Of a DNA stretch of 64,000 nucleotides, positions 1 through 64,000 are shown one piece after another. Both the position numbers and the translations under genes were made by a program. Position 1 is the stretch's first letter, and the number at the start of each line of letters is the position of its first letter. The notes under the pieces were generated by a model. That model saw only the letters and a list, made by a program, of their open reading frames with translations. It ran no database searches and had not been told where the DNA came from. The DNA is from Antedon mediterranea (Eukaryota; Echinodermata; Crinoidea; Comatulida; Antedonidae): NCBI RefSeq assembly GCF_964355755.1, contig NC_092672.1:22564501-22628500 (forward strand), written 5' to 3'.

Positions 1-613
1 TCAGGAATCATGACTGTTACTTAGTGTTGACATATTTTGAACTTTAGTTCCCGGTAATATTTTACATATTTTATGGTAAAGTTAAGCTATCAGTGACTTT
101 TGTAAAGGATAACAATAGGCCATTCCAACAATACAGGTGCCTAAGCCTACTAATAATTATTAAGCTAATAAGACAAGAATGATTTTAGCCTTAGGCTACT
201 ATAGTAAGCTGTGTAGTAAGTACTGTATGTAGGCTAAAGTTAAGCCCCCGATCCGGCCTCACTATGGCCTAGCTAGCTGAGATTTAGGTACCTGTCTTTC
301 TGTAACAGCAGTCTATCACAGCTTTTCCGACTGGCGAGGTATGCAAGACTTGATAATTTTAAGATTGAATGCCTACAACTTAAGCAATAAATCTGTTTAA
401 TATCTTGGTAGCAAAAATGATACATTAGTTACTATACAGTGTGTGCCGCAATATTTTGGTATGACCCACTATACGACAAGATTACATGGTTTTGTATATA
501 TTTTGTTCTCTAATTTTTTTAATTCCACAATTTTTCCAGTCATCATCTTAATTTTGTAAAGCTCGGTTTAATACCTTTAGCAGAGGCATCATTTTTTACA
601 TTTGTTTCTTGAA
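1..613. other. Non-coding flank, no gene seen
   Basis: AT-rich sequence with scattered GGCCTA fragments. I see no long open frame, RNA gene or repeat array. It ends at the 10-bp target duplication of the transposon that follows. Confidence 0.5.
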
Positions 614-623
614 GGTATTTGTA

Positions 624-1709
624 GGGTGTCACGAAAGCTCAGACCACGAAAGCTCAGACCCCCTAAGACCTAAGATCACGAAAGCTAAGACCCAACACCT
701 AAGATTACAAATACTAAGATATACTACAGCTTAAAAACAATGCTTGTTTATCCATACATAATTTTAAACACAGTAGGTTTCATTTATTACCATAAATATA
801 ATTTAATACTACCGCAAAACATAGATAAACTCACATTATTTTCGCCCGTTGAGTAAATGTATATTTTTTCTTTACAACAAACAAACTTGACGGGTTGTTT
901 GTTGGTATATATTTACTCCATTGTGTTGGTTCAGAGGATGTTTTTCTTACGCACCTGCCTTTCTTGTATTTTGACTCCAAATTTGTTGACTAACTTTATC
1001 CTGAACACCACACTTTAAAATTAGGACTTATAAGTACTTTCAGAAGGAGAAACACATAATAACAAATAAATAAATCCTTTAAATTGATGATTTTACAGAT
1101 GTGTTTCTTTGTATACTGTAATGACAATGTAACTCCTCGAGCTCCCCATGCTCAATGTTTTTTGTTTCTATGGAGCGCCAAAAGAGCAACAATAATAGTA
1201 CAAGTATAAAAACAGAAAGAAAACGAAACAAAAAACATATCATGATTTTTAAATTAAAATTTATTTGCCAGTATTTATTTCTTCGTACTTGCATGATTAT
1301 ACTATTATCATTACAATTTTAATTTTACATTGTTCCATCCACACTGTAGATGGACTCCACAGAGTTTTCAGCCCTCTATATAATTTTTGCTCTTTTGACG
1401 TTCCATAGAAACAAAAACATTGAACATGGCCCATGGGGTAGGCCTACTGTACTGTAGGCTAGTCATTTTGTGTGCGAGAAAAACGTCTGTAAAATCATCA
1501 ATTTAAAAATGTATTTGTTACTTTTTATGTGATTCTTTTTCATGAAAGTGCCAATTCTAAGGTGTGGTATTCAGAATAAATGTTGGGAGTTAAAATACAA
1601 GGCAGGTGCGAAAGATAAATATTTGTAATCTTAGGTGTTGGGTCTTAGCTTTCGTGATCTTAGGTCTTAGGGGGTCTGGGCTTTCGTGGTCTGAGCTTTC
1701 GTGACACCC
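624..1709. mobile_element. Non-autonomous DNA transposon, copy 1, 10-bp target duplication
   Basis: The element starts GGGTGTCACGAAAGCTC and ends with its inverse (CGTGACACCC). The inverted termini are about 95 bp and contain a 15-bp direct repeat (CACGAAAGCTCAGAC twice) followed by CCTAAGA-type short repeats. It is flanked by a perfect 10-bp direct repeat, ggtatttgta, at 614-623 and 1710-1719, which fixes both ends. Inside, the motif TATGGAGCGCCAAAAGAGCA (about 1170-1189) recurs inverted near 1383-1410, so the interior is also partly foldback. A 71-codon frame on the minus strand (1079-1294) recurs in copy 2 but resembles no protein and is probably chance. Length is 1,086 bp, with no transposase. 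A 9-10-bp duplication suggests a Mutator-like or other long-duplication superfamily; this is inference. Confidence 0.9.
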
Positions 1710-1719
1710 GGTATTTGTA

Positions 1720-2507
1720 TCATGAACACATTCTCTACGTTACCAAACTGTTCCAAGCCAAACACACACCATTTAACAAACGACTGACACAAAAAATCTA
1801 TGAGCGTAGTCAGCCTAGACGAGTACTAAGTCTTACCATTTGCCTCTTTTTTCATTTAAGGTAAAGATTAATAAGATAATAAATTAGTAACTTCTATCAT
1901 AATTAATTATGGAAAACTACAGGGATATTGTAAATTAGAAATGTGAAGTATGAATATATTCACTGTGATGTAACACATACACATCTATCAGGCACACACT
2001 GCAGAATAAGAGTAATTTTCAGAATAATCATAATAATTAATAGGTCTTGATAGTAGAGTAGAGGGAGGCCATTGCCCCTGTATCCGCCCTCTGTTGATCT
2101 TGCATTCGCCTGCATCATGGTTTTTCAAGGTTAAACAAACTTCCTGTTGAAATACTGACTGTTCTATTTAACTCAGTTCAACCTTGTTTTAACAATAGTC
2201 AATCTTTCAATTCATGACATTTTCTCACTACAACTCAAACATTCATTATTTGCATACTAATAAATTGCATTAGTGCCAAGCCATAATAACATCAATTTCC
2301 ATAGACAGCTGCCAATACTGTAAACTATTTTATTTTGCAGGTTCCTAACTGGGCAGCAGTGCCTCTTGTGGTTGTTACCTTACCACAAAGGCAGAAATAG
2401 CAAAGCATTGAAGAAGACTGCTCATAAAAGTGCGCCAAGGAAATGTCAGACAACATAGTACGGTATGTTTTTGCTATAGGCCTACAGTATACAGTACAGA
2501 TAATAAA
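1720..2507. other. Non-coding; diverged relative of 35.24-35.46 kb
   Basis: No gene is seen. The stretch 2130-2420 resembles 35240-35460, sharing for example TCTATTTAACTCAG, ACTCACAAACATTCA-like and CTTGTGGTTGTTACCTT segments. Around 2370-2410 there is a single, internally shortened version of the 72-bp unit that forms the array at 35.4-36.4 kb. Confidence 0.5.
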
Positions 2508-2509
2508 TA

Positions 2510-4378
2510 CTGCAACATTTGGACGCGTAGACTACGTTTCGTACGCGTGGCCACTTCGTAGGTTTCGCATGGCGTAATCTACGCAAGCTAACATGCTACG
2601 CGTAGTCTACACGTAGCCTACGAGGGAGAGCTAGGAGGGGAAATCCCAATGTTCAGATTATTGTGTACTGTGCTACATGCACCACACGGAATTAGTTAAC
2701 GAATTTGAATACTAGTTTTCATCAAATTTAAAATGCGAGTTAATTACTGTGAAGTAATAATAAATGTATTAATATTAGTATTAATTACTGTGTGTTGGTT
2801 GTGTTAAAATGGGACATTTATTTTTATGAAAGAAGAACAAGTGTAGTACATCTATCACCGATCGGCCAACGTACGGACGGACGGCGGTCGTCGTCTGTTT
2901 GTGTGAAATGGCCTCCGGCTAGGCCTAGCTAGCTTGCTAAAAAGGTAGGGTTACCGGCGTACCTACCGACAGTTTAATTTTAAAATATGTGGTACGCCTA
3001 TAGTACTTATAGGCCTACTTAGTAGTAGTACTGTATGATAATCCATACTGTGTACAAGCGTTAAATACGATGTACATGGCGTGAAAATGTGAAATAATGT
3101 GGTATAGCCTAGCTAGGTGACAGAAGGATATTTTCTCGATACGACAGTTTTCGCCGTGAAGCTGCTGTTTACCCACGTGTGTGTATCGCGCAGTACCACT
3201 CTACAGTCTGAACTATGTTTGTTTACTAATACTAGGCTATAATAATGAACGATGTTTCGTTTTAAAATTGCGTTTAAATGAAATATTACGCTTATTTAGT
3301 ACTACTGTATGGGATAATATGAATTGTTTAAATACTGTAAATGTCAAAATAATAGAATACAAATACGATATTATTTTTGTTCCAACGGAAATCGAGACGG
3401 ATCACTCCATTTGTAATTCATTCGCCCAGTGTGTTTATATCCACGTGTTTATGATCCGCGGATGGATACTCTCTCTGAACTGTACTTTTATGTTTTGCTT
3501 TTAACCTTCAATTTAGTGAAGTTCAACTTTTATTAAATAAAGTCTTGCATATTTCCTAACCCTAAAATTTATTTTTATTTATAACTAAAATAACATTTAT
3601 TTAAATACTATCTAATTTATTATCGCGCATGACTAAAAAAAAACCAAAACAACAAGATCAGGCAAGCACATGTTATGCATGGAGGTATTATACCATGTGT
3701 TATGTGTCCTCCGATCCTCCTCCTCTCTGCTGATGACGATGTTCTGAACAACCTGTAACTTGACCCTCCACCGATCCTCTGCTGCAGGTTGTTACAATAG
3801 CTAATAATGGAGTTTGATGTACAGTTACGACAGTTTCAAACCTGGATATTTTTTGTTCAAATGAAACATACTGAGTACTGTATTAATTACTTATAAAAAA
3901 TTAACTTCCAATTTTAGGCCTACTACTAATACTATTGCTATGGAAGGTAGTCATAATAACGGCCCGTCATCAATTCATTTTGTACACTACTGCCTGGCCG
4001 GCGATGGTGAATGTACAGCAGTAGCCTAGGCTAGGCCTAGTTAATTAGACTTTTCGCGTCTAGCCTAGGCTTTGAGCAATTTTAAATGCTATTTTCTTTA
4101 GAAAAATTTGAATTTCAAGTATGTTTAATAATGATGATGATATTATTGTATTGGCGAAACAATCGTATCATTTCTATTTATTCGAACCTTTCGTAGCCTG
4201 CTTAGCCGTCGACGATGTACTTGTACACAGTTGAGTTTGGGGAATTCCCACACACAGTTGATCACAACGTAGGCTACGAATGCTACGCGTAGCCTACGCA
4301 CTACGAATGCTACGCCACGCAACCGCTATGCACCCGCCACACGTAGACTACGTTACCTACGCGTGGCAAATGTTGCAG
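2510..4378. mobile_element. Inverted-repeat DNA element flanked by TA
   Basis: The left end CTGCAACATTTGGACGCGTAG is matched by the inverse of the right end (CTACGCGTGGCAAATGTTGCAG). TA dinucleotides at 2508-2509 and 4379-4380 may be a TA target duplication. The termini carry many interleaved CTACGCGTAG and CGTAGRCTACG palindromes (2520-2630 and 4270-4365). The interior has no convincing coding sequence; a 107-codon frame at 3181-3504 resembles nothing I know. A non-autonomous element of 1.87 kb is the simplest reading; the superfamily is uncertain. Confidence 0.65.
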
Positions 4379-4977
4379 TAGTTTTTATCTGTACTGTAGC
4401 AATGATTTTCTATTGAAACTTGTTTTAATGATACTTGTATGATTGATATTATGTCTATTAACAACTTCTTGTGTTTTGTACTACAATTCCAAAGGAAATC
4501 AGAGTTTTGTAAATGAATTGTAAGAATTCTAAAGTGAAATTCAATAGAATACTTGTGTATTGTGCTTCTATATTTAATAAGTGCATAGACCGTGGACAAG
4601 TTTTTGTGATATCAAAGTCAGGTACTATTCATTGTGAATACTATAATAGAAATATACTCTAAAGAGTAGACAGTTGGTGCTATGAATTGATTGAATTCAG
4701 ACAACTAGATCGTCAGTCCAGTTATTGTGAATTACCAAATTATTCCAGTTTATAATATGCAATAATAATGTAAGTTTGCAATGTAGATGTGAAGTACAGT
4801 AAGAAATACAGGATATTGCTAGTTTTTAGATCAATTTTATAAATTTGATTTATATTATTTTATAATTTTGATTATTATGAGTTTTAAGGAAGAAGGAAGC
4901 TGAAATGTTTGGATACAAGAGATAAAAGTTAGTGTTTATAATGTTTAAAGATTTAACATTAAATTTACATTTTGTGT

Positions 4978-5122
4978 TTATTTTTGGTCATGATTGACAG
5001 TTGTGTTAAATTCAGACAATGCTAGCTAATAGAAACAAGTGTTGTTAATTTTATTTTTGGTCATGATTGACAGTTGTGTTAAATTCAGACAATGCTAGCT
5101 AATAGAAACAAGTGTTGTTAAT
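4978..5122 (+). repeat. Two tandem copies of a 73-bp unit
   Basis: The unit running from TTATTTTTGGTCATGATTG to AAGTGTTGTTAAT occurs twice in a row, offset by 73 bp and almost identical. It directly precedes the 45-bp array. Confidence 0.8.
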
Positions 5123-5133
5123 GGCAGCATAGA

Positions 5134-5673
5134 AAAACAGAAAGCCTAAAGAGAAAATGATCACCAGTATGTAGATTAACAACAGAAAGCCTAAAGAGAA
5201 AATGATCACCAGTATGTAGATTAACAACAGAAAGCCTAAAGAGAAAATGATCACCAGTATGTAGATTAACAACAGAAAGCCTAAAGAGAAAATGATCACC
5301 AGTATGTAGATTAACAACAGAAAGCCTAAAGAGAAAATGATCACCAGTATGTAGATTAACAACAGAAAGCCTAAAGAGAAAATGATCACCAGTATGTAGA
5401 TTAACAACAGAAAGCCTAAAGAGAAAATGATCACCAGTATGTAGATTAACAACAGAAAGTCTAAAGAGAATGATCACCAGTATGTAGATTAACAACAGAA
5501 AGCCTAAAGAGAAAATGATCACCAGTATGTAGATTAACAACAGAACGCCTAAAGAGAAAATGATCACTAGTATGTAGATTAACAACAGAAAGCCTAAAGA
5601 GAAAATGATCACCAGTATGTAGATTAACAACAGAAAGCCTAAAGAGAAAATGATCACCAGTATGTAGATTTAG
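5134..5673 (+). repeat. Minisatellite, 45-bp unit, about 12 copies
   Basis: The unit begins ACAGAAAGCCTAAAGAGAAA and ends GTAGATTAACA. Copies are nearly identical; one near 5455 is 2 bp shorter, and a few carry single changes. As 45 is a multiple of three, long frames stay open on the minus strand; these are by-products of the period and not genes. Confidence 0.95.
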
Positions 5674-5726
5674 GAGAACACTTTAATATAGTTTAACTCT
5701 ATTCCCTTTACATAACATGTTTGATA

Positions 5727-8300
5727 GCCTGATAATTTTAGTAGACTTCTTAGTCAATGTAGAGATGTTATCTTTTAAGCTGCTTGATCGGTTCTGTAGG
5801 TCTGTCAATCTTTTAAACATTTAACATGTTAGATCTGATATCAATTGATTTCTGTAGGTCTGTCAAGTGTCAGTCTTTTAAACAAATAACAGGTTAGATC
5901 TGATATCAATTGATTTCTGTAGGTCTGTTAGTCTTTAAAACATTTCATTTTATTTTCAATTTCATTTAATTTTTACCCATGAATATAAATTATAAACATT
6001 GTAACAATACATACAAATTATAATAATTATATCAAGGGAGGGGCTAAAAATTAGTTAAAACTAATCAAGTTTAGCCCCTAAACATTGAAATATAAATAAT
6101 TATATAAATAAATTAGGGTTATATCTAGTATACCAATTTATTCCTGTAGGTCTGTCAGTCTTTTAAACAGGTAACAGGTTAGATCTAGTATACCAACAGA
6201 CCTACAGAAATTGGTATACTAGATCTAATGTGTTAAATGTTTTATTATTTTTTTCTGTCTAAACTTGCAGTCCTGTAGTTACCATACTGAAAATTTTCCT
6301 AAAATGCAAACCATTGTTAATTTTATATAAAATTATTCTTGAATTGAATTGAATTGAATTAAATTAAAATACTATTTATTTTTGTTTTGCCTAAAATAGC
6401 AATTAAAAAAATTGAGCTTGTTTCCCTCTAGTGCATTGTAGTTCATATTAAAGCAAGAAATACTACCCTCACTATTATCAGATCAATTTATTTACAAATT
6501 TGTAATTTACAGTGTAAAGTAGTATGGAAGGCTTCAATGGGCAGGTTTGAAAATAAACACTGAAATACTGTTTGGAACAGAGTGCAAACCATTTTTGTAA
6601 ATGTAAAAATGACACAATTGTGGGAAGGGGGTTAAAGGCCCATTTACACTATAGGGCAATAACAATTTACAATAAAAAGATAAATATGCATTTTTATTTT
6701 CAAAAAGAAAAGAATTTAAAAAAGTTTTCATCCTAGAACTGGATTATCATCTATGCTGCCTCTAATGAAAACAATATTTCCACACGTCCAATCAAATGAC
6801 GTCATGATTTAATAGTAAGAGCAATAACATCGGGACAATACAATAATTTTATTGTTTTTATTGATTATGATGTAATTTGATTAGATTTAAAAAAAATACT
6901 TTTTTTATCAGATACAGCATAAATTATTATCCTATAGTTCTAGAACGAAAACTAATGTATCTATTTATCGTCGATCTTTATCGCCCTAGTGTAAATGGGC
7001 CTTAAGAGTATAGGAGGGGCATGTGCTTTCACCCCTAATTAGGAATGTCAGAGCCTAAAATCTGGGCAGTCTCTAGGCTTTCTTGTTTTTTTTACCTAGT
7101 CACCATGCATTTACGAAGCCAATTATAATTTGAAAGGAAATTCTAAATAATTGACCGAAAAGTATGAGTCAAATGTAAACTTGTCATATTAAACATTTTT
7201 TGAACGGCAACCTGATAAGTTTAGTAGACTTCTTAGTCAGTTTAAAGAATGCATGGCCTACTGTATTTTTTAAGCTGCTTGGTCGGTTCTATAGGTCTGT
7301 CAGTCTTTGAAACATTTAACATTTTAGATTTAATATACCAATGTATTCCTGTAAGTCTGTCAGTCTTTTAAACATGTAACAGGTTAGATCTAGTATACCA
7401 ACAGACCTACAGAAATCAATTGGTATACTAGATCTAATGTGTTAATTAAATGTTTTATTATTTTTTCTGTCTTAAATTTCAGTCCTGTAGTTACCATACT
7501 GAGAATTTTTCTCAAATGTGTAGTAATTAGATTAAAATACTTTTTTTTTGTTGCCTAAAATAGCAATTATTTGCTAATAAAAACTGAGCTGAGCTCTAGT
7601 ACTTTTTAGGGGTTTCATAGAAATTTAATAACAAAATTCTAAAGGAAATTCCACAGAGTATTGTGAATTGTACATCAACAAAAAGAAGTGCATAGACCGT
7701 GCAAAAGCTATTGTGACATCATAGCTAAAGTCAATAAGCATATTATGTGAATCATAGAGATATTATAGTTCACTATAATATCTCTATGTGTGAATGAACA
7801 CTAAATATGAAAATAGACTGTAAGGAGTGGTAGGCAGTTGGTGCTACAAATTGGTTGAATTGGTAAAGTCAGTATTATAAGTTATTAAGATTTCAAGTCC
7901 AAGTTGAGTCCATAATTTGTAAGTTTGCATTGTAGTTCATATTAAAGCAAGAAATACTACCCTAACTATTATCAGATCAATTTATTTACAAATTTGTAAT
8001 TTACAGTGTACAGTAGTATAGAAGGCTGCAATGAGCAGGTTTGAAAATAAACACTGGAATACTGGATTTGAGTGCAAACAATTTTTGTAAATGTAAAAAT
8101 TATACAATTGTGGGGAGGTGTTAAGATTATGGGAGGAATGTCAGAGCCTAAAATTTGGGCAGTCTCTAGGCTTTATTGTTTTTTAACCTAGTCACCATGC
8201 ATACAGATTTACGAAGCCAATTATAATTTGAAAGCAAATTCTATATAATTGACCAAAAAGTATGAAATTTAAAATTGTCATAATAAACAATTTTTGAATG
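5727..8300 (+). repeat. Diverged tandem duplication, period about 1.5 kb
   Basis: The order is U (from 5727), V (from 6434), U' (from about 7210), V' (from 7929). U and U' share a TTTAGTAGACTTCTTAGTCA segment. V and V' share ATTGTAGTTCATATTAAAGC through GCAGTCTCTAGGCTTT, with an offset of about 1,495 bp. V carries a 366-bp insertion that V' lacks. U and U' contain small palindromes around TAGATCTAGTATACCAA. A hairpin with GGGGCTAAA/TTTAGCCCC arms lies at 6035-6075, and another with CATAGAGATATTATAG arms at 7750-7788. No gene is seen. Confidence 0.75.
6636..7001. mobile_element. 366-bp MITE with TTAA target duplication
   Basis: The inverted termini are AGGCCCATTTACACTA on the left and TAGTGTAAATGGGCC on the right. 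TTAA stands at 6632-6635 and 7002-7005. The paralogous segment near 8113-8125 (GTGTTAAGATTATGGGAGG) has one TTAA and no element, so it is a natural empty site. TTAA preference is typical of piggyBac and Kolobok elements; I cannot choose between them. There is no coding capacity. Confidence 0.9.
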
Positions 8301-9170
8301 GCAACCGATTTCTCTTTTGTTGGGGCAGCCCACTTTTATTGCACATATTATGATAAACAATATGATAAAAGTTATATCTATCTATCAATGGATATTTATG
8401 TGATACAGTAGTACACATCCTGAGGTTATAAGAGTATAGAAAATATTGTGATATTGTGTTAAAATCTAAATATGATAAAACAATTATACAGTGAAAATTT
8501 ATATTACAGAGCTAAAACGATATAAAGAACATTCAGTATTATAAATTTAGATTCAATATAATAATAATAATAATAATAATGATAAGATGTTTTGTTTAAT
8601 TCTTTGATAAAATTGTATAGTTTTAAATTGATAAAGAAAGACATTTTGAACATAATGCTTTCAAGATTTACATGAATTATATGATAAAATAACAAACTAA
8701 TATACATTGAAAAACTAAACCCAAACCGAAGTATGGACATACGCCCTTGTTGCTAGCCAGGTTTATTAGCTAGCACCAGTTGTGTCTCGGTCATCCCGGA
8801 CACGAACTTTGAATCCTCTGAATAAAATCAGTACTAGTAAAATGTTTGGAATAATAGTGCAATTTCCGGACAGATTCCATAATTCCCAAAATTTTTCAGC
8901 ATTAGCCTGAACCATGTAGGTGGGCTAATTTAAATTTACCAGTAGATCATTACCAAAACTAGCCCTTGATCCCCACAATGGCTCTCTGTATTAAACTACA
9001 AAATGATATCTTAAACCAGTCCATTGACAATGAAAAGACAAATCGGATAAACTTAAAGACACTATATATAGACCTAGATTGTTTGTAAAAATAAATAATA
9101 TTACTATACAGACCTATTGCGAAAAAAAAAATTGATTCTAATAATTTTAGCGGCCTGTTTTAAATCCCAA
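8301..9170. other. Non-coding; short (AAT)n microsatellite
   Basis: No gene is seen. A run of about eight ATA/ATT triplets lies at 8557-8583. The remainder is AT-rich unique-looking sequence. Confidence 0.5.
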
Positions 9171-9272
9171 CATGCATCGCGTGCGGATTGATATTTCATA
9201 TTGTGAGGTGATGATTGGTCACATGCATCGCGTGCGGATTGGTATTTCATATTGTGAGGTGATGATTGGTTA
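9171..9272 (+). repeat. Two tandem copies of a 51-bp unit
   Basis: The unit begins CATGCATCGCGTGCGGATTG and ends GATGATTGGTYA. It occurs twice with one or two differences, offset by 51 bp. Confidence 0.85.
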
Positions 9273-9852
9273 CATGAAAAGGTAAACAAATAAAAGAACC
9301 GTAACTTTTCAGCTAAAATACCTTGTCTTGCTTACAAAACTAAGCTCAACTAAGCTAGAACTAGAAACGTCTAGAACCTTCGAAGCGAGCTACTTAGGGA
9401 GTGCATTAATTTTCTCTTTTATCATAATTAACCATAAAATGCACATTTAATGTTTTGAAAGTTATATATTATTTTTACAAAACGGCAACAATTGCAGATC
9501 TAGTGTCTTTAACCAATATTAGAACTGATGTTGTAATTTCTTCAATGAAGTCGTAGATTGTATACCTTCCAAAACTCCTAAGCGTCGGAATCATTTTTTG
9601 TTGGGACGTTTTCTGACTTAGTGTATTTATTATTATTATCAAGCAAAGTAAGAATGCAGTGGCGCAACCTCCGCATCCCATTTGTAACGATTCGTACAAA
9701 GGACACCGCCATACAACCGCCCCTAGGCCTACCTATTGTTTAGCTGACAGTCATTAAGCATAAATAAAAGTGTACAAGTCAAAAATGGAACGCCGTGGTT
9801 ACCTACAGATCATCATCATAGAGGATATGTTAATAATAATATAGTACACTTG

Positions 9853-9920
9853 TAACGCGAAATTTGGTCCGGGGCCAAAACTGGTTCGGTCGGATCAATT
9901 TTGGCGTTGAAATAGCCGCT
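9853..9920. mobile_element. Solo end of a GGTCCGGGGCCAAAA-type element
   Basis: The stretch GGTCCGGGGCCAAAACTGG followed by GATCAATTTTGGC matches the inverse of the right end of the 29.2-31.8 kb element (GGCCCCGGACC at 31747-31757 and neighbours). No partner end is found nearby, so this looks like a truncated relic; its inner limit is not defined. Confidence 0.4.
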
Positions 9921-10040
9921 AAAACAGGTCCGGCCTTCAACATCGCTTATTTATCCATAACAAGCACGAATGTGCAATACTCGGGGTACAGCGAAAGAAG
10001 CTGTATACAGACGTATACAGTTAGAAAGTTAAAGAAAAAT

Positions 10041-10112
10041 AGGTTTCGCCAGGGCTCAAACCGGGACCTTCTGCGTGTTAAGCAGACTTGACAACCACTA
10101 CACTACGAAACC
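10041..10112 (-). tRNA. tRNA-Val(AAC)-like gene
   Basis: Read on the minus strand, a seven-pair acceptor stem GGTTTCG/CGAAACC is perfect. The anticodon stem TCTGC/GCAGA closes a seven-base loop TTAACAC with anticodon AAC, and the T loop reads TTTGAGC. The D region (TAGTGTAGTGGTT) matches metazoan tRNA-Val well. One T-stem pair is mismatched (C-T), and TTTGAGC departs from the usual TTCGANN. A run of five Ts follows immediately downstream, as expected for a Pol III terminator. It could be functional or a tRNA-derived retroposon head; the second tRNA-like sequence 210 bp away on the same strand favours caution. Confidence 0.65.
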
Positions 10113-10322
10113 TCTTACATTGAAATTGTGGGTTACAGAAAGTTTTTTAATCCATTTAAATTACAAATAAATGGTAATAAGCACAAAGCAAAATAAACAT
10201 GTGTAAAAGTGATAATTACCGATTACACAAAATAAGTATTTCAAAAAATAATAATAAGATATACTGTGTATAATTATCATATTGCGTATACAGTACTTTT
10301 CACCATAAAGTTTAAAAAAAAA

Positions 10323-10395
10323 AGGTTTAGACCGGGCTCGAACCAGGTACCTTCTGCGTATTGAGCAAACGTGATAACCACTACGCCAAGAAGCC
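10323..10395 (-). pseudogene. tRNA pseudogene (AAT anticodon position)
   Basis: On the minus strand this keeps near-perfect internal promoter boxes: A box TGGCGTAGTGG and B box GGTTCGAGCCC. It is followed by a long T run. The acceptor stem GGCTTCT/CTAAACC is broken at three or more pairs. Position 33 of the anticodon loop (TCAATAC) is C instead of the near-invariant T. It is similar to its neighbour at 10041-10112 across the anticodon and T arms, so the two may be duplicates or two copies of a tRNA-derived SINE head. Confidence 0.6.
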
Positions 10396-10399
10396 GCAT

Positions 10400-11027
10400 A
10401 TAACCATATAACTACATAACGCTGTGGTGTGTGTCACACATTGTGGATTCTTAATTAAACAAATTAATTAACAAAAAATTAAAAATCCGGCTCTATAGCT
10501 TTGAGGACATGTCCCTGTAGTATGTTCATGCCAAATCCCAGCTCAATACTACAACTAATAAGGGAGGAGTAGTACTTTAAAAATCGCACTTTTTACTCAA
10601 TAGTGTCCAGATGGTGGAGGAGAAAATGAGTAAGTACTAGACTCGGGTACCCCGAGTAAAAAAAGTCCAAATGGTTGAACTACACTATCCTTAGAGTAAA
10701 TCGAAAAGAAATTATCGAAACGGAGAGATTAAAAATGTGCAAGAATAAATCGGCGTTCGGTATATAAAATTACTAGAGGGCGCTATTAGTTTTAAACGAA
10801 CTGAACAATAGAAAATTCCAAAAGCCGATTAGAGTTTCTTTTTAAATTAGTGTTTCAATAATTTTTGTTGGTTTGAACGGTAATATTTAGTATATTTACT
10901 TTAAGCATAGTTTAATAGTAATGGCAATAAGCGCTTTGTACGAACGAATATTATTATTAAGAGAGAAAAAATATATATAGAAAAGCACAGCACTCAATTG
11001 CCATCATATCATTGCTTTCTTCTACAG
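10400..11027. other. Non-coding, nothing recognised
   Basis: There is no gene, array or inverted repeat that I can support between the tRNA pseudogene and the 48-bp array. Confidence 0.5.
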
Positions 11028-14000
11028 TATAACAATTAATGGTACATGAACTGAGACGTACCACCAGGTGCACAATATAACAATTAATGTTACATGAACT
11101 TAGACGTACCACCAGGTGCACAATATAACAATGAATGTTACATGAACTGAGACGTACCACCAGGTGCACAATATAACAATTAATGTTATACATGAACTGA
11201 GACGTACCACCAGGTGCACAATATAACAATTAATGGTACATGAACTGAGACGTACCACCAGGTGCACAATATAACAATTAATGTTACATGAACTTAGACG
11301 TACCACCAGGTGCACAATATAACAATTAATGTTACATGAACTGAGACGTACCACCAGGTGCACAATATAACAATTAATGGTACATGAACTGAGACGTACC
11401 ACCAGGTGCACAATATAACAATTAATGGTACATGAACTGAGACGTACCACCAGGTGCACAATATAACAATTAATGGTACATGAACTGAGACGTACCACCA
11501 GGTGCACAATATAACAATTAATATTACATGAACTGAGACGTACCACCAGGTGCAGAATATAACAATTAATGTTACATGAACTGAGACGTACCACCAGGTG
11601 CACAATATAACAATTAATGTTACATGAACTTAGACGTACCACCAGGTGCACAATATAACAATTAATGTTACATGAACTGAGACGTACCACCAGGTGCACA
11701 ATATAACAATTAATGGTACATGAACTGAGACGTACCACCAGGTGCACAATATAACAATTAATGGTACATGAACTGAGACGTACCACCAGGTGCACAATAT
11801 AACAATTAATGGTACATGAACTGAGACGTACCACCAGGTGCACAATATAACAATTAATATTACATGAACTGAGACGTACCACCAGGTGCACAATATAACA
11901 ATTAATATTACATGAACTGAGACGTACCACCAGGTGCAGAATATAACAATTAATGTTACATGAACTGAGACGTACCACCAGGTGCACAATATAACAATTA
12001 ATGTTACATGAACTGAGACGTACCACCAGGTGCACAATATAACAATTAATGTTACATGAACTGAGACGTACCACCAGGTGCACAATATAACAATTAATGT
12101 TACATGAACTGAGACGTACCACCAGGTGCACAATATAACAATTAATGTTACATGAACTGAGACGTACCACCAGCTGTGCACAATATAACAATTAATGTTA
12201 CATGAACTGAGACGTACCACCAGGTGCACAATATAACAATTAATGTTACATGAACTGATACGTACCACCAGGTGCACAATATAACAATTAATGGTACATG
12301 AACTGAGACGTACCACCAGGTGCACAATATAACAATTAATGTTACATGAACTGAGACGTACCACCAGGTGCACAATATAACAATTAATGTTACATGAACT
12401 GAGACGTACCACCAGGTGCACAATATAACAATTAATGTTACATGAACTGAGACGTACCACCAGCTGTGCACAATATAACAATTAATGTTACATGAACTGA
12501 GACGTACCACCAGGTGCACAATATAACAATTAATGTTACATGAACTGGGACGTACCACCAGGTGCACAATATAAAAATTAATGTTACATGAACTGAGACG
12601 TACCACCAGGTGCACAATATAACAATTAATGTTACATGAACTGGGACGTACCACCAGGTGCACAATATAACAATTAATGTTACATGAACTGAGACGTACC
12701 ACCAGGTGCACAATATAACAATTAATGTTACATGAACTGATACGTACCACCAGGTGCACAATATAACAATTAATGTTACATGAACTGAGACGTACCACCA
12801 GGTGCACAATATAACAATTAATGTTACATGAACTGATACGTACCACCAGGTGCACAATATAACAATTAATGTTACATGAACTGATACGTACCACCAGGTG
12901 CACAATATAACAATTAATGTTACATGAACTTAGACGTACCACCAGGTGCACAATATAACAATAAATGTTACATGAACTGATACGTACCACCAGGTGCACA
13001 ATATAACAATTAATGGTACATGAACTGAGACGTACCACCAGGTGCACAATATAACAATTAATGGTACATGAACTGAGACGTACCACCAGGTGCACAATAT
13101 AACAATTAATATTACATGAACTGAGACGTACCACCAGGTGCACAATATAACAATTAATATTACATGAACTGAGACGTACCACCAGGTGCAGAATATAACA
13201 ATTAATGTTACATGAACTGAGACGTACCACCAGGTGCACAATATAACAATTAATGTTACATGAACTGAGACGTACCACCAGGTGCACAATATAACAATTA
13301 ATGTTAAATGAACTGAGACGTACCACCAGGTGCACAATATAACAATTAATGTTACATGAACTGAGACGTACCACCAGGTGCACAATATAACAATTAATGT
13401 TACATGAACTGAGACGTACCACCAGCTGTGCACAATATAACAATTAATGTTACATGAACTGAGACGTACCACCAGGTGCACAATATAACAATTAATGTTA
13501 CATGAACTGATACGTACCACCAGGTGCACAATATAACAATTAATGGTACATGAACTGAGACGTACCACCAGGTGCACAATATAACAATTAATGTTACATG
13601 AACTGAGACGTACCACCAGGTGCACAATATAACAATTAATGTTACATGAACTGAGACGTACCACCAGGTGCACAATATAACAATTAATGTTACATGAACT
13701 GAGACGTACCACCAGCTGTGCACAATATAACAATTAATGTTACATGAACTGAGACGTACCACCAGGTGCACAATATAACAATTAATGTTACATGAACTGG
13801 GACGTACCACCAGGTGCACAATATAAAAATTAATGTTACATGAACTGAGACGTACCACCAGGTGCACAATATAACAATTAATGTTACATGAACTGGGACG
13901 TACCACCAGGTGCACAATATAACAATTAATGTTACATGAACTGAGACGTACCACCAGGTGCACAATATAACAATTAATGTTACATGAACTGATACGTACC

Positions 14001-14735
14001 ACCAGGTGCACAATATAACAATTAATGTTACATGAACTGAGACGTACCACCAGGTGCACAATATAACAATTAATGTTACATGAACTGATACGTACCACCA
14101 GGTGCACAATATAACAATTAATGTTACATGAACTGATACGTACCACCAGGTGCACAATATAACAATTAATGTTACATGAACTTAGACGTACCACCAGGTG
14201 CACAATATAACAATAAATGTTACATGAACTGATACGTACCACCAGGTGCACAATATAACAATTAATGTTACATGAACTGAGACGTACTACCAGGTGCACA
14301 ATATAACAATTAATGTTACATGAACTGAGACGTACCACCAGGTGCACAATATAACAATTAATGTCACATGAACTGAGACGTACCACCAGGTGCACAATAT
14401 AACAATTAATGTTACATGAACTGATACGTACCACCAGGTGCACAATATAACAATTAATGTTACATGAACTTAGACGTACCACCAGGTGCACAATATAACA
14501 ATTAATATTACATGAACTGAGACGTACCACCAGGTGCAGAATATAACAATTAATGTTACATGAACTGAGACGTACCACCAGGTGCACAATATAACAATTA
14601 ATGTTACATGAACTGAGACGTACCACCAGGTGCACAATATAACAATTAATGTTACATGAACTGAGACGTACCACCAGGTGCACAATATAACAATTAATGT
14701 TACATGAACTGAGACGTACCACCAGGTGCACAATA
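11028..14735 (+). repeat. Minisatellite/satellite array, 48-bp unit, about 77 copies
   Basis: The unit begins ACAATTAATGTTACATGAAC and continues through GAGACGTACCACCAGGTG. Copies vary at a few fixed positions (ATGTTAC, ATGGTAC or ATATTAC; CTGAGAC, CTGATAC, CTTAGAC or CTGGGAC; GTGCAC or GTGCAG). Four copies carry a two-base insertion (CAGCTGTGCAC) near 12171, 12463, 13424 and 13713. Variants recur at an offset of exactly 1,252 bp, so the array has higher-order structure. Each unit has a CAGGTG E-box and a GTGCAC palindrome. Long minus-strand frames arise only because 48 is divisible by three. Confidence 0.97.
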
Positions 14736-16401
14736 GAAATGTATGTTTATACAGAATGTGTTTATAGATTTAAAAAAGTACAATGAATTCCGTGTTTAAC
14801 AATGAGAAATTATGGTGAAACTAATTAATAAATACTTGAACCACGAAGGATAGAATACAAGTGATACAAACTAAAATGATAAAACAACAAAATATTATTA
14901 ATGATTTTGTTGTTGTTGCTTTTATATATTTTTGTAACTGCAACGTTGTACTTATGTTTTTAATGATGTTTATGCGATTTTCGTGTTTTATTAACTTATC
15001 CCTTTTTTATTTGTTTTAGTTTAGGTTTTTAGCTTGTAATTTACGGTACCATAATGTGTTAGCATAGCAAAGATGAAGTATTAAAACAAATAGATAAACA
15101 AACGCGTTCTACATATGGGTTCACAAGTCAAAAATACAATTTTTTTTCAATAATAATATTAATGGGATATAAATACCATTTTTTCAACATTGATATTTCA
15201 TTGTATATCAACTGTAGCTAATTCAACGTCATATGTATTTTTGCCGTCCTGTCTAGCAATAATAAGTTGATTGATTGATGGTGTAAATATGAATAACATG
15301 CAGTTTGCATGTATATTCATTAGTCTTATTATTCATAACATGTCAAATATAGTTGTAATCATCTCAAACCTACTTATTTAAATAAGGCCTTGTAACAATG
15401 GCATTGGAACAAATACACCGTCATTATTCTCAGTATTCTATTGATTATTCTGCAATTCTATTCTACATTAAATTGGCTCATGGAGGAAATATACATATCA
15501 TGGAGGAAATATATGTATATTTCCTCCATGATTGGCTTAACAACTTCATCTTACGTCATAGTTGTTTGCCGTACCGTGCCTTACATAAATTCATAATTTT
15601 TCATTTTTTTTGTGTCAATAAAAAAGACAAGAGTAAACAAATAAAGACACAATTAATTTAGATACCAAAACCGGAAACAATACAAACGTGGTGAGATTAT
15701 TATACATTATTTTTACAAGGGTACGGTAACTCTAACAGCTGTACTACAGCAGAAAGCTGACTAGAATGGGCCCTCTTAAAACAATAGGCCTACAAGTTAA
15801 AATTCTCAAAGATTAAAATACCTTAATATAGACCAAATCTTTTAAATTTATGAAAACTAATGTTTAATTAATATTTATTTGAAACTATAATTAATTCAAA
15901 ACACTTTTATAAATAAATCTATGAATAAATTCATATAATAAATTAATAATTCAATTAATTAATACCAAAAATGAAACATAAATGTATATACATAGATTGA
16001 TGTCCGAGAACAAATAATCTGTTGTATCACTGAACTTTAAATATTGAATTAACACACAATGTGTGATGTATTCTCTGAATCATACTTGGCAATCGTAAAC
16101 TTGATGATTCTTTACCGAGAATAAACAGCATGTATACATAGTTTAGTAAATTCAATTATTAGACTTGCCCAAGTCTGTATTTATTGTCTTTTTTATGCTA
16201 TGTCCAGGCAATCTAACAACAGGATGCCAAAACAAAAAAACATATGTGCCAAAATATTATCTAATAAATTATTAAGTTGAACCACAGTTTATAGCGTAGA
16301 CTAAATCATCATTGATCTACCATCATAACATTTAGTACGATAAAGAGAAATCATGTATGATCATAGATCATGATCTATTATGCTATAATAATAATCTATT
16401 G
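14736..16401. other. Non-coding; hairpin at 15478-15536
   Basis: There is no convincing gene. A hairpin with CATGGAGGAAATATACATA-type arms (a near-perfect inverse of TATGTATATTTCCTCCATG) lies at 15478-15536. The 26-bp string GTCCAGGCAATCTAACAACA... near 16202 and the ATTATGCTATAATAATA string near 16378 both recur on the far side of the 26-bp array, near 17869 and 17906. Confidence 0.5.
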
Positions 16402-17468
16402 AAACTACACCTTTACATAGTTGGCATAAACTACACCTTTACATAGTTGGTATAAACTACACCTTTACATAGTTGGCATAAACTACTCCTTTACATAGTT
16501 GGTATAAACTACACCTTTAACATAGTTGGCATAAACTACACCTTTACATAGTTGGTATAAACTACACCTTTACATAGTTGGTATAAACTACACATTTACA
16601 TAGTTTGCATAAACTACACCTTTACATAGTTGGCATAAACTACACCTTTACATAGTTGGCATAAACTACACCTTTACATAGTTGACATAAACTACACCTT
16701 TACATAGTTGGTATAAACTACACATTTACATAGTTGACATAAACTACACATTTACATAGTTGGTATAGACTACACCTTTACATAGTTGGTATAGACTACA
16801 CCTTTACATAGTTGGTATAAACTACACCTTTACATAGTTGGCATAAACTACACCTTTACATAGTTGGTATAAACTACTCCTTTACATAGTTGGTATAAAC
16901 TACACCTTTACATAGTTGGCATAAACTACACCTTTACATAGTTGGTATAAACTACACCTTTACATTGTTGGTATAAACTACACATTTACATAGTTTGCAT
17001 AAACTACACCTTTACATAGTTGGTATAAACTACACCTTTACATAGTTGGCATAAACTACACCTTTACATAGTTGGTATAAACTACTCCTTTACATAGTTG
17101 GTATAAACTACACCTTTACATAGTTGGCATAAACTACACCTTTACATAGTTGGCATAAACTACACCTTTACATAGTTGGTATAAACTACACCTTTACATA
17201 GTTGGTATAAACTACACCTTTACATAGTTGACATAAACTACACCTTTACATAGTTGGTATAAACTACACCTTTACATAGTTGACATAAACTACACCTTTA
17301 CATAGTTGGTATAAACTACACCTTTAACATAGTTGGCATAAACTACACCTTTACATAGTTGGCATAAACTACACCTTTACATAGTTGGCATAAACTACAC
17401 CTTTACATAGTTGGTATAAACTACACCTTTACATAGTTGACATAAACTACACTTTTACATAGTTGGCA
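16402..17468 (+). repeat. Minisatellite, 26-bp unit, about 41 copies
   Basis: The unit is AAACTACACCTTTACATAGT followed by TGGYAT. Variants at one position (TTGGCAT, TTGGTAT, TTGACAT, TTTGCAT) are interspersed, and two copies are 27 bp (CTTTAACAT). Short blocks of variants repeat, for example TTGGTAT then CATTTACATAGTTTGCAT near 16570 and 16975, suggesting internal duplications of several units. Confidence 0.95.
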
Positions 17469-18441
17469 TCAAAATAACATAAAAAGAATACAAACAATAC
17501 AACAAACGGATACAAAATAAATGGCGTGAATACAGGAACAACTAATTTTAAACCAACCGACTCGATCTCTGTTGTAGTCACACATCACTGAAATAAAAAA
17601 CCATTAAATATTAGAGTAATAAGTGAAAATAATCATAATAACTTAAACTATAGTATATATAATAATGACTGAAAAATATCGATAACTGAAAGGGTAACAT
17701 ACACTACTCCACACTAACATTTGCAAGCTAGCTCTGAGATTATAATTTTGTTTTTCCATGATCTTTATCAACATAGATTAAAATGTTATTGCTGAGGAAA
17801 AGTGTATAGTGTTTATGTGTACTGTTGCATACAAAGTCACGTTAAATTAATAATGTTTCTCTCCGAAGTCCAGGCAATCTAACAACAGGATGCAGGATCT
17901 ATTATGCTATAATAATAAATTAATAATGTTTCCCTCCGAAGTGCTATACTAGATCACGTTATACCCAGATATTTATAATTTATACTACACTCTAGATAGA
18001 AAAAGAGATCATTCAAACATACTAATATCGATCAGCAAGAAGTTAATTTTTTAATCAATTGTTTAATAAGTGAAAAAAATGAGTTGCAACCATAATTTCC
18101 ACATTTGGCTAGCCTGAGATCATGTTTACTATTATAAATGCCAATACCTTTAGTCTTATAATAGTGCCCTCTATAATGGTTTGACATTTTTTCAAAATAT
18201 TATAGTGCCCTCTATAGTTTAGACATAATTTTATAAAACCTCCAGGAATATTTAATTTTTCTAAATTGATAATTTTAGGTTCACATAAATTGACTGCTTT
18301 ATAATTATCAGCGAAAGACGCTGCATGGATCCATATCAGTTTGTATATTGCGTTAATGAGGACGATTTTTTATTTGTTATTTTTTAAATCTTTTTGGCTC
18401 ATCTGACAAAGCTAAGTCCTATGCAGATCTTCATTTTTTAA
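17469..18441. other. Non-coding, AT-rich
   Basis: No gene is seen. Strings found at 16202-16228 and 16373-16394 recur at 17869-17920. The motif TATAGTGCCCTCTATA occurs twice near 18163 and 18204. Confidence 0.5.
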
Positions 18442-20190
18442 ATTTCCTCTCGGCATTTAATACCATCGACTCTCTTATGTATTAATAGATACATATGTAT
18501 TAATTCGAATGTACCGGCTATTGATGACATTTCAGAGGATTTTTTATCTCAAGTTGACTTTCCTTGTGACGAAATCTTGAATATTTTATCAACGTTGAAT
18601 ATTACTAAAACAGCTGGACCTGATGGTATTCACCCACGCATCTTAGTCGAACTAAAGGATATCATTTGCTATCCCCTCCATATTATTTTTACGAAATTGT
18701 TTCAAGAAGGAGCCGTCCCTAATAGTTGGAAACGGGCTACAGTGGTACCGATTTTTAAAAAAGGAGTGAAGTCTGACCCAAGCAACTATAGACCTGTGAG
18801 TTTAACTTCGGTAGTTGGTAAAATTATGGAGAGAATTATCAGGAAGGAATTATTGGACTTTCTTGAACATCACTCACTTATTTGTTATGAGCAATTTGGT
18901 TTCCGGCAAGGTCGTTCCTGTGCTTTACAATTACTTGATGTTCTTGAAAACTGGTTTTCTTATTTTGATAATCAGGATTGTTTTGATTGTATCTACCTTG
19001 ACTACAAGAAGGCTTTCGATAGTGTGCCTCATCATAGACTCCTTCTGAAAATGAGTGCATTGGGTATTAGAGGTAAACTTCTAAACTGGTTTCAAGAATT
19101 TCTTAACGATAGACAACAACGGGTTAGTGTCAATGGATGTGTTTCAGATTGGGCTGATGTTCGTAGTGGTATCCCGCAAGGAAGCGTCGTTGGACCTGTT
19201 CTTTTCATTATGTTTATAAATGATTTACCTTCTGTTATTTCCTCCTCTGTACGCATGTTTGCAGATGATACTAAATTGTATAGAGTAGTTAACACTGTGA
19301 ATGATGCTCAAGTTCTACAAGAAGATTTAGAGAAAGCATGTGACTGGTCTGACAAATGGCAATTACCTTTTAACGAGGGTAAGTGCAAAGTAATGCACTT
19401 TGGGAAGAAAAACAACAAACATCTGTATGCCATGCGTGGTTTCTTATTGAATGAAGTTGATCATGAAAAAGACCTCGGTGTTACTATTGACTCTAAACTT
19501 GTTTTTAATGTACATGTGGCAGATGTAGCAATGAGAGCAAATCGGAAGTTGGGCATGGTATATCGAGCTTTCAAGTTTTTAAATATGGATGGGTTTCTTC
19601 GTTTATATAAAGCTATTATTCGTCCGACCTTGGAATACTGCAACGTTGTTTTTAACTCGCTACATTGTAAGGAGGAAGACCTATTGGAAAAAGTCCAAGA
19701 ACGTGCCACCAAGCTTATTTTTTCCATTCGTCATTTACCTTATTCAGAAAGGCTGAAAATTCTCAACCTACCTACTCTCGCATACAGAAGGCAAAGAGCT
19801 CATTTGATACAGATTTTTAAAATTTTACATGGAGTGGATAGTATTTCTGCTGATTCTTTTTTTGAGCGTGATGAAGATGTTAGAACACGTGGTCATTCTT
19901 TTAAATTAAAATTTAAGTTCTCACGCACAAATTGGATGAGGGACTCATTTGGTCGAAAAGCTATTATATTATGGAATTCGTTATCGGAGGATGTAGTAGC
20001 TTCAAGATCAACCAATCAATTTAAGTCCGGTCTTGAACGGGCATGGTCCAACCACCCTCTTAAATTTGCGCCATATTCAAGAGTTGATGTAATTATCAAG
20101 AGGGGCTTATAGGCATAGCCTAGCCTCGACTCCGGACCCAGCATTGCTGAGCTCCGGAAACAAGTAAACAAGTAAGTAAGTAAGTAAGAT
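18442..20190 (+). mobile_element. 5'-truncated LINE, CR1/L2-like
   Basis: A reverse-transcriptase reading frame is followed by a short 3' region (about 50 bp past the stop) and a terminal run of AAGTAAGTAAGTAAG at 20163-20188. A short-repeat 3' tail rather than poly(A) fits CR1- and L2-type elements. The frame is open from 18442, after a TAA, but recognisable homology starts near 18511. No endonuclease domain is present upstream, so the element is 5'-truncated, the usual outcome of incomplete target-primed reverse transcription. Clade assignment is by motif memory only. Confidence 0.85.
18577..20112 (+). CDS. LINE reverse transcriptase (partial ORF2-like)
   Basis: The frame encodes about 511 residues of an RNA-directed DNA polymerase that would copy the element's own RNA at a nicked target. 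Numbering from 18577 (a TTG, not a demonstrated start; the frame is open upstream to 18442), the motifs in order are: GPDGIHP (14-20), SNYRPVSLTS (69-78), FGFRQGRSC (107-115), YLDYKKAFDSVPH (140-152), GIPQGSVVGPVLF (198-210), the catalytic FADDTKLY (228-235) and FNEGKCKVMHFG (265-276). Residues 380-511 are the C-terminal region seen in CR1/Jockey-group elements. There is no internal stop or frameshift across 1.5 kb, so the copy is fairly young, although it lacks the N-terminal endonuclease and cannot be autonomous. It is not a host gene. Confidence 0.9.
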   Translation: MNILSTLNITKTAGPDGIHPRILVELKDIICYPLHIIFTKLFQEGAVPNSWKRATVVPIFKKGVKSDPSNYRPVSLTSVVGKIMERIIRKELLDFLEHHSLICYEQFGFRQGRSCALQLLDVLENWFSYFDNQDCFDCIYLDYKKAFDSVPHHRLLLKMSALGIRGKLLNWFQEFLNDRQQRVSVNGCVSDWADVRSGIPQGSVVGPVLFIMFINDLPSVISSSVRMFADDTKLYRVVNTVNDAQVLQEDLEKACDWSDKWQLPFNEGKCKVMHFGKKNNKHLYAMRGFLLNEVDHEKDLGVTIDSKLVFNVHVADVAMRANRKLGMVYRAFKFLNMDGFLRLYKAIIRPTLEYCNVVFNSLHCKEEDLLEKVQERATKLIFSIRHLPYSERLKILNLPTLAYRRQRAHLIQIFKILHGVDSISADSFFERDEDVRTRGHSFKLKFKFSRTNWMRDSFGRKAIILWNSLSEDVVASRSTNQFKSGLERAWSNHPLKFAPYSRVDVIIKRGL

Positions 20191-21370
20191 AAGCTTTGTT
20201 TTGCCCATGCCTCACCTCCATCTATCCAATCTGGAGCAGTTGTATCTTAGATGGTGATTTTAATGAAATGAGTATTTTAAGAATGTTGTTTATAAGAGAG
20301 GCAAAATGTTTTTGAAAAAAAATGAGACCGTCGATATCTAGCTTTGAAAGAAGCAATTGTTGTGGAATATTTAATTTCAGTTGGTAGGTTATTCCATATT
20401 TAAGAATATTGTTTTTAACAGAGGCAAAAACATTCCACAATATCAGTGTTCAGTGGCATGGTACAAGTTTACACCATGAGGCAAATGTATTTCTAATGTT
20501 ATATTAAAATGGTACAATTGACGTTAATGCTATTAGGCCTGTCAATTTGGCTGATATGCAAGAGCTTATGGTCAGTGTGATAAAACTGGGTAGATTCAGA
20601 AATACAAGATATTCGATATAATACTCGTAACGAAGAGTTCAAGTATGTTTACATGACCATTGCGTGATGGTATATCATTAACATCTTTAGGCCTATACAG
20701 GATTACACTATCAGGTAAAAAAAAAATACTTGACCTTGTCGTTACCATGACCATTACGTGATGGTAAATCATTAACCTGAGTTAAAAATTTATCTTGTAA
20801 AGTCTAAGAGAAAGTCCCCTCAAGAAAACCTTTAGCACGGGGATGTTAAACTCGCCGATTAAATGAATTCGGTTGTACGTGGGTCTAAAAGCATTAAGAG
20901 TTGAAGTAAGTTTATAGTGAAGTCGTCTTTATTACCATCAGAACAAATGCTTTTTTTTTGGTAAGAAGTTGGTCTTAGTTCATTATCAATATATCGTCGT
21001 TGGGTTCAAGATCATGTCTTCTGATTAATAAGAAAGACGACTTAACCAGCACTACTTTTGGACCGAGTAAACGGTCTTGCCTTTATAAGAAATAACCAAT
21101 TTGAGGTATTTCAGTGTCAGATATAGAATCATTGAACCACGTGTCAGAGTCGTGTTTTGAGACGACTGGATTACTTTCAAGTCTCTAAACTTGTTGACTG
21201 TCTTACTGCTTCTAGCAATTCAAATGGTGGTTTACATGGTCGCTCTATGCCACACGTTTGTTATCAGAGTCGGAGGCATATTCACTGTCAACCGATTCTC
21301 TATCATTAGTTTTAAAAAAGAAGTCACTGAACAGAGGCAAGGAACATGGGTGTAGTAGGCTATCAGATGT
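20191..21370. other. Non-coding, nothing recognised
   Basis: No supported gene is seen. Two similar strings (GTTTATAAGAGAGGCAAAA near 20288; GTTTTTAACAGAGGCAAAAA near 20411) suggest a small local duplication. A CATTGCGTGATGGTAWATCATTAAC string occurs twice (20659 and 20752). Confidence 0.4.
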
Positions 21371-22451
21371 CAACTGATTTCGCGAGAGCGTAAAACTCAT
21401 CCTCTAAAAAGTTGGCGAAATTCAGATGGAATCAATAGTTGCAATCGTCGCATTGAATACCGCGTTGATTCGATCTGACACACTTAGTACAAGAACCGAA
21501 TGGATCCTTAGTGGGCCGAGGTTATATGCTATATCACCACTCAGTGCGAGAATCAAAAGCGAAACAAATGCAAGATCAGTATATGCTAGTATGGTTTATT
21601 TTAAACTTCGGAATGACAAACGAATAAAGAATCTATGTATAGGCTAGTAAGTCTTAAGAAGCGTGTCATTATTTGTGTTGATTCCACAGTATCAGTTGAC
21701 TTTAACAAGTATTCTGCCTTCCCCCTTTTACAAATTACAGATATTAATAGAACTACTAGGACAGTTCTTTGATGTCCCATGTTCGCTGTATGTGGCCTGT
21801 ACAATACAGACAAATAAATAAATAAATAGATAAACGGTACAGCTTGAAACAAAAACAAAAGGATAAAACTCAATTGTAATTTAAAATACAATGGAGATCA
21901 CGGTTAAATCAAAACAATTGTACAGTTCTTGTGAGTATATAATTACAAATTACCGATCTCTTGACAATAAGTTAGTGTTATTTGTTTTGTCGAGAAACTA
22001 CTAGGCCTATATTTGGAAAATCACAAGAAGGGTAGGGCGCAGGATTGTAATTGATGTATATACTTGAATTTAAACAGGATGCATGTGTTCTCTTGGTAAA
22101 ACGCAATCTACAAAATGTGTCACCTGCTTCACAAAGAAGATAGCGTTATTCCATTCATAATCCGTACAGGTTACCTACATCTTTAATACAGTAAGTCGTT
22201 TGTTATACACAGTTCATTGTTGCTATATTATTATTCATAGAGAGCACTCCCGGATCACGTCATTATTTCTTATAATATATTTTGAAATTTTAAATAATGC
22301 AATGTTTAACCAGGTTTTATATTTGTTTCTATATATTTGGTATTAATGAAAATAATGTATTTGTTCTGTATATTGGAAAAAATATATAAAAAGAAATATA
22401 TCTACAATATGATTTTAATTATTTGTATATAATTTGACACACGCATATATA

Positions 22452-23330
22452 AAGACGGGTAAGTGTGCTCACAACACTCAATTTATGTTGTAATGGGTGA
22501 CATGAATGAAAGTGTAAATATTGGTTGGTATGAGTAGGTGTTCTGTAAACTTATGTAGTGATTTTGTTGTCAATGAGTGAAATGGAAACGTCTAGGAAAG
22601 GTATAGTGTTATTAGTCATATGTTCTGTGAAAGTGATGTTGTGTGTGGGATCGATTGAGTTTAGATGATAATTAAGGTTGTCAGCAGCTCCTTCTGGAAC
22701 AACTGCTAAAACGTCATCTACGTATCTTTTCCATATCAGTGGCTTAATTTCTGTATTAGCTGTTTTAAGTGCTTCCTCTTCTAGCCATTCTAGAAACAGG
22801 TTCACCACAATAGGGCTCACTGGGCTTCCCATCGAAACACCTTCTATTTGTTTATAGAAGGATCCGTTGAAGCTGAAATAGGTGGTATTTATCAGAAGGG
22901 ACAGCAATTCTAAAATGTCATCGACGGAGAGATTTTTACGTTCTTTTAAGTCATCATCATTTTTTAGTTTTATTCGTATGATTTTCAATGCTAATTCTGT
23001 GGGTGTCTTGGTGAATAGGGATACAACATCGTACGAGACAAATGTGTAGTTCTGTGGGACATTTAACGTCGCAAGTTCTTTAACTAAGTCTTTGGAGTTC
23101 TTTACATGATGTATAGTGTTTCCAACTAGGGGCTCTAAAATATCGGCGAGGCTTTTTCCTAAGTTATAGTATATGGAGTTGATGCAGTCAACAATAGGAC
23201 GAAGCGGTACATTCATTTTGTGTATTTTTGGAAGGCAGTAAATTCGTGGTGTTACTTCTGCTGTAGGGAACAGTATTCTTTTTTGCTTTGGTGTTATTTT
23301 CTCTTCTTGGATAACACCAAGCGGTAAACT
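22452..23330 (-). pseudogene. Penelope-like reverse transcriptase, broken
   Basis: On the minus strand the protein begins within a conserved PRIYCLPKIHK region (about 23240-23208). It runs on through NVPLRPIVD, FVSYDVVSLFTKTP, GVSMGSPVSPIVVNLFLEWL, the catalytic RYVDDVLAVV (about 22735-22700) and FLDVSISL. A TAA at 22551-22553 interrupts the frame, but homologous residues (VYRTPTHTNQYL, then HPLQHKLSVVSTL) continue in the same frame to about 22452. The N-terminal RT part and the GIY-YIG endonuclease expected of Penelope elements are absent. Upstream, in-frame homology stops near 23330 at an inverted repeat. The element sits between the two parts of duplicated copy 1 and is missing from copy 2, so it arrived after the duplication or was lost from one copy. 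Confidence 0.88.
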
Positions 23331-23376
23331 TCACAATGGCTCCTTTCAACCGTGTCATCGTCACGCCGTTACGTCA

Positions 23377-23438
23377 CCAGAACGTATTCACTTATGATTA
23401 TGCCTTGCTGTTGGTAGGCGAAACGTTAAGTCCTCTGG
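23377..23438 (+). other. Hammerhead-ribozyme-like motif, degenerate
   Basis: The segment has CTTATGA (23391-23397, versus consensus CTGATGA), a stem GCCT/AGGC (23402-23405 with 23416-23419) followed at once by GAAAC, then GTTAAGTC with a GTC cleavage-type triplet at 23430-23432. Outer CCAGA/TCTGG (23377-23381 with 23434-23438) can pair. Penelope-like elements are known to carry hammerhead ribozymes in their terminal repeats, which fits the location. The strand is opposite to the adjacent coding part; a foldback junction (ATAACACC inverted near 23291 and 23311) could explain this. The core G-to-T change would probably abolish cleavage. Confidence 0.4.
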
Positions 23439-24405
23439 AAATGTAAGTACCGATATCATCTTACAAACTTGACATTATATTGGATCATATAGAAGTAACT
23501 TTTTATCACATTATATTATCAGATCCAAATGAACTTATTTAACAGTCCATTGTTGCTTAATCAGAGCACACCGGAACACTTCATTCAATTTTTCAATAGT
23601 AGCCTATATTTATATAATACAATTTTTAATAACCAGATTTTATATGTTTTTAATATTTTGTAATAACCAATTGATGATATATTTAATATGTATATTGGAC
23701 AAAATAAAAAAGAAATATATTTGACATACTATATATTATTTTATATAACTTAACGTACGCACATACAAAGCAGACAACTAACGGGTAAACTTTACTTTGA
23801 TTAGAAGAAATAAATGTTTATTTGATTTGATATAATAATTCTAATATTTGCTAAGTCTACTCTGAGACCCGTAAGAGACTATCTCTGGATTTAGTCTCGA
23901 CAATCTTTAGTCCTGGACTAAACCAGTATCAAAATCGGCAAAAGATAGTCATAAATACGGGCCAATGAGATTGTGGCCTACACTATGCAGTCATTCACAT
24001 TAACCTCAACAACAGTCACTGATCGTTTTATATTTTAGTACATATAGATATAGATATCACATACCAGTCCATAAATCACATTTAGTCCAAAATATCATAA
24101 CCAGCAACTACAATTGAAAAACATTCATGTAAACAAGAAAAAGCAATTTGCAAATATAAACTGAACTTGTCATGTCACACAACAAAGTGGCAAGTACGCC
24201 ACCACTATTTTGGAACGTAAGTGATAACAGTTATCAGACATTCAAACACTCTCCGTTTATTTAAGTGTTGATATACTATTTGTTAGCAAAGTGTATTTAG
24301 AAGTGATAGTGAGTTGAAAATTACAGTAGGCCTGTACAGATGGCCTATGATTGTGTAAATGCTATTTTAGGAAACAAATGCAATCTTTGTCTTGCTAGTA
24401 CTTAA

Positions 24406-25796
24406 AGTGGAGCTCCACCCAGAAAATTACTATTTTTCATACATTTTCAACTATTATTTAAAAATATCATCCCTTATACTTCATATTTTTTTGAATTTTT
24501 TTTTCAATGAGTACGATTTTCTTTTAAATCACGCCTTTTTGCGTTTTGGGGGGATACCTTGTAATTTCCTATTCTTTTACATGCAAAAGGGGGGTATATT
24601 TGAATAATCCTAAAAAATTCATTTCTTCACCAAAAAAAAAATGTAAAATGTATATTTATGTAATTTTTCCAGATCTTTCTATTTCTGGTATTTTTATCAC
24701 GTATACATTGCGCAATTTTGCGTAAATAGACACTTTCCCCCGTTCGGGTCCAATTGGGTTTTTTATTTTGCTAGGGAGTACGATCACGTGACATTTTTCA
24801 CAATCACACTACTGCAGCTGGCGATCTGTTATTTTGTCGCGATGTTATTTTTGACGGGCGAAAAGTATATTAAAACATTCTGAATGTGACCCTATTATGT
24901 TTCACAGTGTAATAATGTGATTATGAGACTATTACTAAAATGTCAAATTTAACGAGATTTGAGAAAGATGTGGCTATATATTCAATAAAGCTAGGCCTAG
25001 GCCTACTACTAGAGTGTAGGCATGTACCGATGCTGCTTAGCTTGGCCTCTAGCTAGGCTAGGCTGACAGCAGTGAAGTTTGTTTTGCTGTCACCCGACCT
25101 TGGCCTACCCATGGGCCATGATAGGGTGCCTGAATAGTTGCTTTTCAGTCAGGTCTAAGCTTGCACATCGCTTTACTATTCTTTACTACTCTTGTTCTGT
25201 ATAGGATTTTGTGTTCCACAATTCTTAATGTGCGAGAAAACCCAGGAACGATAAATGGGGCGAAACGACCATGCCTATGAATACATAGGCCTCTAGACAA
25301 AAATTCAAGGCTAGCTAGGCTGAGCAGACGGCTTAGCTAGGCCTAGCTCTAGCTTAAAGTTAAAAGCAATCTGATAAGATTATTATGCTGTTGTTGTACA
25401 GTGAAAATCATGAGGTTACATGTAAATTATACTGACATTCTTATCGGAAATATTAGTTAGGCCTAAACAAATCGTATTAATTGTGTGTATAAAATTTATT
25501 CCCCATTTTTCGACACATAATTTACCAAAGGGGAGACATTTCCACAATGCGTTGACCAGCGACTAAAACGCGTCAGTCGCTAAGTGTAACGCGTTTCACG
25601 ACGTATTGTAAACTAATAACCCCTAAGTTACTGAAAAACTGTAATTTGTTAAAAAACACTATTTTCTGACCGATTTTTTAGAAATGAGTTTTTGGAAAAT
25701 ATTTCCGTATTTTTCCTGGTTTTTGTTATGTAATCACTTTCAATTAAACATACTTAAACATAATATAAGCTGAGAAAGTCTGAGTGTAGCTCCACT
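24406..25796. mobile_element. 1.39-kb inverted-repeat element, TTAA target duplication
   Basis: The left end is AGTGGAGCTCCACCCAGA and the right end is the inverse of AGTGGAGCTACACTCAGAC. TTAA lies at 24402-24405 and 25797-25800. Outside the termini the interior has no recognised protein; a 71-codon frame at 24392-24607 crosses the element's end and is spurious. The right TTAA is shared with the next element. Confidence 0.88.
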
Positions 25797-25800
25797 TTAA

Positions 25801-26097
25801 AGATGTATTGTCCCCCAATAACATGATCAATAAAGATTAATTAAATCAGACTTTGAATAGATTATTTTGTTACTCACTTCTGGCCGTAGAAAAAAATAAT
25901 AATTTCACTTAAAAAATAACATAATACAGTAAATGGTTAAATTCAACCAAAAATCCATTGGCTGGCGGTCAATTTGATCATTTTTGCTTAAATGCTTTTT
26001 TTAGATCAAATTTATCGAAAAGTGGACATGGGACATTAAATTGCATATTCAACAACAAAAAAGTTAAAAATTATTTTTCAGGGGGGACAATACATCT
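25801..26097. mobile_element. 297-bp MITE, TTAA target duplication
   Basis: The inverted termini are AGATGTATTGTCCCCC on the left and GGGGGACAATACATCT on the right. TTAA flanks it at 25797-25800 and 26098-26101. The left TTAA is also the right target duplication of the preceding element, so the two TTAA elements abut with a single TTAA between them. Confidence 0.92.
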
Positions 26098-26187
26098 TTA
26101 AACGAAATGTCCTAGATTTAATTAATTTTGTATGCCTACTAACTATATGGCCGTCCAATAAAGTGTAATTTGATTGTATGAGTGATG

Positions 26188-28640
26188 GACTGATTTCGCG
26201 AGAGCGTAAAACTCATCCTCTAAACAGTTGGTACAATTCAGATGGAATCAATAGTTGCAATCGTCGCATTGAATACCGCGTTGATTCGATCTGACACACT
26301 TAGTACAAGAACCGAATGGATCCTTATAGTGGCCTGGGGTTATATGCTATATCACCACTCAGTGCGAGAATCAAAAGCGAAACAAATGCAAGATCAGTAT
26401 ATGCTAGTATGGTTTATTTTAAACTTCGGAGTGACAAACGAATAAAGAATCTATGTAGGCCTATAGGCTGGCAAGTCTTGGGAAGCGTGTTATTATTTGT
26501 GTTGACTCCACGGTATCGGTTGACTTGATGAGTATTCCGCATTCACTTCAAAACGTCCATTTACAAATTACAGATATTAATAGAACTACTATACTAGGGC
26601 AGTTCTTTGATGTCCCATGTTCGCTGTATGTGGCCTGTACAATACAGCTTATAACTACAAATTACCGATCTCTTGACAATAATTTTTATGAGGTGGTTCA
26701 CTTTACAAACTAGTGTATGATATTGTCTTAAAATGAACTCAAAGAACCTGAACGTGAACCTGATTCAAGTTGTCATATTTTACTACAAGATGCACACTAG
26801 GAACAATGTTAAAATATGCAAATTAATTACTTGTGAACTTGATTAAGCTTGGTTGGCGTAGACATAATTTACATTTAAGGAGCTTCTCTAATTTGTTTCG
26901 GAAAATTTACTTTTTAAATTCTTAAAATGTTGTATGTATCGGCCTGTAGGCCTAATTGTTAGTGTTATTTCTTTTGTCGAGAAACTACTAGGCCTATATT
27001 TGGAAAATCACAAGAAGGGCAGGGCGTAGGATTGTAATTGATGTCTGTAATTGAATTTAAACAGGATGGCATGTGTTGTCTTGGTAAAACGCAATCTGCA
27101 ATATGTATCATCTGCTTCACAAAGAAGATAGCGTTATTCCATCCATAATCCGTACAGGTTACCTACATCTTTAATAAGTCGTTTGTTATACACAGTTCAT
27201 TGTTGCTATATTATTATTCATAGAGAGCACTCCCGGATCACTTCATTATTTCTTATAGTATATTTTGAAACAGCTTTAAATAATACAATGTTTAACCAGG
27301 TTTTATATTTTTTTCTATATATTTGGTATTAATGAAAATAATGTATTTGTTCTGTATATTGGAAAAAATATATAAAAAAGAAATATATTTACAATATGAT
27401 TTTAATTATTTGTATATAATTTGACACACGCACATACAAAGACGCAGACAACTGATGGGTAAACTTTTACTTTGATTAGAAGAATTTAATATTGGATTTG
27501 ATATAATCATTCTAATTTTTGTTAATTAGGCCTATAATCACAGACAAAATGAGATTTTAGGCTACAGTAATCATTCATAATACCGTAAGCATTAATCTAC
27601 AAGCACATTGTCATAAATGTAGGCCATACAACATTGGAATGTTGGTCCTTAACTCGCTGAGATTCTGTATTACCGGAGGTTAGAGCCTATTTATACACGT
27701 ATATGCGTAAGCCATGGCGTACGCATTGCGTAGCATACGCCTTGCGTGTGAACTAAGCACTTACTACGCCACGGCCGTGGCGTTAGATAACGAGCCTAAC
27801 GCTGTGTCGCATGTTCCACAGTTCATTGTTGCTTGATAATTTATTCATTCAGAGCACACCGGAACACAATTTTTCAATAGTATATTTATATAATACAATT
27901 TTTAATAACCAGATTTTAAATTATATTTTGTAATGACCAATTAATGATATATTTAATATGTATATTGGACAAAATAAAAAAAGAAATATATTTGACATAC
28001 TATATTATTATTTGAAATAACTTAACGTACGCACATACAAAGACGCAGACAACTAACGGGTAAACTTTACTTTGATTAGAAGAAATAAGTGTTTATTTGA
28101 TTTGATATAATAATTCTAATATTTGCTACGTCTACTCTGAGACCATTAAGGTCCGTAATAATGACTGGACTATCTCTGGATTTAGTCTGGACAATCTTTA
28201 GTCCTGGACTAAACCAGTATTAAAATCGGCAAAAGATGTCATGAATACGGGCCAATGAGATTGTGGCCTACACTATGCAGTCATTCACAGTAAGCATTAA
28301 CCTCAACAACAGTCACTGATCGTTTTATATTTTAGTAGGCCTATATAGAATGATATATATATCACATACCAGTCCATAAATCAAATTTAGTCCAAAATAT
28401 CATAACCAGCAACTACAATTGAAAAAACATTCCTGTAAACAAGAAAAACAATTTACAAATATATTAATAAACAACTTCATTTAACAGGTCTGCCTCATTA
28501 TTTAAGCCCTTAATTTCAGGACTGAACTTGTCATGTCACACAACAAAGCGGCAAGTACGCCACCAGTATTTTGGAACGTAAGTGATAACAGTTATCAGAC
28601 ATTCAAACGCTCTCAGTTTATTTAAGTGTTGATATACTAC
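26188..28640 (+). repeat. Duplicated segment, copy 2
   Basis: This is the second copy of the 21371-24340 block: part A' at 26188-27480 and part B' at about 27825-28640. Compared with copy 1 it lacks the Penelope fragment. Instead, between A' and B', it has a stretch with CGTACGC/GCGTAGC palindromes (about 27690-27795). Frames at 26242-26445 and 26316-26528 correspond to the frame at 21426 in copy 1 but are shifted by small indels, arguing against coding. Confidence 0.8.
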
Positions 28641-29173
28641 TTGTTAGTACAGTTAAAACTTAAGAAAGCGATGAAATGGCAAGAGGCAATAATAAAAAAA
28701 TTCAAATGTAGGCCTACAATAAAAATGCAAACATTTTTTTTAATTTGGAATAATTAATATAACTTTATAAGTCATTGCAGTCATTTCCCAGGTACGTACT
28801 TCTCAAGATCCAGGTCATAGAATGTAGAGTCGCCCACCCTTCTTCAGCAGCAGCACACGTGTGTGATGGCATGATGGCTCATCAAAAAAAGTTCTCAAAA
28901 TGAAACATGTATTTATGTGGTGAACAAGTTGTTACGTTTGTTACTGGTAATATTTTGTGGTAATAATGTATAGTATAGTGAATGTTGATAGACAAAAATG
29001 GCGAAATAAATGTAAAGGTACACTCTACTAAACTACTAGGCTAGCATAGCTAGGCCCATAGAGATATTATATGCTAGGCCTAAATACTACTCTACTAGTC
29101 TAGGCCTAGAGCTAAGCCCTAGGCTAAGTGTCTGTAGGCGTACTTATGTAGGGTGATGTAGGCCTATGGCTAT

Positions 29174-31770
29174 GTCACACCAAAATCAGTCCGGGCCAAA
29201 ATCGGGAGTGTTGACAAAGTGCGAGGCAGCGAGGCACGCGAGGCAAGCGAGGCAAGCGCGGCATGCCAAATATTTGTGCGAGGCATCATTTTATCATTTC
29301 CAAAAGTGCGAGGCATGCGAGGCATATAGTTTACAATTTCAAAAAGGTGCGAGGCATATCTTAACGTGCTATTATGCTATATTATAGGCCTAATAATCAA
29401 ATAATATTTTGTCACACCCCTGCGCCTAGATCCGGTAGACCCGAGAGATGGAAAATCTCTCTGTACTATTTAGCAGGTAGCGGAATGATTCAGCCCCCAG
29501 CTCAGAGGATTGTGGTGCATTCCCCTCCTATAGCACGTGGTTTCAGCAGCAACGCACAGACTTCTCTCTGAGCGCGGCGTGCCAAAGACATTTTTGACAT
29601 TCCATTCTCTAGGAACAACACGTGTACCTCTCTCGCAAATAAGGTGAACAGCGATTGCCAGGACAAGTTCAATAACTGGCGGTGAATAAAAGGTAACTGA
29701 TATGGCGATCCAATAACATGCCGCAAAGAAAAAAATTGCGACAGAATTCTGGAGCGCGTGTGAAAAAAGACTTACGTCCGACAATTGTAATACTAGGCCT
29801 AAAATTAAACTTTAGCTAATATGCTTAGCCCTAACCTAGATAAGAGGCCTATGTAGAAAATAATTTAATCAATTTTGATATAATAATAATTGGTGTAATA
29901 TTTAATAATGATACACTATTCCTGTTTTAGTAAGCTAGGTATATTACGAACGATTTTTATTTATTGTTGTCCATGTACGTACTAATCAACCTGGCGCTAG
30001 TTTCCTTCGCTTGTATTTTTACTCCAAATTTGATAACTAACTTTATCGTGTGAATACCACACCTTAGAAGTATACCTCATGAGTACTTTAATGAAAGAAT
30101 CACATAAAAAGTAACAAATAAATCCTTAAATTAATGATTTTACAGGCGTGTTTCTCGCACACTGTTCGCGAATTTCACTTATTCAATGTTCAATATTTTT
30201 GTTTCTATGGAGCGCCAAAAGAGCAACGATAATAGAGGACTAAAACTCAGTGGAATGCGTCAATTTCTCAAGCATTTATTGGTGAAAAACACGTTTTTAT
30301 ATTTGTTAATTTGTCAATAAAAATGCTGTAATATGTTACTGCTGATACTGTTCTGTTTTCAAAGAATGATAATCGATCCTAAATCAACATCACTACCTAG
30401 TCTAGACCTAGGACATCCTACTAAGGATATTATGATGAATTATTCTATTTTATTCTTTAAAAGGTTACCGAAACCGTGTACATTATCAACAGTACACCGG
30501 TGAACAGTAACATTTTTCCTTACTGACAGTGACAAAATCTATTGAAATTGTACTTGATTTTCACCAAATAATGCGTTAAATATAAATGGATTCCACAGAG
30601 TTTTTAGCCCTCTAATTAATTTTGCTCTTTTGGCGTTCCATAGAAACCAAAATATTGAACATTGAGTGTGCGAAATGCGAGAAAAACAACGTCTGTAAAA
30701 TCACCAATTTAATGGATTTATTGTTACTTTTATGTGATTTTTCTTCATTAAAGTAGGCCTACTAATTCTAAGCTGTGGTATTCAGGATAAAGTTGGTTAA
30801 AATACAAGGCAGGTGCAAAAGGAAACTAGCCTAGCGGGCCTAGGCCTAGGCTACTTCAATTTCGGTGATTTCCTGCCTTGCAATTTTGAGAAATGATAAA
30901 ATGATGCCTCGCATTTTTTGATGATGGTAAAACGATGCCTCGCATAAATTTCTGACTTGCCTCGCATGCCTTCCCTGCCTCGCGTGCCTCGCTGCCTCGC
31001 ACTTTGTTACTACCCCAAAATCGGTCCGATCTTGCAAATATATGGTGCGCAAAATGAGTCATAATGTATATATCATTTAAAAAGGCCATGATTAGTCATT
31101 ATATTGAAAACTACGGGGTTTTATTTGTTATTTTAATATTATAAATTAAGACTGTATTTTTTATCATCATTATTACTATTAGTAGTAACTCATCAATAAT
31201 TAGTAGGCCTACGTCTAATTTTTAGGTTTTTTGTGTACAATTAATTCTCTGCCTGTTTTTAATCCATTTTGTTCTTTTGTTTTTTAAACATCTTCGTTTC
31301 CCCATGATGTTAAAAACAATTTAATTTATTACTAATTTATGGTTAATCAATCAATATCAATTCAGTACAATCATTATAAAACAATTATCCAATATTGATA
31401 AGGCTGAGGAAGGAAAAAGGCCTCAATCATAAAATAAAATCTGGCTGGCAATATCAGCGTCTCATACCCGTTCATGTGAGTGTGTGGCAGGCTGAAATAT
31501 GAGTGAACACCTAAGTCATGTTTTTAGATAAAATACATTTATTTATAGTATTTATCCGACAAGATAACTTACTTATAAATATCATGGGATATTTTTCTAG
31601 GCATAAACAACTTAAAACAGCATTATAGGCCTAGCTAGTAATTCAATTAAAATCGACAGAAGAAAAACCCGGACCGATTTTGGCAGTGGCGGACTGCTTT
31701 TGGCCACAACTTTAGAGCCAAAACTGGTCCGGCCGGACCGATTTTGGCCCCGGACCATATTTGTCGTGAC
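29174..31770. mobile_element. 2.6-kb composite foldback element
   Basis: The outer ends GTCACACCAAAATCAGTCCG (left) and the inverse of the right end (GTCACGACAAATATGGTCCG) match. They are flanked by GGCTAT and AGCTAT, a possible short target duplication. Nested inward is a second inverted pair built from GCGAGGCA repeats (about 29214-29360 and 30880-31012). Inside that is a third pair, from GCTAGTTTCCTTCGC (about 29996) to GGAAACTAGCCTAGCG (about 30820). The innermost pair shares TATGGAGCGCCAAAAGAGCA with the 10-bp-duplication elements at 624-1709 and 32081-34193. Short CEAARHARQ-type frames are translations of the GCGAGGCA repeats, not genes. Whether this is one element or several nested ones is open. 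Confidence 0.6.
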
Positions 31771-32080
31771 AGCTATACTAGACAAAAAGGGTGCTGGAGT
31801 AATAGTATCGTAGAAGGAACAGGTAGGCTGGCCCAGGCCTAGTAAAAGTTAGGCATATAGCTAGCTAGGCCTAGGTACTGTTTAGGCATAGCATACTAAG
31901 GCCTGTCTTGCTTACTAGGCCTGGGCATAATATTAGGCCTATAGGATAGATAATCATAGCACTTTTCCTACTGGAATTACGGAAAGACTTGGCGAAAAAC
32001 GCCGTGGTTAGGATTCCGGCACCGGAACTCAACTGCTCACCGTTAGGGAATCCGACACGCTATTGCGCATGCCCAGAGAG

Positions 32081-34193
32081 GGGTGTCACGAAAGCTCAGA
32101 CCACGAAAGCTCAGACCCCCTAAGACCTAAGGGCGCGTTTATACAACACGCTATTACACGCATATTCTACACGCCTACGAAAAGTGTGTTGTATAACAAC
32201 AAAGAGATTCCGTGTAATGAGATTTTAATTGCAAAAAAGGCTACTTGGCTGAATCCTAAAATTTGGTGGATTCCCGGTCGCCGTTACCGTGTTGGAAGTG
32301 TCCTCAGGGTATATTTTGACCTCTCGTTAAAACACGTCGTAATATCAATCATTGCTAACAAGATTGGGCCCATTTATTGCTGCTTCGCTGCCAGCAATCA
32401 TCCTCCTACCACGTCTTACGCCAAGCCTAGTGGGGCCAACTCGTAGTGGGAGTAGGCCTCTATCGTTTCCCACTCCAAACAGAATTAAAAAAATAACATC
32501 GCAAAAATGGCATCTTCTTCCATAGTGTATAGATAATAATAATAATAATAATAATAATAATATTTATTCGGTCATCAATGTAAAAATAACCAGGAATGAG
32601 AATAGGCTAAAGCCCAAACAGATTCTGCACTCACTCCATACAATACAATCAGTTAAAGATAAAACCATATACAAGAAAAATACAAATAAATTATACATAA
32701 CATGAAATATAATGTTTTGTTAGAGCAGCCTTAAATATTGAAATTGTTTGTGAATCTTTTATGTCATTTGGTATTTGCTCCCATAGTCTAGGAAAGAAAG
32801 AAATAAAACAATGAAACCCTTAAAATAACTTTTATTAATTTAAATGAACCGAGAACAAAATAAACAACAATGCAAACGTGAACGAATACAATATAATGAA
32901 AATGGTAAAAACCGCACGAATACATCGGACAGCGAGGAGGCGACGACGATTGTTGACAACTCAGCCAATTCAAGCGCGAACATCGATTTGACCTTTTATC
33001 CTAGCATGAACTGCGTGTTGATGAAACTTCCGGCATAACACGGTATCGTGATTTCTAGTATAACAGCAAACGTTAAGGTGGGTTGACCTCGGTCCGAACA
33101 ACACGCTAAAAATTAAAGCCGTGTTCAAATTTAGGGTGTTGTATAAACACGACCTAAGATCACGAAAGCTAAGACCCAACACCTAAGATTACAAATATTT
33201 ATCTTTCGCACCTGCCTTGTATTTTAACTCCCAACATTTATTCTGAATACCACACCTTAGAATTGGCACTTTCATGAAAAAGAATCACATAAAAAGTAAC
33301 AAATACATTTTTAAATTGATGATTTTACAGACGTTTTTCTCGCACACAAAATGACTAGCCTACAGTACAGTAGGCCTACCCCATGGGCCATGTTCAATGT
33401 TTTTGTTTCTATGGAACGTCAAAAGAGCAAAAATTATATAGAGGGCTGAAAACTCTGTGGAGTCCATCTACAGTGTGGATGGAACAATGTAAAATTAAAA
33501 TTGTAATGATAATAGTATAATCATGCAAGTACGAAGAAATAAATACTGGCAAATAAATTTTAATTTAAAAATCATGATAAGTTTTTTTGTTTCGTTTTCT
33601 TTCTGTTTTTATACTTGTACTATTATTGTTGCTCTTTTGGCGCTCCATAGAAACAAAAACATTGAGCATGGGGAGCTCGAGGTGTTACATTGTCATTACA
33701 GTATACAAAGAAACACATCTGTAAAATCATCAATTTAAAGGATTTATTTATTTGTTATTATGTGTTTCTCCTTCTGAAAGTACTTATAAGTCCTAATTTT
33801 AAAGTGTGGTGTTCAGGATAAAGTTAGTCAACAAATTTGGAGTCAAAATACAAGAAAGGCAGGTGCGTAAGAAAAACATCCTCTGAACCAACACAATGGA
33901 GTAAATATATACCAACAAACAACCCGTCAAGTTTGTTTGTTGTAAAGAAAAAATATACATTTACTCAACGGGCGAAAATAATGTGAGTTTATCTATGTTT
34001 TGCAGTAGTATTAAATTATATTTATGGTAATAAATGAAACCTACTGTGTTTAAAATTATGTATGGATAAACAAGTATTGTTTTTAAGCTGTAGTATATCT
34101 TAGTATTTGTAATCTTAGGTGTTGGGTCTTAGCTTTCGTGATCTTAGGTCTTAGGGGGTCTGAGCTTTCGTGGTCTGAGGTTTCGTGACACCC
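32081..34193. mobile_element. Non-autonomous DNA transposon, copy 2, 10-bp target duplication
   Basis: The ends GGGTGTCACGAAAGCTC and CGTGACACCC are the same as in the 624-1709 element. It is flanked by a perfect 10-bp duplication, gcccagagag, at 32071-32080 and 34194-34203. It is inverted relative to copy 1 and interrupted in its left terminus by a 1,024-bp insertion. Subtracting that insertion and its duplication leaves 1,086 bp, exactly the length of copy 1. The two copies are very similar by eye. The 71-codon frame at 33523-33738 is the counterpart of the one in copy 1 and differs by indel-type changes. Confidence 0.92.
32131..33154. mobile_element. Innermost inserted element, GTTTATACAACAC termini
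   Basis: It splits the left terminus of the copy-2 transposon. The ends GGGCGCGTTTATACAACAC and the inverse of GTGTTGTATAAACACGACC match over GTTTATACAACAC. The host sequence allows two readings: a 3-bp TAA duplication (PIF/Harbinger-like, limits as given) or an 8-bp GACCTAAG duplication (hAT-like, limits 32132-33150). There is no recognisable transposase; frames at 32063-32446 and 32844-33038 resemble nothing I know. A triplet run of ATA/AAT lies at 32537-32563, and the text after it resembles the reversed end of a retroposon. Confidence 0.85.
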
Positions 34194-34904
34194 GCCCAGA
34201 GAGCCGGTAATCGGCGACTCTATACTTTATCAACAGCGATGGATCATTTCATAGCTCCGCAACGGGGCGAACTAGCGTAGATGCCTACTAATACGGGATC
34301 CACTAATAGTAAATACTATACTGTAGGCTAGGCCTACCAGCTAGACGTGACCAGTGGGCCTATTTATTTTGTAATTAAAAAGTGGTTGCTTCATTCATAT
34401 ATAAACTTCATATAATTATGAATTATATAATTACATGAGTTGACTAGATTTATGATTTTTCAAGTTCAAAATAAAAGATTTCATATAACGCATTATAACT
34501 GTACATAACATTCAATCACAAGTTAATTTGTTGACGGCAGCCACCGCGTGGATGTGAAAAAACTGGGGGTCGCAACGCTACTACAGCATTACGATTCTTA
34601 CTGTAGATAGATACTGATTCTTATTAATATCATAATAATTATTTTAACTCGTGACGTAGTCGTATTTTAATTATTAATTCAAGTTCAAGTTCAAGTTCAA
34701 ATTCATGTATGGCCTAGGCCAAGTTTCATCCTTCGCTCTCTTGCTCGCGCAACGACTAACTAGGCTACAGTAAATCCTCTCAGGTAGTGTGGTTTGTGGC
34801 ACAAGCTATAATTCACTTCCCAGAGCTCTGGGCATGCGCAATAGCGTGTCGGATTCCCTAACGGTGGGCAGTTGAGTTCCGGTGTCGGAATCCTAACCAC
34901 GGCG

Positions 34905-35418
34905 TAAAAAAAAGGGTTTCAAGATGATTTTAGGGGCCAAACCATATCATATAATATAATTATAAATAAAGGAAGTAAATTTGTTAAACATCTTTGTATC
35001 AAAATTGATTAAATTCACATCTTTATTGAATGATGGCACAGAATAGTTGTAGCTCTGTTGTTAAGAAAGCTAATTGTAATACTGTACTCCCTGCCCAAAT
35101 TGGTGGGCTGCCTTTTGATGGATTACTTCCTGGCCTAGCCTTTGATGATAAGATGGAAGCAATGGATTAACTGAATAAAGTTTACTTAGAACAGTAGGTG
35201 TGTGTTTATAACAAAGAAAGATGAATGTTTTCATTTTTTAGTGAATTACTGATTCTATTTAACTCAGCTCTGCCTTTTCTCCCCATTACATTCAACTCAC
35301 AAACATTCAAATATTTGTATACTAATGCCAAGGCATGATAACATGCTGCCACAGCAGCCAGCTATACTACAGTATCACCTAGTTTATTTAGCAGGGTTCT
35401 GGAATATCAGCAGAAGTT
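34905..35418. other. Non-coding; related to 2.13-2.42 kb
   Basis: No gene is seen. The stretch 35240-35418 is a diverged relative of 2130-2360, and it leads into the 72-bp array. Confidence 0.4.
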
Positions 35419-36440
35419 GTAGCAAAGCATGTTGCATCTTATGGTTGTTACCTTCAGTAGCTATTATTAAATCAAATCATTATCACAGGCAGAATAGCAA
35501 AGCATCTTGCATCTTGTGTTTGTTACCTTCAGTAGCTATTAAATCAAATCATTATCACAGGCAGAATAGCAAAGCATCTTGCATCTTGTGGTTGTTACCT
35601 TCAGTAGCTATTAAATCAAATCAATATCACAGGCAGAATAGCAAAGCATCTTGCATCTTGTGGTTGTTACCTTCAGTAGCTATTAAATCAAATCATTATC
35701 ACAGGCAGAATAGCAAAGCATCTTGCATCTTGTGGTTGTTACCTTCAGTAGCTATTAAATCAAATCATTATCACAGGCAGAATAGCAAAGCATCTTGCAT
35801 CTTGTGGTTGTTACCTTCAGTAGCTATTAAATCAAATCATTATCACAGGCAGAATAGCAAAGCATCTTGTATCTTGTGGTTGTTACCTTCAGTAGCTATT
35901 AAATCAAATCATTATCACAGGCAGAATAGCAAAGCATCTTGCATCATTCTTATGGTTGTTACCTTCAGTAGCTATTAAATCAAATCATTATCACAGGCAG
36001 AATAGCAAAGCAACTTGCATCTTATGGTTGTTACCTTCAGTAGCTATTAAATCAAGTCATTATCACAGGCAGAATAGCAAAGCATCTTGCATCTTGTGGT
36101 TGTTACCTTCAGTAGCTATTTAATCAAATCATTATCACAGGCAGAATAGCAAAGCATCTTGCATCTTGTGGTTGTTACCTTCAGTAGCTATTAAATCAAA
36201 TCATTATCACAGGCAGAATAGCAAAGCATCCTGTATCTTATGGTTGTTACCTTCAGTAGCTATTAAATCAAATCAATATCACAGGCAGAATAGCAAAGCA
36301 TCTTGCATCTTGTGGTTGTTACCTTCTGTAGCTATTAAATCAAATCAATATCACAGGCAGAATAGCAAAGCATCTTGCATCTTATGGATGTTACCTTCTG
36401 TAGCTATTAAATCAAATCAAAATCACAGGAAGAATGGCAA
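35419..36440 (+). repeat. Minisatellite, 72-bp unit, about 14 copies
   Basis: The unit begins GCAAAGCATCTTGCATCTTG and ends ATTATCACAGGCAGAATA. Copies differ by one or two bases (ATTATC or AATATC; TTGTGG or TTATGG; CAGTAG or CTGTAG). One copy near 35940 has a small insertion. The frames at 35325-35978 and 36166-36453 exist because 72 is divisible by three. A single related unit stands at 2370-2410. Confidence 0.95.
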
Positions 36441-36449
36441 CATTTTATT

Positions 36450-38220
36450 TTAACATATTTAAAAATACTATATTTAAAACTGTACCTTAGTATATGAACA
36501 TAATAAAAACTGTAAATCCAGAAGAACAACATAAAAAAAAGTAATTCACAATGTGTAAATCATTCAAAAGTCTGATGGAATATGAATTGATGATACAAAA
36601 GGATTTAAATATCTTGTCACCTGACCAGTGCACATTCTTAGTGAATTCAGTCTTTTATCTCATTTTTATTTACCAAGTAAAGAGTGACTTAAATCCTCAC
36701 ATATTTTCATAGCCTTTGTCAGCTTATTGGGGTTTGATCATGTCATCTGGACTAATTTTAATAATATTTGTTTTTCTCTTTTATTCTCTATCTAGAAAAC
36801 CATGGCACTTTTAACTTTTAAATCCCCAAAAAATAAAAAATTATTATAAACACTCAACATGTATAGAATTTGTCAAATTTTATATACATTTTTATTAACA
36901 TAGTAAATAAGTCAATACAGTATATTGTGTCATGTTTGTTGTGATTGTTTGTTATCCAAACATGATAAATATATGTATACATTACCTTTTTTTTATACAT
37001 CATTAATGATCATAACAGTTTAAATTTGTAACTTTATCATATAGATGTTGCCTCTTTCACTGTAAATGAATTGATAAAATGCACTTTGTGAAGTGAAACA
37101 AATTAATGTAATAAAATTCACTTAATGAAATTCACTTAATGAAATAAATTAAATCAATAAATTTAAACTCAGATTACAAATACTGCCACCAGTGTCCCAA
37201 CATTTGAGATCACTTCTTTCTTATAAATACTGCCACCAATGTAAGCTTATTTGTTATCTTTGCTGTTCTATATTTGTAATCAATACAAAGGTTAAAGTGT
37301 AAATATTACCTTTTTATGGATTCTCTGCCTGCAGTGTTCAGCCTAATCTAATACTGTTTTACTTAAATTGTACAAAGGGTTCTTAAAGCTTATCCACATG
37401 TCTAAATTAGACGGAAGTTTTTCAATTCAATTGTTATTTACAGTTTTGCTGAAAGAAATTGATAGGTTGCTAATTTAAATTGATTTAACAAAGTTACGAA
37501 TGTGAATTGAGAGATTGTTCGCCTAGAGGGCGTTTTTAAGAATTGTGTTGTTAATTGGTCAAACATTTTAAAAGATTACTTTGTACTGTTCATATTTATT
37601 TTACAGGGTGTGAGTTAGTGTAGCTACTGTATGACACAAAGTACAATGTTATTGAACTTCCTTCAATACAGACTTGTAAACAATTGACTATTATGTAATT
37701 TGCACATTTTGAGCTTTGCTGTCATGTGAATATACAATCACATAAAATCATTAAATTAATTTTGCAGTTAATTAAATGATGATTAAAATTTAGTACATAA
37801 ATAAATAAACACTTTAATTGATTAATGTATTCACCATGTGACATGATCAAAAAGAAAAATCAATATGCATCTGTAGTATAAGATGCTTTTATTAAAATGT
37901 CATTATAGCACACGGCAGAATTGGAAGTAAAGTTTCACAATAGTAAAAAATAGTTTAAATGGAATAAATTGAAAAATCTATACAAAATTAACAAATTAGG
38001 ATAACAAGAAACAAACATGATACAAATAAGATAACAATTTATTTGACATTGACATTATCTTATATTATGACCTTTGGATTTTCTATTTATTTTACCTTGT
38101 CTTTAACCAATATTACATTTGAAATTGTAGGGCAATGATACAATGAAAGCAAACATTAAATCATGCGACTTTAAATACTTGATTGACGCAGACAATTTAT
38201 AACAATTCTTCATTATTTCA
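36450..38220. other. Non-coding, AT-rich
   Basis: No supported gene is seen. A short repeat, TACTGCCACCARTGT, occurs at about 37180 and 37229, and AATGAAATTCACTTAATGAAA near 37118-37143. Confidence 0.45.
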
Positions 38221-38224
38221 TATT

Positions 38225-38490
38225 ATTATTAGTATTGGTCTTCATTTCATATCTTTAAAAGTAAAATTTTCACTGTAGAGTATTGTGATGTAGCTGTTTA
38301 ACAATTCTTGTCCAGTATTGGTCTTCATTATTTCATGTCTTTAAATGTAAAATGTTCACTATAGAGTATTTGTGTTGTAGCTGTTTAACAATCCTTGTCC
38401 AGTATTGGTCTTCATTATTTCATGTCTTTAAAAGTAAAATGTTCACTATAGAGTATTTGTGTTGTAGCTGTTTGTCATGTTGGTTTACCT
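38225..38490 (+). repeat. 88-bp unit, about three copies
   Basis: The segment CTTCATTATTTCATGTCTTT and the following GTAGCTGTTTAACAATYCTT repeat with an 88-bp offset (38323 and 38411), with a more diverged copy before them. It lies just ahead of the larger 68-72-bp array. Confidence 0.75.
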
Positions 38491-38756
38491 GCTTATCTTT
38501 ACATTATATTAGTATGTTAAACATTTTGTACAGTAAAGAGTTAAGTTGTACATTTTACCCAGTTGTTTCTTGTCTTTATTGAAAATGATACCTTAATATC
38601 AGTGGTACTGGTGTCACACAGTGCATCCAAAAAGAATAAACAAAAACAACAACAAAAGTAATTAAATGAACAAATTGAACATTAAACTTTTAAACTTCTA
38701 AACTTCTTATACATTTTTTAGTGAATTTATTTGTTGCTTTCTAATTAATAAAGTAT

Positions 38757-41520
38757 CAAATACATTCTACAGTATTGTTTTATACCTGTTATATCATGTT
38801 GGTTTATCTGTGCCTTTCTGTTTAATAAAGTGTAATACAGTATTGTCTTATACCTGTTATATCATGTTGGTTTATGTGTGCCTTTCTATTTAATAAAGTG
38901 TAATACAGTATTGTTTTATACCTGTTATATCATGTTGGTTTATCTGTGGCTTTCTATTTAATAAAGTGTATCAAATACATTATTGTTTTATACCTGTTAT
39001 ATCATGTTGGTTTATCTGTGGCTTTCTATTTAATAAAGTGTATTAATACAGTATTGTTTTATACCTGTTATATCATGTTGGTTTATCTGTGGCTTTCTAT
39101 TTAATAAAGTGTATTAATACAGTATTGTCTTATACCTGTTATATCATGTTGGTTTATCTGTGGCTTTCTATTTAATAAAGTGTAATACAGTATTGTTTTA
39201 TACCTGTTATATCATGTTGGTTTATCTGTGGCTTTCTATTTAATAAAGTGTATTAATACAGTATTGTCTTATATCTGTTATATCATGTTGGTTTATCTGT
39301 GGCTTTCTATTTAATAAAGTGTATTAATACAGTATTGTCTTATATCTGTTATATCATGTTGGTTTATCTGTGGCTTTCTATTTAATAAAGTGTATCAAAT
39401 ACAGTATTGTTTTATACCTGTTATATCATGTTGGTTTATCTGTGGCTTTCTATTTAATAAAGTGTAATACAGTATTGTTTTATACCTGTTATATCATGTT
39501 GGTTTATCTGTGGCTTTCTATTTAATAAAGTGTAATACAGTATTGTTTTATACCTGTTATATCATGTTGGTTTATCTGTGGCTTTCTATTTAATAAAGTG
39601 TAATACAGTATTGTCTTATACCTGTTATATCATGTTGGTTTATCTGTGGCTTTCTATTTAATAAAGTGTATCAAATACAGTATTGTTTTATACCTGTTAT
39701 ATCATGTTGGTTTATCTTTGCCTTTCTATTTAATAAAGTGTAATACAGTATTGTTTTATACCTGTTATATCATGTTGGTTTATCTGTGGCTTTCTATTTA
39801 ATAAAGTGTATCAAATACATTATTGTTTTATACCTGTTATATCATGTTGGTTTATGTGTGGCTTTCTATTTAATAAAGTGTAATACAGTATTGTTTTATA
39901 CCTGTTATATCATGTTGGTTTATCTGTGGCTTTCTATTTAATAAAGTGTATTAATACAGTATTGTTTTATACCTGTTATATCATGTTGGTTTATCTGTGG
40001 CTTTCTATTTAATAAAGTGTAATACAGTATTGTTTTATACCTGTTATATCATGTTGGTTTATCTGTGGCTTTCTATTTAATAAAGTGTATTAATACAGTA
40101 TTGTCTTATACCTGTTATATCATGTTGGTTTATCTGTGGCTTTCTATTTAATAAAGTGTAATACAGTATTGTCTTATACCTGTTATATCATGTTGGTTTA
40201 TCTGTGGCTTTCTATTTAATAAAGTGTATCAAATACAGTATTGTTTTATACCTGTTATATCATGTTGGTTTATCTGTGGCTTTCTATTTAATAAAGTGTA
40301 TTAATACAGTATTGTCTTATACCTGTTATATCATGTTGGTTTATCTGTGGCTTTCTATTTAATAAAGTGTAATACAGTATTGTTTTATACCTGTTATATC
40401 ATGTTGGTTTATCTGTGGCTTTCTATTTAATAAAGTGTATCAAATACAGTATTGTTTTATACCTGTTATATCATGTTGGTTTATCTGTGGCTTTCTATTT
40501 AATAAAGTGTATCAAATACATTATTGTTTTATACCTGTTATATCATGTTGGTTTATGTGTGGCTTTCTATTTAATAAAGTGTATCAAATACATTATTGTT
40601 TTATACCTGTTATATCATGTTGGTTTATCTGTGGCTTTCTATTTAATAAAGTGTATCAAATACAGTATTGTTTTATTCCTGTTATATCATGTTGGTTTAT
40701 CTGTGGCTTTCTATTTAATAAAGTGTATCAAATACATTATTGTTTTATACCTGTTATATCATGTTGGTTTATGTGTGGCTTTCTATTTAATAAAGTGTAA
40801 TACAGTATTGTTTTATACCTGTTATATCATGTTGGTTTATCTGTGGCTTTCTATTTAATAAAGTGTATTAATACAGTATTGTTTTATACCTGTTATATCA
40901 TGTTGGTTTATCTGTGGCTTTCTATTTAATAAAGTGTAATACAGTATTGTTTTATACCTGTTATATCATGTTGGTTTATCTGTGGCTTTCTATTTAATAA
41001 AGTGTATTAATACAGTATTGTCTTATACCTGTTATATCATGTTGGTTTATCTGTGGCTTTCTATTTAATAAAGTGTAATACAGTATTGTTTTATACCTGT
41101 TATATCATGTTGGTTTATCTGTGGCTTTCTATTTAATAAAGTGTATTAATACAGTATTGTCTTATATCTGTTATATCATGTTGGTTTATCTGTGCCTTTC
41201 TGTTTAATAAAGTGTATCAAATACAGTATTGTCTTATACCTGTTATATCATGTTGGTTTATCTGTGCCTTTCTGTTTAATAAAGTGTATTAATACAGTAT
41301 TGTCTTATACCTGTTATATCATGTTGGTTTATCTGTGGCTTTCTATTTAATAAAGTGTATTAATACAGTATTGTCTTATACCTGTTATATCATGTTGGTT
41401 TATCTGTGGCTTTCTGTTTAATAAAGTGTATCAAATACAGTATTGTCTTATACCTGTTATATCATGTTGGTTTATCTGTGGCTTTCTATTTAATAAAGTG
41501 TATTAATACAGTATTGTTTT
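38757..41520 (+). repeat. Minisatellite, 68-72-bp unit, about 39 copies, each with AATAAA
   Basis: The unit begins TATTGTTTTATACCTGTTAT and ends TTAATAAAGTGTAATACAG. Three length classes exist, set by the spacer after AATAAAGTGT: TAATACAG (68 bp), TATTAATACAG (71 bp) and TATCAAATACAG (72 bp). Classes alternate in partly repeated blocks. Every unit carries AATAAA followed by GTGT and T-rich sequence on the plus strand, the layout of a poly(A) signal. Frames near 40415-40858 appear only where several 72-bp units follow each other. The array ends 1.6 kb before the first ankyrin exon. Confidence 0.96.
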
Positions 41521-41875
41521 TTAACTCTTATACTATGTTGGTTGATACTCTGTTGGTTGATACTATGTTGGTTGGTCTATCTATTTTTATAAACTGTGCA
41601 TGATGTAAAGTAACTATATTTTTGGTTTATCTGTTGGCCCCTGGCTGTTGTTTGAACTTGGACTACATTAATCTAATAACCTTTGCCTTAGTTTACTGTT
41701 TGTTTGTCAACCTGTTATTCCCTTAGTAATATCATATCTGAAAACTAAGCAAATATTAAACCAGGCTTTGTTGCACTATTGTAGCATTGAATATAGTAGG
41801 TTTATTTATATACTTTTTTTTCACAATAAACTTTTTTTCAGTTTGTCTAAGTCTGTCTTTATACAATTTTGTTGA

Positions 41876-41967
41876 AATATTATTATCAACCAAAGTACAA
41901 CATACTGTAAAATTTACTTTATAAAGTAAATTTTACAGTATGTTGTACTTTGGTCGATAATAATATT
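41876..41967. repeat. 92-bp near-perfect palindrome, no spacer
   Basis: Two 46-bp arms meet at CTTTATAAAG (centre 41921/41922). I find one mismatch (ATCAACC versus its inverse partner ATCGACC). A transcript would fold into a 46-pair hairpin. It could be a minimal foldback MITE or a locally formed inverted duplication. Confidence 0.92.
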
Positions 41968-42626
41968 TAAGTTGTTTGTCAGAATGTCTTTGCATCTCAG
42001 AATGCATTTAAAAAAAAATTTCGACTCCGTATCTTTATTTTAAAACAAGCTAATTTATTATTATATCTGACCAATAATTGTCTTCACTATTGCTGAAGCC
42101 AGAGTAGTAAGATTGTCATGCTTTCCTTCTCAGTGCAGTCAAAATTGTTTGTGCCACTGTCTCCATGTTGTAACCATTATCTTAGTTTAAGAAACAATAA
42201 TCTGTTAAATGTACCCTTTTCTAAAACTAAACGATGGAAACACTCAGTTCACTTGTTTGTCTAATTCCAAGTAAAAATATATTGCATAATTTTTACAAGA
42301 CCTTAATCAGTCATTATTAGAGTTTACCTGAGGTACCTTGATACACCTTGTTTGCTTTACCTAAAATGGTAATTCACGTTGGTTTGTAGTTCTAATCAAC
42401 TAAATAATAAAAATAAAGCAAACACTAAGTCACGCTATGTTGTAATTTGTATAGAATCCATTGAATTGCACTGGTTATCACTATATAAATAATGATATAA
42501 AAGTGTTTGGTCTTCTGTACAACAACCACTTGCATTCAACTTTTGAAGAGAAACGTTGCATATTTTGGATTTATTTTATTTTAGCATTACCACTGTAAGT
42601 GTATGTAGTACTTGTAGGTCTAAATA

Positions 42627-42811
42627 ATGTTATAACATTATTTGATAGAGAAAGCATTGGTTGAGGAAATTGTTGATAGAGGAGACATTAGATTATACAT
42701 TTACTCTATTTCAACATCATGTTATAACATTATTTGATAGAGAAAGCATTGGTTGAGGAAATTGTTGATAGTGGAGACATTGTATTATATATTTACTCTA
42801 TTTCAACATCA
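42627..42811 (+). repeat. Two tandem copies of a 92-bp unit
   Basis: The unit from ATGTTATAACATTATTTGAT to TCTATTTCAACATC is present twice in a row with about three differences. It lies 330 bp upstream of the first recognised ankyrin exon. Confidence 0.9.
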
Positions 42812-43137
42812 TGTTCAGTACTTGTACCGTATTTATATTTGTTACTTTCAAAATTAGAGGGAGGGATGCTTTTATTTAGGAAAAGGGTGATTTAAAGCCA
42901 CAACAGTCTATAGATGATTCTAATGATATGTTGCTTCATCACCTTTGCTGTTGTCATGAGCTGTTATCACTAAGTATCTACCATTAATATTCAAGTAACT
43001 CGTAATCATCTATTTTTTAATGTGTGTGTTACTTTAATATAAACCCTACAAATTTTGAATTGACAAATTGTTTTTATTTTAAACCGTTTTAAACATTATA
43101 CATTGTTTCTGCCTTTTTTTAATTTAGCAGAATTGCA

Positions 43138-43191
43138 ATGGATCTCATCAAACTAGAACTTCTTGATCTTTGTGCGTTCAATGGCATTCAG
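43138..43191 (+). CDS. Ankyrin-repeat protein, first coding exon
   Basis: A 3' splice site (TTTAGCAG ending at 43130) is followed seven bases later by ATG. The exon reads MDLIKLELLDLCAFNGIQ and ends at a good donor (CAG|GTAGGC) in phase 0. The helix-like LLDLCAFNG pattern resembles the start of an ankyrin repeat. I chose the ATG at 43138 because the frame matches the next two exons, but the frame is open through the splice site (IAMDL), so the true start could lie upstream. A possible untranslated exon ends at the consensus donor CACT|GTAAGT at 42594; this is speculative. I do not recognise the specific gene. Confidence 0.72.
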
Positions 43192-43845
43192 GTAGGCAAG
43201 TTTACACTGTTTTTTTAGTATAATACAATTTAACCAGCAACAATTAACTAGCAATACTTAGCTTCTTAGCAACTTAATAAATTGTTCTATGAGCTAACGC
43301 GCTGGAAACGGAAGAGAAAGCAAGTAACTAAATGAATTAAAAGTCACAATATGGCAGTATAAATAAAATAGAGTCACAACAACTTCAACTTACAGTGCCA
43401 TAATGGATCACAATGATCATTGTAGTGCTTATAAATACTCTTGGCTCATTTGATGTGATTGTTTTGTTTATTTATTTGACCAGCATGACATCAATACAAT
43501 ACATGCAATAAAATATATGAAAGATGAAAAATGCTGGGCAGGGGCAGCTTAAGCAAAATACATTGCTGTAAATCAAAGAAGCCAGCTACCCTTCATACAA
43601 AAATAAATATTTTAAAAATAATTAAATACAAATTTCAAATTTTTCTATAAAAATGTCTACAAAAATTAAGACAAGAAGAAAAAAAACTTATTTATTTGGG
43701 CAATCTAATATACTATGATAATATTATAATATAATGGCTGTAATTTAATACAACATGGAATGTATGTTGTCTATGTTTACTATAGTATGTATTTTAATGA
43801 AAAATGTAACTGAATGCATATTGATCTATATGTTTTATTTCATAG

Positions 43846-43920
43846 ATTGCAAGAGAAAGAACTGCTGAAGAAATTTTCCATTTCATTGTCAGCAACAATG
43901 CTGTCAACATCAAGAACCAG
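43846..43920 (+). CDS. Ankyrin-repeat protein, second exon
   Basis: The exon lies between a TTTCATAG acceptor and a CAG|GTATAC donor. It is 75 bp in phase 0 and encodes IARERTAEEIFHFIVSNNAV followed by NIKNQ. The NIKNQ ending matches the end of an ankyrin repeat (NIQNK type). Together with exon 1 it makes one degenerate ankyrin repeat, which runs directly into the canonical repeat of the exon at 61220. Confidence 0.8.
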
Positions 43921-45307
43921 GTATACATCAATTTGTTTTCCTTTGTAATGAATTTGATAATACAGACCTTAAATTACTTGACACTAATTCAAGTGCATCA
44001 TACTAATTTGTTGAGCATTTTTTAGTGTTAAAAAGTATATTGTGTGTTTATATCTTATCTTAGCTGTATGTTAGGTGGTTTGTCAATATAATTTAGTACA
44101 TTATAGTCTTTCAGTACAATTTGCTTAGACAATTTGATTGGCTAATACCCGATTTGAATAATAGCTTGGTAACCCAATCCCCTGTAATTGTAATTAATTT
44201 CAGAATCTGAACAATGATATATTTATTCATCTGTTGAACAAATAACTAACAAACTTCATAAGAAATATATACATCACTGAAAGAAAAATACAAGGCACAA
44301 GGCAGTGAAAAAAGGGATGAACAGGTGTCAAACACTTCTATCCACATTGGACCCCTTGTACAAATAACAAAACATAAAAACACAAACATTTACGATATAA
44401 AAATAGCTGAAATGATTCTATTTTAAGTTTCATAAAGCATGCAACATGCCATCATTTACAACCTGGATTTCACACAGCAGTTTGAAACAAACAATTCAAT
44501 TTTCCATTTATAAAATGTACCATAACATTAACAAATTGACAAAACCTAACCATTTTTGTTAAAAAAGCCTGAAACATGGTAGAACACTGGAGGCCTTTTG
44601 CTACCCCTCCACCACCAGTTCCTGTGGCTGATTATTCAAACTCTATATGATCATTTATATGATCATCCTAACATAGGTATGATGCTATTTTGACACCAAG
44701 ATTAGTTTGTGTTTTCTCAAAGATACAACCATTCTTCTGATAAAAATATGTGATGATATGTTTATAATGTGATATAGAAATAATTTGAAAATTAATTTCC
44801 CATGTTACTCCATTGAATAAGAACATCATGTCCTTCTGCGGCAAATGACAGTCATCAATGTTAATGATTGACTTGTAACATTTTCCCTATTTAGAATATA
44901 CGTCATGAACCAATCATGCACATTAATTTAGATGTTGGTGCACTACCCACTGATTCTTGAGGCTGACATCAAACCCTATCAGCTCAAGCTCTGTGTTGTA
45001 TACAGATTTAACCACCAGACTAGTGACTGTTTTATTACTACAGTATTACTATTTTATTATTGTATTAAATTATTCAAGACCCAACAGTGTATCAAAACAC
45101 CAATACAGGATCAAAATAAAAGTACAATTATATTTCCATGATAAAAATATTAATATAATTAAAAAACTATTCATTAAACATTACCAATTCAACAGATTTA
45201 GTTATACAAGTTATTTAAAATGACATTAAATGCTGTATAAGTATAAATGTGTAAGTATTACAACTAAAAATATCAATGTTAGGAAAAATTTAACTAGATC
45301 ATTATAA
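43921..45307 (+). other. Start of the 17.3-kb ankyrin intron
   Basis: No further exon is required here, because the 43846 and 61220 exons join in frame within the ankyrin consensus. The text around 44220-44420 (TATTCATCTGTTGAACAAATAA, then ACAAGGCAC repeats) may be the reversed end of an old retroposon, but I cannot name it. Frames at 44932-45223 are not convincing. Confidence 0.5.
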
Positions 45308-45472
45308 AGCTCTGTTTACACTATTAACCTTCATGTGACAAAAAAATGTGATTTGCCCATATATGGACAAAATGATGCCATATCACCACCATATTTGGGC
45401 AAATCACCACCATATTTGGGCACATCACACATTTTTTTGTAAATCTAGTCTAGTGATAGTATAGACATAGCT
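45308..45472. mobile_element. 165-bp MITE-like inverted repeat
   Basis: The ends AGCTCTGTTTACACTATTA and the inverse of TGATAGTATAGACATAGCT match with a few differences. Inside them, ACAAAAAAATGTGATTTGCC mirrors GGGCACATCACACATTTTTTTGT, so the whole unit folds back. The centre has a small duplication of CACCACCATATTTGGGC. No clear target duplication is seen. Confidence 0.65.
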
Positions 45473-46688
45473 GAAGTTGAGCAACATTACAGAAAGAACT
45501 GTTTTTACTATATAATAGGCACATGAACATGAGTTTTAAACCGCCTGATTATATACTGAAATTTGATTAATTAATTTGAAACAATAAAGATGAGGAAACA
45601 TATGAATATTTAAATTACAAATAAATTGACATTTAGTCCTTATGACACTCAAATCTTAAAACATTAATCCTCTCAACATTTTAAAAATTCTATAAGAATA
45701 ATATTTAATATAATGTTGTTTTACTCTACTATCACTTTGTTCTATATTTATTTTACTGCATGTTTGTGTCTTTGTCTTTCTTATTCTGAAATATTTAAAG
45801 TTATTGGTCACAGCTGTTTCAACCAATGTAAAATAAATAGAAAAAGTCAAGCGCCCTCAATATTGTCAGACGGCGATATGTGCCTGAGCGTGACGCCGCG
45901 CGAGTGGTTGAATCTCGTTCAACTTTCGCGACATTTGCAACTTTTATAACTACACTTTAAATTAATTTAATCAATTTCGTCATAAATATTATAAAACCAT
46001 TTTTATACTATTTGTTAGAAAATAAGATTCTTAATTACCGATTTTTTGGAAATAGTAAGTAATTAAGCATAACAACAAGTTTACGAAATTATTTACACCC
46101 GGAAGTTTTAAAAATTAACATCGATCGGCCTAGCAAATGTAAACAATGGAAAGTTTGAAAAAATGCTTGTCAAATTGTACACTTTTTGTTTTTATTCGTA
46201 ATTTTCATAAATACTTGGAAAATCTAGGTAAAAGTTTGATTATATATGCTTACATGAGACATTGAATTGTTAGGAGGTGACGGTGAAAATCTCAAGAAAT
46301 TTTCATTTAAAAACTCGACTGTTTTGTTAAATGCGAAACAGCGTATTTGGCGAGAGGTCGATGAACGCGGCTGATAACCGCTCGCTAGGCTGTACGCAAC
46401 TAGGCCTAGGTTGTAGCTAGGCCTAGTTGGTACGTATAAGTAGTGTAATCATACTATACATCATTTTAATTTACAATAGAATAAATAATAAGCTTAATTA
46501 TTATCATTGTATTTATTTCAACTGAATATAATTCATCATAAATGTAAATATTTAGTAAAACTACTAACTACCAGGCCTAGCTAGGCCCTTAAAATTAAAG
46601 CCTATACAAAAATACTCAAACTACTGTATGATAAATATAATATAACATTAAAGGTTGGTAAAATTAAAATTTCTTTTCTTTTTTGTAG

Positions 46689-46808
46689 GCAATACAGTTT
46701 CACGAAAAGGCTTTACGTTCTACTTGCTTCTGTTGTGGAACAAAATTTAAAGAAAAGGATAAAAAATACAACTTAAAAAATATGAAAACCATCACAAATT
46801 TGCACTAA
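46689..46808 (+). pseudogene. Cys-rich transposase N-terminal fragment
   Basis: After a TTTTTTGTAG acceptor the frame reads AIQFHEKALRSTCFCCGTKF, then KEKDKKYNLKN, and meets a stop at 46808 (40 codons). The FHEKALRSTCFCCG pattern (His, then Cys-x-Cys-Cys) resembles the zinc-binding start of Chapaev/N-RAG-type transposases. The following residues are low-complexity and Lys-rich, so the exon either ended earlier at a lost donor or the frame has decayed. The assignment is by eye only. Confidence 0.5.
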
Positions 46809-47396
46809 ATCTAACAAATGTAAAATTACAACCTATATACATTTATACAACCTGCCATTCGCGAATTTTCAATGGATACTGTATACTACCACGCTAACAT
46901 TTAAATTAACAGGGCATGGACCAAATTGCTTGGCATGCTACACTTCAACAACAACTATGACCTGGGCAAAAACTACATTCACAAGTGAAAGAACACACTG
47001 GCGTTTAAGGGAACAGTTTTTTGTCTGGTACAGCTGCTCCATAATCTGCTTTTCTTCTTTATATCTTCACTCTTTTTGAAAGTTTATACTAACAAATTTA
47101 ATTAAATGAACATACCTCATAATCAAATAACTGTTTTCTCATCCTAATTTATATACATAGTTTAAAAAGCGCCAATTTTCAATTAAGATTACGTCATACA
47201 TTGTATATTTCTATTCAACAAAATTGTCAGAACTTTCTATTATTTAAATGTCTAAGATAGTCAGATCTCGGGTCCATTCTACAGTCACCACAGATTGACT
47301 TTTTCATCACAAAATTTCTGAAATTATAAAATGTATTAATGTGTAAATTAAGTATTTTTTAATTCCATAAAAATATCATACAAGTATTTTTAGCAG

Positions 47397-47575
47397 AATA
47401 CAGGCATATTGCACCAGGTGTAATACAGCCTAAGCTACATATGCTTGAGCAACATGCTATTGCATTCATGAGAGAATGGAAGGTGGTCTCTGAGCAAGGC
47501 GGGGAGCTAATACATGCCAAACTCAACCGTCACAAAACAGCAGTGTGGATTAGAGTCAAACTTAGACTCATCTGA
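47397..47575 (+). pseudogene. Transposase C-terminal fragment
   Basis: After a TTTTAGCAG acceptor the frame encodes 58 residues: YRHIAPGVIQPKLHMLEQHA, then IAFMREWKVVSEQGGELIHA, then KLNRH and a Lys/Arg-rich end, closing with TGA at 47575. The PKLHMLE-H followed by SEQGGE-IHAKLN pattern is one I know from C-terminal parts of transposases in the Chapaev/N-RAG and related groups in marine invertebrates (typically PK-H-LE-H then GEQG-ESIHA). The central catalytic DDE region is not found between this and the 46689 fragment, so the gene is broken or internally deleted. Confidence 0.6.
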
Positions 47576-47879
47576 TTTTCACATCTCCAATGATACAAAA
47601 TGAAATAATAAAACCCAACAAATGCAAGAAAGCCAACAAAGAATGATTCATTAACATTAATGATCATAAAATATTGTACATTTTTAAATGTTAAAGGAAT
47701 ATTGCATTGTATTGATTTCCTTTTAACAATGCCTAATGATAATGAATATGTAAAAGTAATACTATAGTATGTCTATATTTCAATTACTAACTAATTACTA
47801 TTGATTGATAGTACTACTGCTGTACTGTACATGTGTTAGTGATTGATTGTTAAAGTTACAAATTCATAGCATGGTAAAC

Positions 47880-50800
47880 ACAATTTATAATTTACTAGTT
47901 CTTGAACAGTAAAATAAACTTACCTATATAGATGGTAGGTATTGGTCCAAATCTGTTTAAAATGTTTTAGCCATTTTGGGTTGCCGCTATATATGTACCT
48001 AAAAAATAGTAATAGTAATAGTATAACATTATAATAAGAATTAATTAAAATTAACTTATTAAATTTACTATGGTTGCATACATACTAATTTGAATATGCA
48101 GTGATGAGCAAAAACGAATGTTAAAATTCATTATTTATAATAATTGTAATTATTACATACAGGGTAGGCATATATGCCTTATGTCATTGCATAGGGTATA
48201 TATAACCAGGTATTCTCATAATAAACATTATTTAAATAAAATACTGTAAATATATTAAAACTAAAAATAATAATAATTAAATAATAATATATAGGCGTAG
48301 AGCCTAGACCTAATTAGGTAGTCTACTTATACCTAGCCTATTGCTCTAGGCTAGGCTAAATAAGCTGGAAAGCTGCTTCTCTGTAGGCTGCTAGTGTTAG
48401 AGAGCACAGGTCTAGCTAGTATATTAAAATAAAAATAGGGCCTATAATATAGGCCTAGCCTACCCAGCCAGTGGTAGTGATTGGTTGTTAATATTGAAAA
48501 TTAATAGCATGGTAAACACAATTTAAAATTTACTAGTTCTTGAACAGTAAAATAAACTTACCTATAATATAGATGGTAGGTATAGGTATTGGTCAAAATC
48601 TGTTTAAAATGATTTTTCCACTTCGGGTTGCCGCTATGTACCTAAAAAATAGTAAAACATTACTATAAGAATTAATTAAAATTAGCTTATTAAATTTAAT
48701 ATGGTTGCATACATACTAATTTGAATATGCAGTGATAAGCAAAAACGAATGTATAAATTCATTATTTATAATACTGTAATTGTAATTATTACATACAGGG
48801 TAGGCATATATGCCTTATGTCATTGCATAGGGTATATATAACCAGGTATTCTCATAATAAACATTATTTAAATAAAATACTGTAAATATATTAAAACTAA
48901 AAATAATAATAATTAAATAATAATATATAGGCGTAGAGCCTAGACCTAATTAGGTAGTCTACTTATACCTAGCCTATTGCTCTAGGCTAGGCTAAATAAG
49001 CTGGAAAGCTGCTTCTCTGTAGGCTGCTAGTGTTAGAGAGCACAGGTCTAGCTAGTATATTAAAATAAAAATAGGGCCTATAATATAGGCCTAGCCTACC
49101 CAGCCAGTGGTAGTGATTGATTGTTAATATTGAAAATTAATAGCATGGTAAACACAATTTAAAATTTACTAGTTCTTGAGCAATAAAATAAACTTACCTA
49201 CTGTATATAGATGGTAGGCTGCTAGGTATTGGTCCAAATCTGTTTAAAATGTTTTTGCCACTTCGGGTTGCCGCTATGTACCTAAAAAATAGTAAAACAT
49301 TATTATAAGAATTAATTAAAATTAGCTTATTAAATTTAATATGGTTGCATACATACTAATTTGAATATGCAGTGATAAGCAAAAACGAATGTTTAAATTC
49401 ATTATTTATAATACTGTAATTGTAATTATTACATACAGGGTAGGCATATATGCCTTATGTCATTGCATAGGGTATATATAACCAGGTATTCTCATAATAA
49501 ACATTATTTAAATAAAATACTGTAAATATATTAAAACTAAAAATAATAATAATTAAATAATAATATATAGGCGTAGAGCCTAGACCTAATTAGGTAGTCT
49601 ACTTATACCTAGCCTATTGCTCTAGGCTAGGCTAAATAAGCTGGAAAGCTGCTTCTCTGTAGGCTGCTAGTGTTAGAGAGCACAGGTCTAGCTAGTATAT
49701 TAAAATAAAAATAGGGCCTATAATATAGGCCTAGCCTACCCAGCCAGTGGTAGTGATTGATTGTTAATATTGAAAATTAATAGCATGGTAAACACAATTT
49801 AAAATTTACTAGTTCTTGAGCAATAAAATAAACTTACCTACTGTATATAGATGGTAGGCTGCTAGGTATTGGTCCAAATCTGTTTAAAATGTTTTTGCCA
49901 CTTCGGGTTGCCGCTATGTACCTAAAAAATAGTAAAACATTATTATAAGAATTACTTAAAATTAGCTTATTAAATTTAATATGGTTGCATACATACTAAT
50001 TTGAATATGCAGTGATGAGCAAAAACGAATGTTAAAATTCATTATTTATAATAATTGTAATTATTACATACAGGGTAGGCATATATGCCTTATGTCATTG
50101 CATAGGGTATATATAACCAGGTATTCTCATAACATTATTTAAATAAATACTGTAAATATATTAAACAAAAATTAATAATAATTAAATAATAATAGGCCTA
50201 TATAGGCGTAGAGCCTAGCCTAATTAGGTAGCCTACTTATACCTAGCCTAATTGCTCTAGGCTAGGCTAAATAAGCTGGAAAGCTGCTTCTCTGTAGGCT
50301 GCTGCTAGTGATAGAGAGCACAGGTCTAGCTAGTATATTAAAATAAAAATAGGGCCTATGATATAGGCCTAGCCTACCCAGCCAGTGGTAGTGATTGATT
50401 GTTAATATTACAAATTAATAGCATGGTACACAATTTAATATTTGCTACTTCTTGAACAGCAAAATAATCTTACCTATATAGATGGTAGGTATGGTCCAAA
50501 TCTGCTTAGCCACTTCAGGTTACTGCTCTATATATGTATCTACAATAGTATAACATTAATAATTATTATAACAATTTTATAAAATTAACTTAACTTATTA
50601 AATTTAATATGATTGCATACTAATTTGAATATGCAGTGATGAGCAAAACCGAATGTTAATATGATGCTTGTCATTATTTATATTGTAATTATTACATACA
50701 TATAGGCCTATAATATTCCCTATTGCATACATGTTACATAGGGTATATATAATCCTCATAATATTAAATTTACAGTTTTTGTAATGAATACTGTAAATTT

Positions 50801-51090
50801 AATAAAACTAAAATTAATTATAATGATTAAATAATATTAAAAATATATAGGCCTAGGCGTAGATCCTGGGCCTAATTTTAATTAGGTAGCCTACTAATAC
50901 CTATTATTAGGCTAGTAGGCTAGCCTACTCAAGGCCAGGCTAACTAAGCCGGAAAGCTGCTTCTCTGTAGTAGGCTGCTAGAGAACACAGGTCTAGCAAG
51001 GGCCTAGGCCTAGTATTAAAATAAAAATAGGGCCTATAATATATATGCCTACCCTACCCAGCCAGGCCTAAATAATTAAAATAATGTAAC
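47880..51090 (+). repeat. Tandem array, about 638-bp unit, about five copies
   Basis: Corresponding points (TTCTTGAACAGTAAAATAAA) fall near 47897, 48537, 49170, 49810 and 50450, giving spacings of about 633-640 bp. The two middle units are almost identical and share an insertion (AGGCTGCTAGGTATTGG), so they are the most recent duplicates; the last unit is the most diverged. Each unit contains, on the minus strand, a TTTTTTAG acceptor-like site, about 70-85 bp, and a GTAAG(T) donor-like site. Confidence 0.9.
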
Positions 51091-51844
51091 ATTTCCAAAC
51101 TCATTTGGGTCAGCTGTCACATGAAAGGCAGTGTTGCAACTAGAGTAGACACAAGCCTAAGCCTAAAAATGACACAATTTGAAACGGCCATAGCTCAAAA
51201 ATTCAACCATCACCTCTCGACCATTACTATGTTATAACATTCACAGATAACTAAATTATCATGCAGTACCAAAGAATTAGAGTGAAAATTACATTTTTTA
51301 AAGATACGGACAAACAAACATGTACCTAATTTGGAAATGTCACTCACGTGCGTCAATTGGTCTATGCTTGTAATTTATGGTCCACCCTTCCATTAATTTT
51401 CAGCGTTACATTCCTTGTTAAAAACAAAATGACAACATGCTTGTTTCATCCAGGGACTCTTTAATGAATATTCATATTTTTAGCGACCCTTTATTTTTTT
51501 ATCTCATTCTCATTGGCTGTTTAAAACATGTCTTTAAATGACGTTTGACTCCACTCTGCACACGTGGATTTGTAAGTAATTGTTTATGTATTGTTACTCC
51601 AGCGATACGACTTGTAACGTTGAGGGCGCATGACTTAATTCGTATGTTTGAAACAGCTGTGTGGTGAACTACCCTTACCAAAGGAGAATGCTTAAATAGC
51701 CTTCGCTAACCATTCACTAGGCATTCGAATGCTAATTTACAGGTAATTTTTAGAATTTAGGCATTCATGGTTAAAACCACTTAATCGGAATGCTAAGAAA
51801 AGTTTCCAAGCATTCTTTAGGAATGCTTACAAGAGTCAATAAGC

Positions 51845-52055
51845 ATTCAGAAGCTATCCCGAATGGTAGTGTGAATGCTAAGTTCATTGGTAGCATTCAG
51901 GGAGATATTTTGAATGGTAGTGTGAATGCTAAGATCATTGGTAGCATTCAGGAAGAGATTTTGAATGGTAGTGTGAATGCCAAGATCATTGGTAGCATTC
52001 AGGGAGATATTCTGAATGGTATTGTGAATGCTAAGAACATTGGTAGCATTCAGGG
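51845..52055 (+). repeat. 51-bp tandem repeat, split by an insertion
   Basis: The unit GCATTCAGGGAGATATTTTG continues AATGGTAGTGTGAATGCTAA and ends near CATTGGTA. About four copies precede the 52056-53616 element and about two and a half follow it (53617-53755). The break falls exactly at GCATTCAGGG, which is duplicated by the insertion. Confidence 0.9.
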
Positions 52056-53616
52056 GGGTGTGTAGAAAGCGACGACCTCGAATTGGACGACCCCAACGAC
52101 CCGGGCGACCTCGAATTGAACAACCTCGAATTGAACGACCCATAACACGAAACCGACGACCCCTATAGCCTAGCCTAGCCTAGGCCTAAGTGTGGTATAA
52201 CATCCCGAAGCCGAACATAGCCAAAGATCTTTAAACTATACCTTATTATATACTCGCAAGCAAGCAATTGATTGAAAAAATACAGAAATATCGCCATTTG
52301 ATACTGATTGCGTCGACACGAACAAACGAAAAGATATGGAACGCCAAGAGTGCATCAATAAAACTGCATTCGACATATTAAAAATAAATTAAAAAGAAAT
52401 AAATATTATACAATACATGGTTAAACCATGTAATTACATACTACAATTTTGTTGGTTTGAAACAGCAAAGGAACTTGTAGTCATATTTAATAATTTAATT
52501 GTTTTTAATCTTTCAAGGTAAAAATGCAGTGCACTCCATAATATTTTTCTCGCGTGTATGCCTACCACGTAAAATCACGTTGTCTCTCAGGACTATTATA
52601 TTGATATTCTTCGAATGAGGTTAACTAATTATTATTTTTTATTCACTATCTTTTAATATCATATTTTATTGAATTTTACAATGTTAATACACAAAATATT
52701 TTACGAAAAAACGGTGATTTTATGCAATTATTTTACTTCAACTGCCGCCTGAGGGGGCAACATGTTTACGTCATTTTTGGCTAAAAACGATCATTTTCGG
52801 TCATGTTTTAGGCCTTATATTTTGGAATCTACAAGTCAGATATTCATAATTATTTCTCTTTAATTATAATATTTAATAATATATACTAAAAACCGTGATA
52901 TATAAACTTTGGAATATACATCGTTATATCTAATAATTAATATAAATAGAACTTCTATTAAATAGAAACGAGCACCGGCGAAAGTATTAAGCATTTGGCG
53001 TTTCATAGAAAATAACGTTTTTCTGGCGGCGCCTCAACTTGTCGGCGGCTCAACTTGGCCTAATCCTGCATGGGGAGGGCCATAAGAAAGCTTTACATTT
53101 CACACATGCATTGTATACGGTCAAACCATGGAGGTATAAAAATATTTTTACCAAACCATGGAGCTGGTCAAACCATGGAGCTGGTCAAACCATGGAGCTG
53201 GTCAAACCATGGAGTACCTCCATGGTCAAACCTTACCTGCCGCTGAAAAAGGGGCCTGGTTTGCCATGTTTATGATATTTCGTGTGCTAATCGAGTCGAA
53301 TGCAGTTTTAATGATGCACTCTTGGCGTTCCATATCTGTTCGTTTGTTCGTGTCGACACATTCAGTATCAAATGGCGATATTTCTGTATTTTTTCAATCA
53401 ATTGCTTGCTTGCGAGTATTATATAAGGTATGGTTTAAAGATCTTTGGTTATGTTCGGCTTCGGGATGTTATACCATACTTAGGCCTAGGCTAGGCTAGG
53501 CTATTATAGGGGTCGTCGGTTTCGTGTTATGGGTCGTCCAATTCTAGGTCGTCCAATTCGAGGTCGCCCGGGTCGTTGGGGTCGTCCAATTCGAGGTCGT
53601 CGCTTTCTACACACCC
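52056..53616. mobile_element. Third transposon with 10-bp target duplication
   Basis: The ends GGGTGTGTAGAAAGCGACG and CTACACACCC head inverted arms of about 330 bp (52056-52385 and 53290-53616). The terminal part of each arm is made of a short repeat of the CGACCTCGAATTGGACGACC type. Perfect 10-bp duplications gcattcaggg flank it at 52046-52055 and 53617-53626; the second copy begins the next repeat unit. The inner arm motif ATGGAACGCCAAGAGTGCAT corresponds to ATGGAGCGCCAAAAGAGCAA of the 624 and 32081 elements. The centre has four GGTCAAACCATGGAGCT repeats (53145-53225). No transposase is seen. Confidence 0.9.
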
Positions 53617-53906
53617 GCATTCAGGGAGATATTTTGAATGGTAGTGTGAATGCTAAGAACATTGGTAGCATTCAGGGAGATATGTTGAATGGTAGTGTGA
53701 ATGCTAAGATCATTGGTAGCATTCAGGAAGAGATTTTGAATGGTAAACAGGGAAATAATTGAATGCTCAACCAATCAGATCAATCCTCACCAACTGCCAA
53801 AAAAACAACCACCAATTCAAATTCAAGAGACCAAATGGCTAGAGAAAGGCTGAGTTGAGTGAGTGAGGATGCCTACAGTAGACTGCAGCCTTCCTTCTTT
53901 TTACAG

Positions 53907-53950
53907 CTTACCTGCTGGCAAACCTGACACAGATTTTGCTGATATAAAAG
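53907..53950 (+). CDS. Exon-like piece (uncertain)
   Basis: This 44-bp segment sits between a pyrimidine-rich acceptor (TTCTTTTTACAG) and a GTATTG donor-type site. In one frame it reads LPAGKPDTDFADIK, with one base left over at each end. The leftover G joins the AG at the start of the 58710 segment to make GAG, giving a continuous frame across a 4.8-kb gap occupied by the foldback element. I do not recognise the protein. It may be a fragment of the gene of the surrounding 8.4-kb structure. Confidence 0.3.
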
Positions 53951-55562
53951 GTATTGTAGCTAGTTGCTATACTTGTTCTTTTATCATTCTGTATTTGGCT
54001 ACTAACTAGCTAGGCCTAATAATAATAGGAGGATCAGTATAGCCACACACAGCCTACTAAGTTGAGTTCAGCAGAGAGGGACCAGGGCTAGGCTACAGTA
54101 GATAGTGAGTGGTTTGGGATTCAGTGGTGGTGGTAGTATCAAAAAGTCCTATCAAAAGTCGAATCCCCTAAGTCACTCCCTTGTTATATTGTGTAGCTGG
54201 CCTAGGCTAGTTATAGTATACTCTAGAACCACATTGTATCACTTATCAAAAAGAAGGGCTAACTAAATAGACAGGTTCCATTTCTCAAAAAACGGCCTAG
54301 AAAACGAATCAAGAGGCATTTTTGGGTAGAAGCTGGGATCCACTTGATTTAGGATATTTCGACCTCGCTGATTACGAATATGGCGGATCCCAAGCGAAAT
54401 TCGGCCATCTAAGCCCTTAATTTGCATAATTAAAAATGGCGGCCATTTTTTATAATTACCCTATATCTCAAGAACCACTAGTCACAGATAATTAATTTTG
54501 GTCTGAAAATGTTTTAAATATATGTTTTTATATTCACTTTAATGACACATTTTCTCCAAAAATGGATGCAAGTCTTATTTCTGACATTTTGACCTTTGAC
54601 CTTTATTTATCGTATCTCAGTAACCAATAATCGGAGAGACATGAAATAGGGCTCAAATTGTTCAGAAACTCTACATTCATATTTATTATAATGAAATGTT
54701 TTTACAAAAAATGGCCGATTCTACAACTATTGACCTTTGAACTATTAGTCAAATATAATAATATAATAATAATATAACTTTGAAAATTGTGGTCTTATGA
54801 ATTTTTTTTCTTTTTAAATTGTTTAAAACATGTGTGTTTCTATCCAGTCTAATGGCACATTTTGTACAAGAATGGCCGATAGTATGGTTATTGACCTTTA
54901 AACTACAGCATAGGCCTACTGTATACTAAATATAATATAATTGCATAACTATGAAATTATTTATACACAATAATAATTAGTAAAATTATAAAATTCACTG
55001 CCATCAAATATGATGTGTTATGATTTATATAGATTTAAAAAAAAATTGAACACGCAAGTTACATTTGTTGAAATTTGAAATTTGAAATTACCTGCCATCA
55101 ATATGATGGTGTATGATTATAGATTTTTTTAAATGTGAACATGTCAGCTACATTTGGAAATTACCTGCCATCAATATGATGGATTATGATTATAGATTTA
55201 AAAAAGAATTTGATCACGTAAGCTACATTTGAAAATTACCTGCCATCAATATGATGGATTATGATTGTATAGATTTAAAAAAGAATTTGAACACATAAGC
55301 TACATTTGGAAATTTGGAAATTACCTGCCATCAATATGATGGATTATGATTGTATAGTACCTGCCATCAATATGATGGATTATGATTATAGATTTAAAAA
55401 AGAATTTGAACACGTAAGCTACATTTGAAAATTACCTGCCATCAATATGATGGATTATGATTGTATAGATTTAAAAGAAAATGTAAACACGTAAGCTACA
55501 TTTGGAATGAACATGTTAAGGGCATCAGTTTAAGATCATTCATGCAAAGGTTTCCGTCATCT

Positions 55563-56640
55563 TTAGCGTTGTTTACAGCGGCATAAAGCTGTACATGGTA
55601 GTTTTGACTTCTTGCACCTACATCTATTGGTTATGCATCGTGTCTTGCATCCACAATAAATCATCTCTAACGAAGCAGTAGGAATAGCTTCATTTTTCAG
55701 AAGCACTGGTTGAAGTTTACCATTAGATAGCTCCCAACCAAAATCTGTTGGTGATGGCAAATGCTGGATTGGCGATACAGCTTTTTTCCATACGAGTGCT
55801 TGGAAGTGTGCTCTTTTTATATGTTGGTGCACTGCATCGCTTGTTGGAGGTAATGCCTCTGGTTTTGTTGTTTTTTTTTAAAGCCTAACTTCATTGGTAA
55901 TTTTAACTTGACCAACACCGTAAACGTAGCAAATGAATCCTTCCGATTTCATAATAACTTGGTCACTGATAGGTTTTCTCCCAGGTCTTTAATTAGTTCA
56001 TAATTTTGTTTTAATACTTCCCATGCCGATGCCTTTGAGTGACCACTTAGATATGAACAGGGAAGAGTTAAATTACTGTATGTATGTATTAATGTAATTT
56101 AACTCTTCCCTGGATATGAGGTAGTATTGCTTCCACTAATAGTGTGGAATGGAATCAGTGCTTTTGCATAACCCCCGGGCAAGGCTTGAAAAATGTCTTT
56201 TATATTATAGATACTTTCTTTTTTTGGATGTCTCTGTCATCATCCATTTGGATACCATGCTTTGGTAGTGAGACACTAGAATCACTAGTACGCCTGTATC
56301 CCTAGAAGCAACTACAACTGTGTCGTATCGGACATTGGCAGCATGACAAGTCTCGTGTCCGATTTTTCATGATCTGCGACCAGAGACAACGTATTCGTGT
56401 AGACTTTTGATGATTTAACAACTGATTCTTTCATAAATCCACCAGCTGTGACAATTTCTTTGTCTATAGGAGCTTGACAAATCAACTCCTCTGATAGAAA
56501 TCGTGCCAGATCTGCTTTATTATCTTGTAATGCCAAAAAGTTTGACCAGCAATTTGGCAGCGGTATTTCACCACTTTCTATAATTCGACGAATTGGTCTC
56601 TGTGTTTTGGTTCATCTTTGTCTAGTGGTGTCCTTTATCG
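55563..56640 (-). pseudogene. Broken TE-type gene with CXC (tesmin-like) C-terminus
   Basis: Read on the minus strand, pieces in order are: NKADLARFLSEELICQAP with AGGFMKE and ADHEKSDTRLV (56536-56340); after a frameshift, RYDTVVVASRDTGVLVILVS (about 56327-56268); then, with stops, a FQALPGGYAKALIPFHTI-like stretch and GHSKASAWEVLKQNYELIKD; finally, from about 55870, PPTSDAxHQHIKRAHFQALV, SPTDFGWELSNGKLQPVL and the Cys-rich CGCKTRCITNRCRCKKSKLP with CTALCRCKQ. This matches a multicopy invertebrate family I associate with transposable elements; its function is not established to my knowledge. Frameshifts, stops and a 55-bp MITE insertion show it is dead. Confidence 0.7.
56058..56112. mobile_element. 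55-bp palindromic MITE, hAT-like
   Basis: CAGGGAAGAGTTAAATTAC and its inverse are separated by a short spacer. Eight-base flanks GATATGAA (56050-56057) and GATATGAG (56113-56120) differ by one base. CAGGG ends and 8-bp duplications are typical of hAT elements. It interrupts the broken gene, between codons corresponding to the GSNTTSY and GHSKASAW regions. Confidence 0.8.
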
Positions 56641-56662
56641 ACAGTTTTAAGTTAGGCATGCC

Positions 56663-56923
56663 ATGTTAAAAGAAAAAAAAAAACCAGAGGCATTACCTCC
56701 AACAAGCGATGCAGTGCACCAGCATATAAAAAGAGCACACTTCCAAGCACTCGTATTGAAAAAAGCTGTATCGCCAATCCAGCATTTGCCATCACCAACA
56801 GATTTTGGTTGGGAGCTATCTAATGGTAAACTTCAACCAGTGCTTCTGAAAAATGAAGCTATTCCTACTGCTTCGTTAGAGATGATTTATTGTGGCTGCA
56901 AGACACGATGCATAACCATATAG
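56663..56923 (+). pseudogene. Inverted second copy of the CXC-domain fragment
   Basis: The frame encodes KKPEALPPTSDAVHQHIKRA through SPTDFGWELSNGKLQPVL to IYCGCKTRCITI and stops. It is the mirror-arm counterpart of 55563-55870 on the minus strand. A one-base-scale change after CKTRCIT destroys the rest of the Cys-rich domain, which continues in another frame to about 56990. The other arm has W where this has L (ALVWKK versus ALVLKK). Confidence 0.75.
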
Positions 56924-58709
56924 ATGTAGGTGCAAGAAGTCAAAACTACCATGTACAGCTTTATGCTGCTGTAACAACGCTAACAAAGATGACGGAAACC
57001 TTTGCATGATGAATGATCTTAAACTGATGCCCTTAACATGTTCATTCCAAATGTAGCTTACGTGTTCACATTTTCTTTCAAACCTATACAATCATAATCC
57101 ATCATATTGATGGCAGGTAATTTCCAAATTTCCAAATGTAGCTGACGTGTTCAAATTCTTTTTTAAATCTATAATCATAATCCATCATATTGATGGCAGG
57201 TAATTTTCAAATGTAGCTTACATGTTCAAATTCTTTTTTAAATCTATAATCATAATCCATCAAATTGTTAGCAGGTAATTTCCAAATGTAGTTGACATGT
57301 TCACATTTTTAAAAATCTATAATCATACTCCATCATATTGATGGCAGGTAATTTCAAATTTCAAATTTCAACAAATGTAACTTGCGTGTTCAATTTTTTT
57401 TTTTAAATCTATATAAATCATAACACATCATATTTGATGGCAGTGAATTTTATAATTTTACTAATTATTATTGTGTATAAATAATTTCATAGTTATGCAA
57501 TTATATTATATTTAGTATACAGTAGGCCTATGCTGTAAAGGTCAATAACCATACTATCGGCCATTCTTGTACAAAATGTGCCATTAGACTGGATAGAAAC
57601 ACACATGTTTTAAACAATTTAAAAAGAAAAAAAAATTCATAAGACCACAATTTTCAAAGTTATATTATTATTATATTATTATATTTGACTAATAGTTCAA
57701 AGGTCAATAGTTGTAGAATCGGCCATTTTTTGTAAAAACATTTCATTATAATAAATATGAATGTATAGTTTCTGAACAATTTGAGCCCTATTTCGTGTCT
57801 CTCCGATTATTGGTTACTGAGATACGATAAATAAAGGTCAAAGGTCAAAATGTCAGAAATAAGACTTGCATCCATTTTTTGAGAAAGTGTGTCATTAAAG
57901 TGAATATAAAAACATATATTTAAAACATTTTGAGACCAAAATTAATTATCTGTGACTAGTGGTTCTCGAGATATAGGGTAATTATAAAAAATGGCCGCCA
58001 TTTTTAATTATGCAAATTAAGGGCTTAGATGGCCGAATTCCGCTTGGGATCCGCCATATTCGTAATCAGCGAGGTCGAAATATCCTAAATCAAGTGGATC
58101 CCAGCTTCTACCCAAAAATGCTTCTTGCACCATATTTCAGAGGAAATAGAACTTGTCTAAAACTATAAAAGCAATTTTAAATAAAAGCAGTTTTCACTCC
58201 ATCGTTTATTTTATTATAAGACAATGGGATGATGGAGGCATTTTTATGCCATGGCAGATTATTTCCTTAATTCCAACATTTGAAATGAATAAAAACAGTA
58301 ACACAACATGTATTTATTTTAAAAAGGGTAAATATTAAATAAAATCCTTTTTATTAAACCTGAATGATACTAATATAATAGTCCTTCTACAGACTAGAGA
58401 ATATAGTGCATAATTCAGTTTTATCTGCTATATACTGACTGTTCATAAAGGAACATAGAAAACAAAATAAAGAGTCCAACAGGAGTGCATTGGACAAATC
58501 ATCTGTTGATGAACTATAAATTTTAAACCTATTTTAACATGTTCATGTCTTATAAACATGCCTTCAATGATCAATTAAATATGAGGGAAAATTGAATCCC
58601 ACCATTTCTCTTTGTTTTAATTGCTTAATCATTCTTTTTATCTTTAATTTCTTTTCACAGGGTGTCGGTTTTTTATTTCATTAACATATTTCAATATTTT
58701 TTTTTGCAG

Positions 58710-58822
58710 AGTATATCAAGGTCGTGGCAGTAAAAAATGATTGGACTCCTGTTAGCCTGGTAGAATTTAACAAGAAGTTTGTGTCTAAATGCACCAATGC
58801 ACGCAGGAGTCTATATAAATAG
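58710..58822 (+). CDS. Terminal exon-like piece (uncertain)
   Basis: After a strong acceptor (TTTTTTTTTGCAG) the frame reads YIKVVAVKNDWTPVSLVEFN, then KKFVSKCTNARRSLYK, and stops at TAG (58820-58822). The amino-acid composition is protein-like, and the phase fits the 53907-53950 piece (G plus AG gives E). It lies just outside the foldback element, within the 8.4-kb structure. It could be the last exon of a small transposon-borne or host gene, or chance. Confidence 0.35.
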
Positions 58823-59429
58823 ATAAATATTTTATATATAATTTTTATTTTCATTTATCATATCTTTATATTCTCAATTTTGTCCAAGTATTCTCACTTG
58901 CACAGATAAAGTGCTAGTGTTGCCAATAGCTCTGCTAATTGATAATTTTTTAGCTTTTTGCTTACTTTAGTTTGTATCTCCATTGAGATCCACAGCATTG
59001 TCATTTTTTTCAGTAATTTGCCTTTTATATATAGTGTATATATATATTTCTTTGAAGATGCCTCCATAAGGAAATTCATGGTGTCAATTGAAGTTTTAAA
59101 TTAAATATTTTAAAGTAGTTAATTTTGATAATTGTTCATTTGTATATGGCCTTTTTGTCATATACAGTATAAGTATTACACTCTCTTGCTGTTTATACGT
59201 TTGATAGCTTTTTGATACTTTATTTCTGTTTGGGAATGTTAAATATCGAGTATCGACGAAAATATATTAATTAAATTTGATTTTTTAATAATTAAAGTAA
59301 AGACATCTTTTATTTTAATGTCTCTTATTGTATATTTGAAGAATTTTTTCGCTTTTCATTTTAGATTCTTCATAAAAAAAGTGAGAAATCTGGATCACAA
59401 CATTTCCCACTGTAGAATTTGAATGCTTT

Positions 59430-60000
59430 AGCATTCAATTCGCTCACTAGCATTCACAGTGTAACAGTGTACCAATATTTGAATGTGTAGTTTTGAATGC
59501 TAGACCACGCCCACTAAAAAAGCTCAATAGCACATTCATCTACTAGCATTCGAATGCTAGGCTAGCATTCGAATGCTAGCCTAGCATTCCCCTACTAGCA
59601 TTCGAATGCTAGGCTAAGCCTTCCAGATTTAGCATTCGAATGCTAGTATAGCATTCAACTAGTAGCATTCGAATGCTACTTTTAGCATTCGAATGCTAGT
59701 GCTACCATTCATGCTTAGCTCATTTACATAATTCGGCTCCCTGGAAGGCTTAGCGAAGGCTTAGCGAAGGCTTAGTGAATGCTAAGAAGCATTCGAAGGA
59801 AGGCTTAGCGAAGGCTTAGTGAAGGCTTAGTGAAGGCTTAGTGAATGCTAAGAAGCATTCGAATGCTAAATTCAGTCATTGAATGCTTATATACCACTAG
59901 TATTCGAATGCTAAGTATTAGCCCTTCGAATACCAATAATAGCATTCCAGGAGTAGCATTCGAATGCTTTGTGAATGGTAAGCGAAGGCATTCAGCTTTG
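59430..60000. repeat. Clustered AGCATTCGAATGCT palindromes and GGCTTAGCGAA repeats
   Basis: At least ten AGCATTCGAATGCTA-type palindromes occur at 59450-59960. The direct repeats GAAGGCTTAGCGAAGGCTTA and GAAGGCTTAGTGAAGGCTTA occur at about 59743-59850. This is the right terminal region of the 8.4-kb structure. Short frames here are translations of the repeats. Confidence 0.85.
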
Positions 60001-60017
60001 GTAAGGGCTCTACACAG

Positions 60018-61219
60018 TAGGCACATTGTAAATAAACTATAGAAATTGATACCAAGAACTATGTTTATCCTCTTTCTTTTAGAGAATCAAGAGGGATTTT
60101 GTGGATGGATGTCCTCAATAATCCTCATTATGGGATTATTTTAAAAATGTGTTAGCATTGTGAAAATAAACAAACCATGTTCACAAGAAGAAAATGTTGT
60201 GAATGAAGGTTATGGCTGGTAGATGGTATACATTACAAAAATAATAAATAGTAAACTGAATCAACAAATTAAACTTGTATAAATGATGGCAAATACTCAC
60301 AATAAAAGCTTAAAAAATGTTTGCTCATTTGACTGGCACATAATTAGTATGTTATGTTCAGGCCTAATTTATCTAATTTTCTTTAGTACCGTACTTGACT
60401 ACAGTCGGTATAACATAGTATAATAGCAATAATTCATGTTATTCTTTCAATGAATGTGAACATACTGTCTGTTATTATTTCATAGATCCTAAATGTATAT
60501 CAAAGCAATGCTGAAAATTAGTATTATACCGTATTGTTTTTGTTATACAGATATTAAGTTTTAATTGATTAATTTTATTAGATATATTTTTGACACAGCA
60601 AAATAATATGATTGTAAAAAGGTGATGTTATAATTACACTGTCAATTGTGTATAAAATAGAAATGCCTACACACAAACACACACTAATCAGTAGGCCTAA
60701 ATGATTATCAACAAGTATGGCTATTACACGTTGGAGTGGTGTAATTGAATAGTGAAAACCTGTTATTAACAGCTACAACACAATTTGAAATTTAAAATAA
60801 ATTTTCCAGATTTATAATTGCACTGTAAAATAATACTATAAAATTGTTCAAAATATGTAGGATGAAGGTTTATTTTAAAATAGCTTTTACATTCTGCCCA
60901 ACTATTTCAAAATAAAATTGATTATAGAGGATATAGTTAGTATTATCTGTTTAATATTTCAGAATTCAAGTATACCTTGATCATGAGCATAAGCATAGTT
61001 TATACAAACAATACATTTTACAATGCTTTATAGAAATAATCATTTAAAGTTGATTATTAGTTATTAGAAAAATATCTTTCAACATTGAAAACAAAGTAAT
61101 AAACTGTTATCAATTAAGGATATTTATTTACAAGATTATTAGTCATTTTTTTGTTTAGATATTAAGGAATAAGATGTACATGTTTTGTAACTTTGTTTAT
61201 TATTTAATATTTTCAATAG
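60018..61219 (+). other. Intronic sequence before the third ankyrin exon
   Basis: AT-rich, with no element or exon that I can support. It ends with the acceptor TATTTTCAATAG at 61208-61219. Confidence 0.5.
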
Positions 61220-61318
61220 AATGGCACTACAGCGTTGATGTATGCTGCTTTTGTAGGTAATGCAGCCATCTGCCATCAACTTATTGATGGTGGAGCTGAT
61301 ATTAACCTACAGAATAAG
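61220..61318 (+). CDS. Ankyrin-repeat protein, third exon (one full repeat)
   Basis: A 99-bp, phase-0 exon between TTTCAATAG and AAG|GTAAGT encodes exactly one 33-residue ankyrin repeat: NGTTALMYAAFVGNAAICHQ, then LIDGGADINLQNK. It has the hallmark G-TALMYAA, LI-GGAD and NLQNK positions. It joins the NIKNQ end of the 43846 exon in frame, so no exon is missing from the 17.3-kb intron. The protein is presumably a scaffold or adaptor of several ankyrin repeats continuing beyond the window; partner and location cannot be told from this part. Confidence 0.92.
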
Positions 61319-61440
61319 GTAAGTAATACACATTTTTTAAATAAAATTATTGAACCTTCAGTGAAACAAATCAATGAATTGAAACTATTGTTTTAGAATT
61401 TATATGCTACCACCACTATAACTTTAGGAAAATCATATAT

Positions 61441-61691
61441 TATCTCTTAGTGTACGTGAATTCTATAATCCGATTGGTCAATATATGAGATATAATTCCG
61501 TATTACGCCCATTTACTCAGTCAAGTGGATCAGAAGGGTAATATATCCCGTATTACCTGTTTGATGTTTCTACGCGCGCGGTGTTTATGTATTGTATTTT
61601 TGTCGTTGAGCGCATGCGTATTTGTGATTTCAACCATCGAATATGAACCAGTCTCTTGTCCAATTGCTTATAATGTGTACACTAAGAGATA
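61441..61691. mobile_element. 251-bp MITE-like inverted repeat
   Basis: TATCTCTTAGTGTAC at the left mirrors GTACACTAAGAGATA at the right. Inside, CCGATTGGTCAATA roughly mirrors CTTGTCCAATTG. The centre holds an unusually CpG-rich stretch (ACGCGCGCGG near 61573). No definite target duplication is seen. Confidence 0.75.
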
Positions 61692-64000
61692 AAATCGTTG
61701 CACCCTACTATAATAACACAATACTGGTGTGTGTACTGTAGGTCAATATAGAAATGATGTAATAACTTATTTTCTTCTCACATAAAACATTTTACAAATT
61801 CTCAAAATATTCAGTTTAAACTTGCAATCAAATTTTTGTATTAAGAAAATGTATACTTCAAGTTACTTGTTTACAACATTAATATGTGTATTCAATAATA
61901 TACACATTTATTTTCCATAATTCGTTGCCAAATGCTGCTTTAGAAATAAAGTGTGAAATGAATTTTACAGCACAGTTTTTAAATATTTTTGGTATTGATT
62001 ATTATAATTTAACTACTATACTGTAAAATAAAAAATGCTGATAGCATACACCTAATCATCAAAGTTAGTACAGTTAAATGGTATAGTCAGTATGTTTTTA
62101 TAAATTGATAACATTCAATAGAATGCTCATAACACAAACTTTATTCTTTTGAATATTTCACTGTATTTTAGTATTAGGCAGGTTAGACAACAGGAATAAC
62201 ATTTGTTAATATAAGTTTTTAAAAAAAATGTACATTTTAAAAAAAGGTTGTGAATATGAATCATGTCTATCATCAACCTCCACCTTGATTTTTATTACAT
62301 ATCGCACACATATATTATACAAAATTTCATATTTTTGGTGGTATATTGTTCTGTATAATTTTGAAGATTCTAAGTTCTTTAAATTTAACCAATGGCAGCA
62401 TATCATATTTAAAATTGAGTTGCTCCTACAGCCTTGTGTTAAATGTTAGTTGGAACCATTGTTAAAATTTGAAATCTGTCGGTTTATGAACCAAATCCAA
62501 GCCTATTAAATTCTATTGGCTTGCTACTCATATATCTTCCATTAGGCCTTTCAATAATCTACAACATTCTAATTTTTATGGGCTAATTAAAATGTAGTAT
62601 TATTATTATTTGAATTTTCGAAATCTACAGTATTCTAGCCTAATCTTGGTTTATTTAAAACGGATTGTAAATTGCTAAAAGATCACATAACCAAAAAAAA
62701 ACTTGTAATTTTTATATTTTGGTGTTAAACAGTTTATGAGAAAAAATTGCCTTACTTGAAGCGTAACAGTATTGTGGTTATAATCAAGAAATTGCAAATT
62801 TCAAGGCAATTAAATTAGTTTACACTGATAAAGGTACACACAAGTGTAGCCAACAATTCTTGTGTAAGCTACATTTAAATTTCTAGATAATGCATTGCTC
62901 TATAGTTCTAAATTTACGACGGTGAACCTCGCTCTTCAATATTAGTTTGAATTATACTAAATTGTTTGGTCTATAAATGAAAGGAAAACAATTTCTTATA
63001 TAGTAGTTTTCATTAATTCATTTATTTTTAATCCCATGATTTATTAAACAAATAATTACATACATCTATTATGTATTTTTGTTTATGTGCAAATAGTAGG
63101 CTAGATAATAAGCAGCACTTAGCACAATCTATTGATTGTCTACAAGATTGCAATTGTACAACTCTGTCAATAACCAATACTAATTACATATAATTCAAGC
63201 ATTCAATTTGTTATCAAACAATAGATAACAAATTTAATACATAGCAAAGCAGAATTGTTTCTATGAATTAAAATGCCCACATAAAATATCCAACACAAGA
63301 AACAGATTTAATGTCTAAGTTATCATCTCTTTAAAGCCTTACTGAAGATGGTGATTTTTTAGTCATATTCTCTGACAACATAGATGAAAAGGTATATCAT
63401 GTATAGTATAATGAACACAATGATGATGAAAACATTATGAAGTATCATATAAAGAAGATGTATACTGTCACACTTTGTAATAAACAATGCACTTTATAAA
63501 TAGTGTGTATCATAACCTGTCACTTTGTAACTAATAATTTGTTTGAAAAGTTTGATAATTTTCAGGATATTACAACAATAGTGAAACATTAAAACAGGAT
63601 TATATAAAAACAATGAGGACATTTTTAATTTAAATAAATGTTCAGTACGATTTAAACAGTTTTATTTTGAGACAACTTTCATTTTTATCATATAGCATTC
63701 CTTATTCTGTACATTTTCATCGATATTATCTCCAATAAAGTAATGTTTTTACTTATCTATAGTAGAAGGTATGTGATGTATGATATGTATGCCTATTTTT
63801 AATAATAGGATTAGGAGAACCAAATCATCAATAGTTACAAATTGTTAAAAAATGTTGAGTCTTAATTTAATTTTGCATTTTCAGTCACAGCTAATGCTAT
63901 AAGATCATAGAGGTAATCATTGTATTTAACTACTGTGGAGTAGCTTTGTGTCACTTATTACTGTTCTATTGATCAGATCACAGTACATAATATCTCTGAT
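61692..64000. other. AT-rich, probably ankyrin-gene intron
   Basis: No further ankyrin exon in phase 0 was found. A TTTTCAG|TCACAGC site near 63884 does not open an ankyrin-like frame. The frames at 62206-62449 lie in low-complexity sequence on both strands and are not convincing. Confidence 0.45.

Follow-up and report, generated by a model that had tools for sequence, protein, structure and literature searches.

The crinoid Antedon mediterranea carries elements that are very probably non-autonomous cut-and-paste transposons; they would belong to the Mutator (MULE) superfamily and be mobilised in trans by a MULE transposase with a 10-bp stagger. We found three of them, all short and lacking a protein, in the window, a stretch of 64,000 nucleotides (NC_092672.1, positions 22,564,501 to 22,628,500): two of one family, A, and one of a second, B. 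Judged by its sequence and by published descriptions of known systems, the reading that best fits family A is that of a new Mutator family whose composite ends are foldback-like.

The first A copy, non-autonomous and 1086 bp long, occupies positions 624-1709 on the + strand. Its 90-bp left terminal inverted repeat (624-713, +), built from subrepeats of about 15 bp, is 98.9% identical to the 90-bp right repeat (1620-1709, -), and the duplicated target, ggtatttgta, lies at 614-623 and 1710-1719. The second A copy, in reverse orientation (32081-34193, -), is flanked by gcccagagag (32071-32080 and 34194-34203) and split by a nested insertion of 1,020 bp (32132-33151) with inverted ends of its own and (g)acctaag, 7-8 bp, on both sides. 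It is an A copy interrupted by an insertion, not a separate long form. The non-autonomous B copy (52056-53616, +) measures 1561 bp, with a 319-bp left terminal inverted repeat (52056-52374, +) that is 94.7% identical to the right one (53295-53616, -) and the duplication gcattcaggg at 52046-52055 and 53617-53626. It sits in a 51-bp tandem array spanning 51861-53745 (TRF). By eye, its target 10-mer is single in the remaining array units, which thus represent the state before insertion. In outline, these elements were as the first-pass annotation had drawn them: the coordinate pairs are base-exact, all three begin GGGTGT and end ACACCC, and the three different 10-bp direct repeats each match at 10 of 10 positions. 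TRF found subrepeats with a 15-bp period at both ends of all three elements, and the contrast drawn earlier between the termini of the first two and those of the third corresponds to the end types A and B. The same annotation had treated the elements as a single family, a claim refuted by these two end types and by a relative, family C, with 9-bp duplications.

Across the genome, a 30-mer from the A terminus matched 1026 times with up to 3 mismatches, and one from the B terminus 245 times, against 0 for either reversed control. Full-length A copies listed genome-wide are 97-100% identical (40 of 1302 candidates scored), and 16 short copies diverge from one another by about 1%. Collecting copies and aligning their flanks, as had been proposed, gave an exact 10-bp duplication in all 20 fetched A copies, at most 18 of them independent. 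Together with the terminus counts, this perfect agreement argues that the pattern is not due to chance. The same check on B came out less uniformly: 9 of 12 end pairs examined show an exact 10-bp duplication, including the window copy and the copy at locus L042 (atcaatgttc), and one pair of distant ends has none. Among the nine fetched pairs, seven are exact at 10 bp, one is exact at 9 bp and one agrees at 9 of 10 positions. Alignment of the A ends with the B ends starts at base 1, and its score is reached by 3 of 1000 shuffles; from this similarity we infer that B also belongs to the Mutator superfamily.

All three families share a 20-bp subterminal motif, TATGGARCGYCAARAGWGCA, arranged in inverted pairs (+ then - strand). 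It occurs at 1169-1188 and 1388-1407 in the first A copy, at 33410-33429 and 33630-33649 in the second, at 52335-52354 and 53315-53334 in the B copy, and at 30206-30225 and 30623-30642 in the family C element; inverted pairs had already been noted for the first three elements. With up to 3 mismatches, the genome holds 2837 matches, compared with 33 for a reversed-pattern control. The region 29174-31770, described earlier as one element sharing the inner motif but not the ends, does have that motif; it is, however, a composite in which a distinct element, a 1,810-bp family C copy (29206-31015), is nested in other repeat sequence. Its duplication, caaaatcgg (29197-29205 and 31016-31024), is 9 bp long, and family C copies agree with this length. 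The interiors of A and C are related over the motif plus some 230-280 bp around it, whereas end comparisons of A with the family C ends C1 and C2, and of B with C2, did not score above shuffles.

A likely source type for A is an 11,688-bp element at C4:32144210-32155897, which has A ends and a perfect 10-bp duplication, tattaatttc. Its left end matches A positions 1-90 at 96.7% and positions 615-721, 724-789 and 761-1086 at 88-97%; its right end matches positions 1-612 at 90.6%. Since segments of the short A element map to both ends of the long one, short A is a fusion of two ends. Much of the long element's end sequence diverges from short A by about 9-12%, as against about 1% among the short copies, so their direct parent was probably a different copy. 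The element contains an open frame of 874 residues and another of 236. Most of the 874-residue frame is open at just two places in the genome, and the one on C1 is interrupted by an A end.

The 874-residue frame contains D288, D357, a CxxH motif (378-381), E493 and a SWIM-like CxCx8CxH motif. Its own Pfam matches are weak (MULE, E 0.1; SWIM, E 0.035; both under curated cut-offs), and its best NCBIfam match, also weak, is IS256 (E 0.0067), a bacterial relative of MULEs. It aligns at 26-28% identity (E 4.8e-10 to 1.4e-9) with frames of 637-707 residues in the same genome, and the alignment places D, D, CxxH and E in common. Two of those frames match the Pfam MULE family PF10551 (E 5.2e-6 and 1.4e-5). 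These matches are marginal: one search scored them at 27.3 and 25.8 bits, where 27.6 was the cut-off, and another at 30.3 and 28.3, above it. A PDB search with a profile of the 874-residue frame and its relatives gave no match, nor did one with the 236-residue frame. Given the weak Pfam matches and the PDB result, it is by a chain of homology, by way of these paralogs, that the frame is assigned to MULEs. The proposed search for a long copy with a DDE transposase frame was answered for A, and the earlier view that Mutator-like elements are the nearest relatives gains from an A-ended copy bearing a MULE-like frame; for B, no transposase turned up at the loci examined. A pair of B ends spanning 15.8 kb (C2:22738531-22754318) was rejected as an autonomous B element, having no duplication and, by eye, reverse-transcriptase-like (LINE) frames inside. 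An exact pattern in which the B terminal repeat runs, at its inner end, into other letters had 0 matches, a search that allowed no mismatch and so had little power.

Other MULE-like loci were also considered. A 17.5-kb MULE element (C2:1368470-1385959) has ends made of short repeats, with CGGTCAG/GGGTCAG at the start, and is flanked by cactgttcct, duplicated over 10 bp (one of five copies checked); the similarity of its ends to those of A or B was not above shuffles. On C7, MULE-like pieces at 10263-10273 kb (54-97% identical, several with stops) and 10380-10382 kb (42-56%, with stops) were rejected as source elements, being broken and giving only weak regular-expression matches to an A/B-like end in the stretches covered (both sides of the first locus without its middle, and 16 kb surrounding the second). 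Next to the first locus lies a B copy that inserted independently and has a 10-bp duplication to itself. MULE-like pieces near C3:12903 kb (43-54%) had no ends within the 5 kb fetched. Locus L032 (C5:26124800) has a 706-residue MULE-like frame and inverted ends built from repeats; because its duplication is ambiguous, we left it out as evidence. In viral contigs, none of 119 pattern matches was confirmed as a relative.

The first-pass annotation had raised the possibility of an undescribed superfamily. Such a superfamily would lie outside Mutator, the MULE-like frame being a passenger and another enzyme making the 10-bp stagger, and we consider it very unlikely. The weak Pfam match of the 874-residue frame itself would fit it, as would a conventional MULE at C4:19215200 (L022), rejected as a partner because by eye its ends are unrelated and its duplication, ggccggcta, is 9 bp. 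Yet 10-bp duplications occur in two MULE-bearing elements with repeat-built ends, the long A element and the 17.5-kb element, whose frames have D, D, CxxH and E in common, and the remaining frames of at least 100 residues inside the 11.7 kb measure 125-236 residues, short for a transposase, the 236-residue one being without a match in Pfam or NCBIfam. MULE target duplications are given as 8-11 bp, with several groups tabulated at 10 bp or at ranges containing it (PMC6446971), so the length in A falls within the Mutator range and a new superfamily is not supported. None is called for; we seem to be dealing with a new family of a known kind, Mutator.

A Rehavkus-type element, from a group sister to the MULEs that has a minisatellite close to one end and a MULE-related transposase (PMC6446971), would share the animal host, recognisable here by Wnt genes, and ends made from short repeats. 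We regard it as unlikely: that source lists 9-bp duplications and a PHD finger for Rehavkus, unlike the 10 bp and SWIM-like motif of A, and a Pfam search of the 874-residue frame up to E 1 returned no PHD match. An IS4EU-type origin, for which the sole support was a mention in the first-pass annotation, appears extremely improbable. IS4EU elements do make 10-bp duplications, but the long A frame aligns with MULE-like frames, and its best, weak NCBIfam match is IS256. The Pfam and NCBIfam results for the frame included no IS4-family match.

The Mutator placement agrees with long terminal inverted repeats, a trait of that superfamily, while the 15-bp period at the A and B ends recalls the composite ends of Foldback and Tm1, in which units of about 14 bp are repeated in tandem. 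Tm1, a Mutator/Foldback family of root-knot nematodes, is described as having ends that combine several short motifs with tandem repeats of 13-15 bp; many of its copies are MITE-like, a single MULE copy is putatively autonomous, and some copies carry a conserved internal motif, itself different from ours (PMC3169594). The terminal motifs of Tm1 (CCTACCC, CGGTTAA) are similar to the GGGT/CGGT starts seen here. In contrast to A, exactly 10 bp in scored copies, Tm1 duplications are mostly 9 bp, as in C; its outer 7 bp are asymmetric, unlike the symmetric GGGTGT ends here; and its transposase is of the Phantom type with FLYWCH (PMC3169594), whereas our 11.7-kb element encodes a SWIM-like motif and its 874-residue frame had no FLYWCH match in Pfam up to E 1. 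Phantom-group MULEs (group 20) also live in animals, with duplications of 8-10 bp where given, terminal repeats of 18-613 bp or none, and SWIM in some (PMC6446971); compared by description, they differ by that same FLYWCH result. Exact short strings from the core motif and from the ends of A, B and the 17.5-kb MULE, on one strand, were sought in PMC open-licence text, and only a B 14-mer matched, in an orthopaedics paper. From this comparison through short text strings, it is plausible that A and B are undescribed.

We propose that a putative MULE-type transposase, in which D288, D357, E493 and CxxH would be catalytic according to the alignment, makes a 10-base staggered cut and mobilises the short elements in trans. 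An internal deletion in a long element of this type would have joined two end segments to give short A. We infer that B is mobilised by a transposase related to that of A. The 15-bp subrepeats are candidate transposase-binding sites, and the 20-bp motif is a candidate promoter or accessory binding site. More tentatively, A, B, C and the 17.5-kb element might form one undescribed MULE lineage of long elements, with repeat-built ends and related subterminal modules across 10-bp (A, B) and 9-bp (C) families; we hold this to be possible though rather doubtful. Were it true, the module would be an exchangeable control unit, a promoter or shared accessory site, and stagger length would be determined by the enzyme together with the ends it is paired with.

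A young, anonymous animal repeat of roughly 500 copies is now tied to a transposase-bearing source type, and Mutator families with a 10-bp duplication are added to those described. With 10-bp and 9-bp relatives of related interior side by side, what sets the stagger length of MULEs becomes testable.

Three elements in the window begin with GGGTGT, end with ACACCC and are each flanked by a perfect 10-bp direct repeat. Two of them, at 624-1709 (1086 bp) and, in reverse orientation and with a nested insertion, at 32081-34193 (2113 bp), form family A; the third, at 52056-53616 (1561 bp), represents family B. Coordinates, ends and repeats, a different repeat for each element, proved exactly as described in the first-pass annotation, and the internal motif that it placed in inverted pairs was seen in all three, as well as in the element at 29-31 kb. 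The B copy is housed in a 51-bp tandem array whose neighbouring units, by eye, hold the target 10-mer once, so the empty site of this insertion is visible within the window. The insertion nested in the second A copy (32132-33151, 1,020 bp) has inverted ends, GGCGCGTTTATACAACAC and GTGTTGTATAAACACG, and a duplication of 7-8 bp, (g)acctaag; it is probably a member of a different MITE family.

The window corresponds to C3:22564501-22628500 of a 354-Mb assembly in 18 contigs; the 38 Wnt-domain matches of this genome, against none in 14 control genomes, mark it as that of an animal. In this assembly, a 30-mer from the A terminus found 1026 matches with up to three mismatches, against none for the reversed control, which corresponds to roughly 500 copies, assuming two ends for most of them. 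The flank check proposed with the original description found an exact 10-bp duplication in all 20 fetched copies, which were picked from 100 places listed, had both ends exact to the 30-mer and included five (L001-L005) chosen for unusual length. Directly adjoining copies (at C4:22168278, and at 4593 and 5108 of locus L036) were left out of the scoring. Because two pairs of copies, L008/L012 and L009/L013, share flanks in opposite orientation, the independent insertions number at most 18. On contig C1 the pairs sit near 2.90/9.00 Mb and 3.03/9.04 Mb, and their shared flanks suggest duplicated segments or an assembly effect. By eye, a strong target consensus was not seen among 23 duplications (20 fetched, two from the window and one from a long element). 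With a mean pairwise K2P of 0.97% among 16 ordinary copies (the window copy and 15 others), family A is, judged by sequence divergence, young.

A long copy with a transposase-like frame, as had been anticipated, was found at C4:32144210-32155897 (11,688 bp), with an A end at each limit, tattaatttc on both sides (10/10 bases) and an 874-aa frame. The search for a partner started from 36 MULE matches across the genome (all 97 candidates scored). Through them a 651-aa frame, present in five copies, was reached together with its relatives, one of which, at C4:32146204-32148825, lies inside this A-ended element. Positions 1-612 of the short A element align with the right end of the long one at 90.6%, and positions 615-721, 724-789 and 761-1086 align with its left end at 88-97%; on these alignments, the short element is the two ends of the long element joined.

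The 874-aa frame shares 26-28% identity, within the matched part, with MULE-like frames of 637-707 aa from the same genome. Two of the latter match PF10551 (E 5.2e-6 and 1.4e-5), with scores slightly under the curated cut-off in the frame scan and slightly over it in the genome search. Matches of the 874-aa frame itself are weak, with the Pfam domains in the expected order: MULE at 306-382 (E 0.1), SWIM at 669-695 (E 0.035) and, in NCBIfam, IS256 (E 0.0067). Residues D288, D357, C378, H381 and E493 are invariant in a four-sequence alignment in which two sequences are near-identical. From these weak matches and general knowledge of MULEs, we take D288, D357 and E493 to be the predicted catalytic triad and CxCx8CxH to be a putative SWIM finger. 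Among 51 candidates scored with the frame as query, a single open frame covers most of it at two loci only, one on C4 (whole) and one on C1 (residues 1-840); in the C1 copy the sequence near the C-terminus is replaced by an A end, and two broken C7 loci match much of the frame in pieces. The long element also carries a 236-aa frame (8600-9307 of the fetched locus L034, minus strand) that gave no Pfam, NCBIfam or PDB match; its motifs NACAFL and IDTHP are reminiscent of a cysteine peptidase.

The 651-aa frame occurs at 100% identity in five places; on C2 it lies within a 17.5-kb MULE (C2:1368470-1385959, 17,490 bp; loci L031, L029 and L021) whose ends start CGGTCAG and GGGTCAG and, by eye, are made up of repeats of about 11 bp. 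Of the five copies, one was confirmed to have a 10-bp duplication, cactgttcct; the right flank alone was fetched for another. Comparison of two copies over 13,866 bp gave 99.9% identity, and both hold internally repeated frames with no assigned function. A conventional MULE of the same genome has, by eye, a 9-bp duplication and other ends.

The B terminus 30-mer gave 245 genome matches, against none for the reversed control. Nine fetched end pairs showed an exact duplication of 10 bp in seven cases, of 9 bp in one and 9/10 matching bases in one; a tenth pair, 15.8 kb apart, has no duplication and, by eye, reverse-transcriptase-like frames inside. With the exact 10-bp duplications of the window copy and of locus L042, this makes 9 of 12 end pairs. 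Among the matches listed (40 of 784 candidates scored), those spanning at least positions 376-1561 of B show 92-96% identity with the window copy (itself excepted), by which B looks more diverse than A. The ends of A and B align from base 1 with a score reached by 3 of 1000 shuffles. A B transposase was not found in the loci examined; from its ends and duplication, we infer that B belongs in Mutator.

Family C (29206-31015, inside 29174-31770) has ends GAGTGTTGACAAAG and GGGTAGTAACAAAG and a 9-bp duplication, caaaatcgg. A 97% copy nested in the A copy of L002 is flanked, by eye, by aatacaagg, also 9 bp. Ten further copies were fetched, three of them without one or both recognisable ends; 9 bp fits five of the seven scored, with 8/9 bases matching in one and no duplication in one, and in two of the five the tenth base, at the element border, matches too. 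Repeats like GCCAAAATCGGTCCG flank C on both sides (29174-29205 and 31016-31770); this surrounding sequence is possibly a further repeat-ended element, although its limits and duplication were not found.

Around the motif, the A and C copies in the window are 69-77% identical over stretches of 228-278 bp, whereas similarity between their outer ends did not exceed that of shuffles. With up to three mismatches allowed, the genome has 2837 matches to the 20-bp motif and 33 to its reversed control. It lies about 280 bp from each end in B; in the long A element it forms a tandem pair near the left end, at distances of about 285 and 335 bp, and recurs about 520 bp from the right end. The scanned stretches of the 17.5-kb MULE and of L032 (C5:26124800, with a 706-aa MULE-like frame) held no core-keeping match at up to four substitutions; L029/L030 gave one poor match.

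Elsewhere, the window holds tandem arrays at 11024-14735 (48-bp unit, about 77 copies), 16402-17469 (26 bp, about 41), 35420-36440 (72 bp, about 14) and 38768-41543 (68 bp, about 39); reverse-transcriptase frames at 18577-20112 (plus strand, RVT_1 E 2.1e-32) and 22551-23216 (minus strand, E 1.9e-7, Penelope-like by eye); and a tRNA match at 10041-10112 (minus strand, 44.8 bits).

For family A, the analysis shows a 10-bp duplication at many insertions, short derivatives formed by deletion between the two ends, and a same-ended copy that contains a transposase-like frame. The enzyme would bind the 15-bp subrepeats, make a cut staggered by 10 bases and mobilise the short copies in trans; the 20-bp motif may be a promoter or accessory site. 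PMC6446971 places transposase promoters in MULE terminal repeats and gives MULE duplications of 8-11 bp, with 10 bp for MULE-Mucorales; for Phantom, TvMULE, Mutyl and MUDR its ranges include 10 bp, and Rehavkus is listed with 9 bp and a PHD finger. The nearest described design is Tm1 (PMC3169594): its composite, foldback-like ends contain repeats of 13-15 bp, its duplications are mostly of 9 bp, and one putative autonomous copy stands beside many MITE-like copies. Four sequence strings compared with published text gave a sole match, for a B 14-mer, which was irrelevant. An undescribed family is plausible, the comparison covering published text strings and descriptions. The observation is real and, for family A, well explained; the elements are new families within a known kind of transposon.
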